Origin: Pseudo-nitzschia pungens
Taxonomy: Eukaryota; Bacillariophyta; Bacillariophyceae; Bacillariales; Bacillariaceae
Assembly (NCBI GenBank): GCA_037355855.1
Contig: CM074761.1
Location: forward strand, 2,685,346 to 2,749,345
Length of the DNA: 64,000 bases
Direction: 5' to 3'
Shown here in pieces: positions 1 through 64,000 of the stretch. Positions within the stretch are counted from its first letter, which is position 1. Every line of letters starts with the position of its first letter. Below the pieces are notes generated by a model. It had not been told where the DNA came from, searched no databases, and saw nothing but the letters and a program-made list of their open reading frames with translations. Made by a program: the position numbers and the translations under genes.

Positions 1-335
1 GGTAGCACTAACAAGACAGCAACGTCGAATCCTCGACAAGCTTGCTGTCCTCACATCTTTAGTTTAACTCTGATTTGAATACCTTGATACTTACATCCTG
101 CTCCTTGCTGAGCAGCTCCCTGTAGAACTACAAGCCTAAGGTCTAACTGACTGAGCCCACAGGTAGTTAGAATAGACCTGGTTGATCTCGTTCGATCAGC
201 CGTAGTGGTGAATCCGAGACTATCGATAGAACAGACCGGCACCTCAACCGGTTTGCGCGCCCTTGCCCTTGCTGTATATCTCCAAGCTCGCCCTGGGATC
301 TATCAGCTTAAACCAGTTTCAGCTACATTTTAACA
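1..335 (+). repeat. 5' LTR, 3'-terminal part
   Basis: Matches 5896-6230 with offset 5895 until the sequences diverge right after TTTTAACA at 335. The first 173 bases of the LTR, judged from the 3' copy, lie upstream of the window. The bases after 335 (GATTAACAGTCGC) do not resemble a primer-binding site for the initiator tRNA 3' end, so the primer is not identified. Confidence 0.9.
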
Positions 336-1441
336 GATTAACAGTCGCAAGCTTATTTTAAGCTTGCAAAGCTGGAGATCTACAAGCTACGCAAGACAAC
401 AAGGAACAACGACGACGGCGAAAAGACGACGAAACGCCGCTGTTACAGATATAATCTTATACTGGAACCCCAAGCCGTACGTTGGCAGGCCGTTCCAGGT
501 ATTATTGACCTTCTTGTTATTGCTGATAAAACGGTACAAACGGCGTCTCCAAACTCCAAGAATTGACGGAGAAAGAATTTTTTTTGAAATTCTTGCTGCT
601 GCGCCCATTTCCGCCGTCACCGACACAACCTATCCCTGTTATTACGCCACGACGCCTTGCTGATACGGCGTTCCCTGTTATTTCGCCACGACGCCCTGCT
701 GCTACGGCGTTTAACAACAACCACACACACACGACCGTTGTTTTCGAATGACAACACGCTCTCGAACAACAACAACGGCGTTTTTCGAACAACACGGCGC
801 TCAGCAACATATAACCTCCCACTGATAGATCTGTATTCTCCGAATACAGCTGTATCCATCTTTGTATCCACCAGGCAAATATACCCCTGTTCCTTTGCCC
901 GGACACACCTTCTCGGATTTATCCACACCACACGAACGTTGTTTTCGAACGACAACAACGGTGTTTTTCGAACAACAACAACAACAACAACGGCGTTTTC
1001 GAACAACGACAACAACGGCGTTTTTCGAACGACAACAACGTCCCTCCATAAATTCAACGCTCAGCAACTGCTGTTTTAACCGTGTTTTCGAACGACAACG
1101 ACGCTCTCGAACAACAACGGCGTTCTAACGTGCTTTCGAACGACAACGGCGTTTCGAACAACGACGGCGCTTTCGAACGACACAACACAACGCTCGGCAA
1201 TATATAACCTCCACTGAGTTCTCGAATACAGCTGCAATAACATCTGTATTTCCCCCCAGGCACATAACCTCCTTATTTCTGGATCTTATCCTATTCCTGG
1301 CTACTGGATCCTACCACGCTGAATTTTGGACATTCTATGCCATACCGAACCCGACAACGAGCTCCGTTTCCTATCACCGACGACGACACCTACCGCACCT
1401 TCCAATCTATCTAAACTGCAGCTCGCACACGTTTCAACACG
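336..1441 (+). repeat. Retroelement leader with TTCGAAC/CAACAACGGCG arrays
   Basis: This 1.1-kb leader has no convincing gene. From about 700 to 1200 it is a loose array of units such as GTTTTCGAACGACAACAACG. The units are degenerate and interspersed with CAA/AAC trinucleotide runs. Two copies of an ATACAGCTG(C/T)A segment (about 840 and 1226) each precede a TCTGTATT-like stretch, suggesting an older segmental duplication of several hundred bases. The short ORFs here follow the triplet periodicity of the repeats and are not supported as genes. Confidence 0.7.
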
Positions 1442-3202
1442 ATGTCCGACGGCCACGGCAGCACCCACATCGATGCCAATAATGCATCCACCGGCCACGA
1501 CGGTGATTTCTTCCCGTCGTTTGATCCCCATGTTACACATATCCTTCGCAACTTCCTTAACCTCCACACCGAGGATGGGGATCTCATCTGTGGTGCACTC
1601 CGCTATAATGGCTATAACACCTGGGGTGAATTTCGGTTCTTAACCCACGATCTCATCTACTACCTCCAATACGAAGACCAGGGCCGCTTTGTTCCCATTT
1701 CCGCCGGTCATGCCCTCTGCCTTCATACCCTTGTTGCATACATGATCCACCTTAATGACACCATCGGTCCACGGGCTTCCTGGGATATCACGAATTATGT
1801 TGCCAACGCCTTTCGTCAATTCCGAAAGACATACCAATCACCACTACCACCACCAACGATGTCCGACAATCATGTCAGCACCCATATTGATGCCACTCAT
1901 GCATCCACCGCCGACGACGATGATTTCTTCCCCTCGTTTGATTCCAATGTTACACGTATCCTTCGAAACTTCCTCAACATACAAACTGAGGACGGCGATA
2001 TCATCTGTGACGCCCTTTGCTTTGTTGGCTACACCACCTGGGATGAATTTCGTTTCTTATCCCCTGCTCACATCTCCTGCCTCCAATCCGAAGACCACAG
2101 CTGCTTTGTTCCCATTTTCCCCAGTCATGCCCTACGTCTCAATACGCTTGCTGCATATATGACTCACCTCAACGATACCATCAATCCAAGGGCCTTCCTG
2201 GACTTCGCCAACTACGATCCTGATGCATTCATTGCTTTTCGAAGCACTCATCGTCCTACACTACCATCCCCAGCACCAACCCCTGCTTCTGCTACTCCAC
2301 CAATTTTGGCCCGTACTCCAGTTCATGCAACCCCACCACGCCTGGCATCAGCAAAGGTCCCTGCTTCTGCTTCTGCCACTACACCAATCCTGCCCCGTCC
2401 TCCCGTTCGCGCAAAGGGTCCTCCAGTTCGAAACACAGGTCCACCAATTTTGGCCCGTACTCCAGTTCATGCAACCCCACCACGCCTGGCATCAGCAAAG
2501 GTCCCTGCTTCTGCTTCTGCCACTACACCAATCCTGCCCCGTCCTCCCGTTCGCGCAAAGGGTCCTCCAGTTCGAAACACAGGTCCTCCAGTACGCGCCA
2601 ATGTCAATGCACCTGCTTCTCAATCTACACAAGTCCCAGTTCGCACCAAGGTCAATGAACCTGCATCGACACCTGCACCGGCAGCTCTCCCACCTGCACT
2701 GACCACTGCACCAACAACTGCAACGACCACTGCACCTACCACTCCACTGGCAGGTCCGGTCATTGCACCAGCACCACCCCCTGCACCTGCACCAGCACCA
2801 ACGCCTCTCCTGACACTTCCTGCACCCGCGTCAGCATCACCTTTGGCACGGGCCTCGCTGCTTCCAGCACCAGCATCCCCAACGGTCCCTCCTTTGGTGC
2901 TTCCTGTTCAGACCCTGGCACCTGTATCACTCCTGCCTGCTCCCATCACGGCTATCGAGTCTTCCACTACACTTCCTGCCTCGGCACTCCTGTCTGATTT
3001 GTATTCCCTGCTCCTTTTTGGTTTGGCTGCTGGGATGCCCTCTGCGTGGCATACCATTCCTGCTAGAATGCCCTCTGCATTGTATACCATCACTCTCCGA
3101 CACTGTGATGCCATTATCCAGTGGTTGTACCACCTTTTTGATACTCCTTGCTGTATTTCATCTCCTTTCTTTCCCCTTCAGTTATCTGGGGCGACGTCAT
3201 GA
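1442..3202 (+). CDS. Gag-like protein of the LTR element, duplicated N-terminal domain
   Basis: A 586-residue ORF starting at an ATG just after CAACACG. The N-terminal half is two copies of a domain of about 140 residues. Each copy opens with MSD..-STHIDA..AST, followed by DDFFPSFD..VT.ILRNFL, then a conserved TEDGD.IC.AL core, a W-EFRFL motif and an H-LNDTI motif. The second half is a Pro/Ala/Thr-rich tail with a tandem 48-residue repeat. I see no CCHC knuckle and no enzyme domain. Its position between LTRs suggests a structural (gag-like) protein, but that is inference; I do not recognise the domain as a named family. Codon use and openness over 1.7 kb argue that it was recently under selection. 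Confidence 0.65.
   Translation: MSDGHGSTHIDANNASTGHDGDFFPSFDPHVTHILRNFLNLHTEDGDLICGALRYNGYNTWGEFRFLTHDLIYYLQYEDQGRFVPISAGHALCLHTLVAYMIHLNDTIGPRASWDITNYVANAFRQFRKTYQSPLPPPTMSDNHVSTHIDATHASTADDDDFFPSFDSNVTRILRNFLNIQTEDGDIICDALCFVGYTTWDEFRFLSPAHISCLQSEDHSCFVPIFPSHALRLNTLAAYMTHLNDTINPRAFLDFANYDPDAFIAFRSTHRPTLPSPAPTPASATPPILARTPVHATPPRLASAKVPASASATTPILPRPPVRAKGPPVRNTGPPILARTPVHATPPRLASAKVPASASATTPILPRPPVRAKGPPVRNTGPPVRANVNAPASQSTQVPVRTKVNEPASTPAPAALPPALTTAPTTATTTAPTTPLAGPVIAPAPPPAPAPAPTPLLTLPAPASASPLARASLLPAPASPTVPPLVLPVQTLAPVSLLPAPITAIESSTTLPASALLSDLYSLLLFGLAAGMPSAWHTIPARMPSALYTITLRHCDAIIQWLYHLFDTPCCISSPFFPLQLSGATS
2297..2584 (+). repeat. Tandem 144-bp repeat inside the gag-like ORF
   Basis: Two adjacent 144-bp units (2297-2440 and 2441-2584) are essentially identical and in frame, giving two copies of a 48-residue Pro-rich segment with PPILARTPVHATPPRLA at its start. 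The absence of divergence indicates a very recent duplication. Confidence 0.9.
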
Positions 3203-3399
3203 GATAACTTTGCTGAAGAACTGCTGGATACACTACACCCCTTGTTAACAGCTGCTGGATTTGCTTGGTCACATGGGACATCTCTCAATCCTTTCACCGC
3301 ACAACAGACACCTACAATGCTACGATCCACAACAACACTTATTGGTTGTTAGCATGGGGCGTCCCTTGATCATCACGCCAATGCTTAACGCAACTGACT

Positions 3400-5270
3400 T
3401 GCTGCACCGGCGCCTTAGATCAATACGATCGACGCTCCATACGATCGATTTCTACGCTGGCTCAATACGATTCATTGCTCAGATCGATTGCCCTGCTCAA
3501 TACGATAGCACAGCAATACAATCGAGGCTCCATCTAACCGATTGCTTCCATTGCTATATTCGCTTGCTTCATTCTGATGATCACTACAATACGACCGATT
3601 GATACAATCCACTTAGTCCAGCTCTGTTTGCCTGCCTTGCTGCTCTTCCCCTTCAGTTAACTGGGCCGCTTCCAGCAGACAACGCAGGCGCTCTGCTTCC
3701 AAGCACCTGTATTTGTTCCTGTTCTTCCCCATTCTGTTCTATGGGGCGATTCAAGAAGATAACCTCGCCAAAGAACAACAATAACAAGTGTCCATCGATT
3801 CCCTGACAGACCATGGTGTGTCCACAGCAACTACATCGATTAATCATCTCCATCCAACAATTCAGGACCAATCCGATAGAAGACCAGTACAATCGATTGC
3901 TTCAATGTCAAACTCAATGAATAATCTCTACGATCGAAGATCAATACAATCAATTGATTCCACACGTTCGATCCATACGATCCATTGATACGATAGCTCG
4001 ATGCGATCCAGCTCGAAGGTCAATGAGATTCGAATGCTCCGATAGTTTCATGCGATCGATTACTACGATAACTCAACCCAATTGAAGCTCAATACGATCG
4101 ACACTCCATACGATCGATTGCTACAAGGCGTTTGATTGCTACATTACGATCGCTTGCTATGATCGATTGTTACAATACGATCGATTGCTACGATCGATTG
4201 CTACGTTCAATTGCTACGATCGATTGCTATGATCGCTTGCTATGACAGCTCGATCAGCCCAGATCCCGTTCCATTTCAACCACTGTTCTTCCCCATTCGA
4301 TTATCTGGGGCGATTCAAGAAGATAATCTCGCTGAAGAACAGAAGCACATTCATTACATGATCAATACAACCGAACCTTGCTCAGATTGATTCCTATACA
4401 ATCGAAGAACAATGCAAACGATTGCAATCCGATCCAAGAGCAATACGACGACCGATTGCTACGATCGATTGCTACAATATGATCGACTGCAATCCAATAG
4501 AAGACCAATCCGATCAATCGATTGCAATCCGATACAAGACCACCACGATCGATTGCTACAATACGATCGATAGCAATCTGATAGCGGATCAAACCGATCA
4601 ATACGATCGATCAATACGATCGATCAATACGATCGATCAATCCGATCGATCAATACGATCGATCAATACGATCGATCAATACGATCGAAGATCAATACGT
4701 TCGATTACTACAATATGATCGGATGCCGCAACCCGATCGACGATCAATCGATTGACCCATACGATCGATTTCTACGATAGCTCAACGCGATCGAAGATCA
4801 ATACGATCGATTGCTACGATCGCTCAACGCGATCGTAGATCCATACGACCGAGCATCAAGCTCAGCTCCATAAAGTCAACCTCAAACGCTCGATTGGTTC
4901 AATAGCTAAGCTCAATACGATCAAAGCTGAATACAATCGATTGATCTCATAGCTAAACCCAATGCGCTTGAAGCTCAATACGATCGATTGATACGACGGC
5001 TCAATACGATTAATTGCTAAGATCGATTGCTACAATACGATCGATTGCAATCCAATAGAAGACCAATACGATCAGTTACTACAATCCGATCGATTGCAAT
5101 CCGATACAACAAGCGCAATACGACCAATTGCTACGATCGATTGCTACAATACGATTGATTGCAATCCGATACAAGACCAATACGATCGATTGCTAAGATC
5201 GACTGCTACGCTTGATTGCTGCGATCGATTGCTACAATATGATCCATTGCTCTGATCTAAATCAACAAAC
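3400..5270. repeat. CGATCG-rich repeat tract in the retroelement tail
   Basis: About 1.9 kb is dominated by short units such as CGATCGATTGCTACAATA and GATCAATACGATCGA, densest at 4580-4690 where ATACGATCGATCA is nearly perfect. The tract is self-complementary, since CGATCG is a palindrome, and very rich in GATC. Embedded about every 500 bp are copies of a GGGGCG(A)TTCAAGAAGATAA-type block (near 3190, 3660, 3740 and 4300). Short ORFs here are repeat-encoded and not called. Confidence 0.8.
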
Positions 5271-5297
5271 ATCAAAAGATCAGACTCCTCTGCTTGT

Positions 5298-5722
5298 GTG
5301 TCACAGTCACCATGTCCATGAATTCAGAGCACGCTCATTTTGCTCCTGCAATCATGGATGGGGCGTATTAAATTGTAACCATGACACCATTCATACCTGG
5401 ACACAATCCAGTCCACAACATGGGGCGCAACTCCAAGCTCTGTGAGCTGTTATTGCCCAACAACATGGGGCGTAACTTAACGCTCCAACAACATGGGGCG
5501 TAACTTAGCGCTCCAACAACATGGGGCGTAACTTAACGCTCTGTCAAATTACTCATCCACATGGGGCGTATTCCCCTATACGCTATTGCCCATCCTTCAT
5601 CCAACATGGGGCGCAACTCTTGCGCTATTGCCCATCCTCTTCTACATTCCTTGTGTGTTACGGTTCTTATGTCCATGAATACAGAGCAAGTTCCTCTTGC
5701 TCCTGCAATCATAGATGGGGCG
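5298..5722 (+). repeat. Duplicated LTR-edge segment and ATGGGGCG tandem units
   Basis: Bases 5298-5417 resemble 5650-5773, the segment that spans the polypurine tract and the start of the real 3' LTR. The upstream copy reads GGGGCG-TATTAAATTG where the LTR edge reads GGGGCG-TGTTAAATTG. Between them lie three or more units of about 28 bp containing CAACATGGGGCGTAACTTA. The tail therefore holds several decoy-like copies of the purine tract ahead of the functional edge. Confidence 0.75.
5713..5722 (+). promoter_or_regulatory. Polypurine tract of the LTR element
   Basis: AGATGGGGCG lies immediately before the TGTTAA that opens the 3' LTR, the position where plus-strand DNA synthesis is primed in LTR elements. 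Assignment is by position and purine content. Confidence 0.6.
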
Positions 5723-6230
5723 TGTTAAATTGTAACCGTAACACGGTTCATGACTGGATTCAATCCAGTCACACGTTGCATATTTTCCATGCGCATATTG
5801 TGCACGGAAATAGTTTTCTACTGGGTTCCAGTACTGCTTGTACAGACACAACAAAATACAGTACTATTTGTACACGAACAGCAAGCAGAACACCCGGTAG
5901 CACTAACAAGACAGCAACGTCGAATCCTCGACAAGCTTGCTGTCCTCACATCTTTAGTTTAACTCTGATTTGAATACCTTGATACTTACATCCTGCTCCT
6001 TGCTGAGCAGCTCCCTGTAGAACTACAAGCCTAAGGTCTAACTGACTGAGCCCACAGGTAGTTAGAATAGACCTGGTTGATCTCGTTCGATCAGCCGTAG
6101 TGGTGAATCCGAGACTATCGATAGAACAGACCGGCACCTCAACCGGTTTGCGCGCCCTTGCCCTTGCTGTATATCTCCAAGCTCGCCCTGGGATCTATCA
6201 GCTTAAACCAGTTTCAGCTACATTTTAACA
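5723..6230 (+). repeat. 3' LTR, 508 bp, TGTTAA...TTAACA
   Basis: The 3' part (5896-6230) is the second copy of bases 1-335. The 5' boundary is inferred from the inverted terminal pair TGTTAA/TTAACA and the preceding purine tract. It would carry the element's promoter and polyadenylation signals. A 63-codon reverse-strand ORF occurs in both LTR copies but looks fortuitous. Confidence 0.8.
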
Positions 6231-6564
6231 AATTACATACTACTAGTTCTTGCACAATCGTAAGGCTTACCGTAATTTATTGCTTGACGATTTTTTTGCT
6301 TTCTCATCGGACTCAATCACGGCAAAACGTCCACGTGGAAGATGGAGGAGGCAGAGCAGTAGGTATGAGTAAGGCTACGAGTAAACTTACGAACTCGTAC
6401 TAAGACCGAGGCATAATCTCAACAATCAACAAGGCTTTCTGAGGAGTGAGTGAGTCTGCCGTCTTTGTTGTGCTATGGTATGGGTCAGATCAACTTGCAA
6501 CATTGGAAGTGATTACGATAGACAGACAGAGTAACAATAACAAGAAGTATAGGACCACACCAAC
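6231..6564. other. Upstream region of the SPCS3 gene
   Basis: No gene seen. It contains inverted-repeat-like host intergenic sequence (GTAAGGCTTACCGTAA near 6260; GAGTAAGGCTACGAGTAAAC near 6368) and presumably the SPCS3 promoter, directly abutting the retroelement. Confidence 0.5.
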
Positions 6565-7309
6565 ATGCACACTGTTTGGGTACGATTGAATGCTGTCGTC
6601 TTTTTCGGATTGACGGTCCTTTTGGGATTGAGTTGTCTCGCGGCATTTTCGAAGATCGGGCATTCCTACATCCATCAACCGAGTAAGTATTACTTCGTAT
6701 GTTTTTCTATCAGTTACGTTCTATCTGTCGTGTTCCTTTGAAGTTGATGGATGCATCGGGTACATTTCTTTTCTAATTTCCTCTCCCACTCTCTTTTTTG
6801 ATATCAATCATCGATCAATGTGAAATGCGACGACAATCACCGACAACAATGCAATCGTACAAACAAAATCCTCTCTGGTTGAAAATGAATTTCTAGTCAT
6901 CAATAAACTCGAGCTGAAAACCTTGCGGTCCTTGAAATCTCACGGTGGTGTTGACCGTGCCCTTCTTAGTTTCGACATAGATGCCGATATGAATCCGGCA
7001 TTTCACTGGAATGTAAAGCAATTATTTGTGTACGTTGTTGCCAGTTACGAAACACCCTCGAAAGAAATCAACGACGTCGTAATTTGGGACAAAATTATTG
7101 AAAACATTGATTCCCCGACGGAAAAACACATCCAACAAGAAAATGTCTTTGTGAAATACGCCTTGGTGGATCAGGGGAATGAATTGCGTGGCAAGGACGT
7201 AACTCTGAAGCTCATGTGGGACCACATGCCTATCACCGGATTCGTTTACATGGACGAACAAGCGAAGGAAACGACGACGAGTTTCTCGTTGCCGACCGAA
7301 TACAAATAG
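6565..7309 (+). CDS. SPCS3: Signal peptidase complex subunit 3 (SPC22/23 family)
   Basis: Two exons, 6565-6682 and 6897-7309, joined in phase across a 214-bp intron (GTAAGT...TTTCTAG), give 176 residues, the usual size of the family. The product is an ER membrane protein of the complex that removes signal peptides. An N-terminal hydrophobic anchor (residues about 8-29) follows MHTVWVRLNA. The lumenal part carries the family hallmarks FDIDAD...FHWNVKQLFVYV, then VVIWDKI near residue 97 and the V-L-LMWDHMP-TG motif near 150. The ATG at 6565 is chosen because it yields the conserved N-terminus. The stop lies 357 bp from the convergent glucosidase II beta gene. Confidence 0.93.
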
Positions 7310-7666
7310 AAAAAGATGATCAGTACTTGGTACTTAGATAAATATGTTGAACGCTATTCAAGGCGAAAACTGCGAATGTTGTTTCCAGCGAGATGTGCTT
7401 CAAACCAATCTTCTGTTCGATATTGAATATCCAATGTTGTGTAATAAGATGCGTCAAAAATTAGTTGGAGAAGTACGGAATGATAAATAATGACGTTACA
7501 TAGTGGTGTATGGAGAGGGAACCATTCCCCACGCGGATATTTTCTAAAGAAAAGTTCTTCGTGTACACAACTTCTAGATGACTTTTTGAACTAATTACGA
7601 TATTTCGTTTTCCTCACTCATGTCATTCCATGATCAAGTTTTACGATGTGGATGATCATTATTTTT
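7310..7666. other. Shared 3' region between convergent genes
   Basis: AT-rich DNA between the stop codons of SPCS3 (+) and glucosidase II beta (-). I see no ORF or RNA gene; both 3' UTRs presumably end here. Confidence 0.5.
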
Positions 7667-10299
7667 TCACAGGCCCATTCGAACCTTGTAGTCCTCGTCG
7701 CATGCCAAATACGTCTCCATCTCAAAAACATACCTACACGTATCGGGTTCGTCGGCGGAGATAATTTTGTGGTCTATTCCGCATTTCATATATACAGTGG
7801 CGGATCGTTTTGGTCCATTCCAACACTTGGCTCCGTTTTCCCATTTCAGAGTACGAGTGCTTGTAGTGTCTGGACTGTCTTTGCTGTCGATGTATTCAAG
7901 GCGCGTAAAATCTCCAAGATTTGTACCCGATTTGTTGGAACCTTCTTTTTGTTGCGCTCGACCAAACAGACACAGCTCGTACGTGTATTTGCCGGCAACA
8001 ATCTCGAAGCACTCGTTAGATATGGCGTGGAGTTCGCCGTCGCGGCCGAGCGCGGTGCCGTCCTCTCCTCCGACTTCCTTCCAGATATTCTTTATGGATT
8101 CCCTCAATTCACGTTGCTCGGTTTCCTTTGTTTTCTTCTGGTCTTCCAAGGAACGCAAGCCTTCTGCATCAATCGGCAAAGAAATAATGGGTGCGAACAT
8201 GAATTGGAACGGATCGTCTTTTGGGTCCCTTCTCGTGGGAACATCATATCCCAAAGAATTGTCTGACGACGCTACCAAGGCGTTGAGGTCATTGTTGCAT
8301 GCTAAGGCACTACTTCCATCTTGACCAAACCGAAGAGCCTCTTCGTCACAAAATGATTTTGCAGCATCGATAAGATAAGTTGGAGGAAACTCCCCTTTTT
8401 TTCGAGTAATACGTTGTGGCGGACAATGGTTGGCCCAGAGGGACGCGCAGGTGTTTTCTTCGTCGGACTTGAAAAAAGATTTGTATTCTGGAAGGACTAC
8501 TTGCAGAATTTGCCATAGTTGCACCGCACTAATTTGGCCATAAAATACAGTTCCGATTACCAACCGTTTTAAGTTTTCGTTTGACTGGCGCAAGGACGAG
8601 AAGGCAAATAACAGTTTTGCCGATGCGCCCCAGCGGAATCCGATTCGAATTGCGTCTTGTTTTTCGCGCAATTTGTTGCGAACCATCGTATAAGCTGCGG
8701 GGTCGACAATGTCTTTGGCCTCCGATGGCGACTCGCTCTCCGATTCCGATTGAGTTTCTTGCCCATCGGCATCCGTCTCGGTACTTTCTGATGAAGTGTC
8801 ATCCAAGACCTTGGATATTTCGCCTAGGATTTCTTGAGATAGCGCCAAGAAGCTTGCGCGAGATTTTGAAAACAACGAAGTTTTGATTTCATCCATGAAT
8901 TCTATTTCTTTCTCCGTTGGTTCGTTGTCACGCTGCTCGTCGCGATTCTTGTGGCGATCTCGATCACTGTGTCGGCGACGATCTTCGGAACGGAATTCAT
9001 CGTCCGTATGCACATAGTCGTCGTCCATTGGATGAAAATCGTCATCCAATATTTCATCCAAGCGGCGGCGTCCATTCTCAGACCGGGATGATGCCTTCCA
9101 ACGAAGGGACGGTAAACCTGGAGAACCGTCTTCAGAATCAGCATGCATGGCGTTGTCAAAAATGGTTTCCATCATTTGCCGAGTCATGTTGACCTTGCCA
9201 TTCATGGTAGTTTCATAATTTTCGAAATCTTCTTCGTCGTTCCAAGACAAACCCAAGTCCATGGCCGCAACACGCAGGGCAGAACAAGTACTATCGCCAG
9301 TGACTGTCCCATCACCTTTCGCAATCTCACCCGAAACCTGACAAAGATGGACAATCAATTCTTCCAGTTCAGAGTTCTCCAGTCCAGTCAGTAATTCTGC
9401 TGCCATCGTACCCGAAACAACGTCGTCCTTCATGATAGCCATTCTTGAAAAAACGTATTGTCGTTTCAATTCCACAAGTTTGGTTCCCGCAATCAATTGG
9501 ATCTCCTCATTGCAAGTATTCAATTGCTCGTCTAGCTTGGATGCCTCAGCAATTCTTGTGGTTCTGATTTCTGAAAACTTCACCAGATCAAAATCCCGCT
9601 TCCGCGATCCGACGACATAGTCATTTGTCAGTTTGGCCAACCTTTCCCGCTCCTCCTTCAAAACCTCATCGCAAATGTCTGCGCAATCTGTGTGGCCTTC
9701 TTCGTCCTTTCCGTCGCAGCAATCGCAAATACCGTCGTGGACTTTGGACGCCGGCAAAACCAAATTTGGCTGCTGGGGACATGAAAATTCCTTGCTTTCC
9801 GCTGCGGACCGGCTGCAAATTGTTTCGTTGTGTAGCGTTTGTTCGTTTGTTCATGCATTGAAATGTATTCGACAAGCACAGAAATTTTCAATCAAGCAAG
9901 TTCGATCCAATCAATGTGAGGACAAATAATGATATTGCGTTCTCGGTTCTTCTCACTTTGTGTACGAACATATTATATGCAGACCGAATGAAAGAAATGA
10001 AAGAAAATGTCCAAGACAAGCGAAAGAAATACGTACGCAGCGACTGTGCCGACACCGGGCCAACCGGAGGAACCACTGCAAGCATTCGTATTGGGTTCAT
10101 CTTTCCCGTCGAATGGACAATCGCAGTAACCGTCGTTTATCCAAGCCTTAGGTATGTGTTGCTGGGCATCCCCGGCCCAACCACCTAAGCACGTTATCGT
10201 TTCTCCATCGTCGGCCAGAGTATCTCTCGGTGCGCAACCGATGAGCAATAACACCAACGGAAAGGACAAGAACGGCAGCAGATGCTGATACTTTGTCAT
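7667..10299 (-). CDS. PRKCSH: Glucosidase II beta subunit (PRKCSH-like)
   Basis: Exon 1 (10299-10037) and exon 2 (9812-7667) join in phase (donor GC|GTACGT, acceptor TTGCAG|CC) to give 802 residues. The protein has a signal peptide and two LDL-receptor-A-like modules (INDGYCDCPFDGKDEPNT and HDGICDCCDGKDE). A long acidic, charged middle follows, with D/E- and R-rich stretches. The C-terminal mannose-6-phosphate receptor homology domain has YTYELCLFG, KWENGAKCWNGP, CG..H.I and ACDED. It is the regulatory partner of the alpha subunit that trims glucose from N-glycans in the ER. The C-terminus is MGL, so no canonical HDEL signal is visible. The shared ER quality-control theme with neighbouring SPCS3 may be coincidental. 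Confidence 0.92.
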
Positions 10300-11783
10300 A
10301 CTGTGCCTATGCCTGCGCCTTCCGAATGTTTTTTTGGGAAACGCTATGCAAAATTCAAAAATATTGTTTCGGGCGAAGCAATCGATGGCGTGACAGAGCT
10401 TCCTACTCGATCGAATGGAAGGTAGGTAAGAGTAAGGTTAGAGAAGGTTCAGTTATTTCTTAACTCAACTTTTCGTCGGTGCTCTTCAGACCGACCCCAA
10501 CCGGTAGCCGTATGGTCTTTAGTCATTTATTCCCAAAAATAATGTTGTTTTGGGGATCATGCTTTGTCGTCGTGACGTTCGAAGCTATCGGTAATCCTTA
10601 GGATATTTCCGTTGATAAGGTTCTTACTGTAACGCCTTTTCGCTCGTACTTGTATGACGAAGTATACACGTACGAAGTAAGGCTACAAGTTTTTCTCTCT
10701 CGATCAAAATGCATTCCTCACCATTCCTGTCCACCATTAATCGTCCACCGAACCTCTCAAATGCCCCCTTCTATTTCCTATTGGGGCCATTGTAAATCCA
10801 AGAAGTGCACAATACTATAATTTAGCTTACCATCCAGTGAATAGTGCTGTGTTTCAAACTATGAGACAGAAAAGGCAAAGTTGCAGTCTCCACCAGTTTG
10901 TGTCATCATACTGCCCAATCTAAACTGATCACTTTTGGCTAACTAGAACTAGTAGTATGTACCTGGTACATACATTTTAATGTAGTCAGCAATTTAAACT
11001 TCCAATTGTACTTTCAAATGTTGTGATTCAATCCAATATGATAGCATAGTACTAGTAGTAGTTGTAACTTGAGCACATCTTGTATGAAATCTGAACACAA
11101 GTATCTGCCTCAACCTGCTGGTTTAGCTGCAAGTGCTTTAAAAATTCCCAATCAAGGCTAGCAGAGGACAATTATGAAAATTTTCCGCAAAGAACGGAGC
11201 AGAAGATGTGTTTGGTGTTGTGCGAAAAGCATGTGAAGTCAAGACGGGTGGTCTGACATGTCGAGTTCAAAATGGCAATCCTTGATACTCATCAAAAATG
11301 AATATTAGACGAACAATAGAAAGGAGGTCCATCTTGACGAATTTCGAATATGATTGGTACATACGTAACCTTTAAAAAGCGGGACGCACCACTCGGGATT
11401 TCGAAAGCAACGACAAGCAGATTAGATATTATTTTCGCAGCAGCAACGAAACACAAGCCAAAGCAAGCGGCATACTGAACCGGACAAAAGCGCCGTCCAC
11501 ATGTTCGCTGTAATGGACAATTGGGAACAGAACTAGTGCGTCAATGAAATTTCTAAAGCCTATGTGATCACTCTGTTTCAGCAGGGACATCCTGAACAAG
11601 AAGTCGTGAAAAAAAGTAAAGCAGTATTCATTATCGTTCTATGCTACTTCGGGGGTACTTGGGGATCAATGTGAAACGCGTCGTGCAAGAAGAGAGACGT
11701 ACGTGCACACGTCGGATCGAAAGCATAGTGTCCCAATCAGTTGCCTCCAACGTTATTGACAAATAATAATAATAGGATAAAAA
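10300..11783. other. Intergenic region, no gene recognised
   Basis: About 1.5 kb of host-type DNA with scattered short GTAAGG/CTTACC and TAGTACTAGTAGTA motifs. I find no convincing ORF, tRNA or structured RNA. It includes the promoter of the glucosidase II beta gene on its left side. Confidence 0.5.
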
Positions 11784-12840
11784 TTAAATACTCTTCAAAC
11801 CGCAAATTCCGTACAGGGCTTCAATTGTAACCAACTGAATGGTCGCGGTTGGAGCAAAACGAGCCCACATTGGGATGAATCCTCTCCAGAAACTCAATGG
11901 TCCATCGTTCTTGGCCAATGTGGTGGCACAATCAACGAATCCGCTGTAAAGCTTTTGGTCTCCTTGGTTCATCAGGGCAGTACGGATTCGGTCGAATGGA
12001 CTCACTGTGACGGTCATGGCAAATCCACTCATCATGGCACTGCAGAAAGTTGTTCGGAGATCCTTTCGTTCCCATCCGGTCGAGGATGTAACGAATCCCT
12101 TTGCAATGTCGTAAACTCCCATTTTAGTGGCATTCAAGACACAAGCTCTCATGATGTTCGCCTCGATACCTCTGTAAAATCCCCCGAATCCGTTCTTGCC
12201 ATAGAAATCGCTGAGTGTTTTTCCCAGACTTTCCGATTTTCCGCTGTTTGTTTGGGCCATTGTTTTCAAGACGTCAAAAGGGTTGCCGACCAACGACCCG
12301 GCACCACCCGTGATAGCACCGGCGGCAAACTTGAGGTAGAAAGGAGCTGTCGAATCCAATAAAATTGTCCAACGACGGGAAACGAAATCGGAGAAGGGAT
12401 GCGTGTCAGTATTCGAATACCATCAACATTTTGATACGAAAGTTCCTCTCCTCCAATGACACGTACATGAACACGAACACGCAGGTATCAAACGATGTCT
12501 AACGATATCAAACAATGACACAAATTCGACGAAAGCTTCCTTAATACTTACAATCTTTGTTTCCAGCACCAATGGCGTCACGGACGGGAGCATATGCTCC
12601 TAACTTGATGCTAGCATAGGAACCCTCTCGACCCCAGGCCCAGGCGATTCCCTTCCAGAAGGCGCCGAGTCCTTCCTTAGCGTAGGTGGATCCAATCGTG
12701 GCGCCCAACCCATTTCCCGACACTTGCATTCGAGTTTTGACGAGCTCGATGGGATGGGTGAAATTGACGGTGAAGACACACGAGGCTCCTCCCAAGGCGA
12801 TCGATTCGATCAAGGTAGGTTTGCGCAAATCCAAAGACAT
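11784..12840 (-). CDS. Mitochondrial carrier family protein (SLC25)
   Basis: Exon 1 (12840-12552) and exon 2 (12346-11784) join in phase (T|CT) across a 205-bp intron with GTAAGT at its donor, giving 283 residues. The three carrier repeats show the signature P-x-[DE]-x-x-[KR]: [22 protein letters not shown] and [11 protein letters not shown]. Six membrane helices are expected in the inner mitochondrial membrane. Repeat 3 with [10 protein letters not shown] resembles the dicarboxylate/SLC25A35-like branch more than nucleotide carriers, but the substrate cannot be assigned. An in-frame ATG at 12918 would add 26 residues; the start at 12840 fits the family better. Confidence 0.85.
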
Positions 12841-13985
12841 GGTTAGGTTTGTAATTTTGTTTGTCAATAGATTTTGAAATGATCGGAAAGCGTAAAATAA
12901 TGGGAGTGTTTCAATCAAAAAGGCGAAGGACCTCGACAGATTCTTGATAACATACGGTAAGTTATGATACGATAGCTGTGGGAAAACGAGAAAAGAATAA
13001 GTCGAAGAAAAAAATATCTTCCTGAATTATGGTTGATCGGAGGTCTGGCGAAGACACGGAATGAATGAATCCATCTTGAAAGTACATACTGCCCGGAAAA
13101 CGTACCCCCTTGTGACACGATTTTTTGATGGATGCAATTTCCCCCCCCAAGAGACTAGCAGAGACCTCCAGCAGACGTGTGCATGAAACACGTTTGCAGC
13201 TTCGGGATTACTTCTACTTCGCAAGGTTACTGCAAGGTACTCGTATTCACTTTGAGCCAATAGATGCGGACCAAATGGAGAGTTACAAAACCGTAACCCT
13301 AAGGTTACCGTAAGATTTATTGCTGATGATCCATTGAGATTGGAAAACGCACATCATGATCATTATTTCTTGTTCTTCCCGAAGAAAAACAATCGAATTG
13401 CGAATTGCTTGTATTTCGAATTTGATGTCAGATTGGGAAAGATCGACGACGAGCCATATTGAGACGCAAGAGTACGAGTAACCTCACTCACGCTTTGGGG
13501 ATTCGTTCTCGCGACTCATTCCAGACCGAAGTATGGCAGATAAGAAAGTTGCAATTGCCGATTTCAGTATGCTCATGCATCAGCGAATTGTTTGCATGCT
13601 GAAAAAAGATATGCAGTCGTGTCGTGGTATACACGGTAGGGTATGATCATCTCTGTGTAAATCACGGAAGCTATTTCAAAAATTCTTACGAACGCAACGA
13701 GGACTGCGGACAGAGTTGCTTTTTGCTGTTGGATTCTGGTCGAGGCATTCGGTCTCGTGCTTACTTCTCAGAAAGGAACAGACGAACAAACGAAAGCTTC
13801 TGGAGCAAAAGGATGCATGACTACGTTTTGGGATGGTAACATTGTCTACAAAATGTTCCGTCGGCACTGCTATCCGTAACGCAACACCGCTCGCCCGAAA
13901 AAATTGTCGCGGGTTATACTACCATATATACCATATATACCATGTTCTGACTCGAAGACTGCTCCGAATCAAACATCATTGACAA
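12841..13985. other. Host intergenic DNA up to the bacterial block
   Basis: No gene recognised. It contains a host-type inverted motif (CCTAAGGTTACCGTAAG near 13298). It ends with a short CCATATATA direct repeat at about 13922-13940, some 45 bp before recognisable bacterial coding sequence begins at about 13986. Confidence 0.5.
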
Positions 13986-14303
13986 CGTAACTATCGCGGT
14001 ATGGGCAGCATTGGCGCCATGGAGCGCGGCTCAAGCGATCCTTATTTCCATGAGTCGAGCTCCACCGACAAACTGATTCCCGAAGGAATCGAGGGACGTG
14101 TTTCCTACCATGCATCACTCGCTGCAAACGTGTTCCAGCTGATTGGCGGCCTCCGCAGTGGCATGGGGTACGTCGGCGCGCCGGACATTGACGCTCTACG
14201 AACCAAATCGAACTTTGTGCGAATTTCATCGGCAGGTCTTCGTGAAAGCCATTTGCACGACGTCATCGTCACCAGAGAAGCTCCTAACTGCGAAACGGTC
14301 TGA
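13986..14303 (+). pseudogene. guaB: IMP dehydrogenase, C-terminal fragment
   Basis: The frame reads [20 protein letters not shown], then [26 protein letters not shown] and [14 protein letters not shown], ending ...[12 protein letters not shown]. This is the last quarter or so of bacterial IMP dehydrogenase, the NAD-dependent step from IMP to XMP. It begins abruptly where host intergenic DNA stops, so the catalytic Cys loop and NAD site are missing. It is followed at once by guaA, the normal bacterial order. The fragment itself has no internal stop. Confidence 0.9.
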
Positions 14304-14525
14304 GCCCATTTCTGATCTCGCGCGCGGAATCTTTATTCTCGACTACGGAAGTCAGTACACGCTGCTCATCGCCCGCCGAATTCGGGAGTTGGGGGCATGC
14401 AGCGAAATTTGGCCCTGCAACGACCCTCGAGTGGCGGAATTGGATGCCCGCGGGGATAAGCCGCTCGGGATCATTCTCTCTGATGGCCCGAGCAGTGTGC
14501 ACATTGAGGGCGTACCGCAGTTGGA
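14304..14525 (+). pseudogene. guaA: GMP synthase, N-terminal glutaminase fragment
   Basis: Starts after the guaB stop and reads ILDYGSQYTLLIARRIREL, then PLGIILSDGPSSVHIEG, which are the opening motifs of the class I glutamine amidotransferase domain of GMP synthase. Only about 70 residues remain; the nucleophile Cys elbow, ATP-pyrophosphatase and dimerisation domains are absent. No clear start codon is visible, suggesting decay. At about 14525 the sequence switches to an unrelated gene on the other strand. Confidence 0.85.
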
Positions 14526-14529
14526 GACG

Positions 14530-15366
14530 AACGTGCTAACGGATGGGCCTGCCCGCGCTGCCGCCCCAACCCCCGGCGCGAACGCGAGCGAACCGGAGGG
14601 AGCACCGCCCAGTGACGGAAGCGAATCCGAAGGCTTCGACGTCCGATCCGGAAGTGATTTCGCATCCGGGGCCCTTTGCTTCGGCTTTTGATTCCGGAGC
14701 ACGAACCTCTGGTTTGGGTTGCGCAACCGGTACCTTCTGTTCGACGGTTGGCAGCCCTTCCCGGAGGTCTGTTTTAGGGACGTCGTTCTTGAGCTTTCGG
14801 CGAAACGCCTCCATGCGGTCTTTTCGGACCGCAGGCTTTTCGTTCTTTGGAGTGTCCGATTCAGGAGTCTTCGCAGCCGTTGGCTTCGCGAACGACTCAG
14901 GCACGCCGCCCTTTTTCTCAGACTACGAACCCGCTGGCGCTTTGATCGCCTCAAGCGGTCCAGTGAACCCTAGTGTCTCGGAGCGAGGTTTGCGTTTCTG
15001 CCCTTTCGCCAATGAATCGGCGAATACCTCCACCTCCTTGACCGGTTTCCATGGAACCGGAGTTTCATGCCAAACGTAGGTTTCATTGCCTAATTCGCCG
15101 GTTTCGTATCGACCTTTCAACACTTTAAGGTCGAATGGTCCGAAACCTTGACCGTTGAGGGAGTAGTGCCAGTTCGTTTGGGGTACGTCAGCCTTCGCAG
15201 ACGGTGCCTTTGGTGCAGACGCGCCAGTTCCCGCTGCAGGGGCAACGGCCGCTCTCACCGTAATAATGTGGCCGCAGCTCTTACACCGTACCTTGAGTGC
15301 TTTCCCGCGAATCTTCTCATCCGCGATGGAGTACTTTGTATTACAGGAGTCGCAATAAAACTTTAT
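14530..15366 (-). pseudogene. Zinc-ribbon/GYF-domain protein (AglZ/TonB-like N-terminus)
   Basis: The minus strand reads KFYCDSCNTKYSIADEKIRG and VRCKSCGHII, the MJ0042-type zinc ribbon (two C-x2-C pairs). An Ala/Pro linker and a GYF-like domain (WHYSLNGQGFGPF, YVWHE) follow, then a charged, Pro-rich region. This architecture is common in Myxococcota and relatives, often ahead of TonB-like domains. The expected start codon is ATA (15366-15364) where ATG belongs, and a TAG interrupts the frame at 14925-14923; the frame is otherwise open to 14536. The C-terminal part is lost at the junction with guaA. Confidence 0.8.
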
Positions 15367-15496
15367 GGACTGACTCGAGACCTTTCTAAAGGCTGAAAAC
15401 GGCGGAACCACACTATCCGCCTGCGGTCACTTCGGCAAGGGACCACGCGGCCTATTTACCACGTCGGGCACGCCATTTTTTAACCCCTAGAAGCGT

Positions 15497-16290
15497 CTAA
15501 ATTATTGCAAGAAGGAGTAGAATGATGCGTCCGGTAACCATCAATAAAAACGCTGTGTAACCGATAATATCACGTGCACGCAGTCCAATGATCCCAAATA
15601 ACGGCAGCGCCCAAAACGGTTGGAGCGTGTTTGTCCACGCATCGCCGTATGCGAGTGCCATGATAACCTTGGTGGGCGCGAGTCCAAGCTCGGAGATGCC
15701 TTGAAGCACAACCGGCCCTTGCACAGCCCATTGCCCACCACCGCTCGGAACGAAGAGATCAACGATCCCGGCCGAAACAAACGTCAGCAGCGGATAGGTC
15801 GTCGTGTTGAAAATTGAGACGAAGAGCTCCGACACGTAGACGATCAAACCGCTTGTCTTCGGGACGTCGAGGATGCCGAAATATAACGGGAATGGCAGAA
15901 TGATGCCAGCGCAGCCCTTCGTTCCATCCACAACCAACGGTTGCTGTCCAACTCATCTTCGACCTCGTCCGCATCGATAGGACCAGTGTACCCCGCCATC
16001 TCGGCCTCGTCGGCGGGCATCAGAGCGAAGAAGACCAGCGGGATTGCGATGATTAGACTTCCGGTAACCACGAGATTCAATGGCCCAAAAAGCGTCTCAG
16101 ACACGGGGATCACGCCAATTGCGCTTTCCAAAAAGTGGCTCGGTTTCGCGACTTTCAGTGGCGCAGACCCGCTCAGGCCCCCATGCCACACCATGAAGCC
16201 CGCGTAGCCGGCGGCACCCAGCAGATGGTAGTGAACCGCCCTACCCTCTTTTGCAAAGGCGCGCCCCATCTCCTGTGCCATGCTCTGGCC
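15497..16290 (-). pseudogene. atoE: Short-chain fatty acid transporter, internal deletion
   Basis: Two pieces of one membrane transporter. The upstream piece (about 16290-15945) has GFMVWHGGLSGSAPL, IGVIPVSETLF and a hydrophobic segment. The downstream piece (about 15935-15497) has FPLYFGILD, FVPSGGGQWAVQGP, ALAYGDAWTN and QPFWALPLFGI. These are AtoE-family signatures. About 100 residues expected between them are missing and the reading frame changes at the joint, so the gene has an internal deletion. It ends ...LLLLAII-stop. The N-terminal third is replaced by the neighbouring IPT protein. Confidence 0.85.
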
Positions 16291-17105
16291 CTCGGCCGGC
16301 GAAACAGCCCCGATTTCGAGCGTTTTCGTGTTAGCGTAGAGGAAGATGTCTTGAGCGATTGTGGCGTTTGCCGTGTTCTGAGCGCGAATATTAACGAGGC
16401 CTGCCGGGTGTGCGGGAATGGTCACCACAGCGCTCGTTCCGTCAGATGCGACCTTCTTCAGTGTCGCCGCTGCTCCGCCGAACTGAATTGTTATTCCTGG
16501 CTCAAACCCGCTTCCTTCGAGTGTCACGTCGATTCCACCGCCTGGTGGTCCAACTGCAGGATTCGCGTAGAGAATTTCGAGTCGATCGAAATAGGTTACA
16601 GCTTCGGAAACCACAGCCGTTGCGTCTCGATTGCTCGCACGCACATTGACTTTCCCGGCATCGCGCGGTGGTGCCAAGACGCGGAGAAGATTAGAGCTTG
16701 GGACGTTGTGGCGAAGCGCAGTTTCGCCACCGAAACTGATGCGGGTGTTTTCGTCGAAGCCGCGCACTGTGACGTCGACCTCGACGCCACCCACCGACGG
16801 GATGCGATCCGGCGCGACGGTGTCAACTTGGAGTGTGGCAACGTATTCGAACCCGCCGTCCAGACTTTCATCACCCAGAATCGGGTCAAAAACCTTTACG
16901 GTGACTGTCCCCGGGCCAGATGCGGCAGGGGTCTGACCAATGAGGGTTCCGTCCACCGAATCAACTTCTGCTTCAAACTCGCCGAAGAAGACTCGCGTGT
17001 CCACGCTGAACCCGGTTCCTTGGATGACAACTGGGGATCCGCCGTCCACCGGCCCGCGAGAAGGATTAACGCCAGTCAGCGACAGTATCGCTGGTCCCAT
17101 GTCTT
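16290..17105 (-). pseudogene. IPT/TIG-repeat surface protein fragment fused in frame to atoE
   Basis: About 270 residues with at least three Ig-like IPT/TIG repeats: VNPSRGPVDGGSPVVIQGTG, then IPSVGGVEVDVTVRGF, then NPAVGPPGGGIDVTLEGSGF. Such repeats are typical of secreted or surface proteins of deltaproteobacterial lineages. The frame runs without a stop straight into the atoE fragment, making a 418-codon chimeric ORF (17100-15844). I regard the fusion as a by-product of DNA joining. The N-terminus is cut at the clp junction. Confidence 0.75.
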
Positions 17106-17109
17106 CGTC

Positions 17110-17450
17110 GGGTGGGTTCCGTTCTCGTTCATCACCTGTAGCAGGATGTTGAAGACATCGGGGAGGGCTTTCTCAGCTTCATCGAAAAGCACCAAGCTGT
17201 AGGGCTTGGCGCGAACGGCCTCCGTCAAGATACCGCCTTGCTCACTGCTCACGTAACCACGCGCAGATCCGATAAGGGTGTTGACCTTGCTCTGCTCAAT
17301 GTACTCGGACATATCGGTAAGTACGAGCGAATCTTCGCTGTCGAAGAGGAACTCACTCAACGCTTTCGCGAGCTCAGTCTTACCTACGCCGGTTGGCCCG
17401 ACGAACATGAAGTTGCCGATCGGGCGACTTCGGTCCTGAAGACCGGCGCG
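17110..17450 (-). pseudogene. ClpA/ClpB AAA+ second ATPase domain fragment
   Basis: Reads [20 protein letters not shown] with Walker A, then [20 protein letters not shown], then [10 protein letters not shown] with Walker B and [12 protein letters not shown]. That is the D2 domain of a Clp-type unfoldase, from the P-loop to just after Walker B. About 100 residues survive. Both ends are abrupt; the distal end abuts the IPT fragment. ClpA versus ClpB cannot be decided from this piece. Confidence 0.8.
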
Positions 17451-17464
17451 CCAGCGCCAAATCG

Positions 17465-17915
17465 CCGTTCAAAGTGCTAACGGTTCGGGATGAAGCCCTC
17501 GTCGAACGCCCCACCGAGGATGAGATGTTAGAGAAACTAGTTTCGCACCCCAACGTGAAGACCATCAGCCTCAGTCCGCTGGCGGATGACGACACGCGGG
17601 CGTTGATTCGCGAAGCCTTGTATTTGGACGATCACTTGGCCGAAAAAATCGAGGGTTTTGAGCGGTGGAAATCCACTTTTTGCGGTCCAACTCATCGGCA
17701 ATCTAGTTGCGAAGCGACAGTTGCAGTTTTCATCTGCCGGGTTTTAGCTGCGCACCGGAACTAATCTCGAGATTCCGGACGATATTCATAGTCTTTGAAT
17801 GAGTCGTCTTACCGCGTACCCCCAGCTTTCAAACAGCCAGGTGGTGCAGTCACTGGAAGTCGCCGCAGCCTTGGGCGGGCACGTGGACATGGATGAATGG
17901 ACTGTCGTTTGTTCT
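17465..17915 (+). pseudogene. Kinase-associated predicted ATPase fragment
   Basis: Pieces in shifting frames read SHPNVKTISLSPLADDDTRA, then GNPLFAVQLIGNLVA, then TNLEIPDDIHSL, then ALGGHVDMDEW, resembling the AAA ATPase module found with bacterial Ser/Thr kinases or LuxR regulators. There is a frameshift near 17668, a TAG at 17745-17747, and a TGA at 17796-17798 where a Trp codon is expected. The family assignment is by general resemblance. Confidence 0.6.
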
Positions 17916-17924
17916 TTCTTGGAC

Positions 17925-18085
17925 ATATCGATTTCCCCAGCGGTGCGCCTCACCGTTACGACCGTCAAACAGCACGCTCCCCGACCAGTTCGGGAGACAC
18001 CTGCAATCTCAAACATCTCACGAATCTTGGGCTCAGGAGCACCGTCGAAGACTGGTGACGTGACCAGGCCCTCAGGGCGACGGAC
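17925..18085 (-). pseudogene. rpoB: RNA polymerase beta subunit, short internal fragment
   Basis: The minus strand reads RRPEGLVTSPVFDGAPEP, then IREMFEIAGVSRTGRGS, and after a one-base shift VLFDGRNGE. This matches the conserved C-terminal region of bacterial RpoB just before the MYMLKL segment. Only about 50 codons remain, wedged between an ATPase fragment and a kinase fragment on the opposite strand. A core gene reduced to 160 bp is strong evidence of DNA shattering. Confidence 0.7.
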
Positions 18086-18087
18086 GA

Positions 18088-18775
18088 ACAATGTCGGGAA
18101 CACTCTTCGGTACCCCCGCCTATATGTCACCCGAGCAATGCCTCGGTGCGACGGATACCGTAGGCCACATTCGGACATCCATTCGTCGGGTTGCATGCTC
18201 TACGAGATGCTCTGCGGACGCTTGCCCTTCGTGATGGAATCACCAGTCGACATGATTCGCGCGCACTTGGATGAGCCGATTCCTGCGGTGGTTCCGCGTC
18301 CGGGGCTGGGTGCACCTCAGGAGTTTTCGGACTTCGTGCCTCGCTGCCTCCAGAAAGACCCGGCGGATCGATATGAGAGTGGCCAGGCAGCGTTGGTCGC
18401 TCTCGCTCAAGCTTTCGAGCCCCATCGCAAGTCGGGTTATCAACCTCCGAGGTGATGCGGCAGCGAGCGACAGCGAGCGCTCCTCGAAAACAGGTCGATG
18501 TCAAGGTTCGGGGTAATCGTATTCGAGATGAGGCGATTGAACTGCCCACGACCGAGAAGCGGCAGAAGCTGGAACTGGAGCCACCTCAGATCGAGACGTT
18601 TTCACCACCCTCCGAGTCTCTATTCGAAACCCAAACTGAGGCAGATATCGGCGCGTCTGCACCTGTAACCAAGGTGAAAAAAGGGGATTCGGTGCCCTTG
18701 GCGTTACTCGGCCTCCTCTTGGTGGCCCTGCTCTGTATAGCTATCTTCTTCATTATCTATCAATCCATCATGGAT
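18088..18775 (+). pseudogene. Ser/Thr protein kinase C-lobe with TM segment
   Basis: Begins in the activation segment (GTPAYMSPEQCLGATD), shifts frame, and continues GCMLYEMLCGRLPF, then SDFVPRCLQKDPADRYES, the C-lobe of a bacterial eukaryotic-like kinase. A charged juxtamembrane region follows (18452 onward in another frame), then a TM helix, VPLALLGLLLVALLCIAIFF (near 18695-18754). The N-lobe and catalytic loop are missing. At least two frameshifts are needed to read it through. It joins an unrelated reverse-strand fragment at about 18775. Confidence 0.8.
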
Positions 18776-18777
18776 GG

Positions 18778-19205
18778 GTCAGCCTTCTGCGCGAAGGATT
18801 TCGATGGCTTCCGGAACATCGGCACCTGGTACCAATACCTTGACATCGCGAATTCCGACCAATCCACCCGTCACCACTCGTTTGATCCGCCCCACGCGGC
18901 CGAACGATGCGATGTCATTCTCAGCAAAAATCTCTCGAACAAGTTGCACCTCACCAAGAGATTTCGGGATCAACACAGTCCCCGCGAATCCATGTCGTTC
19001 GCGAAATCGTCGTTCGTCGCGAACATCACGAACCGATGCCTAGAAGAGCGGGGCAGCAACCCCGGCTGCTACAACGAGAATGCTCTCTGCGCGAACACCG
19101 GTCCAGAGCACCAGGTATCCCCGGACAGCGCTCCTGACCGAAGCATTCAGATACGCCCGCCGGTAGCGATGTCCGGCATCCAATCCCCTCAGATCCTCGT
19201 AGAAT
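18778..19205 (-). pseudogene. DUF2007-like/membrane protein fragment
   Basis: The minus strand reads LVREIFAENDIASFGRVG and VLVPGADVPEAIEILRAEG, resembling the small DUF2007 putative signal-transducing domain. In another frame upstream there is a hydrophobic stretch, YLVLWTGVRAESILVVAAGV. Frame changes and stops separate the two, so they may be one decayed gene or two fragments. Confidence 0.45.
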
Positions 19206-19530
19206 GAACGTCTAAGCATGGTCCGCTGTGCAGCCCTGTACAGCGCAACGTGAGCGAGGGCGAACGTGCCACCCGACTCGACATCTCAAAGAAATTCAGC
19301 TTAAGAAATCGCCCCGTTACCCGTAGAGCATGACAAAGGCTGCCCGCTGTTGGAGAAGGAACCGGCATTCGCCCTCCGCGATCGGCCACGATCCAGGCCT
19401 CCAATAGGACTTGAAAACTCACCGACCAGAGAAGCGTCGTCGTGCCTGACTTACGCACGCGTTGAATCTCGAGCGATGTCCCGTGGTCGTAGATTCCGAG
19501 GCGAGTGAATCGTCCAATAACTTCGTCCGG
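19206..19530 (-). other. Unassigned bacterial-type sequence
   Basis: GC-rich sequence continuing in frame from the exbD fragment. I recognise no family on either strand. It is probably another fragment of the mosaic. Confidence 0.4.
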
Positions 19531-19632
19531 GGTCACCATGAAAGTGATCAGAAGCACCAACATCACATCCACCATGGGCGTGACGTTAATTTCGGACATC
19601 ATCCCGCCCGGTTCGCCAATCTTGCCAGCCAT
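19530..19632 (-). pseudogene. exbD: ExbD/TolR N-terminal fragment
   Basis: Starts MAGKIGEPGGMMSEINVTPM with VDVMLVLLITFMVT, the signature N-terminal TM segment (including the conserved Asp) of the proton-channel subunit of Tol/Exb systems. After about 34 residues the sequence becomes unrelated, so the periplasmic domain is lost. The ATG at 19632 is 15 nt after the tolQ stop, the usual operon spacing. Confidence 0.85.
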
Positions 19633-19647
19633 CGGAGCTCCTTCTCG

Positions 19648-20373
19648 TTACTTAAAGAAGTGACGCTTCACGATGTTCAAGAAGTCATTGGAGAAGCTGT
19701 CCATCTCGGCGCTCATCCGTCGAATCTTGCTCACGTAGAAGTTGTAGGCGACACCGGCGGGAATGGCCGCAACCAAACCCACGGCTGTAACAATCAGCGC
19801 CTCAGCGATTGGACCAGCAACAACGTCGAGGCCCGCCGCACCGGCAGCGTTCACGAAGGCCACCATGATGCCTCATACGGTTCCGAAGAGCCCGATGAAC
19901 ACCGCATTTGAACCAACAGTCGCGAGGAAAGGCAACAGACTCTCGAGTTCGGTAACTTCGGAGATGATCGCGCGGTGAAGCGAGCATTCGACGTTTTCGA
20001 TACCACCCAGCTGATTATGCATCGTGTCGCAGTCGTTCTCGGAGTTCTTCAACTTGGAAATTTCGATGTACCTGGCTTTGAAAACCTGCGCGACAGGACT
20101 GCGGGTATACTGTTCCGCAGTCTGATAAATGGCGTCCAACCGCTCCGACTCCCAAAAGGCATCGAGGAATGTAGCCGTCTCGCTCCGAGCGCGTTTCAGG
20201 TAGAGCGCTTTGTATCCAATGATATACCAGGACACGACACTGAGGATGAGCAAAATCACCATCACGCCCATCACAACGCGACTTGGCTCCATGAGGATTT
20301 CGAGGACTCCGCGAGCCTTTCCTGGGGATTCAGCCTGTGCAGTCACCAATTGCACAAGAACTGTTTCAAACAT
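19648..20373 (-). pseudogene. tolQ: TolQ/ExbB proton channel, one nonsense codon
   Basis: From ATG at 20373 (MFETVLVQLV) to TAA at 19650-19648, about 241 residues, full family length. It has three hydrophobic segments, the ERLDAIYQTAEQ-type cytoplasmic region, and the MotA/TolQ/ExbB core LLPFLATVGSNAVFIGLFGT. The next codon is TGA (19875-19873) where the family has the Trp of GTVWGIM; the frame then resumes GIM-VAFVNAAGAAGLDVVA to the end. So the gene is full length with a single TGG-to-TGA change. It energises outer-membrane processes together with ExbD/TolR and TonB/TolA. Confidence 0.9.
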
Positions 20374-20409
20374 GTCTAGCCGTCCTTTGCTAACTGTGTT
20401 TTTTAGCAC

Positions 20410-20570
20410 CGAATCACAATCACGTTGCCTTCCTTAATAGCAACGGTCCCAGAGTCCACTCTCTGCGTTGCCAAGAATAACCGGTCGGGCTACCATGCCC
20501 GGACCACGTTTAACGCAGTAAAAGAATAGGCCGCTCGGCTTGCCCCCCACCCCACGACTCTGAAGGAAGG
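20410..20570 (-). other. Unassigned fragment upstream of tolQ
   Basis: The minus strand has KRGPGMVARPVILGNAE and, after a shift, VDSGTVAIKEGNVIVIRC-stop, which looks like the C-terminus of a bacterial protein. I do not recognise the family. Confidence 0.35.
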
Positions 20571-20574
20571 GTAG

Positions 20575-22298
20575 ATGGCAACGGACATCCGTGATCTCCA
20601 GCAACAATGGGACCAATCGCCCGCTGACGTAGAATTGTTCGCGTCCATCGAACTTCATTGCATCCAGTCCAACAACTGGAACGACCTCATCGGTTTATTC
20701 CGAAATGGCCGAAGTCATTTCATCGAAGACCCGACTTTCGGGGGCACGACTCGCAGGACAGTTGCGTGAAATGGAGGGGTCTATCGAAGACAAGAAGGAG
20801 CGTGGTGCGTTTCTTGTTGCCGTCGGCGATGCGTGCATGGAACAATCGCGACGAAGCCATGAAGGCCTATCAATCGTCATTCAAGGCCAATAAGCGGGAC
20901 ACCACCTTCCTTGACCGCGCTCGATCTACCGAAAAATAGGTAGTTGCGGCTTCTAAAAGACCCCGTCGCTCGCGCTGACGTATGCTGCGCAAAGCGCAGG
21001 TTCTCGGCGACGATATGCGCGACTTCGATCGTGCATTGGAAATGATCGATTCAGCCCTCTCAGCCGATCTCGATAGCGAAGTCGCCGCCGAACTCTTCGA
21101 ACTCTACGGTGAGAGCCACACGATTTTCGGTCTGATTCAAGACCTCGTGCGTGATGCCAAAGAAGCAGCGAGCAATGGTGATTCCAGCAACGCTGCGGAT
21201 CTGATGATCCAAGCGACGTTACTCGAGCGGTCCCGTGAAGCTGACTCCTTGATCCAAGCAACCGAATACGCCGAGATTGCTCACGGATACGACTCGTCGA
21301 AAGCAGACGCGAACGATTTGGTTGCAGAACTCTATGCCCTTACCGGACGTGAAGCCGAGCTTTCGGACGACGGTCAAACGGGTGTGGCCGTAGTCGGCGC
21401 GGTGGACGTTCACCATGAATCAGAAGTTGAGTCGTCGCCGGCGTTCAGCGAAGAGAGCGAGTACGAAGAGGACTCTGAAGTCCACAGCGGCAGCGACGAA
21501 CCAGAACCTAAATGCGAAGATGCTCAGGATGCTCCTGAGGAAGAGGTCCAGGAAGCGCACGAGGAGGCTCACGGGGAGGAGACGCACGAAGAGGAGGCTC
21601 ACGAAAAGGAGGCTTCAGTACCTCAGGACGACGAAGAGGACGAGGAAGAAATGGCCCAGACTCAAATTCTCGCCGCCATTTCGGGTTCACTGGACGAGTA
21701 TAAGTCCGTTCGTGCGAGCGACCCCACAAACGTCGCTGCCCTTCTCGGCTACGCGAACGTCTGCCGAAAAGAAGGTCACGTGGATCTCGCCATCGCGCAG
21801 CCCGAAGGCGTCATCAAGAAGCTCCTCAAAAAGGACGGCGAACTCAAAGTGATGGTCGAACTCGCCAACCTGTTCTGGAAAGAAAAAGAGGATTCATCCA
21901 AGGCTGATCACTACTTCAAGCGTGTGAAACTGCTCCACGCGACCGAACCCACGATGATCAGCTTTTACGAGGCCTATTACGAGGAAACCGACAAGTGGAA
22001 GAAACTCTTCCAGCTTGTTTCCTCGGCCCAGCAACATGCTAAGAGCGACGACAAACGTCTCGTCCTCACCGCTCGGCTCGCCGATATCGCTGAAAACAAC
22101 ATGGGCAATCCGGACAAGGCCATTGATGTCTGGAAGGGTTACGTTCGCTAACACGGGGCCAATGAGAAGACTTCCGACGGACTCCATCGTCTCTACAATG
22201 AGAAGTGGAGCATGCTCGTTGACCTCTACAAGGACGACCTGAGTAAACTCGATGACGAAGACTCAGAAGGACGTCTTTCTGTCCTGAAGAAGTTCGTC
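20575..22298 (+). pseudogene. Large TPR-repeat protein, N-terminal part
   Basis: Starts MATDIRDLQQQWDQSPADVE. It shows several TPR-like helical pairs in alternating frames (GAFLVAVGDACMEQ, DEAMKAYQSSFKANKRDTTF). From 20982 to 22151 a 389-codon frame is open, with DRALEMIDSAL, an acidic Glu/His linker of about 70 residues, and further TPRs such as NVAALLGYANVCRKEGHVDL and LTARLADIAENNMGNPDKAI. A stop after KGYVR is followed by continuing homologous sequence to about 22298, where it meets glmM head on. Very long TPR proteins of this sort are frequent in Bradymonadota/Myxococcota. Confidence 0.7.
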
Positions 22299-23220
22299 GA
22301 GGGTGTCCAACGACGGCTTTTCCTTGACCTTGATATTCACGAAAACCTAAGGGTAGGGCGTGATGACTTGGCTGATCTCGCTCAGGGGTTTACCGGACTC
22401 TTTCTATGATCGCAAGGACCTGAAGTGCCGCAAGCATACCGTCTCCTGTGGTCTTATGGTCCTAGAAGTTGATGTGCCCCGACTGTTCACCGCCCAAGCT
22501 AAGGCCACCCGTTCGCATCTTTTCTACAACATATCCGTCGCCGACGGCGGAACGCTCCAGCTTGATTCCGCGGTCCTTGAGCGCAATCGCAAGACCAATA
22601 TTACTCACCTCAGTCGTCACAACCGTATTCTCGCGGAGCTCGCCGCGCTCATGGAGGGCTAGGGTGCAGAGAGCGATGATTCGATCACCGTCTACAACCC
22701 GGCCGTTTTCATCCGTGAGGATGACCCGGTCCGCGCCACCATCCAGCGTGATACCGATATCAGCGCGAGTCTCCACCACGCGGGCTCCTGCGGTATCCGC
22801 GTAAAGGCTGCCGCACTTCTTGTTGATGTTGTAGCCATCCGGTTCATCACCAAGGTGAATACCTCTGCTCCGAGTTCGAGCAGTACTGCCGGTGCAACCT
22901 TGTACGCCGCCCCATTCGCGCAATCGACGACGATGCGTAGACCTTCCAGCGTAAGGTGTTTAAGGAACGTGTTCTTCCGGAACACGATATAGCGGCCGGT
23001 TGCATCGTCGATTCGGGTTGCACGACCGATATGCTCAGCGTTACTCACAGGTGGTTTCCCTGAAAGCACCATGTCTTCAATCTCGCGCTCGGCGACGTCG
23101 GGTAGTTTGAATGTCACGACCAAAGATCTTGATCCCGTTGTCGTGGTACGGATTGTGGCTTGCGGATTATCGGTTAAACGACGCGATGCTCTGCATAAGC
23201 CGAGGACTAGGTTCGACCTC
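22298..23220 (-). pseudogene. glmM: Phosphoglucosamine mutase, central fragment
   Basis: Frames in order read [15 protein letters not shown] (active-site Ser loop, near 23170-23125), [45 protein letters not shown], then after a shift [11 protein letters not shown] and [17 protein letters not shown], then VGDGYVVEKM and GEQSGHINF. The metal loop reads DGGADR where the family has DGDADR. A TAG (22464-22462) interrupts GHINF-DHKTTGDGML; homology runs on as SGKPLSEISQVITPY with another stop. The enzyme converts glucosamine-6-P to glucosamine-1-P for peptidoglycan and LPS. The N-terminal third and the C-terminal domain are missing. Confidence 0.9.
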
Positions 23221-23352
23221 GTGGCCAGTAAGAATCAGGGCGAAACCCGAGCTCGCATTCTTCGAGCTCCAGACCGGAGATTCCCCTGAATTGGAGTTCG
23301 TGGGAGGCAAAGTGATGGGCGTCGAGCACAGACTGCTTGACGGCCCTATTTC

Positions 23353-24339
23353 TCATCGTCGTCGACGACGAACGCCAAGGGCAATGAATCCGAGCAGCGC
23401 GAGTGCGCCGGGCACACCTGTGGGGTGAGCGACGCCTGTGGTCGAGCAGCCATCCTCTTCGTTACCACCTTGGTCCTTGAAGATGATGACCGTGCCGCCA
23501 TCGTTGCCGGAATTACCGTTGTTAACGGTTCCCGTATCACCGTTATTGCAGTTGTTCTCGCCCCCGGTACCGTTGTTTCCACCGTTGTTGTCGTTGTTGC
23601 CCGTGTTCTCAGGGACACAGACCCGTTGACGCAAACCTCGCCTTAATTGCAGGAGATGTTCAAGCAGGCGTCCGGCTTGGGTTCGCAGGTATTATTGACG
23701 CACTGCTCACCAGCCTCACATTCGAACGTCCTGGCACTTACCGACAGGAGTGTCGTCTTCGCAGACGTAACGGTCGGGACAGAATCCTTCGCTATTGGCG
23801 GTCGGGTTGAGGCAGATGCTGTTCCTGTCGTAGTTGAAACAGACCGAATTGCCTGGGCAGACATTAGCCTGCTGGCAGAATGTCACGCATTTGCCGATGT
23901 CGGTGACACAGACACCCTGCGACCCACAATCCGAGTTGGACGAGCATGTTCGGCAAACTGGGCAGCGCAAAGCGCAGGTTCCATCGTTGCGGCAGTAGAA
24001 TCCGCCGGGGCAGCTATCGTCGCCGGTGCAGGGAGGAACAACGCATTCGCCAGTCGATGTCACGCACTCGAGGCCATCCTGGCAATCGCATTCGCCAGTC
24101 GATGTCACGCACTCGAGGCCATCCTGACAATCCGCGTTTCCGGTACAGGGAATGTCCTGACAAACCCTGTTTCGGTAGACGTCACTTTCGTGACAGTCGT
24201 TGGAAGTCGAGCATGTGCTATCTGTCTCCCCTGCTGGATATTCGTCCAGGTGATGAACACAAAAGAGAAACGGATCCAGCGTAGCCCACCGAAATCCAAT
24301 CGGCGTCACGGCGAGTACTTTTTCATTTGAAGGTTGCAT
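23353..24339 (-). pseudogene. Cys-rich surface protein with MYXO-CTERM-like tail
   Basis: Rich in small Cys modules (CTGDDSCPGGFYC, CSSNSDCGSQGVCV, CQQANVCPGNSVCF). An Asn/Gly-rich stretch follows, and the C-terminus is VPGALALLGFIALGVRRRRR, a TM helix plus Arg cluster as in MYXO-CTERM sorting signals. Frameshifts near 23720 and 23630 and a stop break the frame. A 45-bp tandem duplication (24042-24131) repeats DCQDGLECVTSTGEC. Such proteins are surface-anchored in Myxococcota-type bacteria. The N-terminal 40 residues lack a clear signal peptide and may belong to another fragment. Confidence 0.75.
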
Positions 24340-24485
24340 GTTTCCATCGTCAGAAATTTTCCTGTATTTGACGCCTCAAATCGACGGAGGATTCGCGCCC
24401 GTAAGAGGGCCAGATTTGCCCCCGAAGTTTGCGTTTTTGCGTCAATGAAGGCATCCTACCGACGAATACAGAAAATGGATTGGAT

Positions 24486-24910
24486 ATGAAGTTGTATAAG
24501 TCGCTTTTGGCCTCAGTCTCTGTGATTGCACTTGTCGCCGGCTGCGCGCCAAACGACGACGCAGAGCTGGAGAACTCAGACGACGACGTCTGCGAACAAG
24601 CGGCTCGTCACCATGAGGAGTGTCTGGGAGAGTACTTTGCACCCCCCGCGTGTGATGAACTTGCTGCCGCGCGCGCCCAACAAATGCTCGACGTTCCGTG
24701 TGAACAGTTTGAGTCGGAATTCGCCGCATCCGGAAGGGCCGATGGGGCGTTCTGTGACTGGTTCGGCGTGGGCTGTACACCCGATGAGAACATCTTCGGC
24801 GGAAACGCGTGTTCGTCAGGTGCTGAATGCAGTGGGATTGCTTTCTGTGTGGAGGAACCTGCTTTGACGGTGTCGAGTCTGAGGAGTTCTCCATGATTAT
24901 GGAGATTTTC
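24486..24910 (+). pseudogene. Secreted lipoprotein, Cys-rich
   Basis: MKLYKSLLASVSVIALVAGC is a lipoprotein signal with a VAGC lipobox. An acidic linker and paired Cys modules follow (CEQAARHHEECLGEY, CDELAAARAQQML, NACSSGAECSGIAFCVE). A one-base change near 24850 shifts the frame; the continuation TCFDGVESEEFSM fits. The fragment then runs into a response-regulator sequence at about 24912. No function can be given. Confidence 0.7.
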
Positions 24911-24911
24911 A

Positions 24912-25485
24912 CCGGAGCGCGGCGACTCGGGTGGACGTCGAAGGTTTTGATCTCGTGATTCTCGACCTGATGCTTCCCGGAAAACACGGGTTCGACCTCC
25001 TGAAGGAGTGGCGCCGAACCAGTGATATTCCCGTGATTATCCTGACCGCGCGCACTGAGACCGTCTGTAAAGTTCGCGGTTTCAAGCTCGGCGGTGACGA
25101 CTATATGACCAAGACGTTTTGACCTGAAGAGCTCTTGGCTCGGGTGCAGGCGCGACGTCGACGGTCTGAAATCAAAAGGGAGACCTCAAAGGAGGTCGGC
25201 CCTATCAGTTTGGACGAAGACGCTCGAATCGTGACGGTGGGTGAAGAAGAGCTGGAGCTCACCAAGGTCGAGTAAGAGATATTGATGACGCTAGCCCGTC
25301 GGATCGACAAACCGCGCCAATTGGTTGACCGCGTCCAAGACGAGGACCGTGAAGCTGGTGAGCGGACACTCGTCGTTCATGTCTCCCGGATTCGCAAGAA
25401 ACTTGGTGACGTGGCGCCGCACCTGGAGACCGTTTGGGGCGTCGGCTACCGCTTGGCAACTGAGCCCAAAAAAGAAGGGCAAGAA
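24912..25485 (+). pseudogene. OmpR-family response regulator, N-terminus missing
   Basis: FDLVILDLMLPGKHGFDLL contains the phospho-acceptor Asp, and IPVIILTART and LGGDDYMTKTF the conserved Thr and Lys region of the receiver. The winged-helix part shows LELTKVE-stop-EILMTLA and VVHVSRIRKKLGD, ending VWGVGYRLA. There are stops at TF-stop-PEEL (about 25120) and KVE-stop-EIL (about 25275). About 40 N-terminal residues, including the acidic pocket, are missing. The frame continues into the kinase start without a stop of its own. Confidence 0.85.
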
Positions 25486-26800
25486 ATGAGCTTGCGTATA
25501 CGCGTTGAATTGGTCTTGGTGGTGACCGTGCTGCCAATTCTCACCGCGTTCACGCTCTACCGGGTTGGCGCCGAAAAGCGTTTCGTATTGGAGCGGAACG
25601 CAGACCGGGTTTTTTCCCGAATGAAGGACCGGGGATTGAAGCGGTGCAAGCGAAAGCCAGCGAAGTGGGAACCCAAATGCCGTGGTTTCCAAGCTTTCGC
25701 GTACGGGACAGACTTGATGTCACCCAATCTCAACGCGCCTCCGTTTCCCAAGGACCTTAAGCATGTCGAACTTGGTCCGGAGCCAATGCACACGCGGCTG
25801 TGGACGGGCGGGGCTTCTGGTGCCTCGGTCATTCGTTCAGGGCAGGGCGGGTGTGAATACGCGATTATTTTCTGGCGGGACATGCCAACGCCACGCGGCG
25901 TACTTCGCTCGGTCGCGCTTCAAACTCTTTTGGTTCTGATCGTGCTCCTTATCACCGGTTTGGTTATCGCGGCGCCTCTTGTTGGACGAATCTCGAGGCT
26001 CACTGAGTCCGTAAAACGTGCACCTTCCACTGGGTACCAGATCGATATGGAGACCCACGCAAAAGATGAATTGGGAGAGCTTGCTCGTGCGTTCGTGGAG
26101 GCTGGCAACAAGGTGTCCTCAACCATATTTGGAGGTGAGGGATGAGGCACTAGAGGCGTATATCGCCAACATTCCATGACTTGTCGATTGCAGTGACTGT
26201 CCTTCAACACCGGCTTCGCAAAGCGCAGAAGCGCGTAGAAGACCCGGAGACGCTCAAACTCTTAAATACCGCATTGGAAGAGAGTCGCTGCATTGGAGCC
26301 TTGGTCAAAAACCTCAACATCTCCGCCAAACTGAGGCTACAGACATCTATTTCCAGAAGCATGAGCAAGATGTCTGTGACTTGGTTCAACGGGTTGTAAC
26401 GCGCCATGAGCCAATCGCGGAGTCGAAGGGAGTTGAGCTGAACGCAGCGATTGATGACTCGATTCTGGTGCAATGCGACTCGACCTTGATCGAACAGGTG
26501 GTCAGCAATGTGGTCTAAAACGCGGTCCAGTACGTCGACAAGGGCGGGCACGTCGCAGTCGTGCTCGATTCCGTAGCGGAAGGGTTTGCGCTCAAAATTA
26601 CTGATGACGGACCCGGAATTCCCAAGGACGCGTTGGACCGTTTAAAGGAACGCGGTGAGCGTTTGGACGATTCTCGGACGAGAATTCCGGATGGCTTGGG
26701 GCTCGGATTATCCATTGCGATTCGCGTGTTGGCGCTGCACGGGTGGAGTGTGGACTTCGAAAACGAAGACGGATTGGTAGTAACCATCAGAGGCAAATAA
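25486..26800 (+). pseudogene. HAMP-domain sensor histidine kinase
   Basis: ATG at 25486 (MSLRIRVELVLVVTV) gives a first TM, a periplasmic domain of about 130 residues, a second TM (LLVLIVLLITGLVIAAP) and a HAMP region (DELGELARAFVEAG). The HisKA His is readable as SHDLSIAVTVLQ only after restoring one base near 26175. The HATPase domain (DSTLIEQVVSNVV, TDDGPGIPKDALDRL, GLGLGLSIAIRV) follows a frameshift near 26320 and a stop at about 26516. The stop overlaps the next start as TAATG (26798-26802). It is paired with the preceding regulator as a classical two-component operon. Confidence 0.85.
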
Positions 26801-27985
26801 TGAACTGGGATCACGAAACCATGAGCATCGTTTGGGTCGCGCTATATGCGACCGTCGTGGTCGCCGCCTTTGTGTTCCGCAATAAGTTCTACGCTCTGTT
26901 TGTCGCTATTTTCCTGCTGGGCATTCAGGTTTTTGTCTGGTGGTCATTGGCGGGCCACTGGGGTGTGGCTGAGTCCGCGTTCCGGGTGTTATCGCTGCTA
27001 CCAATGGTGCACTACGTGTCCCTGATTCGTTCGCGCATGCGCCCAATCTGGTGGCGTGCGTTGGTATCGTGGCCTGCATTTTGGCGCTTCCTTGGGCGCT
27101 CGCAGCGCTCGCGGGGGTCTCGCCCTTGGAATGGTTCCTTCCCTGGGTTGCAGCGGCGGTGGGCATGATCCAATCGCTTCGACACCGCCCCTCGACCGTG
27201 GATTTGATGCTGGATGGTACTGACTACGGGGACCTCTCACGTTTGCGTTCACCTTCGCCAAACGGTACGCCCATTCGGATCGCACATGTGACAGATACGC
27301 ACCTAGTTCCATTTGTTTCCCAGCGACGGGTGAAGGAGGCCCTAGAGCGCATCGTGAGTCAGGACCCCGATTTGGTGTTTCTCACGGGCGATTTCATGAC
27401 CATGGAGAACAATCATAATCAGGCCCTATCGGAACGTTCGTTTGAGCCGCTCGCGGCTCTCGAATGTTAGGTGTTTGCGTGTCGGGGTTAATCATGACCC
27501 GGAGGTACTCGAGGAGTTTGCAGTGGCGTTTGCTACCCACGGTATCCACTTGCTTATTGACGAAGAAGCCCTGGCAGAGACGCCGCACGGACCCGTGCAG
27601 ATCATCTCGTTAGACTTCAAATTCCGGGGGACTAGAGAACACTCCGAAACCGTATCACTCAAGTACGAGAGGGTTCCCGGAGTTCCGCGATTTGTTTTGC
27701 TTCACCATCCGGGGTACATCAAGTTCCTTCCAGACGGTTTGGCAGATCTGGTCTTCTCCGGGCACACACATGGAGGACAGCTCGGCTTTCTTAGCCTGGG
27801 CATTGATATCACGATGTTCGGCATATTCGTTCGATGCCCCGATCACGGATTTTTGGGGAAAAGGGAGCAATCGACTCTACGTTTCCCGGGGCCTCGGACA
27901 TTACGGCTTTCCCCTACGTATTGGCATCCCTGCAGAGGAGTCGATTCTTAACGCCCACCTCACGAGTCAGGCGCCCAACGATTGA
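26800..27985 (+). pseudogene. YkuE-type metallophosphoesterase with N-terminal membrane region
   Basis: MNWDHETMSIVWVALYATVV opens a region with several TM helices. The catalytic domain shows IRIAHVTDTHL, DLVFLTGDFMTMEN, CRGNHDPEVLEE, LLHHPGYIKF and SGHTHGGQLGFLSL, the five metallophosphoesterase blocks. Frameshifts near 27100 and 27850, and a TAG at about 27468 where VFACRGNHD begins, break it; the last part (LYVSRGLGHYGFPLRIGIPA) is in a third frame. It shares the TAATG junction with the kinase and converges with astB at its 3' end. Confidence 0.85.
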
Positions 27986-28239
27986 AAGTCGTAAAACGAG
28001 CCAAGTTCAAGCAGCTGGATCAATTCGTCGAGGGCGATTCGGACTTCGGTCAACAATTGCGACTCCCTGAGAGCGTCCATTGAGAGTTGGTCACGGTAGT
28101 GCCGAGTCACCCAATCGACCAGTTTGGGGTACGAATCATCCGTCATCCAAAACGTTCGGATTCACTGATTCACGCTCGTTTTCCGTAAGAACGACACGCA
28201 GACGTAGGCACGACGGGCAACCCCCGTTTTTTTGCAGCA

Positions 28240-28800
28240 ATGGTGCTGTGTACCGGTATGAAGCTGGATTAGATGTTGGTTAGGGTGCTGGGCCTGGGCT
28301 GAACGAAACAAACCCGGATGTACGGATTGATGAACGCAGATCGATCGAACGATTTTAAAAACACCAGGATGTACGGATGGAATTCAAAGAAACCCGGATG
28401 TACGTTTAAGATTGAAAAACACCCGGATGTACGTTTAAGATTGAAAAACACCCGGATGTACGTTTAAGATTGAAAAACACCCGGATGTACGTTTAAGATT
28501 GAAAAACACCCGGATGTACGTTTAAGATTGAAAAACACCCGGATGTACCTTTAAAATTGAAAAACACCCGGATGTACCTTTAAAATTGAAAAACACCCGG
28601 ATGTACGGATCGATGGACGAAGATCGATTGAACGATTGTAAAAACACCCGGATGTACGGATGGAATTCAAAAAAACCCGGATGTACGGATCGACCTTACA
28701 AAATCCGGATATACGGATCGAACTTAAAGAACCCGGATATACGAACGAACCCGGATACACGGTACGGACCGAACGAATTAAAATTTTTAAAAAAGATACG
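28240..28800. repeat. 29-bp-period minisatellite inside astB
   Basis: From about 28308 to 28775, units beginning ACCCGGATGTACG recur. Seven central copies spaced 29 bp (28392, 28421, 28450, 28479, 28508, 28537, 28566) are nearly identical; outer copies diverge and carry GATCGATGGACGAAGATCG-type inserts. There are roughly 14 units in total. The tract separates the middle and C-terminal coding parts of astB, with about 20 astB codons missing at the joint. The ORFs crossing it are repeat-encoded. Confidence 0.9.
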
Positions 28801-29597
28801 GCCTCCAGAGGCCAACCAGATGCGCAAGATAGGTACGGACAGCTTCATTCTCTGCGCATTCTTGGGCGGAAATGAGGACCATGCCGTCCGCGGTCGTAAC
28901 GAGTTGTGAGTTGAAGAGGTAACTCTGGACGCGTCCTGAACGGATACCTGCGAGGCTGGCAAAATCACCTCGATTAGGCCCGCAATGCTTGCTCGTTAGC
29001 GAAGATGACGTGTTCGTTGGCGACCGTGATGACGTCGTGATGGAAGACGCCTTCATCGATAACTGCAGGATTTTGCTGAACACAAACCCAACGTTTCACA
29101 CCGTGCCGTCGTAGAAGAAGTTCAGACGTCTCCTTGGTTTGCCGCGCTGGAAACTTGGAGGGCTTACTGAAGGATGGATTGGTTGCGGATTCGCCAAAGA
29201 TCATAACCTCGACTCCCTCGGCCAGATGCGACTGAGAAAACCTCATGAAGTTAGCGGCCCCTTCCTCGCGAAAATCCCCGTGGCTCGGAAGGGCAAGGTC
29301 GTGGCGGAAGTGCGGCCCCTCCGGGAACATGGCAGCTAAGATTTGGCCGGTTGTGGGGTGTTCAATCCTTCGATGGAGTTTGTTGACCAAGTTTGAAGGC
29401 TTGAAATGTACCTTTCCATCAGTTGCGTCGGCGGACGCCGATACCGTCCCTGCGTTCGCAACCCTCATTGGCGAAGCCGAGGAAAATCGAGCCACCAAAG
29501 CGGGATTAAACGCAAACGCGCGTTCCAGAAGCTGAGCGTCGTCGCCGGTAAACCCCAACTTTCTCAGACCACGGACATATGGACGCTCGTGCGCTCT

Positions 29598-29867
29598 ATC
29601 GATTGTTTTGTCGATTAATCGATCGAAGACTTGGATGTTTCGGAAATTTCGATCGTTTCGTTCGATCGTTGTTTCTTTTTGCTTGTCAGGGTATCTATGT
29701 ATACCTGTTGTTTAGGATAAGGGATGTTTTGGATTCAGTACTGAGTTGGTTCTTTGTCTCTACTTTCAAGTGGACAGTTATTACTGTGTAACACTCTAGG
29801 GTATAATTAGGTGGAGTGATACGGGATAGAGGTATTTAAAGATGAATGATTATGAAAAATTGTGATG
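29598..29867. other. AT-rich insertion of about 270 bp inside astB
   Basis: AstB coding sequence stops after GLPQGLI (reading leftward, about 29868) and resumes at HERPY (about 29597). The intervening DNA is AT-rich, contains TCGATTAATCGATCGA and ATTTCGATCGTTTCG near one edge, and has no coding content. It resembles host non-coding DNA in composition. No target-site duplication or terminal inverted repeat is obvious, so its class (small non-autonomous element or filler) is open. Confidence 0.7.
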
Positions 29868-30048
29868 AGCCCCTGCGGCAGGCCGAGATCCGACAACGCT
29901 TTCATCTTAGCCAGCCCCTGAAGTGCCGCCGCTTTCGGTCTCGCGACGGTACCCATATTGGCTTTTGATGCGACATTGCCGAATGACAGGCCCGCATGAT
30001 TGTGCGTTTGCCCCACCAGGCCGTCAAAGTTCGCTTCCATGATTCATC

Positions 30049-30770
30049 CTAGAGCGAAAGTCGCTTGAATACACTCTCTGGTATCGCCTTGATGACGCCC
30101 ATGATTCCGCGCCAGAAGCGGGATAATAGAACTCATTCTCTCGTCTGCCCTGAGCCGCGTGGATGGCTATGCCAACGGATTCGGGGGACGCTATGGGGAT
30201 CGCTGTTTCCATCCCATAGGTCATGCGGGTGTCGACGAACCCGAGTTTCACGGTCATGACGTGAACGCCGTGATCAAAACACCGATTCCGAAGTCCTTAA
30301 AGGTACAGGCCGAATACACCCTTTGCGCTTCAGTAGAAATAGTTGCTCTTTCTTCTGCGGTCGCCCGCCACTATCAGTGAGCCAGCGCCTCGCTCAATCA
30401 TCCAATTTGCGACAGCCTCGCCTGTACTTGCTGCGCCTGTGTAGTTGACGTCGATGACCCGCTTTGCGCGTGAAAAATCTTCCTCGCTACCGCCTTGGTC
30501 CCCCATGTCCCCAAAAGCCACTAATGCAATCGTAATTGCGCCAACTGCGGACTCAACAGCATCGACAAATTTGGCGTGGTTATCGAAATCAAGGGCGTCG
30601 GAAGCGGCCAAAGCAGATTCAACGTCAAATCGGACACGAATGTCGGACTCGATGTTTTCTGCCTCTTCGGCGTTTCGCGCAGCGACGAACACGCTAAGGC
30701 CGTCAGCGGCGTATTGATCCGCGACTGCTCGCGCGATTGGGGAGGTTGCACCACGAATGAGAACGCTCAT
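30049..30770 (-). pseudogene. Short-chain dehydrogenase/reductase
   Basis: ATG at 30770 (MSVLIRGATSPIARAVADQY) with the nucleotide-binding G-x3-G-like turn, then LDFDNHAKFVDAVESA, VIDVNYTGAAS, and SLIVAGDRRRKSNYFY with the catalytic Tyr region. A TGA follows YFY, then SAKG and a frameshift. The continuation is HVMTVKLGFVDTRMTYGM and, after another shift, WRGIMGVIKAIP ending KRLSL-TAG at 30051-30049. Family length is conserved (about 240 residues). It sits 8 nt before astB and 65 bp after DUF934, all on one strand. The substrate is unknown. Confidence 0.85.
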
Positions 30771-30835
30771 GTTGTCTGCGTTTTGTGCGGAGACCTGTCA
30801 TATCTGGAACTCGTGTCGTATCGCAAGATGCTGCG

Positions 30836-31323
30836 TTAACGAGCCTGTCTAACTGGGCTACCGAAGCGACCCTGAAGGTAGACAGGTAGGTGTTGGTCCG
30901 CCGCCGTCTGGTAGTGATTGGTGAAATCATTGAACGCTTTCAGCGCGTCGTAGATGTCCTTGCCTTCCTTGACTTCGAACGCATTGATGCCGCAACGCGC
31001 CATGTAGGCGATTTGGTCTCTTCTCCCTTGAAACAGAAACGATCACACAGCAGGCGGGCCTTAGAATAGTTCCTTCCGTCCGCAAATTTTGGGAACTCCA
31101 CGACGATGAGATTGATGTCGTCCAAGTACGGAAGAATGCCCTCCAGTGAATCCTCTGGAGCTATTCTCACGCCGATCACGGCTCCCGACGCGAGAAGCGA
31201 GTTTCGATCGGCGAGAAACCTGGGAAGCGGAACCGTGAAACGAGAACCATCGTTGGCTTGCTCTTCATCAAGATGGCGCCAATCATCCTCGATAACAGCT
31301 TGGTTTTTGATGATCTTAGCCAT
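30836..31323 (-). pseudogene. DUF934 protein (sulfite-reduction associated)
   Basis: ATG at 31323 (MAKIIKNQAVIEDDW). It shows RFLADR, GVRIAPEDSLEGI, NLIVVEFPKFADGRNYSKAR and LLCDRFCFKGE; after a shift comes the C-terminal CGINAFEVKEGKDIYDALKA-type sequence, ending GRFGSPVRQAR-TAA. DUF934 genes habitually follow cysI; here the gap is 22 nt. The frame is broken once near 31030. The role in sulfite reduction is inferred from this conserved neighbourhood. Confidence 0.85.
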
Positions 31324-31345
31324 AGATGACCTCCTTGAATGGGTC

Positions 31346-31995
31346 TCATCCTAAGCGATGGTAATTGTCGAGGAAGCGTTCGCCGCCCTCGCGAACTTCC
31401 AGGTAGAAATCGGTTAGTTTTTTAATAGCGGGCGCGATGTCCTCTTTTGACAAGGCAGTGCCAAGCCACTTGCCGAGCGAGGCGTCATTCTCCGCCGATC
31501 CGCCCAACATGATCTGATAGTAGTCTTCGTCGTTTTGTTTACGCCGAGGATGCCTATATGGCCCACGTTGTGGTGCCCGCAGGCGTTGATGCAGCCGCTC
31601 ATTTCTACTTTGAGTTCCCCCAACCCATACTGATGCTCGAGGTCGTCTTTGTATATGTCGTCGATCGCCTTGGCGACTCTAAGAGACTTAGCGTTAGCAA
31701 GGGCGCAGAAGTCGATGCCGGGGCAGCAAATGAGGTCGGTTACCTTGCCAATATTGGGGGTGACCAGTTCCTTACGGTCGAGAGCCTCCCACAACGCGTA
31801 AGAGGTCTTTGTTCTCGATGTCTGCCAGAACTAGATTTTGGTCGTGAGTCGTCCGAATCTCTCCGAAGCTAAAAGCATCCGCCAAGTCGTCGACGTATTC
31901 AATTTGGTCGTCGGTCGCGTCACCGGGTGGGCGATACGATGATTTAAGCGATACGAACACCACGTTATAGCCGGGGACCTTGTGGTCGTGGACCT
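31346..31995 (-). pseudogene. cysI: Sulfite/nitrite reductase hemoprotein, C-terminal half
   Basis: Reads VFVSLKSSYRPPGDATDDQI, FSFGEIRTTHDQNLVLADI, then in another frame LVTPNIGKVTDLICCPG, DFCALANAKS and SGCINACGHHNVGHIG. The last segments hold the four Cys that bind the 4Fe-4S/siroheme centre. The C-terminus FYLEVREGGERFLDNYHRLG-TGA is intact. Frameshifts occur near 31790 and 31540. The upstream half is replaced by a lycopene cyclase fragment at about 31995. It catalyses six-electron reduction of sulfite to sulfide. Confidence 0.88.
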
Positions 31996-31999
31996 CGCA

Positions 32000-32778
32000 G
32001 CCGCGTCAAACGGAAGCGCGGCATCCCCGCAAGTCGGAAGACCAGCTCCCATGGGAATGACACAACATTCTTCCTCGATGACTTGGCGTACCGTGACACC
32101 TCTGTCGTCCAGTCTGCGATAAAGTCGGTCTTTCAAAGCGCCGATGGGGGTGGGAGGCCGTCCAACTAAGACTGTTTCTTCCAAGAACCAACGCGTTTCT
32201 GAGAGCTTCGTCGCATAGAGAAAGGTGTGTGGACCCATCCAGTCATCGTCCACGGGTCGGAAGTCCATGAGCCCCATTTCGCCCTCAATAGGGTTGCCTT
32301 CCATTTCGGCCAACATGCCATAGGCGGTCTGAAATCCGGGGGCAGCGTTGTGCCGTGTTGTGAGCGTGGAGTTTGCGCCCGTGCAGTCGAAGACCAGTGG
32401 CGCGATGATCTCACCTTTGCCTTTCATCTTCGCGCCCCACGCTGTGACTTCTACGATCTTGTGGGCGAATCGCGTGATACCGTAGTCGCCGCGCAGAAGC
32501 TCGGCCTTGAGCGCTTCCCCGTCGACTCGACCGTACACGCGATCGATTTGACGCACGCCGCGAGACGTAGCGACCAAAGGGACGTTCCACGTCCGCTCGA
32601 AGACTGCGTCGTTGAGATTCTCGGGGAGTCCGTCCGCCCAAAAGCCATAGTTGTTTGGTCTTGGGCGATCGATGTCGGGCGCAGCCCAAGCGACTTTCGG
32701 GCCCTCGCGAGAAAGTGGGGCGGCCAACGCGGTGCCAGCTGGGCCGGCACCAACGACAAGCGCGTTGAACTTGGGTTT
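32000..32778 (-). pseudogene. Lycopene cyclase-like flavoprotein, C-terminus missing
   Basis: ATG at 32778 (MKPKFNALVVGAGPAGTALA) with the FAD-binding GxGxxG, then RPNNYGFWADGL, YGRVDGEALKAEL, LVFDCTGANS, QTAYGMLAEMEG, MDFRPVDDDWMG, FLYATKL and EECCVIPMGAGLP. These are CrtL/CrtY-type cyclase motifs. About 260 codons are open without a stop, unusual in this block. It ends where HPATGY is expected and is joined to cysI. Diatoms also have a plastid-targeted cyclase; this copy lacks a targeting leader and introns and lies among bacterial genes, so bacterial origin is preferred. Confidence 0.8.
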
Positions 32779-32789
32779 CATGACTGGGA

Positions 32790-33409
32790 GCTGGCCGCCT
32801 TGTTCGGCTGCCAAAGACTTCTTCAACCCTTTGAGTCACTGCGGCCCATCGACTCCACACGAAGACTGCATCCAAGAGTCGATTGAGATAGGCTATGGAG
32901 TTCGAGTCAACGTCTTGCTCAGCTGCCAAGCCGACAACCAGACGCTCCGCGCGACGGCAGATGGTACGGCATTGGTGAAACTCAACGTTCAATCGGGAGC
33001 CGCCCGGAAGAACGAAGGAACGCAAAGGTGGGAGGTCTTTATTGAACTGGTCGATGCTAGCTTCCAAAGTGTCAATCTCGGCCTGCTTCACCCGCGGCAT
33101 GACTTCGCCCACATCTTCTTGGATGCACGCGAGGATACTACCTAGATCGAAAAGCTCATGCTACACACGGAAGAGCGTGTCGGCGAGCGATTGAAACAGG
33201 AATGGGTCGTCCATCTCGGCGATCGTTTGTGTGGCTGCGCCGACAAACGTTTTCAGCTCGTCGACGGTGCCATAAGACGCGATTCGCAGTTCGGACTTGG
33301 AGACCTTCTGGCCACCAACCAGGCTGGTTTGACCTTGGTCACGTTTCTTCGTGTAGACGCGGTTGATCGCGAGTTCTGGATCGCGAAATTCTTGTTCACT
33401 CATGTTCAT
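32790..33409 (-). pseudogene. PduO-type cob(I)alamin adenosyltransferase
   Basis: From MNMSEQEFRDPELAINRVYT (33409; a second ATG at 33403): KKRDQGQTSLVGGQKVSKSE, the ATP-binding N-terminal motif, then RIASYGTVDELKTFVG. After a frameshift near 33160 come GSILACIQEDVGE, LRSFVLPGGSRLNVEFHQCR, ICRRAERLVVGL and YLNRLLDAVFVWSRW. It transfers adenosyl from ATP to cobalamin. Full family length apart from a decayed end that overlaps the cyclase start region. It starts 18 nt after the preceding gene's stop. Confidence 0.88.
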
Positions 33410-33427
33410 TCTCCGGACGGATGTCCG

Positions 33428-33555
33428 TCATTCAGCGGGTTGTGGATACCACTCCAAGTAGGAGATCTCCACGCCCGAGTCCTTTGTAAGTGCTGTCAGC
33501 TTCTGAACTTCTTGACCTCGGTAGTGGTACGGAATCAGTAGCTTTGGCTTGCGGG
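33428..33555 (-). pseudogene. MBL-fold hydrolase C-terminal fragment (tentative)
   Basis: Reads KLLIPYHYRGQEVQKLTAL, then KDSGVEISYLEWYPQPAE-TGA, resembling the C-terminus of UlaG-like metallo-beta-lactamase-fold hydrolases. Only about 40 codons survive. The spacing to the adenosyltransferase start suggests a native operon neighbour. Confidence 0.5.
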
Positions 33556-33559
33556 GTGA

Positions 33560-33700
33560 ACGATAAGTTCGTGATAGTTCTTTTCGTCGTATTCGGAGGT
33601 CATCCAGAGGCCATCGATAAGCAGAGCGCGCCCATAGGCCTCCGTTTCGACCATCTCAACAGTTTGAAACTCAGAACGCCCACTGAAGTTCGTCTCTTTG
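33560..33700 (-). pseudogene. speE: Spermidine synthase N-terminal fragment
   Basis: Reads SEFQTVEMVETEAYGRALLI, then DGLWMTSEYDEKNYHELIVH, matching the N-terminal strand region and start of the catalytic domain of bacterial polyamine aminopropyltransferases. About 45 codons remain; the methyltransferase-like GGGDGG motif is absent. A junction with a different reading frame follows at about 33558. Confidence 0.65.
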
Positions 33701-33985
33701 ACTCGGAGCCCAAACCGGACGACACGCTCGACAACGATTGTGATGGTTTCGCAGACGAGTACGACACGGACTGTGTCGGTAAGGTGGGCGTTCCGTTCAT
33801 CATTTTTGCAACTGCCGGGAGATTTTCCGGAGATCTGAGAGGAATTTCAGGCGTCCATGGCATTTGCCAGACGGACGCTCAGAGTTACGCGACCGATTAC
33901 GACCCCCAAATGACTTGGAGAGCTGTCCTTTCGACAGACAGTGATGATGCGAGAGACCTCTTCGTTCACAATCGACCGGTCCGAG
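33700..33985 (+). pseudogene. MopE-like plus DUF1554 (LenA-type) protein fragment
   Basis: DTLDNDCDGFADEYDTDC is the Asp/Asn/Cys repeat of MopE-like surface proteins of Myxococcota. It is followed by FIIFATAGRFSGDLRGISGV, then GICQTDAQSY, TWRAVLSTDSDDARDLF, the DUF1554 fold. The piece is open but truncated at both ends. Confidence 0.7.
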
Positions 33986-34178
33986 GTGCAAAAACTCGAA
34001 GCACGGTCGCTATCGCCGGGGAGTCTGCCCCCCAAGCTTCCATCTCGAATCGCTCCTCGGCTGTCGCACGTACGCCGTCGACGATACTCAACGCGCCTGC
34101 GCTCTTAGCAACCGCGGAGATATGCTTGGCGTCCGCCAAAACCCCGGTAGGAGTATCGACGTGTATTTTCGCTTTGTT
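33985..34178 (-). pseudogene. Class V aminotransferase fragment
   Basis: Reads AKIHVDTPTGVLADAKHISA, then AKSAGALSIVDGVRATAEER, the PLP-binding S/H-x-E-T-S-T-G and SLVVDGV region of Ala-glyoxylate/Ser-pyruvate aminotransferases. It is joined in frame to the DUF1552 fragment. The PLP lysine is not reached. Confidence 0.7.
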
Positions 34179-34179
34179 C

Positions 34180-34428
34180 ACTTCGAACGGGTTCAGGATA
34201 TTCGAGAGCTTGAAGCCCGTCGGCAACATGCCGGCGGTGGGCCAGAACGAGTCCTGTTTGGTGCCGTTCGAATGGTAGAAATAAATGAATCGCTTAGGGA
34301 ATCCGTCCGCCGTGATAATGCCGGGCATCGCATCGGCTGGGACATTCTTCGTTAGCCCAAGTTCCAAGAGTGGAAACGCGATGGCTGATCCGGCGATTCC
34401 TCGCGGAAGCTTCTTCGCGTAAGTCGCA
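34180..34428 (-). pseudogene. DUF1552 protein, N-terminal fragment
   Basis: Starts ATG CGA CTT ACG with MRLTRRSF, then after a one-base shift RGIAGSAIAFPLLEL (a Tat-like leader), and PKRFIYFYHSNGTKQDSFWP and GFKLSNILNPFEVNK. DUF1552 proteins are exported proteins of unknown function whose genes follow DUF1588/1585 genes; that neighbour is present here. Confidence 0.75.
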
Positions 34429-34433
34429 TTATT

Positions 34434-34728
34434 TAGCCTCCTGCTCGAGTTGGACTGTTCGGAACCGGAACGAATCCGAGGTCGCGATTGCGACGAGTAG
34501 GTTTTCAAAGTTGCCTGCGGCGCTGAACACGGTCCGCACGTGGTCGGCGGAGCACATGTCGGCCGTTCTGGGCGACCCATGGCGAACGTGAACCAATGAT
34601 TGGCCACACAGTCTTCCACTTCGTCCGCGTTTGCGAGCTGCTTAGATAGCTCGACACCGCCGACGAAATCGCCCTGGATATCACGGTCTACCCGACACTC
34701 AAAAGGAAGAATGTCATCGTTCGCTTAC
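34434..34728 (-). pseudogene. DUF1588/DUF1585 protein, C-terminal fragment
   Basis: Reads [39 protein letters not shown], then in another frame CSADHVRTVFSAAGNFENLL, VAIATSDSFRFRTVQLEQEA-stop. This matches the C-terminal domains of the planctomycete/myxobacterial DUF1592-1588-1585 proteins. The stop (TAA) is three bases before the DUF1552 ATG, an operonic arrangement. Confidence 0.75.
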
Positions 34729-35754
34729 GATGAGCGGCAGCACCATTGGTACTCAGACTTACATGAGCCCGGAACAAGCTGCCGGGGAAAACGTAGACGC
34801 CACGACGGACCTCTACACGCTTGGCATCATCATGTACGAGATGCTAAATGAACGACCGCCGTTCCACCACAAGGACCCGGTCAAAGCAATTCGGGCTCAG
34901 ATCTTTGACGAGGTACCTCCATTCCGAAAGAGCGCGCTTAACGGCGGTCTCCTCGACCGCGTCATTCAAAAGGCGCTCGAAAAAGAAAGAGCAGCGAGAT
35001 TCCAGACAGCAAATGAGTTCCTCTTGGCTCTGGCCGGCGAGCCCGCTGCGCGCCCGCTGGTCAGAGGCCTGGACCTACGGGCCTTGGAGGAACCCTCAAC
35101 GCATGAGTTCGAGCCCGGCCCGGACACGGCCGATATCGAGATACCAGAGGAGGAACGTGGCGCGTTCATGCAGACCCTCCAGTTTGCCCAACGTGTTGAG
35201 GCGCCACCATCCAATGGGGAAGACGACGACATCATCCCATTCGACGCGGTCGGCGAAAGCGCCCCCCGTGAGAAGGAAGCCGTTAGGAGGAATCACACGG
35301 AGCAGTCCGGCCTCAATGCTGCAACACTTCCCGGATCGAGCATGGAAGTTAGCTCGCCTTCGGCGCCTTCGGCGTTGTCGATTTTGACCGTAATCGCGCC
35401 TACTGAGCAAGCCGACGAGGACGTCATCCTACTTACCACGCCGAAACAAGTTTCCGACTCGGGGGTCCGCGTTCCTGCGCAACGGCTGGAGACTGGCGAC
35501 CACTTCGTCGAACCGACCACGGACGACCAACCCAAGCCCCCAAAACGGGTGAATCGATTCCTGACGAATTGGGTCACGATGACGGCGACGACGAAGTCGA
35601 GACTGACAACGCTTGGACATGTGAAGAAGTTCTCGCCAGTGAGGCGTCATCCCCCACGCATCCCGCAAAGGGCCGCGGCGGTGTCATCTTCGTTCTCCTA
35701 ATTCTGATTCTGGCTCTACTTTACGGGAATCTGGCTTCGCTGCTTGGCGGTTGA
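34728..35754 (+). pseudogene. Second Ser/Thr kinase C-lobe with C-terminal TM
   Basis: Begins in the activation segment ([14 protein letters not shown]), then [20 protein letters not shown] and [19 protein letters not shown] 200-residue acidic, low-complexity cytoplasmic region follows, open over 800 bp. After a frameshift near 35560 it ends [20 protein letters not shown] before TGA. The N-lobe is missing, cut at almost the same motif as the kinase at 18088. The two kinases are different genes. Confidence 0.8.
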
Positions 35755-36870
35755 CCTTTACGCCGACCGTGTAGACCCCGCACTCTGTGCCCGCCGCGGG
35801 CTTCAAACTCAAGTCGTAGACACCGCGCGGCAAATCCACTCGAATCGTACGTTTGCCCTTCACCACCGGCTCTTGGACGATCGCTGCACCGGTAGCATCA
35901 GAGACGGCAGCCTTCAGCGTCGCGGACGTATCAATCACAATGTCGACGGGTAAGAACTCGCCGGGCCCCGCGTCTACCGCGAATTGAAACTGATCCACTT
36001 CTTTCGCGCTCCCGAACACCCCACGGCGCTCGGTTTCAAGCGCATCGGCGTCATCAAAACTGTCATTAGGTTCACCTTCAAACCCTTCGATCTCGTCCGT
36101 GGAACTCAAATTCACCAGGTATTCCACCGCGGGTCCGGGATTGTCCGCGACCTCAACAGCGTTAACCCAGAGTTCCAACTCGCCTGGTTTGAAGGAGAAC
36201 TCGCACGATGCAATGGAACCATCCAAACCCGGCGTTAGCTTTGTCTCCAACGCAGGTTTCGACAGCGTCGCCCCAATCTTGATACCCTCTCTCGCGGGTT
36301 TGACATCCAACAGTAGAACGGGGTCTGAAGCGGTTTTGGAACGAAGCTCAAGCGTTGACAGAACGGTCTCGTTTGCGCCCATATCGGGGCTGCCCAAATC
36401 GACGAGCGCCGTGACAGCGTCCACCTTCGCCGGCGGAAGACCGGCGTCTTGCATCACCCCTGCATCGCGCCCAAGGTCGTTATTGGCCGCTTCGTCCAGT
36501 GCGATGCCCAACACAAAGCGGTCGACGTCTGCGGTGGAATGAAGAAACCCGCGTATCCTCGAAGGCACAGCAACCCGTGTCATTCGGCTCAAGTTCAAGA
36601 TCGGCAGCGGCGTCGTTCGTCTCTCGGAACCCAATGATATAACAAGATTTCCGGTCGTAACCTTTTCCTGCAGTGAGGACCATCCAAAGCGTTTGAACCT
36701 CTTGGGGAACGCGGAGGTTTGGAATTGAGACCACCTCACCCAACTGTCCCGGGACTTGCATGGTAAAAAGAGGTTTCTCCACCCAGACCATCGAATACCG
36801 AATTTGTTGAAGTTCTAGATTTTGTGCGACTTCGTTGCGTCGGTTTTCGCTCATTGTTGTACTGCGTTCA
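35755..36870 (-). pseudogene. Secreted PPC-domain protein
   Basis: The minus strand has EGEPNDSFDDADALETERRG with EVDQFQFAVDAG, and farther upstream DLELEPNDTG with TADVDRFVLGIALDEAANN, two bacterial pre-peptidase C-terminal-type (EPNDS) modules. KRTIRVDLPRGVYDLSLKP and GVYTVGVKV follow. A frameshift near 36540 divides it; 350 codons are open below it. Probably secreted or periplasmic; no enzymatic domain is seen. Confidence 0.7.
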
Positions 36871-37023
36871 GCGTCTATGTGTTGTCTAGATTCCGGGGTA
36901 CATCCGTTGGACGGCGGATAGGTTGCTTCGGATATAATCCCGAAGCGATGGTCGATCGATCTTGCTGTTATGGCGAGGATCGACGGGTAGAGGTAGCTCG
37001 ACGATTGCGGCCGAGCCAAGCCC

Positions 37024-37260
37024 TCATTTCGCGACTTCGTAGTTGAATCCCTCAAGCGCTTTGGTCGTGGCCGTGCCATTCGGGAGTTCTACGAACACAA
37101 CAACGGTATCGTCGCCTTGGGCGATCGCGCTTCGATGCACGTACTCTAGCACGTCGAGTTTGGCTTCGATGGGGAACGGGCGAAGTACGAAAAAGATGCT
37201 TTTGGCAGTTGGGGACTTCATCGATGCTCGTCTGTATTGTGCAGCTCTGGGGTAACGCAT
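37024..37260 (-). other. Unassigned ORF at the right edge of the island
   Basis: The minus strand reads KSIFFVLRPFPIEAKLDVLE, then DDTVVVFVELPNGTATTKAL, ending FNYEVAK-stop. I do not recognise it. It may be the last bacterial fragment or host DNA; sequence to the right is AT-richer and host-like. Confidence 0.35.
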
Positions 37261-38598
37261 CAGTGACCATCGAGGTAAACTTTTGACTTACAAAGCGAAC
37301 CACCCGCGCTACCTTCATGGCAGTATGCGGGAAAAAATTTACGTGGGAGAAGTGCTTCAGGATTTCATCGATGCATCCAGTCGGTAGGTTGGGGTGATTA
37401 CGTTCCAATGCAAGCGGTGATTCAGCTATGGTCATTTCTTCGACAGTTTCGGACTTTTGCCCTGACCGCATAACAGAGATTCCAACAGAGTTGGAAATAA
37501 TTGGGCTCGAAAACAAGACAAAATTAGCATCCCCCAATGCTGAAATCCTAGGAGTTTTGCAACAGAGTGGTTGTCTTTTGGTCCTGCAAAATGAATCAGA
37601 AGCTTACGTGGATTTTTCTAAAATCTGTTGGTCTTCTGATGCTCCCAACACCCATAGCTAGGGCATTCTTTCCTCCAATAATAGAAAACAAAATACGGTA
37701 TAGACATTTCATATTGCGGGTGCAATAAGGGATTTGTCGAAGTACTTGAAACCAACAAACGCATCTTAGGTCTCCTTTCATGGTTGCGCATGCGCAGTTT
37801 GCAGTAAGATCTTACAACTGTTGGAGGTCTCTTTTTTTTCAATCATAGAGTAGAAAATTCCTTCTACTATCTATGTTCGAATGTGTGGCATGCCGTCCAT
37901 ATTCTTGTTCGTATTACCTACCCAAGTGCTGCTGTACCGTACAGATGTACCAAATCCTATTTCTTGCAACGTATATCAAGACTAGTATTACTATACTTTG
38001 TACTTCGTGTTTGTTCTTGGTGTAGTACTAGTAGTAGTAGTACTAGTAGTACTAATGCTGGTGGTGTATCATCATGATACTAGTATCACCAATTCTTCAA
38101 GCAACAAGCAAACGTACCAGTTTCTATTACCATGCCGTTGCTTCACACAAACCCATGACTGCCATACTAGTTCTCATTGCCGCTTCAGATGCGTATCTGT
38201 AGTTACGCATGTCTAGGACGTAGTGGTAAGAGTACTGCTGATGTTGATTGTGAAGACTTCTGTGATTTGAGAAGAATGTAATCTTACCGTACTACTAGTA
38301 GTATTATTATTGACTTTTTCCTCCCTAAAAATGACCACAACCGACTCCCCGCGCTCGCGCATAGTGAGATATTATTAGCTCGCTAAATTCTTCTTAACGT
38401 CCTCAACTGACCATACGTACCGGTACTATTATTTTAATCCTCCCTCCGATCCATCACAGCAGAAAGTAAGATCTGAAGTCAACGTTAGGTGCCATGACAT
38501 AACCTTACCTCGATAAAGGTGCTGTCCAACAAACAAACCGAAACGATGACACGATGATTGGGATGTAACTACACACGCTTTTGGTTGTAATTTGTATC
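37261..38598. other. Host intergenic DNA right of the island
   Basis: AT-rich, with a run of TAGTACTAGTAGTAGTA-type triplets at about 38020-38060 and GTACCGGTAC-like palindromes. Short ORFs at 37428-37661 and 37883-38077 have no recognisable features. Confidence 0.5.
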
Positions 38599-40743
38599 AT
38601 GCCAACGCACTTCAGCAAGTTCGATTGGTCTCCCTTGGATCGGCGGATTGCGTTCAGGAGACGAAGGTTTGATACCCCGAAACTCATAATAACCCATGAC
38701 GGAAATGTGAGCGCTGCAGCAAATGAGAACCAGCAGGGGGCAAAAAATGTAGATTCATCGCCATTAGGACGAGATCAAAGTGATATTCCGAAATTTATAC
38801 ACGTGCAAGACTGGCGACGTCTTGGGCGAAATCAACGACGAGAAGAGCGACAACCACGGCAACAGGAAGAACCCCAACATGTTTCCGAACGATGCGACGA
38901 AAGATGCTCCGATCAGTATTTTGATTTTCACGACGAGGACATCAAGGGAAGTCCTCGATCACCCCATCATCGCTCCATTTGTGAAAGTAATGTTTCCACC
39001 ATTTCTGATTCTCGTCGACGCAACGATGGGTTGCGTTACACTCGTAGGATGTCCGCTTCTCCTTCCAATAAACTTTCAAACGTACGGATCGCAAAATGTG
39101 ATGAAGCGGAAGATAGTAACAAGCGTCGAGTGATGCCATCTCCGCAGTTTTCATGTCGGCAATATCGGTATGGTGCTAGGAGGAGGGGTACTGTGCCTAG
39201 CATCGGGCCGAGTAATCGCCATGATACATACCAGCTATATGATCCAATCACAACTTCTCGTCGTCTCTACAACCAAAATGAAAACACTAGCCAATCTTCG
39301 ACATCATTTCCCCCAGTGCACGGTCAATGGAAATTACCCGGAGTCAACGCCGATGACGAAAATCCTGTTCCCGAGAATTCGTCGTCGTCGTCAACGGAGC
39401 AATATGGAAAAACTTCCACTAATTCAATTGTCAACGCACATCCTATTGCTACCAAATCGTTGAACATCCGAAAGCATGCAACTTTAATATCCCGAACAGC
39501 GAATCGTAAAAATAATCTTGGGGACCATTCTGATATTTCATACAGCGAAAACAGTAATGGGATATACTGTGAAGTAAAATACCGTTCGAGGCAGGGCACA
39601 CAAACAACCGAAGCCACTTCGAAGGATAGTAAAAGATCGAAGAAATGGCTTTGCGACTTTTGCAAGAAGGTGCGATTCGATACTTACGTCGAAGCCTTTC
39701 GTCACGAAACAGAGTGCAGAAAGAACGTTGCTCTGAGAGATGAAGATCAGGATTCTGGCGAGAAGCAAGGGGACAAAAACGACGATCGTTCTTCACAAAT
39801 GGATACAGAGAAACGAGCGTGGAAACGAGAACAATTAAAAAACCGATTGAAGCAAATAAGGGTATCCAACGGTCTGGGGATAAACGGTGGCAACTTTGCT
39901 ACAAAGGGAAGGGGACGCAGTCAATCCTCACTACCATCCACAAATAGCGCAACCAAATGGCTCTGTAGTGTTTGTAAGAAAGTTTCATTCGATCGTTACG
40001 CGGATGCATGTCGACACGAAAAGATATGTAAGATAAGGATGGAAGCAACGGCTGACAAGAGAGATTCAAACGACAATCAGGGAAATGATGAAATTCAGCC
40101 TTCATTTGATCGGTACGCGGATGCATGTCGACACGAAAAGATATGTAAAATACGGATGGAAGCAACGGCCGACAAGAGAGATTCAAACGACAACCGGGGA
40201 AATGATGAAAGTCAGCCTTCATTTGATCGCTACGCGGATGCACGTCGACACGAAAAGATATGTAAAATACGGATGGAAGCAACGGCTGACAAGAGAGATT
40301 CAAACGACAATCGGGGAAATGATGAAAGTCAGCCTTCTCAAACTGAGCGACGGGATCCAATTGGTAGTCAAACAAGCAATGCTGGAAGCAATGACAGGGA
40401 TGTTGGCGATACTCAATCCAAAGCTTCGGAAACAAGCAAAGGAGAAGCAGATGGGCGAATGAAAGGACCCATCGAAGAAACAGGGAGGGTTTTCACGAAT
40501 CAGTATATCGTTCATAATAACAACACAAACACAGTGCGAGACCCAACGCAAGCTCTGTTTTATTTCAACGAACCAAGGTATAAAGGAAACGCTTACGATA
40601 GATATATCTTTTTGGCAAATCAAGCAGAAGATGATGAAGAACGCGAAAGATATGTTTCTCTGGCAATACAAACACGCGAGGAAGAGATTTCAAGCTTCAA
40701 AAGGGAAGGAAGTAATGAAGAAAGATATGTTTGTCTTGCTTGA
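38599..40743 (+). CDS. C2HC zinc-finger protein with half-finger repeats
   Basis: ATG at 38599 gives 714 residues. A long Arg/Ser/Asn-rich, probably disordered N-terminal half precedes two complete fingers with the pattern KWLC-x2-C-KK-x-FD-Y-EA-RHE-x-C (KWLCDFCKKVRFDTYVEAFR near residue 355 and KWLCSVCKKVSFDRYADACR near 455). After the second, the half-finger SFDRYADACRHEKIC is repeated twice more in 39-residue units that lack the first Cys pair. KW-C-x2-C fingers of this form are common in diatoms, of unclear function. The C-terminus has Arg/Glu-rich YVSLA/RYVCLA motifs. No intron is needed. Confidence 0.75.
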   Translation: MPTHFSKFDWSPLDRRIAFRRRRFDTPKLIITHDGNVSAAANENQQGAKNVDSSPLGRDQSDIPKFIHVQDWRRLGRNQRREERQPRQQEEPQHVSERCDERCSDQYFDFHDEDIKGSPRSPHHRSICESNVSTISDSRRRNDGLRYTRRMSASPSNKLSNVRIAKCDEAEDSNKRRVMPSPQFSCRQYRYGARRRGTVPSIGPSNRHDTYQLYDPITTSRRLYNQNENTSQSSTSFPPVHGQWKLPGVNADDENPVPENSSSSSTEQYGKTSTNSIVNAHPIATKSLNIRKHATLISRTANRKNNLGDHSDISYSENSNGIYCEVKYRSRQGTQTTEATSKDSKRSKKWLCDFCKKVRFDTYVEAFRHETECRKNVALRDEDQDSGEKQGDKNDDRSSQMDTEKRAWKREQLKNRLKQIRVSNGLGINGGNFATKGRGRSQSSLPSTNSATKWLCSVCKKVSFDRYADACRHEKICKIRMEATADKRDSNDNQGNDEIQPSFDRYADACRHEKICKIRMEATADKRDSNDNRGNDESQPSFDRYADARRHEKICKIRMEATADKRDSNDNRGNDESQPSQTERRDPIGSQTSNAGSNDRDVGDTQSKASETSKGEADGRMKGPIEETGRVFTNQYIVHNNNTNTVRDPTQALFYFNEPRYKGNAYDRYIFLANQAEDDEERERYVSLAIQTREEEISSFKREGSNEERYVCLA
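39985..40335 (+). repeat. Three tandem 117-bp repeats in the zinc-finger gene
   Basis: Units start at 39985, 40102 and 40219, are nearly identical and stay in frame. The third changes a Cys to Arg (DARRHEKIC). The repeat encodes the distal half of the finger plus a charged linker. Confidence 0.9.
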
Positions 40744-41440
40744 TTCTGCATGAACTTTGCAATCGAGTTGGTCGTGGTAATGGTAGAACTTAATAGATCC
40801 ATTCTAAAGACTGGGGTTGTTGACGCGTCTAGCACCTGTGTTATTGGTAGTTTCTTGCGCACCGTAGCGGTCTAGAGAAAGCCCGTTGTTCATTCATTCC
40901 ACTTCTTTGAAGCACTCTTCGTAAAAGAGACAGAAACATTGGATTCATTTCTGTGAAAATGATCAAATTTGGTTTCGGAAAAGAATAATGCCTACCGGTA
41001 CGAGTAATTACGGTAAGGTTTATGAATAACCTTACCAATACTAAGATACGGCTTGACCCCAAAGATCAAACAGCGGGCATAATATTATTGTTTGTATTAG
41101 CGAAGGTATGTATGAAACATACCGTACCAAAGAATGAAAAGTTCTTTTCGGTCCAGAAGCGAATGAATCAATCAAGCATCTCTGATGTGAATTCTAAAAA
41201 CCGGTGTCACAGATCATCATTCCAACAGACAACGGCATCGAACCTTCTTTGAAATTCTGATGCTGATTTTTCTTCGACGAGCACCAAATCAACAGAAAAA
41301 TTCTTTACTTCAACGTGAATTCAAACGAAATTATGATGCTAAAGACGTACATTCTTTTCAGACTGGAATTTTTCTCATGGCAATCGACGTCAAACTATTG
41401 ATCAAGTTTGACGCTTCAAGGTATTAACTGTATCAAAAGG
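40744..41440. other. Intergenic region
   Basis: No gene recognised. It contains an inverted pair GGTAAGG/CCTTACC (41012-41038) within GTAATTACGGTAAGGTTTAT-type sequence, and the promoter of the LRR gene. Confidence 0.5.
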
Positions 41441-42784
41441 ATGGCAACGATTCGTCTGTATCGTGGCCGTGACAGGGACGAGACAGTCCGGAAATTGGAA
41501 GATGCCGTCGAAAACAAGAAACACGTTTTGTCAGTGGAGATAAGAAAGACACTCCTGGAGGAAGAAGTGATCGATGCAATAGTCAACCTTGTTTGGAATG
41601 GATCTGTCGAGACGGTATATCTTGATGATTGTGGAGCTCATCTTAACAAATCGGCGCTCCGAATCGCAGAGGCACTGGGAAACTGTAAATACGTCCGACT
41701 CTACGAATCAACGTTTCTTTCCAAATTCTTCTTGGAAAATCTTCTCGTATCTGCCACAAATTTGAAATCCCTCCGCATCCAGGATTATCTACTTTCTGAG
41801 CAACTCCACGCCCTATGCAAGGGACTCCGAAGCAACGACACACTACATACACTTGACTTGAGCCGTTCACGAATTGAGGATTTTTACGCACTCGCAACAG
41901 GGTTGAGGGGTGGTTGCATGAGGCGACTCAGGCTGCGATCCATCGGTTTACAAAGCCCCCACGCAACAGTTTTGTTATCGTCTCTGGAATCCTGTCCAAT
42001 GCTGGAATCATTGGATTTATCGTTCAACCATATCCGCGACGTATCGTCCATAGGAAAATTCCTCCGATGCCCGAGTTGCAAGTTACTGGAACTCCGTATA
42101 GGATACCAAAATATGTGGCAGGGACACAGAATTGATGTATCAGAGATAGCCAGTGCGCTGACAACCAATGTAGGGTTAAAAACTCTGGAACTTCCCAGGA
42201 ATGAATTGGACGACGCTTCTGCAACGGATTTTGCGGTGGCCCTCGCGAGCAATAGCACTCTGGAAAACTTGGATCTTCGAGAGAACAATCTATCCGACGC
42301 TGGCGTCTCAGTATTGGCGGCGGCAGCAAAAGCCTGCGCTTCCAAGGGACTTCGGAGGTTGCAATTGGGGGACAATCCATTCGGTACTATTGGCTTACTC
42401 GCACTTTTGGACGCTGCGTCCCAAAATTACAATCTTGTGCACTTGGACGACAACAACAACAACATTGTCGAAGGCATCAACGGCAACGAAGACAGAGACG
42501 ATGACAAATACATTTGTCGACAAATTCACTACTATACTTCGCTAAATCGAGGCGGAAGAAAATTATTGCTGGATGATCCTCCTCTAGGATTGTGGCCAAA
42601 GGTTATGGAACGATGTTCTCGGTTGGATGGAAAGAGGAAGGATCAATCACCCCCCAATGACCGTGTCGGCCTTCGTACCGGGGTCGTCTATGCCAACGAA
42701 CAAACTCGCGGCGTCGATGTTTCTAGTATGGGCGCCGACAGTTTGTATTATTTGCTGAAAGAAAATCCGGCACTTTTCACGTAG
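41441..42784 (+). CDS. RNI-type leucine-rich repeat protein
   Basis: ATG at 41441 (MATIRLYRGRDRDE) gives 447 residues without introns. From about residue 50 there are LRRs of the ribonuclease-inhibitor type: LHTLDLSRSRIEDFYALATG, LESLDLSFNHIRDVSSIG, LKTLELPRNELDDASATDFA, LENLDLRENNLSDAGVSVLA, LRRLQLGDNPFGTIGLLALL. No TM or kinase domain. A Lys/Arg-rich tail ends ...YYLLKENPALFT. Such proteins are cytosolic scaffolds; the partner is unknown. Confidence 0.85.
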   Translation: MATIRLYRGRDRDETVRKLEDAVENKKHVLSVEIRKTLLEEEVIDAIVNLVWNGSVETVYLDDCGAHLNKSALRIAEALGNCKYVRLYESTFLSKFFLENLLVSATNLKSLRIQDYLLSEQLHALCKGLRSNDTLHTLDLSRSRIEDFYALATGLRGGCMRRLRLRSIGLQSPHATVLLSSLESCPMLESLDLSFNHIRDVSSIGKFLRCPSCKLLELRIGYQNMWQGHRIDVSEIASALTTNVGLKTLELPRNELDDASATDFAVALASNSTLENLDLRENNLSDAGVSVLAAAAKACASKGLRRLQLGDNPFGTIGLLALLDAASQNYNLVHLDDNNNNIVEGINGNEDRDDDKYICRQIHYYTSLNRGGRKLLLDDPPLGLWPKVMERCSRLDGKRKDQSPPNDRVGLRTGVVYANEQTRGVDVSSMGADSLYYLLKENPALFT

Positions 42785-43126
42785 TGATCGTCTCGAACAG
42801 AATCGAAACAAAGCAGAACGAAACGGGGAACGGGATGTGTGATCGAATTTTCGCAACATCTCTGGGATGGTTGATCCTTATGCTCTATCCAATAGTGGCA
42901 AATGGTCCTTCGGCATCACTTCACGCAAATCGCAATACAATCGGATGCGAACCGTATTCTTGCTCGGGTGAGCAAATTTTGATTTTCTGTGTGTTCTATG
43001 TAACCTAGTATTAAACGTGTAGAAGAAAAACTGTCTAATGGTGGATATGGTTTGTCTCGAACAGTCGTACGATAGTGTAATGCATTGAACAGGATCGCAC
43101 TGGATTGCAAACTCGACAAGATTGTT
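42785..43126. other. 3' region between convergent LRR and SET genes
   Basis: No gene seen. A short hydrophobic ORF (42784-43008) is not supported by any recognised motif. Confidence 0.5.
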
Positions 43127-45169
43127 CTACTCCATCTTAGGCTTCTTGCTGGGCGGCAGCAATGCTCTAGGGTCGAGCGAGGATTTACCAACGATGTGGC
43201 GGTCGTCACCATTTTTTTCGTCGTCATTATCACTTTGGTCATCATCCAGCGACAGGCTCGTCATGAGCGTTTCGATTTCGTCACGAAAGGCAGCAAGATT
43301 TTTCATTTCTTCAATGCGAATGGTGCGGCCATAGAGTTCTCGCTCGTTGCCATTGGCTTTGTTTTGAAGAAGATTTTCGATTTTCCCCGCCTCGCCCCGC
43401 AGCATAGAGGACAGCCGATGCCCAATGACACTAGCGACATTTTCGCACGCGGAATTTCGAACGGCATTCGTTGCCTCTTTTTCGTCATTCTTGTCGAGAT
43501 CGGCCTTGGTTTTGTCGCTTTCGGTGTCCAAAACATCCGCAGCACAACGATATTCCTTGCTTTTGAGTCCGATGGCAACCAGAAGGGATTGGCACACCAG
43601 CATCCCTAGATACCAATCTGCCATCAATATGGATCGATCCAGTCTCACGTCCGTGTCGTTGTTCCCTCCCGGAAAGATTTCGAGAAAGGCATCCTCCGGC
43701 AAGAATTGTGCGATGATCAGTGTGATCACCGCTTCCGTCAACAGGAACTGGTCGGCCTTGCCGCTCGGGGCACGAGCCGCAATCAAGACTTCCTCGTCTG
43801 CTTCTGTGGCGGAGGAAGAATTCCTGGGTTCCGGAGCGTTGCCCATCATGGGACGATCGGGGATCTCGTGGACGTCCCAAAAACAGTCTTCGTCTTCGTC
43901 TTCGTAGTATTCGTTCTCCTCTTGCGCGTTGTTTTTCTGTGCCCTCCCCTGTGTTCGTTGGAGGCGGCGCACCAGGGACTTCGGGAAGCTCGATTCCTTG
44001 ACGCGTCGGGCGGCGGCGACGAAATGATCCCTCGTGCGGAGACCAACCGGTGTGGAAGTGACCACCATGGGCGCAGTCCTTGCGACATCAACGCCAACGC
44101 CAACGTGTCGCTCGGAATGCTCCCGAGGAACGAATCCAAAGGTCTGCAAGAGCTGCGCCGACGTGAGATCGGTTCCGTACGAATGAAAGAGTTCCTCTCC
44201 CTCGAGAATGTCCCGTTCCGCGATCATCTGGAAGCAGCCGGTGCCCTTTTGGGTGTTGTTCTCGGTCGTGTACCGCCGCAGTGTAGTACAGGCCCTGCGG
44301 GGATCGTGGTTCAGCAAGTCAATGACCGGGAGCAAAAAGGGTCCACCGTACTTGTCGTTGGTGTTTGCTCGCGAATTTGTATCGCTGGAGTCGTTGTTTG
44401 CGGTTGGAAGCAGGTGAAATCCCCTCGTGGATATGCACATGGAAGCTTCCAGAAAGCACTGGTAGATTTTGTCTTCGACGGTCTCGGTTTTGGTGTCTTT
44501 TTCGTTCGAAGCCTCGTTTTGCTCGTCGGATCCCTTTTCCATTTCGTGGATCGCTCCGATGCGGCGCAAGTACGGCTTGACGCTCTGGCGGTAACGCGTT
44601 TGGATCCCGTGGGTCTCTCGATCGATCGTCACGAGACTCCCCAGCGTCGTCCCCCGCAAAAAGGGTTCGACGTCGTCTTCCAGCGACCATTGCTGCAACG
44701 TCTCGTACTCTTCGAATGCCGGCAGGGACCTCAGGTATGGTTCGTACGTCTGGCTGTGACACGCGGTGTTTGGCGATTGCTTGGCCCGCAAAAAGGCTCC
44801 CACGCACCTGAGCCAGGGCGATGCCGTTGTGCTCTGTGCCTTTGCCTCTGTATCTGCCTCCGTCCCTCTCGCCTCGATCGAAGTTTCTTCCCCGCTCAGG
44901 ACGCGATCGGATGGGATTCGGATCAGAAGTTCTCCCTTTCGAATAGAATCGCTCGCCACCACCCCTCTCGACGGACCGATCCCCTCCAGATTCAGCGATG
45001 GATGGACGTATCCCCCGTTGCCATTCTGCGCGGAACTCGTGGTTGTAGCGTCGGAATCCTGCATTACCCAACGAACGAGATCGTTCCAGAGCTTTCTCGT
45101 GTCATCGCCGTCGTTGATGCCAATGTTGTCGTCAACACGTGCGCTAGGAGTTGCTGCATTGCCATTCAT
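43127..45169 (-). CDS. SET-domain protein lysine methyltransferase (SETD/Rubisco-LSMT type)
   Basis: ATG at 45169 (MNGNAATPSARVDDN) gives 680 residues, intronless. The SET domain starts near residue 55 (GIGPSRGVVASDSIRKGELL). It has the long iSET insertion typical of the class, then FLLPVIDLLNHDPRRACTTL with the NH motif that binds S-adenosylmethionine, and AERDILEGEELFHSYGTDLT with the catalytic Tyr. A C-terminal helical substrate-binding region follows, containing acidic insertions. The class methylates Lys in non-histone proteins; the substrate is not predictable. The long reverse ORF over it is a shadow. Confidence 0.85.
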   Translation of the reverse strand: MNGNAATPSARVDDNIGINDGDDTRKLWNDLVRWVMQDSDATTTSSAQNGNGGYVHPSLNLEGIGPSRGVVASDSIRKGELLIRIPSDRVLSGEETSIEARGTEADTEAKAQSTTASPWLRCVGAFLRAKQSPNTACHSQTYEPYLRSLPAFEEYETLQQWSLEDDVEPFLRGTTLGSLVTIDRETHGIQTRYRQSVKPYLRRIGAIHEMEKGSDEQNEASNEKDTKTETVEDKIYQCFLEASMCISTRGFHLLPTANNDSSDTNSRANTNDKYGGPFLLPVIDLLNHDPRRACTTLRRYTTENNTQKGTGCFQMIAERDILEGEELFHSYGTDLTSAQLLQTFGFVPREHSERHVGVGVDVARTAPMVVTSTPVGLRTRDHFVAAARRVKESSFPKSLVRRLQRTQGRAQKNNAQEENEYYEDEDEDCFWDVHEIPDRPMMGNAPEPRNSSSATEADEEVLIAARAPSGKADQFLLTEAVITLIIAQFLPEDAFLEIFPGGNNDTDVRLDRSILMADWYLGMLVCQSLLVAIGLKSKEYRCAADVLDTESDKTKADLDKNDEKEATNAVRNSACENVASVIGHRLSSMLRGEAGKIENLLQNKANGNERELYGRTIRIEEMKNLAAFRDEIETLMTSLSLDDDQSDNDDEKNGDDRHIVGKSSLDPRALLPPSKKPKME

Positions 45170-46081
45170 CGTTGAATCGATGGTATCATTGCAGTATGCT
45201 ACTATAGATGTAGGTCGTGCAATACCGTAGGCCTTGGGCTTGTTGTGGTGTGAAGGATTCGTCCCAATGTACGAAACGCTTCAAACTCCATACGGTACAT
45301 CATTCAACAAAAAGTGCAAGTGCAGCACATAATCGATTCGCAATTCCATATCTCATCGTCAAGCGGCAAGTGGTAAACGGTTTGTGTTCCATCCTCTTTT
45401 CAGAACAAGGGATAACCTTACTTTCTATGGCGCGAAGAAACCTGAAATTTGGCCGAGGACGGCGACAGGCAGGCAGAAAGATGCTCCCATCCCTGAGTCA
45501 TGAGATATCTGAGTCACGAGTCATGAATTACTATGTACATATATATGATATGTATGTACTAGTTTATAGGTGGGAAGAAGGATGCTCCCAGTCATTAGTT
45601 AATACAGTAGTCACGAGTCAAACGTGTCACGAGTTCTTTTGTCTATATAAACATATGTATGTACTAGTACGTAGGATGTCATTCATCACTCCCAACACGG
45701 TAAAATACTATCATAATATGATACGTACATACTAACGTGTGCACATGTTCCCCCGTTCCCTCGTTACTTCAAACAGTCGTTCCGAGAGAGTATCTACCGT
45801 AAGATCTACTGTGCTGTTGGAGAATCCTACCAAACCAGTATCCAAGTTCGATCCCTCGTCGGCGCAAGACAGACAGCATCATCAATCATCGATCATCGAT
45901 CATCGATCATTGATCATCAGGACAACAACAGCCTTGGCGGAATTCTGATTTTCTGGTTTGTAGATTGCGGATTTCCACTTCCACAGTGCAGGTCTTTCCC
46001 TAGAAAGCACAAGGATCTCCCGACTCAACAACACACATTGGCACTGCCATCTGCGTTCGCAATTGCACACAAACAAAATCG
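45170..46081. other. Divergent intergenic region with a degenerate duplication
   Basis: Between the SET gene (-) and the thioesterase gene (+), so it holds both promoters. Two imperfect copies of a segment of about 95 bp (about 45475-45560 and 45575-45669) share GATGCTCCCA, GAGTCACGAGTCA-like and ATATGTATGTACTAGT parts. An ATCATCGATCATCGATCA run lies near 45885. Confidence 0.6.
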
Positions 46082-46945
46082 ATGTTCCACAGACGATTAT
46101 CCTCGTTCCCATTGGTAGTCTCTCTCACAATTCTCTACGGCGGTTTCATCTTACACAACAACTACAAGACGAACCAGCAAATCTACTCCGTTTCGGCCAT
46201 GTCAGCTGTTCCCAAGAGCACCTCCTCCTACCGCGGGGCCCTCATCTTCATGCACGGCCTGGGCGACACTCCCCGCGGCTGGATGAGCCTCGAGCAGCAG
46301 CTTCCAAGGTTGAAACCCCGCCTCAAGGACATCAAGTACGTCTTCCCGGCCGCGCCAACGATCCCCATCACCATCAACGGCGGCATGGTCATGCCCGGGT
46401 GGTTCGATCTCTACGACTGGCCGATCGGCGTGGGCAGCAAGGACGACCCCGTCGGACTGATGAAGGGCGTGGAACAAATCAAGGCGGAGGTCGAGCGCCT
46501 CCGGACCGAGGACGGGATTCCGCCGAACAAGATCGTTGTGGGCGGCTTTTCGCAGGGCGGTGCCGTCGCCCTCCTGTCCTGCTACCACCAGAATCTCAAG
46601 GAGGGAGCCGATGCCAAAGCCTTCGCCGGGTGCGCCGGGTTGTCGGCGTGGCTGACCCTGCCCAAGGAAGTCGTCGAACTCACCAGCGAGAACAAGGAGG
46701 ATCCCCGCACCAAGATTCCCTTGTTCTGGGGACACGGCAATTACGACGACAAGGTATTGTTCGAGCAACAACAATTCGGTGTCGAAAGATTGTCCAACGA
46801 ATTCGGTCTCGAATGGGACAAAATTACCTCCACCCAGTATCCCATGGGACACCAAAGCTGTGAACAGGAGACGAGAGACCTTGCGGACTTTGTCGACAAC
46901 GCACTGTTTGGCGACGTCTGTGACGATGCCCAAAAGGATGCGTAG
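46082..46945 (+). CDS. Acyl-protein thioesterase/lysophospholipase (APT1-like)
   Basis: ATG at 46082 gives 287 residues. An N-terminal hydrophobic segment (VVSLTILYGGFILHNN, residues about 11-26) is likely a signal anchor absent from cytosolic APTs. The alpha/beta hydrolase core has IFMHGLGDTPRGW (oxyanion region), FPAAPTIPIT, MVMPGWFDLYDW, the nucleophile motif GGFSQGGAVAL, PLFWGHGNYDD with the catalytic Asp region, and MGHQSC with the catalytic His. It removes palmitate-type thioesters from proteins or hydrolyses lysophospholipids. A second ATG at residue 40 (MSAVPKSTSSYRG) could give the usual cytosolic form. Confidence 0.92.
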   Translation: MFHRRLSSFPLVVSLTILYGGFILHNNYKTNQQIYSVSAMSAVPKSTSSYRGALIFMHGLGDTPRGWMSLEQQLPRLKPRLKDIKYVFPAAPTIPITINGGMVMPGWFDLYDWPIGVGSKDDPVGLMKGVEQIKAEVERLRTEDGIPPNKIVVGGFSQGGAVALLSCYHQNLKEGADAKAFAGCAGLSAWLTLPKEVVELTSENKEDPRTKIPLFWGHGNYDDKVLFEQQQFGVERLSNEFGLEWDKITSTQYPMGHQSCEQETRDLADFVDNALFGDVCDDAQKDA

Positions 46946-48270
46946 GCAGGAGCAAACCTCCGACACACTCAACACGGCACTGTCGTCAAATGGGTGCTTG
47001 ATCTCAATCCCGATCGATCCGAAGTGGAAACAAATACTACTATTACGTAATCACATGGGATGGAATGCATGTACTCTGTTTCGATACTACCTCTACCAAC
47101 CATTCTGACAATGTCGAATAAACAACAGCAAAAAATGATTTCAACCTTCTATTGTCTTTTCATCGAGTTACAAATCAAAAACTGCTATTGACGAATACAT
47201 CTTGCAACATAAAGACGTGCGGCGATAGGATTCTTATTTTCTACTTCGTATTCACGAGAAAGGTGTTCTCATAGTGACGAGGTGTAATAGTAATTTTCTG
47301 GTAATCTCAGTTTCGAAAGGACTGATCAAAGCTGATTGCACTTTGGAAATCTTTTGGTTGACACTGCTGAGGGTGGAGCGTCTCTAGGATGCTCTCGAAT
47401 GAATGAATCACGTTACAGGTCGACAGAGGACGATGTTTTTCTGTTGTACTCTACCGGTACGGTATGCATTATTCATACCGTAAGGTTACTGTACCTACTT
47501 CCGGTATTTATGCCTCAGATCCTCGATTGCACAGTCTACTTTGGTGTACAAAAAATACAAAAAACAGAATGCAACACTCCGAACTCATGTTAACTCGTGC
47601 GCCAACGCAAAAAGAATCCAAAGGAATGTCTCTTGGAAGACACTTTTAGAATGATTGAAGACTTTTAAAGCATTGATACGTTACGAAACTACGTACGATT
47701 CAACTGGTAACCTTAATCACCATTACTTCGTACTACTATTGGTCTTTGCTCTTGGTCTTGACACAGTATCATGGGTCACTTTTGGTAAGGTTACCTGGTA
47801 CACTTGCTCGTAAGTCTTACCATACCATAATAGCAAACTTGAGTCGCAATATTGTTCTCATGATCGGATTCAAAACCGTCACGCAATCACTCGTCCCTCG
47901 TGTCGTACCGGTACGACCTAGACAGGAAAGAGTGAAGAAATACTTCGTAGTTAACATCCCAAGATCACGAATTGCAATGCCTGTTCGTACGGAAGGTGTT
48001 ATCTTCCTTGTGAATAGAAGGAATAATGCAACAACATACCGCCTACCGCACCTGACCTTTCCCTCGGCGAGAAAACACAATCGAAATCGACAGCGTGCTA
48101 AAGTGCCATAATAATTATCATAGTTTTGATTGAAAGAAATCTCAACAAGAAACCGAGAGAATAACATTTATAATCGATATTGCACGATCAAAGTGCGACG
48201 ACGTATCTGAGCAAGCAAGCAAACACTACAGAAGCAGAGCGAACTACTGCATCGTTGAAACGGAGACAAA
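46946..48270. other. Intergenic region, no supported gene
   Basis: Contains several host inverted motifs (CCGTAAGGTTACTG near 47479, GGTAAGGTTACC near 47783, GTAAGTCTTACC near 47811). A 121-codon ORF at 47746-48111 has no recognised features and spans these motifs, so I do not call it. Confidence 0.5.
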
Positions 48271-51200
48271 ATGAATTATTTTTTCATCGTTCTTGGCATC
48301 TGCTGCTATTTCTCTTCCATTGTATTGGTGGATGGTGCTTTGGCACAAAGGGATGAGGGTCCCTACCGTAAGTTATGGAAATGTCGTTGCATTGAGGCAT
48401 AACGCCTCGTCACTCCTGATCGAATGCCCACTTTCTCATCTCTTGATGGTTACTTTCTTTTGTCTATTGCTTCGTATTACTGTATTTGCTTTCAAGTCGC
48501 TAATTTCGATCGAATCATGCAGGCATCCTATTCTCAAGTGGACGATTTGAGCAGCCAGAATGCAAACAAACCGCCCCAACAACTGATCTCCCAATGCAAA
48601 AACCGAGGATTTCAGAACCCGACTCAGCAACTTTTAGTTTCCGGGAGCGGTGTGGTTTCTGCCGCCACGGTCCAATCGCGATGCGGGACGAATTCGATCT
48701 GCATCATTCCCAGCGGAGTCGAACTACGAATGGATGGAAACCTGAATGTCGGTGGTCTCATTGTTCGTGGGAAGTTGACATGGACCTCTTCGACGCAAAC
48801 GGTAAACGATCAATTTTTGTGCGGAGGCTATGTTGTCGTTGAGAACAACGGTTCCTTCGAAATGACCCTGAACGGAAACAAGAATGGCTGGATCTATGTG
48901 AAAAACAACGGTGCGAGTCATCCCGAGTTGCTATTGAGATCGTTTGGTACATTCAAAAAACGTTGGTCGAGTGAAAATCCAAGAATGGAAATCAGCGGCC
49001 GAAGCGATTTGAAACGAACTTGGAGTTTGCTCTCCGAACCCTTGTACCAGTCCACCAGAACCATGAAGTTGCTTCACAATCCCACACAAATGGGATGGAG
49101 AGTAGGCGACCGATTGGGAATTGCACCAACGGAACCATTGGCCCGTGGATGGGGGCAAGTCGTTCGTATCTCGAATATTCAGTCAAATGGTGTCATTACT
49201 CTGAGTGAGACAATCAAACACAAATATAGAGCCGATTTTGAGGGCGGTAAGTATACAGGGACTGCTGCTCTGATGTCCGCCGAAGTCGTCAATTTGAGTA
49301 GAAATATCATCATCACAGGAGATGATTTTCAGCACATCCAGTGCAGAGGTGATCTACCCGAATCAGTCCCCGGCGAACAAACATCTGTTCAGGGATGCCG
49401 GTGTTCTAGTTTCAGATCCAGGTGCACCATGGGGTTGCATACTATGCAAAAGCACGGTGGAGTTACCAGAATCACGAACACTCGTGTCGAGAAATGCGGG
49501 CAACGCGGTACGTTAACTATCTGTGCGACTTTTCCCGCGTGCCGCTGCGATTCAAACGCATCGACTTTTGTTTGGATTGCAATGTTGAGGTAATGGGCAA
49601 TCATCTTACAATCATATTTTGCGGTTGATTCTTCAATTAAATTCACCACAGGCGTTGAAGGAAAATACTGTTTCCACTTTCATAAAATGGGGAGTTGTCC
49701 TGACTGTCTCTTTAAAGGGAACGCGATTGAAAATTCTCAGCAGCGTGGAATCATTGTCCATGGTACTCATAACACTCGAGTTGAAGACAACGTTCTGTAC
49801 AATGTCCGTGGTGCGGGTGTGTATTTGGAAGACGGAAACGAGATGTGGAACCGAATCGAACACAATGTTGCAATCTGCCCCTTTCCCTTTAGCGACCAAA
49901 CATACCATGGATGTACCGTACCTGGTACTTCCAATGTTCAAGCAGATACAGATCTGAATCAATCTGGATTTTTTTCGAATGGAGCTGCGTCAAACGACTT
50001 CATTGGAAACAGGGCCGCAAACCATTTTAAGTAAGTTGCTCTTTTGTACCATGCTTTGGTTTGTTTGGGATGGAGCTTAATTCAATCTAAACGTCCTTTT
50101 TCATTTCTTTAGTGGAGTTTTTTTGCTTTCCGATGGTGTCGGTCGGGGCGAAGCAGTCAACAAAGTTTGCGAAGCATCATCAAGGTTTGGACGGTTTGAT
50201 GGCAACACGTGGCATGGGAATGGCCGGTAAGATCTAAGAAAGACACCAAGCCCTATCGAACTTTTGCTTTCACTGCAAACTCGTCTCTTATCATTCCACG
50301 CAACTGTTTTACTGTCTTCGTATTCGTATAGGTTTGGAACGTAAGTTCGACAGAATATATTGTTTTTGAAGCCTTTATCGCGTATCTTTCAAATTCGGAA
50401 AACAAACTAACTTCGATTGGACTTTCTTTTTTGTAGTTATTTCCTTCACAACAACTACCCCTTGAAAACTGATCAATCTGTCGCAAACAATGGTTACAAC
50501 GTCAACAAGGAATTGTGTAAAGGATTTGATTCCCAAGGACGAACCCGTGGGCTGCCAGTAGCCGTCGTCAACCATATCGATTATGGAAATCAATTTGTTG
50601 GCCAGTATGAAGCTGGTGATATCCAGTACGACGGTCATCACAGCGTCGAAAACATTAACTCGATGTACTGGAAGGAAACAAAAAACTTCGAAAATGGCTG
50701 CGGTTCTCATATTTTGAATGGGCATTACTCTAAAGGAAACATGCTTCTTCCCGATCAGGCAACTTTCATCATCGATAACACAGTAGCGGGTAATGACGTA
50801 ATGCTGCAAGCAAACCATCACTGTAACGTCGGTGTTACCGGGTTCTTGTGTATGCCACAATATGTTTTGCATAATTTCCAGTGGATTAATGGAAACCGTG
50901 GTAAAAAATGGGTGGAATTCCAGTTTTTCAACGCCCAGCCCCATAGTTCAAATCAGAATCATGTAAGTCCTCCTTGATTGGTAAGCCAATTTTGGAGCAC
51001 GCAAGAATATTTTGTCTCACATTTCGAATTTCCTTTCGTTTTCCAGGGTGGTATCTTCACGCTGTCTCCTTCACATTCCGCCACCATCAAAAGCGGTGGT
51101 ACGGTCAAAGACTCTTTGTTCCCGCCAGGATATATATCGTTGGTATCGAACAAATTCAACTATCTCCTAGGAACCCCAAACGGGTTGTGCAAATCTTCTT

Positions 51201-53935
51201 CCAGCTATGGCAATCTGTATGACAATGGCATCTTGTGCAAGACGGATCTCCGTGCACTTAAGATATATACTAGAGGGCTCTACGCCGGCAGCGCACCCCG
51301 ATTGAAAGTTGAGGTTTGGTTCAAACCAAACGGCGATCAAGCTGGAAGTCCCAACTCTTCACAACTTATTAGCTTTCATCAAGTAGGAGAAAACAGAGGT
51401 GATGGGAAAGCTAGACAGAAGCAAGGATATTCTGTCCCTGTGATTCCTGGCAGAGGACATTCCTATAGAATCTCCCTTGTCGCTGGTAATGGTTCTTTGC
51501 CAAAGGACTGGGTAATCGAGTTCAGTGATCCAGTAATTGGCAACAGATGGTCCAAAGATGAGTTAATCCTGACCGTCGCTGGGCGACAATGTGCGAACGG
51601 CGGTCTCATTACCAGCCAGCACGACCGAAAATTTATCTGGGGCGGAAACTTATGGAATGGGTACCTTGTAGACCAAGCTTGGTCCAGACATGGTGCTTGT
51701 GTAGGTGCTGGTCCTCAGTATCAGCCTTCAGAGGAATCTCCTGTCGATTGCTCCAATACAGTTAGCAGCAGTCATGAGGGACTCATCGAACCGACAAATT
51801 GTCCCGAAAAATGTGGGGGAGGTTGTAACTCAAACTCGTATTGCGATTGCGGCACAGGAACCTGTCAGTGCAAAGCTGGATTTAGTGGTTCCAATTGTAA
51901 TACAGATATTTGTGACAGTTCGGATTGTGGTGAGCATGGATTCTGTTCTGCTCGATATCTTGGAGGTCAGCTGCCAGTAATGGATAAGGCGTGTATTTGC
52001 GAAGACAGTTGGCAAGGAAGTCGTTGTGATCGTAATCCCTGTGTTCAAATGAACATTGACTGCAATGTTGGACAATGTCTTTCTCTGAATGCAAACCAGG
52101 CTACCTGCGAATGCCCTGATGGTTATTTTGGTGCTTATTGTGAAAAAAGATCACCTTGTGAGGGCTTTTGCACCGGAGGATCTTTTCCTTATTTCGGCTG
52201 TGCGTCACACATTCCAGGGAAGATAAAGCTCGGTTGTACGGCAAGTGGTGGATGTGCGTACCTTGGCGAGGGACAAAACTATCCATCCTCTGGATTCTGC
52301 ACATATAAAACGTACGAGGATAATGTGATTTTCAATAATCCCATTGGGCCAACTCCTGCACCGGTCCAGAAACCGACTTTCGCGCCTGAAGATAGATGTG
52401 GATGTGACAAATGTACAGAGCAAGTCTGGAACACGGAAGTCGATGGTCATACGTGTGGTGATAGAATAATGTGGGTGTTGTCCCAAGGAGAGCATGATAT
52501 GGCTGGGGCATGCCGTTTTGTCACAGAGGAATATCCAAGTGTTTGTACATGCACGTGTGATACACCTCCAGCGCCACAGCCAACACCAAAGCCAATTGCT
52601 CCTCCGACTCCAGTGTCCCAAAACTGCGGATGTAACAAATGTACAGATCAGGTCTGGAACACGGAAGTTGATGGTCATACGTGTGGTGATAGAATAATGT
52701 GGGTGTTGTCCCAAGGAGATCATGATATGGCTGGGGCATGCCGTTTTGTCACAGAGGAATATCCAAGTGTTTGTACATGCACGTGTGATACACCTCCAGC
52801 GCCACAGCCAACACCCAAGCCAATTGCTCCTCCGACTCCAGTGTCCCAAAACTGCGGATGTAACAAATGTACAGATCAGGTCTGGAACACGGAAGTTGAT
52901 GGTCATACGTGTGGTGAAAGAATAATGTGGGTGTTGTCCCAAGGAGAGCATGATATGGCTGGGGCATGCCGTTTTGTCACAGAGGAGTATCCAAGTGTTT
53001 GTACATGCACGTGTGATACACCTCCAGCGCCACAGCCAACACCAAAGCCAATTGCTCCTCCAACTCCAGTGTCCCAAAACTGCGGATGTAACAAATGTAC
53101 AGATCAGGTCTGGAACACGGAAGTTGATGGTCATACGTGTGGTGATAGAATAATGTGGGTGTTGTCCCAAGGAGATCATGATATGGCTGGGGCATGCCGT
53201 TTTGTCACAGAGGAGTATCCAAGTGTTTGTACATGCACGTGTGATACACCTCCAGCGCCACAGCCAACACCAAAGCCAACGCCAACGCCAAAGCCAAAGC
53301 CAACGCTAAATCCAACACCAAATCCAACGCCAAAGCCAATTGCTCCTCCGACTCCAGTGTCCCAAAACTGCGGATGTAACAAATGTACAGATCAGGTCTG
53401 GAACACGGAAGTCGATGGTCATACGTGTGGTGATAGAATAATGTGGGTGTTGTCCCAAGGAGAGCATGATATGGCTGGGGCATGCCGTTTTGTCACAGAG
53501 GAGTATCCAAGTGTTTGTACATGCACGTGCGATGGCCCTCCAACATTGGCAACAACGCCGAAGCCAACTCCGAAGCCAACACCACAGCCAATTACTTCTC
53601 CAACACCTTCGCCTCACAATATATGCTCCGGTGTCACTAAGAAAAAGAAGTGCAAAAAGCTCGGATGTAAATGGAACAAGAAAGTTTGTATGGAAGCACC
53701 GTCGAGTCCGTGTGACGACAAATTCACTGCAACTGCTTGCAACGGCGTTCAAGGGTGTAGCTGGAGAAAAAAAGTATGTAAAACAGCGCTATCTAGCAAA
53801 TCGTGCCAAAAGTTTCAATCAAAAAAGCGAGCCTGCGAGAAGAAGGGGTGTCTATTTGTCATGGAAACCGATGAGTGCAAGGGACGATGGGACACGAAAC
53901 AACAATCGGCTATCCTTTCGAATGCGGGTGTGTAA
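48271..53935 (+). CDS. Secreted G8/beta-helix protein with EGF and five Cys-rich repeats
   Basis: Seven exons join in phase: 48271-48367, 48497-49507, 49652-50030, 50113-50226, 50332-50340 (9 nt), 50437-50962 and 51047-53935, for 1674 residues. Introns have GTAAGT/GTACGT-type donors. After a signal peptide (MNYFFIVLGICCYFSSIV) comes a G8-like domain (CIIPSGVELRMDGNLNVGGL) and a CEMIP/TMEM2-like right-handed beta-helix (GWRVGDRLGIAPTEP, EVVNLSRNIIITGDD, GKYCFHFHKMG, GTYFLHNNYP). EGF-like modules (CQCKAGFSGSNCN, CECPDGYFGAYC) follow, then five Cys-rich repeats in Pro-rich linkers and a Lys/Cys-rich tail. Likely extracellular or cell-wall; CEMIP relatives act on polysaccharides, so a carbohydrate-related role is an inference. 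Confidence 0.85.
52395..53540 (+). repeat. Five Cys-rich repeats, 228-bp period
   Basis: Repeat starts correspond at 52395, 52623, 52851 and 53079 (exactly 228 bp apart) and 53367 (288 bp, because the linker gained 60 bp of Lys-Pro-Thr codons). Each encodes CGCNKCTDQVWNTEVDGHTC, then GDRIMWVLSQG, ACRFVTEEYPSVCTCTC and a PQPTPKP linker. The units are nearly identical at DNA level. Confidence 0.95.
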
Positions 53936-54226
53936 GATCATCAAAAGTTTCATCTAAATTTACTAGAATTAAAAGTTACAAAAGTATGTGTCTGACCATG
54001 CAGTGTTGCTTGCAACCGTGCCTTTTTAATTCGAACACGACGTCCACTGATTCGGTCAGTTACGGCTATAGTTATCAATCTCCACGATGCCATGGTGAAC
54101 CGAAGAGAAACAATCCCCTGTACTCCTCGAAATCTTCCTTCTTCTTGAAACCAGTGTATCCTCCCTGAATACGACTCATATTGTACTCTACCCCAAAAAC
54201 TGACAAGATTCTGGCTGCTCCTTCTT
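53936..54226. other. 3' region between convergent genes
   Basis: No gene seen between the G8 protein (+) and the F-box-like gene (-). Confidence 0.5.
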
Positions 54227-55465
54227 TCATTGGCAATACGCAAAGCCTAGGTGCTCTAGCTCGACCTTAATCTGTAAATGTGGGCACGACGGAGGCGGAC
54301 CAAGGGCAAGCCCCGCACTCGATAGCGGAATGTATTCGTACGACATTCTAGCATTCCCATTTGTGCCGCTTGGCCAGTAAGGAAAGCCCTCGGGCATTGC
54401 CGCCGTGATCTCCAGTGGCCGATAGGTCCCGGCGGCTGCTTTGAAATATGTTCGATAGCGAATCAGCGAGGGAAATAACCCCTCGGTTTGGGTCTCGAAT
54501 CGGTTTGGGTCTCTGCGCTGAGGGTCACCCACCGTCCAGCAGTTTTTGCTCTCTCCTTCCTTGCAGCATTCGAGGAGTTCAATGCCAAACACCCTATTTG
54601 TCGTCCCAGCACCGAACCTCCCAGCACCCACGCAGAAATAGTACCACCTTCCGGCAAACTGAAACATTTCGCTCCGGATGCCGTACTTGAAATCGATCAA
54701 CCGGTAGGCATTGCGGACATTCAACACGATCCTGGCAGACACAAGGTGTCGTCGACCCGACCAATCCCTCATGGGACATTGCCCTTGTCGACCTGGAACA
54801 ACGTCCGTCCGACGCCACAAGTGATGAGGTTTGATTTCAAACGTGGCTTTTGTCCTCGTTCCATCGACGTTGTTATCATTGTTTTCCGGATCGAGACCGC
54901 CAGTCCCTTCGGAATTCCTGATCTCGCTGCCTTCTACGTCTTCTTTGGTTTCTCGGATGTATTGTTCCCGTTCAGCCTCAGTCGTCTCCCGCACCATGGC
55001 CAAATCTTTCTGCAGACAATCGTGGTAGTCTTCCTCATTGTCGTGGATTTGAAGACGAGACATCCAAATGTTGGTGTCCTCCTTAGACATTTCGAGCAGG
55101 CATTCGATCCATTCGTTCCAGACCGGGTGCACTAGGCGACAAGACGGAAAGTCGAGGCCGGGGTCCAAAAACCTGAAGACATTGTGGGCTACACAACCGT
55201 CTTCTCTGGGAGACGAAAGGAGCCACGAAGACAATGATGCCGAAGATGGAGGGCATGCAGGAGAGGATGCAATCAACGAAAGCGATGATTCAGGTACCGA
55301 TCGAATGTCATGCCTGTTGATCACGCTATCGAGGTCGGGAGTTTTTGAAGCATTTCCAGTCTCGTACTTGCGTCGTTTCCCACTCTTCTCCTCTTCGTTC
55401 TTCTCGTCCGTAGCGCAGGAGCACGATATTCCGCTGTATTCCAATAATCTCTTCAACAACCTCAT
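54227..55465 (-). CDS. F-box-like protein, unknown C-terminal domain
   Basis: ATG at 55465 gives 412 residues in one exon. After a Ser-rich N-terminus, VAHNVFRFLDPGLDFPSCRL followed by VHPVWNEWI has the spacing of an F-box-like helix set (residues about 92-121). The C-terminal half is globular, with SARIVLNVRNAYRLIDFKYG, FAGRWYYFCVGAGRFG and RYRTYFKAAAGTYRPLEIT, which I do not recognise. If the F-box is real, it would be a substrate adaptor of an SCF ubiquitin ligase; that is weakly supported. Confidence 0.65.
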   Translation of the reverse strand: MRLLKRLLEYSGISCSCATDEKNEEEKSGKRRKYETGNASKTPDLDSVINRHDIRSVPESSLSLIASSPACPPSSASLSSWLLSSPREDGCVAHNVFRFLDPGLDFPSCRLVHPVWNEWIECLLEMSKEDTNIWMSRLQIHDNEEDYHDCLQKDLAMVRETTEAEREQYIRETKEDVEGSEIRNSEGTGGLDPENNDNNVDGTRTKATFEIKPHHLWRRTDVVPGRQGQCPMRDWSGRRHLVSARIVLNVRNAYRLIDFKYGIRSEMFQFAGRWYYFCVGAGRFGAGTTNRVFGIELLECCKEGESKNCWTVGDPQRRDPNRFETQTEGLFPSLIRYRTYFKAAAGTYRPLEITAAMPEGFPYWPSGTNGNARMSYEYIPLSSAGLALGPPPSCPHLQIKVELEHLGFAYCQ

Positions 55466-56425
55466 GTTGTTGAACGAATGCGACGTGTGCTGCTATACGC
55501 GTCCAGACCCAAGGATGATCGAGTGTGCGTTTGGAATTCCGCCACGAAAATGATACCTTCGCCATCGGATAGTGCTGGAGTAGCCTTGTACCGTTACTCG
55601 TCCGGCAAACAGAACAAATTATTTTCTTTCCGTTCCGATTTTACCGAATAACAAACAAAATACTGCACGTACCGCGATAATTATTGTTATGCGTGATGCG
55701 TCACTTGTGGAATAGCTCAGTTTAGAATGCCAGTTGTAGTTGCAGTTTCTGTTGGGTCATACCTTAGTACGTACTTTACGCGTACACCTGGTCGTACAAG
55801 TAACGTTCTCAGCAAACAGGAACAGTCGAATGACGGACGATAGTGGTGGGTAGCACGCGCCATTGCGCATTGTGAGGATGAATCTGTAGGACTATGAGAT
55901 TCGGTTATATATGATCATACCTTGTTTATGGAATAATATTATCTATGTACATACCTAAGCCGGAAGCTCTGTCGAGAGCAAAAAACGTAGTGAGATCTTA
56001 CCTGTACCGGTACGTATGACGTACATACATACTTCGGGTATAGATACTTACGTACTCTGATGTCGGTTTATACGTACATACACGTATCTGATGAAAGATT
56101 CGCTAGCAACAACAAAAACAAAACAAAATCAAAATCATAAAAATCAGTAATTAATCAAGACTCTATCTCATATTTCGTCAATTGATGCCCACCGTAGACG
56201 ACACGAATCATCTTGAATCCAGAATCCTTCAACATCCTATTCCAGACAGACATGGAAACGAAGCACTCCTGAATGGATACTTGACATTGGCACCAGCTGG
56301 TTGTACCTCGAGCGAGGTACTTCTCACTGACTAAACATCTTGGTTGATCTCATATTGCCATGACTGCCTCTTCGGAACTCATGCAAAAGAATTTGAGGAA
56401 GTGGCAGTAGCAAAAGAAATTCATA
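55466..56425. other. Divergent intergenic region
   Basis: No gene recognised in about 960 bp. It contains many GTACGTACATAC-like palindromic stretches (55985-56090) typical of the host intergenic DNA here and holds the promoters of the two flanking genes. Confidence 0.5.
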
Positions 56426-57751
56426 ATGGAAGGCCGTTGCTTCGAAAACAATCTAAACTACCGATATGATGAAACCTTTCTTCATCGAACAATTTCGAAA
56501 ACCATATCATATCTCTGGAATGAGGTATTAGAACATTCGGATCTTCCGGACAGCAACTGTTTGTACGATGGAAAGGCCGGTGAATTGTACTGGCTGACCC
56601 AGTTGTTGTCGTCGTTGTCTATTCTCTCCCCGCAATCCCATTCGAGTTTGCGCCCACATCTGCAGCATTCCCTCCCGGGTATCCGTGAAAGAGCGCAGCG
56701 TCTTTGCGACGAACTGAAACGAAACATCAAACGCCAAGAGTCGGGCTTTCGGCGCCGTCCTCGCTGTGCGTCGTTGATCTGTGGTCTCGCGGGGGAAATC
56801 CTTGCCGTCTGGCAGTATCTCCGCACGGTTGATCCCGACAGTAACACCAGTCGGTTGTTGGACCTCTATTGGGATTTGTGCCACCATTCGATCGCAGCCA
56901 CGGACCCCTCGTCGTCTTTTTCTGTCAACGAAATTTTGTACGGGCGAGCAGGACTCTTGATGGGGTGTACCGTCTTGGCACGCAACGGGAATGACAATCC
57001 ATCTTGTCGCAGAGGATTAATCCGACGAATTCTACAAGAAGGAAAGGCTGCTCGCCACAACCTAGGCATAGAAAGCAGCAAAAGACAACCACCTCTCGTG
57101 TACACCTGGCACGACAAAATATACCTTGGTGCCGCCCATGGATATGCCGGCATACTTGCGGCATTATTGGCAAACTGGTCCGACGTTCCAGAGATGTTTC
57201 ACAACGACATTCGTCAAACTCTGGACTGGACTCTCAGCCTGATCACATCCAGTGCAAACGTGCCGTCATCGGTGACGCACGCTTTTCGGGCACGTTTCGG
57301 AAAGGATCAATTGGTGCACTGGTGCCACGGAGCACCCGGAATGATACCTACATTGTGTCTAGCCCACGGCGTTTTTGGGGATAAAAGATACCTGAAAAAG
57401 GCTCGAGATCTTGCGGATACCGTTTGGCGCTTTGGTTTGCTTCGCAAGGGCTGGGGTCTTTGTCACGGAGCGCCCGGGAATGCCTATGCCTTCCTTGCCT
57501 TGTATGATGCCACTGGGGACGATCGGTATTTGAAGCGCGCCGAACAGTTCGCCTTATGGTTGTGTTGTTCACCGGACGCGCAAAACATCGCGGGCGTCCC
57601 AGATAGGCCATTGGGGTTGTACACGGGTGTTTGCGGTGCTGGTCAATTTCTTCTGGACCTCCTCTCGTTCACATCGATTGGCGGGGGACGGACTGGAGGC
57701 TATGCGCTCCCATTTCTGGCTGCTGGACCGGCCGGTGGGTACCGAAGATAA
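56426..57751 (+). CDS. LanC-like protein (LANCL family)
   Basis: ATG at 56426 gives 441 residues, intronless. The alpha-toroid repeats and zinc ligands of the LanC fold are visible: LYDGKAGELYWL, ICGLAGEILAVWQYL, LYGRAGLLMGCTVL, YLGAAHGYAGILAALL, VHWCHGAPGMIPTL (zinc Cys), GLCHGAPGNAYAFL (zinc Cys and His) and TGVCGAGQFLLDLL. Eukaryotic LANCLs bind glutathione and add it to dehydro-amino acids in damaged proteins; the same role here is inference. The length and complete zinc site suggest a functional gene. Confidence 0.9.
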   Translation: MEGRCFENNLNYRYDETFLHRTISKTISYLWNEVLEHSDLPDSNCLYDGKAGELYWLTQLLSSLSILSPQSHSSLRPHLQHSLPGIRERAQRLCDELKRNIKRQESGFRRRPRCASLICGLAGEILAVWQYLRTVDPDSNTSRLLDLYWDLCHHSIAATDPSSSFSVNEILYGRAGLLMGCTVLARNGNDNPSCRRGLIRRILQEGKAARHNLGIESSKRQPPLVYTWHDKIYLGAAHGYAGILAALLANWSDVPEMFHNDIRQTLDWTLSLITSSANVPSSVTHAFRARFGKDQLVHWCHGAPGMIPTLCLAHGVFGDKRYLKKARDLADTVWRFGLLRKGWGLCHGAPGNAYAFLALYDATGDDRYLKRAEQFALWLCCSPDAQNIAGVPDRPLGLYTGVCGAGQFLLDLLSFTSIGGGRTGGYALPFLAAGPAGGYRR

Positions 57752-58261
57752 TCGTAGTGTGTGCGCGATGCACAAAACGCAGCCCGTTCTAGAAGTTAGA
57801 CCTTTATCTACAATATAATGTAAAATGTAGTATATAACGTTGAAATATCATAATTTGTCTGGGCCGATTCAATGCAACAAGCCACATGAAAGACTCTTCC
57901 CGACCAACGAGGAGTCGACATGGATGGTGCAGCGACCCCTTTAACTACGTTTCGCCGAAGAAATAATAAGAGGCCCCTCTATGTTTGTCAACATCCGTTT
58001 GTATACTGCATGCAAGGTCGGAAAAGTAATCTGGAGCGTTTAGTTGGTATACTTGGATATTCGACTTCAATTTTTTCTTAACATGACCACTTCATCTTAT
58101 ACCATAACCACGATGAAAAGTGTAATTTCTGTTGTTGTCCATTTACTGCATTAAATCGCTGTTACTGTTGAAATTCTTGCTCGGATTATTCGGATACCAA
58201 ATAGAAAAATGAGTGTTCGAAATCGAGAATCGTCCAGTGCCGTAGTTTTTGAAAGGATGCC
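57752..58261. other. 3' region between convergent genes
   Basis: AT-rich; no gene or structured element recognised between the LanC-like gene (+) and the TM-LRR gene (-). Confidence 0.5.
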
Positions 58262-59772
58262 TTAGAATGAAGAATACGACGGAAATGCATCTTCTCTCGA
58301 GCAATTCGTTGTACATGAGGTGGTATATGTCAAAGGATCTTGATGGTCGGCCTCGTATATGCATGGGCACACTTCATCGATGTATTGACGACTAGCCTCG
58401 GTCAAACATGGTTTCTCGAAGGCCATCAAAAAGCCATCGGTGGTGAATTTGTCCATGGGAAAACTCTTCCACCGCGTGTCGGAATCTCTGTCGCAACATT
58501 CAAAGGTAGACATTTCACAGCACAAACAACAGTCACAATCTATTTTGGACTCTGCACCTTTGTCACAGCTGCATTCTGCGGCGACTACAGTTGCTCCCTC
58601 CATGAAATCGCTACCAGAGCAGAATCCATTCAGTGATCCAGATAGTTCGGGGTTGTTGTAAGCCCACAATGTTTGCAGGGGCAGATTAGTCAAATCGGGA
58701 ATCGTCCCGGTGAGACAGTGGTCATTAATCGCGAATGCGTTCAGATTGCTCAATTGCTGTATGGATGAGGGAATGGTGCCAACAATCGAGCCACCTCCAA
58801 TATTGATTTCAACGAGAGTCTCGTTCAAGTAGGATATTTCATGCGGTAGAGTTCCCGATAAGTTGTTCCACCCTAAGCATATTGACGCATGTCATTATTA
58901 TTGGATAACGAGCACCAAAACGAAAGAAAGCAGAGGTGAATAGGAAAAATTTTGAGTTCGAAACGTATTGAGTACGCACACGCACACGGGCACACGAGAC
59001 ACGGGATTATTAATTTTCCTTTCTTACAAAGATACAATTTTGTCACATGGCCCTTGTCATTGCAAATTACTCCCTGTAAATCAAACGACTTGCAATCACT
59101 TGTCTCGTTGTCGTTACATGGCTCATTAGAGTGAAAGGATGACCAATAACATTCGTTCGTTCCCTGCAGAAACTGAAATTGCTGATTCCATTCTTCGCCG
59201 TTGGTTGCAAAATAAAACAATGAGAGAATGTAGAGTTGGCGAATGTGCCAGAATAGGCTCGAATCGTCCAACTGGAACGAAGACTTCTGGTCTTGCTCCA
59301 AAAGCCAGTCAAGAGCTGCAAGCCGATCGGCCGAGAATTCTGGACTTTTGGGATCGAAAACTTCACTCCCGCTCAGAGGAGTTACAATCGAAAGGATCAA
59401 CTTGCGGCGTTTCGGGTCGATTGCTGGTGCGTCATCTTTTCTTCTTCCACTCGACTTTCGGGCCCATAGACTAACCGATAGCGTCGCAACCAGAGCCACG
59501 ACGACAACGGTAGCAAAGAAAATCACCCAAACATTTTTCGAGTTTTCGACCTGCATTGTATCATCAATGGTGACGACGTGCGCCTCAACGGCATTCTCGA
59601 CTGGTGTCGCCTCCACTAGGGTATCCTGTCTTTCTGTTGTTGCTTGTGAAACGATCCGACCTGGATCTGGAAACGGCCCTGCTGCAGTTGTGACGGTCGC
59701 AGTGATTAAATTGGGTGCAGCATCACTGTCCATTTGCTCAACTACAGCCGTTGAATTGCTGGAATCCTTCAT
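58262..59772 (-). CDS. Single-pass membrane LRR protein with Cys-rich C-terminus
   Basis: Exon 1 (59772-59028) and exon 2 (58872-58262) join in phase (donor T|GTAAGA, acceptor CTTAG|GG) for 451 residues. A Thr/Val-rich N-terminus precedes one TM helix (VWVIFFATVVVVALVATLSV, near residue 85). An extracellular cap follows (SADRLAALDWLLEQDQKSSF, ATNGEEWNQQFQFL, NECYWSSF), then plant-type LRRs (NNLSGTLPHEISYLNETL, GGSIVGTIPSSIQQLSNLNA, LTGTIPDLTNLPLQTLWA). The Cys-rich tail is CDKGAESKIDCDCCLCCEMS. This is a large family in diatoms, presumably surface receptors or adhesion proteins; no kinase is attached. The frame is open upstream to 59808 without an ATG, so the start at 59772 is the first usable one. 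Confidence 0.8.
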
Positions 59773-61557
59773 GTTTTCCGTCAATTGTGCCTGAGCTTGT
59801 TCTTGCACCGTATCAGGGGCCGTATGTGTTGTGTTTCACTTCTTTTATTACTATCCATGAGGGTATAAGGATGAAAATTTGTAACTGGTGAGGGGTATCA
59901 TTTTTCAATCAATGATTCGGATTTTGCACACGTACCGGTACGATTCGAAGTAGTTTTCAAATCCTTTTTGTCCTATTTCCTGATGCGCCATGCTTAAATA
60001 ACATTTACCATGTACCAATAAATAACAAAAACGTACACAGACAATACATACTTTTTACAATTGTTTATTGTTATATGCCATTATTTAAGCATAGCGCTAC
60101 AGACACATTATTTAAGCATGGCGCGACAGACACCTTTTTTAAGCATGGCGCTACAGACACATACGGTACGCCGGGACCCGGATGTTGGACAAGGTTTACG
60201 CAAAACAAACAGGTGTTCTGGTGATTCTGATGCGAATAACTGTGGTGTCGAAAAAAAATGTTTTTTTAAAGAGCTTAGTAAGGCACTCAAACATGGGGTT
60301 TCTACTAACAAAGCAGCATACTAGAAGAGGTTATGATAATTTCTATACTACAGAATAATTTTTTGGCATCGGTATGTTCACCTTCCCCGCACGCTTGTGG
60401 TAAGTTATGTTTAGTGAAAATTGGTTGGATTCTGGGCGCGCAATGGACCATTCTCAATTATTCTCAGACTCGTTCCGTACTGTACCGTAGTACCGTAGAG
60501 AAAAAGGCCGAAGAAGTTTTCGAGACCATCGTCTGATTTGTTCATCAGAGGGATTGACAACGATGGCGATGGAATATCGGATCGAGTGAACCAAATTTAC
60601 GAACGGTTGTGGGCATTGGATGGTGATTCTGCCCGACTCCTCTGCCCAAACTTTCTTCTAGTCCGGGGTGACGTTCTTTGCGGCCATGATAGATAAGAAT
60701 CGACGAGGATCTTGCGAGGGTTTGTTGAGTATGTATATTGCTATCGCAAAGATTTTATTCATATAAACGACACTGTTGTCGTTTAATGTAAACCTACCAA
60801 ACATCCGGGTGTGGAAATCTTTGTGCAATTGGAAGATTACGAAACCTCAGTTGGAAGTATTGATTAGTACGAAAACAGAAGGGTGGATTGCTGTGAGTTT
60901 CAAAATCAAATTATTGGACCACTGTCGGCGGGACAAAAGAGTCGATTTGTATCTGCTTGTATTTCACAGGTATAGGGACGAGCAGAGCAGCCGCGAAGCA
61001 AGGAATGGCTCGAAGAAGTTCTTTCTCACAAGAAATTGTCGTCTGTCATTTGTTTTGTGCAGAAAGCCATCTTCTCTGATACTTTTGACTTGACGTCCGC
61101 TATTGTTTATGCAAATGCGGTGATGTCCGGAGCCCTCTTGTGCGTCGATCATTATGATTTTTGGATGATCGGAAAGGGATTGACGTGTTCACTCGTTGTC
61201 CTCGCTTACTGTACTCTTGTCGCACGTCAGTTCCATGGTTTGTCTGTCTTCCGCCATTCAGTACGGTGTCACTCGTTTGGCAATCCATCTTCAGTGTCTA
61301 CGGATTGTGAATCGTGAGGAGGACATCCCTCTTCATCGGATGTTCGGTTGGATTGCACAGCCTAAAATTGCGATCGGGATACATACAGATCGTTCGGGGC
61401 CCCGGTACAAGAAAGAGTTGTAATCTGAAGGTGAATCTCAGAAATCTTAACGCGAATCGAGATTTGTAGCCAGCGCAATGTTATCTTGTGCCTGTGCTCT
61501 TCTTCACCCGAGTTTTGTACAGATATAGTCTGTTGAAGGGCGTTGGAGCGAAGGGCG
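59773..61557. other. Intergenic region with a short inverted/tandem repeat
   Basis: About 1.8 kb with no supported gene. ORFs at 60776-61093, 61036-61317 and others have no recognised motifs, although 61036-61317 contains hydrophobic stretches and could be a decayed gene. The repeat at 59985-60161 is listed separately. Confidence 0.4.
59985..60161. repeat. 27-bp x3 tandem repeat with an upstream inverted copy
   Basis: Three 27-bp units starting at about 60081, 60108 and 60135 share TTTAAGCAT(A/G)GCGC and ACAGACAC. GCGCCATGCTTAAATAA at 59985-60001 is the exact reverse complement of TTATTTAAGCATGGCGC in the second unit, so a hairpin with a stem of 17 bp is possible. Confidence 0.8.
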
Positions 61558-62793
61558 TCACCTCACGACAGGATATCGATCGATGATCCCCGAATCGACT
61601 CCTGCCTTGATCCACCTGGATCTCGCGATGGGGGCGTCGTGATTCATCCAGCGATCTCTCAATTCGAGAGATGAATCCATCCGGAGGAATGCATTCCCCT
61701 CCCCGACGTTGCCCTTGCGCACAAATTCATCGTAGGGTTTGCCGGTTTTGGGATCGATTCTCCAAGAGACGGTGAGCGGTGTGTATCGGTGTCGTTCGGT
61801 CTTCATTGCAGCAAACGTGCAGTGGGGGACGACCCTCGAGACGAGTGTTTCCGTGAAGCTCATCGTCGGGTGCCAAGCCACGGTCGTCCTCCTCCAAAAG
61901 AAACCTGGCGAGGCGCTTCGTTTCCTTTTCCAGATCGCTCTTCATGTCTTCGTAGTGAAGGACGAGGAAATTAGTTCCTCGTAGTCCCACCCGCGTCGCC
62001 CCCCAGCCACGCCTCGATGTGGTCCTGCCATTTTCCGTACAGAATGGTTCCATCGAGGAATTCGTTGCAGAATTCCTCAAAGGTTCCGGTGTACCCGCCG
62101 TCCTCGACGGATTGGTTAGGAGAGGTGGTGATAGAAACTGATCATGACATCGAATGGGTCTCGTACCACGTAGACGCACTTGGCGCCCGGGGGCAGTTGG
62201 TTCGGACGCAGGTGGGTGTTGAACACGCGGTACTCCTTCGCCGTCTCCCTGCCGTTGTCGTGGATGCGAATCGGTGTTTGCGCGGGACATCGTTCCGAGA
62301 TTGGTTCATTGCCATCGCACCCGGCAATTCCGTTGCCATCCCGTGTGTCTCCACCTTGCGTTCGGAGCCTCCAGTATTGGTCCACCTCGTAAAACGGAGC
62401 GGAGTGGGACAGGTGCCAGTCGTCCGGCAACGGATGGTGCGCGTTTGTGTTGGTGTTCGAGTTGGTGTTGATGTCTGCACCCGCATTTCTATGATTTGTA
62501 TTTGCATTTCTGCTTGCAGTATTTGAATTTGCAATCTCCCACAGCAGCCGAACGACAATGTTTTGCGTCCAGGTCGTGCCGCTCTTGGGATAGGAACACA
62601 CAAAGACGTCGAGGGCCGGAGAGATGGGCATGTCGCGGCACGCCCGCACGGTGGTCTCGCTCGTGATGGGCAGGAGGGGCATTTCGGGCAGGGGATCGTC
62701 GACGAGTCTCTGGAAATCCTCGTGGATGGGCATTGCTGCTGTCGTCGTCGTCGTTTTCGTCGTCGTCGTCGTTTTCGTCGCAGGCGAGGCCAT
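61558..62793 (-). pseudogene. Cytosolic-type sulfotransferase with three frameshifts
   Basis: From ATG at 62793 (MASPATKTTTTTK; the frame is open farther upstream to 62910). It shows VFVCSYPKSGTTWTQNIV, the 5'-phosphosulfate loop, then NTHLRPNQLPPGAKCVYVVR, DPFDVMISFYHHLS with the 3'-phosphate region, then a stop at 62116. Homology continues in other frames: GTFEEFCNEFLDGTILYGKW (about 62095-62025), FLVLHYEDMKSDLEKETKRL (about 61980-61920) and FAAMKTERHRYTP, RKGNVGEGNAF to 61558. An Asn/Thr-rich insertion lies mid-protein. The homologous blocks abut without space for introns, so the gene looks recently inactivated, or the sequence has indels here. It would transfer sulfate from PAPS to small acceptors. 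Confidence 0.75.
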
Positions 62794-63196
62794 GGTCGGA
62801 GGGATTCGGATGTCGTTGGTCGGGATTTGTGAGATGTCACGGGGAGAAGGATTGCCGTGTCGTTCTGGACCGTCGGATAGGCCGTTGATTGTTGTCGGCA
62901 GCACCAGCAACAGGAGCAGTATTAGGAATTAGATTCTGCGGCAGCGAGCTTCTCTTGAGGCGAGGGAGGCTCATAACGGATTGATTGATTCTTGCGGATC
63001 GTCGTCGAGGCAGGGGTTGGAGCGCACTCGCAGATCTTCTGTGACGCTGCTTCGAAGTCTTGCAGGTAAGGTGGTTGGTTACCTGTACGGTATTACTCAT
63101 ACCATCGACGACTGATTTCTGATGGCCGTAAAAAATCTTTCCACTCGCCATCCGGTCAAGATGTGGCATAACTGAGCGAATGACTGAATCATCATC

Positions 63197-63227
<31 letters not shown>

Positions 63228-64000
63228 CATCCTCATCCTCATCCAATCATCATCATCATCGTTCCCAAGATATCCGAGTTCGAACAATCGGAACAATAAA
63301 CGCTAATACTGTACGGTACGGTAGGTACGATATGAGCAATTGATATGTTCGTACATCCGAACGGAATGAATGAATGAATGAATCATCAAAAATCAATCGG
63401 TTGCATTATTCGTGTCTTGGATCTTGGGTCTTGTCTCTTGTCGTCTTGTGAACGACACCCGCTGTTTTGTTTTGATTGATGCATCCATAAATCCATGCAT
63501 GCATGCATGCATGGCATGGCGCACTTTGAAATTCAAATTTCCCCTACAAACAACAAAAATTACAGACCAGTTTCCCGCAGCAACCCCGCGGGCTAGTCCG
63601 CAAGTCTCAACTCCAATCTACAGTAACCGGTATCCAGTACGATACGGTAAGCCTTAGGAGGACCAAGTCATCCTATCTTACTCGTAACTTACTTGCTCCT
63701 TCCGTACCCCGTACGGTTTGGTAATTACGTAATTACGGTAAGGATTGCGGTATGATCAATCTTGCAATGACAATCCACGAACCAACCAAAAACATCGCTA
63801 AATCCAATCATCGCCGGTCCTAGTACCCGTACTAACTCCGTTGCCGACACGACATTTTCGCCAAAAACTATCGCAAATCCAACACATCTTCTATGCAATG
63901 ACCACGCGAGAGGTGCACTAATTACCAAACAATGATCCGGTAGTACTCCGCAACCAAAAGATAGTCGGCACCGCAAATCAAAAACCGTAATTGCACATGG
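62794..64000. other. Upstream/intergenic DNA with microsatellites
   Basis: CATT/CATCATT repeats at about 63190-63260, a GAAT run at 63366-63383, and ATGCATGC runs near 63497. GTAAGCCTTAGG and GGTAAGG motifs occur near 63648 and 63737. No gene recognised; a 122-codon ORF (63205-62837, -) overlaps the sulfotransferase upstream region and is unsupported. Confidence 0.5.

Follow-up and report, generated by a model that had tools for sequence, protein, structure and literature searches.

A block of bacterial gene pieces between host genes

The window, that is, the whole 64,000-nucleotide stretch analyzed here, corresponds to C4:2.685-2.749 Mb of a 6.58-Mb contig in a diatom genome of 66.9 Mb and 28 contigs, and carries host genes on either side of a 23-kb block of bacterial-derived DNA (~13,980-37,290; C4:2.70-2.72 Mb). 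The host is diatom-like by its family profile, with PF03842 matched at E=4e-232 and 72 matches to PF00504. A sequence-only reading had placed such a block between host genes and proposed a comparison of GC content with the flanks. Both the flanking host genes and the GC contrast confirm the block: its GC content is 0.551 (0.557 minus the two host stretches described below), compared with 0.446 in the 8 kb to the left and 0.441 in the 6 kb to the right; farther right in the window, the average is 0.479, with single 2-kb windows up to 0.54. The edges had been put at about 13,980 and 37,260. The left one holds and is sharp, with residue 383 of 488 of guaB (E. coli numbering) beginning at 13,986, whereas the right one is approximate, being placed within ~37,250-37,400 by composition and by the ORF 37027-37287; the final family match in the block ends near 35,032.

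The region 13,000-38,500 contains 190 ORFs of at least 70 aa, a minority of which entered the family search: 50 block ORFs were sent to Pfam and/or NCBIfam, and 28 of these matched a family at E<=1e-3, yielding 24 bacterial gene pieces, 8 on the plus and 16 on the minus strand (Table 1). This bears out the earlier count of at least 20 bacterial fragments in both orientations. Because the matched genes are fragments, nearly all scores fall under the NCBIfam full-length cut-offs, and those of the TPR, NIR_SIR and aminotransferase matches are also under the Pfam cut-offs. The accompanying claim that guaB, rpoB, glmM, tolQ and cysI are present only as pieces stands for guaB, glmM and the cysI-like gene; it does not stand for tolQ, which, like astB (5-443 of 447, interrupted) and cobO, is nearly complete rather than a small piece, and for rpoB the evidence is a weak 28-residue match. 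In tolQ, one in-frame TGA occupies the position of a Trp in E. coli, and in the AtoE-type transporter ~93 residues are absent between the two parts, along with a frame change. ORFs 17411-17761 (AAA-ATPase-like region) and 17789-18199 (possible rpoB region) had no Pfam match, the lipoprotein-like piece had none at E<=0.05, and no family was found for the 376-aa frame in Pfam/NCBIfam. By eye, the GltJ-like piece may extend to 14539 in another frame.

Table 1. Positions of bacterial-derived and host-derived features in the window
Feature	Position	Strand	Evidence
Whole bacterial-derived block	13980..37290, right edge approximate		GC shift; left edge guaB residue 383
guaB C-terminal piece, residues 383-483 of 488	13986..14288	+	59% identity, E=4e-34; PF00478 6e-30
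guaA N-terminal piece (10-79 of 525 residues), following guaB	14329..14547	+	48% identity; NF000848 5e-14
GltJ-like piece, zinc ribbon + GYF_2	14926..15426 (matched ~15028-15360)	-	PF13717 6e-13; PF14237 3e-12; NF033761 3e-21
AtoE-type short-chain fatty acid transporter, residues 119-207 + 301-439 of 440	15503..16269	-	PF02667 2e-42
TIG-repeat protein piece, in-frame fusion with transporter piece	16300..17082	-	PF01833 2e-31; NF058597 6e-14
clpB piece, model positions 580-693 of 853	17124..17465	-	TIGR03346 1.8e-52; PF07724 9e-39
AAA-ATPase-like piece, frame changes and stops	17470..17940	+	by eye, six-frame translation
Possible rpoB piece, 28 residues	17981..18064	-	36% identity, E=0.059; by eye
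Ser/Thr kinase C-terminal part	18165..18431	+	NF033483 2.5e-16; PF00069 4e-8
tolR N-terminal piece, residues 12-35	19531..19602	-	58% identity; TIGR02801 1.7e-9
tolQ, residues 6-222 of 230	19654..20307	-	sole PF01618 match genome-wide
TPR protein, 390-aa open frame	20979..22148	+	PF13432 6e-4, under Pfam cut-off
glmM residues 67-354 of 445, two frame changes and in-frame stops	22399..23256	-	TIGR01455 7e-47
MYXO-CTERM sorting tail	23356..23451	-	TIGR03901 31.4 bits, cut-off 20
Lipoprotein-like N-terminal piece	24405..24893	+	translation, by eye
Response regulator, then histidine kinase	24930..26797	+	PF00486 5e-12; PF00672 4e-4; PF02518 2e-14; receiver part by eye
YaeI-like phosphoesterase with a stop and a frame change	27240..27783	+	NF008460 5e-7 and 8e-7 in two frames
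astB, residues 5-62, 65-344, 359-443 of 447, collinear	27973..30037	-	PF04996 4e-71 and 1e-25
Host repeat piece (internal) carrying 29-bp satellite	28230..28799		copies on C1, C4, C5, C7, C9, C14, C17
Host leader piece (internal), upstream of an ATG, Ty3/gypsy-type by eye	29592..29864	-	mostly 80-91% identity, copies on 7 host contigs
SDR oxidoreductase piece	30333..30770	-	PF00106 9e-15; NF005489 4e-33
DUF934 piece, positions 1-51 of 107	31021..31173	-	PF06073 3e-12
Sulfite/nitrite reductase 4Fe-4S domain piece (cysI-like)	31349..31743	-	PF01077 6.5e-6; 2.4e-4 in second frame; both under Pfam cut-off
Lycopene cyclase piece, 3-265 of 380	31996..32760	-	PF05834 2e-42
Cob(I)alamin adenosyltransferase (cobO), nearly complete, with an in-frame stop	32843..33358	-	PF01923; TIGR00636
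PSD2 + HXXSHH pieces, then class V aminotransferase piece, same frame	34020..34667	-	PF07624 6e-7; PF07586 0.002; PF00266 3e-4
Second Ser/Thr kinase piece	34718..35032	+	NF033483 6e-25
376-aa open frame, bacterial-like codon pattern	35687..36814	-	without family match

Joints, local order and decay

Within fragments, several pairs of genes commonly found in shared operons are still adjacent (guaB-guaA, tolQ-tolR, cysI-DUF934, response regulator-histidine kinase and PSD2-HXXSHH), in line with the earlier observation that local operon order survives inside fragments. The joints, placed by gene truncation rather than by donor coordinates, include mid-gene junctions of unrelated genes, namely, guaA/GltJ-like, TIG/AtoE, lycopene cyclase/cysI and HXXSHH/aminotransferase. 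The TIG repeats continue in frame into residue ~119 of the AtoE-type transporter at 16,269, position 44 of HXXSHH continues into the aminotransferase at ~34,160, and guaA is not seen past residue ~79. Furthermore, tblastn with whole E. coli proteins found no other half of guaA, guaB, glmM or AtoE in the window. Both the mid-gene fusions and the missing halves speak against the insertion of one or a few long collinear bacterial segments that inversions and deletions subsequently fragmented in situ. Such a history is unlikely, even though it would suit two possibly long runs, one from the regulator through the kinase and phosphoesterase to astB (24,930-30,037) and one on the minus strand (30,333-33,358); some neighbors, for example regulator-kinase-phosphoesterase-astB, may keep the order that they have in the donor. 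The capture and random end-joining of many pieces, as originally suggested, gives the best fit to mid-gene fusions on both strands, yet it is a process that we infer from them.

Decay of the block shows in its stops and frame changes, which number at least 13. In ~5.7 kb of alignable genes, there are 7 in-frame stops, one of which, in the N-part of glmM, sits in a weakly aligned stretch, and 7 frame changes. The response regulator contains two in-frame stops; the guaB and guaA pieces are without decay. Open frames of 334-390 aa persist at 20979-22148, 31834-32835, 34646-35698 and 35687-36814, and the fused TIG/AtoE frame is open over 442 aa. These five frames are what could be expected if some pieces were expressed and kept by selection as domesticated, horizontally acquired genes. 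However, the frames with family matches are incomplete or parts of fusions, and stops or frame changes occur in the majority of the aligned pieces, so that domestication appears highly improbable.

Host repeats within astB

Two host stretches split astB. One is a 570-bp segment of a satellite repeat, the other a ~272-bp retrotransposon-like leader piece, and the order and strand of astB stay collinear around both. In its host copies, the repeat of 28230..28799 extends past both ends of the captured piece, and a reverse-transcriptase/integrase-like ORF adjoins a 73% copy of the leader in L067. Insertion of whole mobile elements was rejected as the source of these stretches because both pieces begin and end within longer host repeats. 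Microhomology is a hallmark of end joining; of the four joints between host DNA and astB, two have at most 1-2 bases that could be assigned to either sequence. The best explanation is that the host pieces entered after the arrival of the bacterial DNA. Moreover, because host repeat pieces interrupt a bacterial gene in a 6.58-Mb contig, the nuclear location proposed in the sequence-only reading is supported.

Host DNA within a collinear astB also bears on whether the assembly erroneously merged bacterial reads, or concatemers from proximity ligation, with a host contig. Indels and mixed order could indeed arise from low-quality contaminant reads or concatemers, but contamination or chimeric assembly would not readily explain the interrupted gene, and several further results weigh against it. 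Four families typical of bacteria (PF01618, PF00440, PF00593 and PF00158) were searched genome-wide, and the sole clear bacterial match among them is tolQ of the block. PF01618, which matches 8 of 14 control genomes, had this one match; PF00440 and PF00593, which match 13 and only 3 of the 14 control genomes, respectively, had none genome-wide; and PF00158 had 2 matches outside the block, of 31.5 and 24.3 bits at a cut-off of 20.2. In the flanks, two host ORFs with Pfam matches (698 and 680 aa) remain open, and general indel error is therefore unlikely. A proximity-ligation (Hi-C/Pore-C) artefact was likewise rejected: the ligation motifs of six common enzymes are not enriched above chance, with none recurrent within 31 bp of 12 joints, several of which are approximate in position (GATC near 1 of 12, CATG near 2 of 12). 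Altogether, we consider a chimera or contaminant very unlikely, and host repeats within a bacterial gene provide an internal test that helps to separate insertion from contamination without reads. The block is quite probably a genuine old nuclear insertion, in which bacterial pieces were end-joined and decayed and host pieces were captured later.

Donor and origin of the block

The naming of Myxococcota/Bradymonadota as the donor group is based on family signatures; by these, including MYXO-CTERM (TIGR03901) and GltJ-like (NF033761), the donor looks Myxococcota-like. The gene content (MYXO-CTERM, GltJ-like, astB, tolQR, AtoE-type) does not point to an organelle and would fit a gene-rich bacterium of the free-living type, in keeping with the earlier suggestion. 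A scan of genome contigs with the astB piece recovered 5 distant relatives at 42-47% identity, the best from Bdellovibrionales and the others from two Phycisphaerales-type MAGs, a Legionella MAG and an alphaproteobacterial MAG. TolQ matched 3 of the 5 corresponding genomes, with 36% identity in the best long match. In the phylum of the Bdellovibrionales relative, 277 of 290 genomes matched TolQ; because the best score was 104 bits at 42% identity and none of the matches listed exceeded 44%, this phylum is unlikely to be the home of a near donor. Within the host genome, a search for sister inserts with 33900-37700 returned only the query region itself; in a search with 13986-33985, in which 39 of 723 candidates were scored, the matches listed were confined to the two host repeats, the block's own locus being absent from the list.

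The claim that all pieces stem from one bacterial genome is not borne out by codon usage: the difference between the left and right halves of the block was reached by 3 of 1000 gene-level random splits, and by 0-4 of 400 after removal of up to three pieces. Two donors or two ages are therefore possible. Together with the later capture of the host pieces, this difference favors stepwise growth, in which a site prone to breakage captured DNA several times and may have drawn on more than one bacterium. On the other hand, GC3 is similar across 22 pieces (0.55-0.71), and core versus accessory gene content in one donor could also cause the codon result; stepwise growth thus appears possible but doubtful.

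It is somewhat more probable than not that the diatom nucleus took up DNA of an environmental, Myxococcota-like bacterium and stitched many sheared pieces together at one site in one end-joining burst, a non-functional by-product of contact with bacteria that would expose gene transfer at its very first step, prior to selection. In the favored reading of the block, DNA pieces from a Myxococcota-like, gene-rich bacterium would have reached the nucleus, where non-homologous end joining at a broken chromosome would have linked them one after another in either orientation. The inserted block, without evident function, has since decayed, presumably as neutral DNA, through stops, frame changes and deletions, and later breaks in the inserted astB may have been healed by capturing the short host repeat pieces. 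Transfer from bacteria to eukaryotes is usually visible only as surviving genes, so that the entry of the DNA is left to conjecture; a mosaic that has decayed and is apparently unselected would preserve a record of this entry as arrival in many pieces, joining and erosion. Furthermore, genuine chromosomal sequence may be lost to filters that discard stretches resembling bacterial DNA.

Filler DNA consists of short ectopic host sequences captured at repaired double-strand breaks and resembles the two host pieces in astB, except that in astB the break would have occurred within foreign DNA that was already chromosomal. In the full-text literature, judged by title and the start of the abstract and with most subscription papers outside the scope, no report of a mosaic of this kind from a non-symbiont bacterium was found. 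Complex or mosaic numts and nupts, as outlined in PMC6215612, combine several fragments at one nuclear locus followed by mutational decay, as the block probably does, and here, too, foreign DNA has nuclear DNA on both sides in a chromosomal contig; in contrast to them, the source here would be a non-organelle bacterium, and 24 gene pieces lie in 23 kb with host repeats captured inside. Insertions from Wolbachia and other endosymbionts of animals also place bacterial DNA in a nuclear chromosome, where, according to the account in PMC2647948, it is often thought to be decaying. Those donors are intracellular, whereas the gene content here is like that of a gene-rich environmental bacterium, suggesting a large genome. 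Frail et al. reportedly described in 2025 non-contiguous fragments of the Epithemia diazoplast, a cyanobacterial endosymbiont, in a diatom nucleus; the bacterial fragments described here differ in their donor, carrying MYXO-CTERM/GltJ-type genes. The Epithemia pelagica genome is given as 60.3 Mb in 21 scaffolds (PMC11167328), compared with 66.9 Mb in 28 contigs here.

Host setting and bacterial content of the block

Bacterial gene pieces lie on both strands of a long host contig, C4 (6.58 Mb; the window is C4:2,685,346-2,749,345), where they are fused mid-gene and decayed. The host genome comprises 66.9 Mb in 28 contigs, and family searches of it returned 72 matches to chlorophyll a/b-binding proteins and 11 to silicon transporters (best E=4e-232), which makes the host a diatom or some other silicifying alga. 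A glucosidase II beta-like host gene lies to the left of the block, and LRR, SET and LanC-like host genes to its right. The GC content of the block is 0.551 (0.557 once the two host stretches within astB are removed), compared with 0.446 in the left 8 kb and 0.441 in the right 6 kb.

When 50 ORFs of the block were run against Pfam and/or NCBIfam, 28 had a family match at E<=1e-3, yielding 24 gene pieces, 8 on the plus and 16 on the minus strand; the earlier estimate was of at least 20 bacterial fragments in both orientations. The pieces are guaB, guaA, GltJ-like, TIG repeats, AtoE-type transporter, clpB, kinase 1, tolR, tolQ, TPR, glmM, MYXO-CTERM tail, response regulator, histidine kinase, YaeI-like phosphoesterase, astB, SDR, DUF934, NIR_SIR, lycopene cyclase, cob(I)alamin adenosyltransferase, PSD2/HXXSHH, aminotransferase V and kinase 2. 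The TPR, NIR_SIR and aminotransferase pieces did not reach the Pfam cut-offs, and 3 additional candidates (AAA ATPase, lipoprotein and rpoB) were recognized by eye or weakly.

As a test for contamination, the whole host genome was screened for four characteristically bacterial families. PF01618 gave a single match, the tolQ of the block; PF00440 and PF00593 had no match genome-wide, the latter having been detected in just 3 of the 14 control genomes; and PF00158 had two matches outside the block (31.5 and 24.3 bits, both above the cut-off of 20.2). A search of the host genome for a second copy of 33,900-37,700 found only the block itself.

Coordinates of features in the window and elsewhere in the host genome
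Feature	Location	Strand	Remark
300-bp direct repeat	window 1-300 and 5896-6195		copies identical
CGATCGATCAATA-type array	window, about 3400-5200		13-bp spacing
Glucosidase II beta-like host gene	window 7,670-9,763		
Block	window, about 13,980-37,290		right edge approximate
astB	window 30,037 to 27,973	-	
Leader repeat in astB	window 29592..29864		
29-bp satellite repeat in astB	window 28230..28799		
985-aa open frame	window 50978-53935	+	five repeat units, 228-288 bp spacing
Host lanthionine synthetase C-like gene	window 56426-57748	+	E=1.5e-49
1288-aa open frame	L068 153-4019	+	
Divergent RPB2-like gene	C7 4.79-5.20 Mb; C23, C25-C28 (loci L003-L008)	both	frames up to 1478 aa
CCCCAACAACCCCAAC-type repeat	L070 1-685 (C1 start)		period 15

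Putative donor, joints and decay

The MYXO-CTERM tail (31.4 bits versus a cut-off of 20), the GltJ-like N-terminal part and the TIG/CoaZ repeats, families that we take to be tied to Myxococcota or relatives, point to a putative donor in that group. The closest astB found was 47% identical, and among the tolQ matches listed, from 290 genomes of one phylum other than Myxococcota, none exceeded 44% identity. A single bacterial genome had been proposed as the source; a codon-usage test of 22 pieces gave no support for one uniform source, as the difference between the left and right halves exceeds that of 997 of 1000 random splits and holds after removal of up to three pieces. Core genes predominate among the left pieces and accessory genes among the right ones, a contrast in content that may underlie the codon-usage difference.

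Several pieces end within coding sequence. The left edge of the block cuts guaB at residue 383; guaA is detected only up to residue ~79, after which the opposite-strand GltJ-like gene follows; TIG repeats lead in frame to AtoE residue ~119 at 16,269; and HXXSHH position 44 leads to aminotransferase position 146. Only positions 580-693 of 853 remain of clpB, and residues 67 to 354 of 445 of glmM. Such mid-coding fusions of unrelated genes are the pattern that end joining would be expected to leave. Some runs, e.g., regulator-kinase-phosphoesterase-astB, may be collinear in the donor. At 12 joint positions, several of them approximate, restriction motifs in 31-bp windows occurred near chance rates (per-position rates in brackets): GATC at 1 (0.11), GANTC at 1 (0.15), CATG at 2 (0.10), TTAA at 1 (0.05), CTNAG at 1 (0.08) and AAGCTT at 0 (0.005).

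Over about 5.7 kb of alignable pieces we counted 7 in-frame stops (response regulator 2, glmM 2, and 1 each in tolQ, YaeI-like and cob(I)alamin adenosyltransferase) and 7 frame changes (astB 3, glmM 2, AtoE 1, YaeI-like 1), in total at least 13, because one glmM stop falls in a weakly aligned stretch. The tolQ stop occupies a position that is Trp in E. coli. Neither stops nor frame changes were found in the guaB and guaA pieces.

Host DNA inside astB

Host repeats interrupt one bacterial gene. In tblastn with E. coli AstB, residues 5-62, 65-344 and 359-443 were recovered in order, and five further relatives gave the identical layout. The ~272 bases between residues 62 and 65 match a dispersed host repeat with copies on 7 host contigs, mostly at 80-91% identity, and an ATG (ATGGCAGG) follows it in 12 of 17 aligned genomic copies. 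Locus L067 holds a more distant copy (73%); immediately downstream of this copy is an ORF whose start is similar, and after that comes a reverse-transcriptase/integrase-like ORF; by eye, this element appears to be of Ty3/gypsy type. Another copy shares locus L068 with an open frame resembling, by eye, a non-LTR retrotransposon reverse transcriptase. The 570 bases between residues 344 and 359 match a host repeat carrying a 29-bp satellite, whose copies lie on C1, at about 4 kb from the contig end, and on C4, C5, C7, C9, C14 and C17.

Both repeats extend past the portion present in astB, the satellite repeat doing so at the start in 6 of 6 fetched copies and at the end in 4 of 6. Whole mobile elements are thereby ruled out, and the interruptions are therefore internal pieces. 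When the host/astB joints were checked for microhomology, at most 1-2 bases, at 2 of the 4 joints, might be assigned to either side. The interrupted layout requires that bacterial astB was already present in host nuclear DNA.

We propose that the bacterial DNA entered as many fragments, which would have been joined by NHEJ at a break, that the inserted DNA was probably neutral, and that later break repair may have inserted the host filler. Among the published parallels compared, the closest is mosaic organelle insertion in plants, with microhomology or blunt-end signatures at 1,128 of 3,206 mitochondria-plastid junctions (PMC6215612).

Other features of the window and genome

The 985-aa open frame had no match in a Pfam search. 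The CGATCGATCAATA-type array lies between the copies of the 300-bp direct repeat. Elsewhere in the host genome, the divergent RPB2-like gene is present in several equal-score copies, some broken, which are possibly viral in origin. The CCCCAACAACCCCAAC-type repeat opens contig C1 and is perhaps an unusual telomere.
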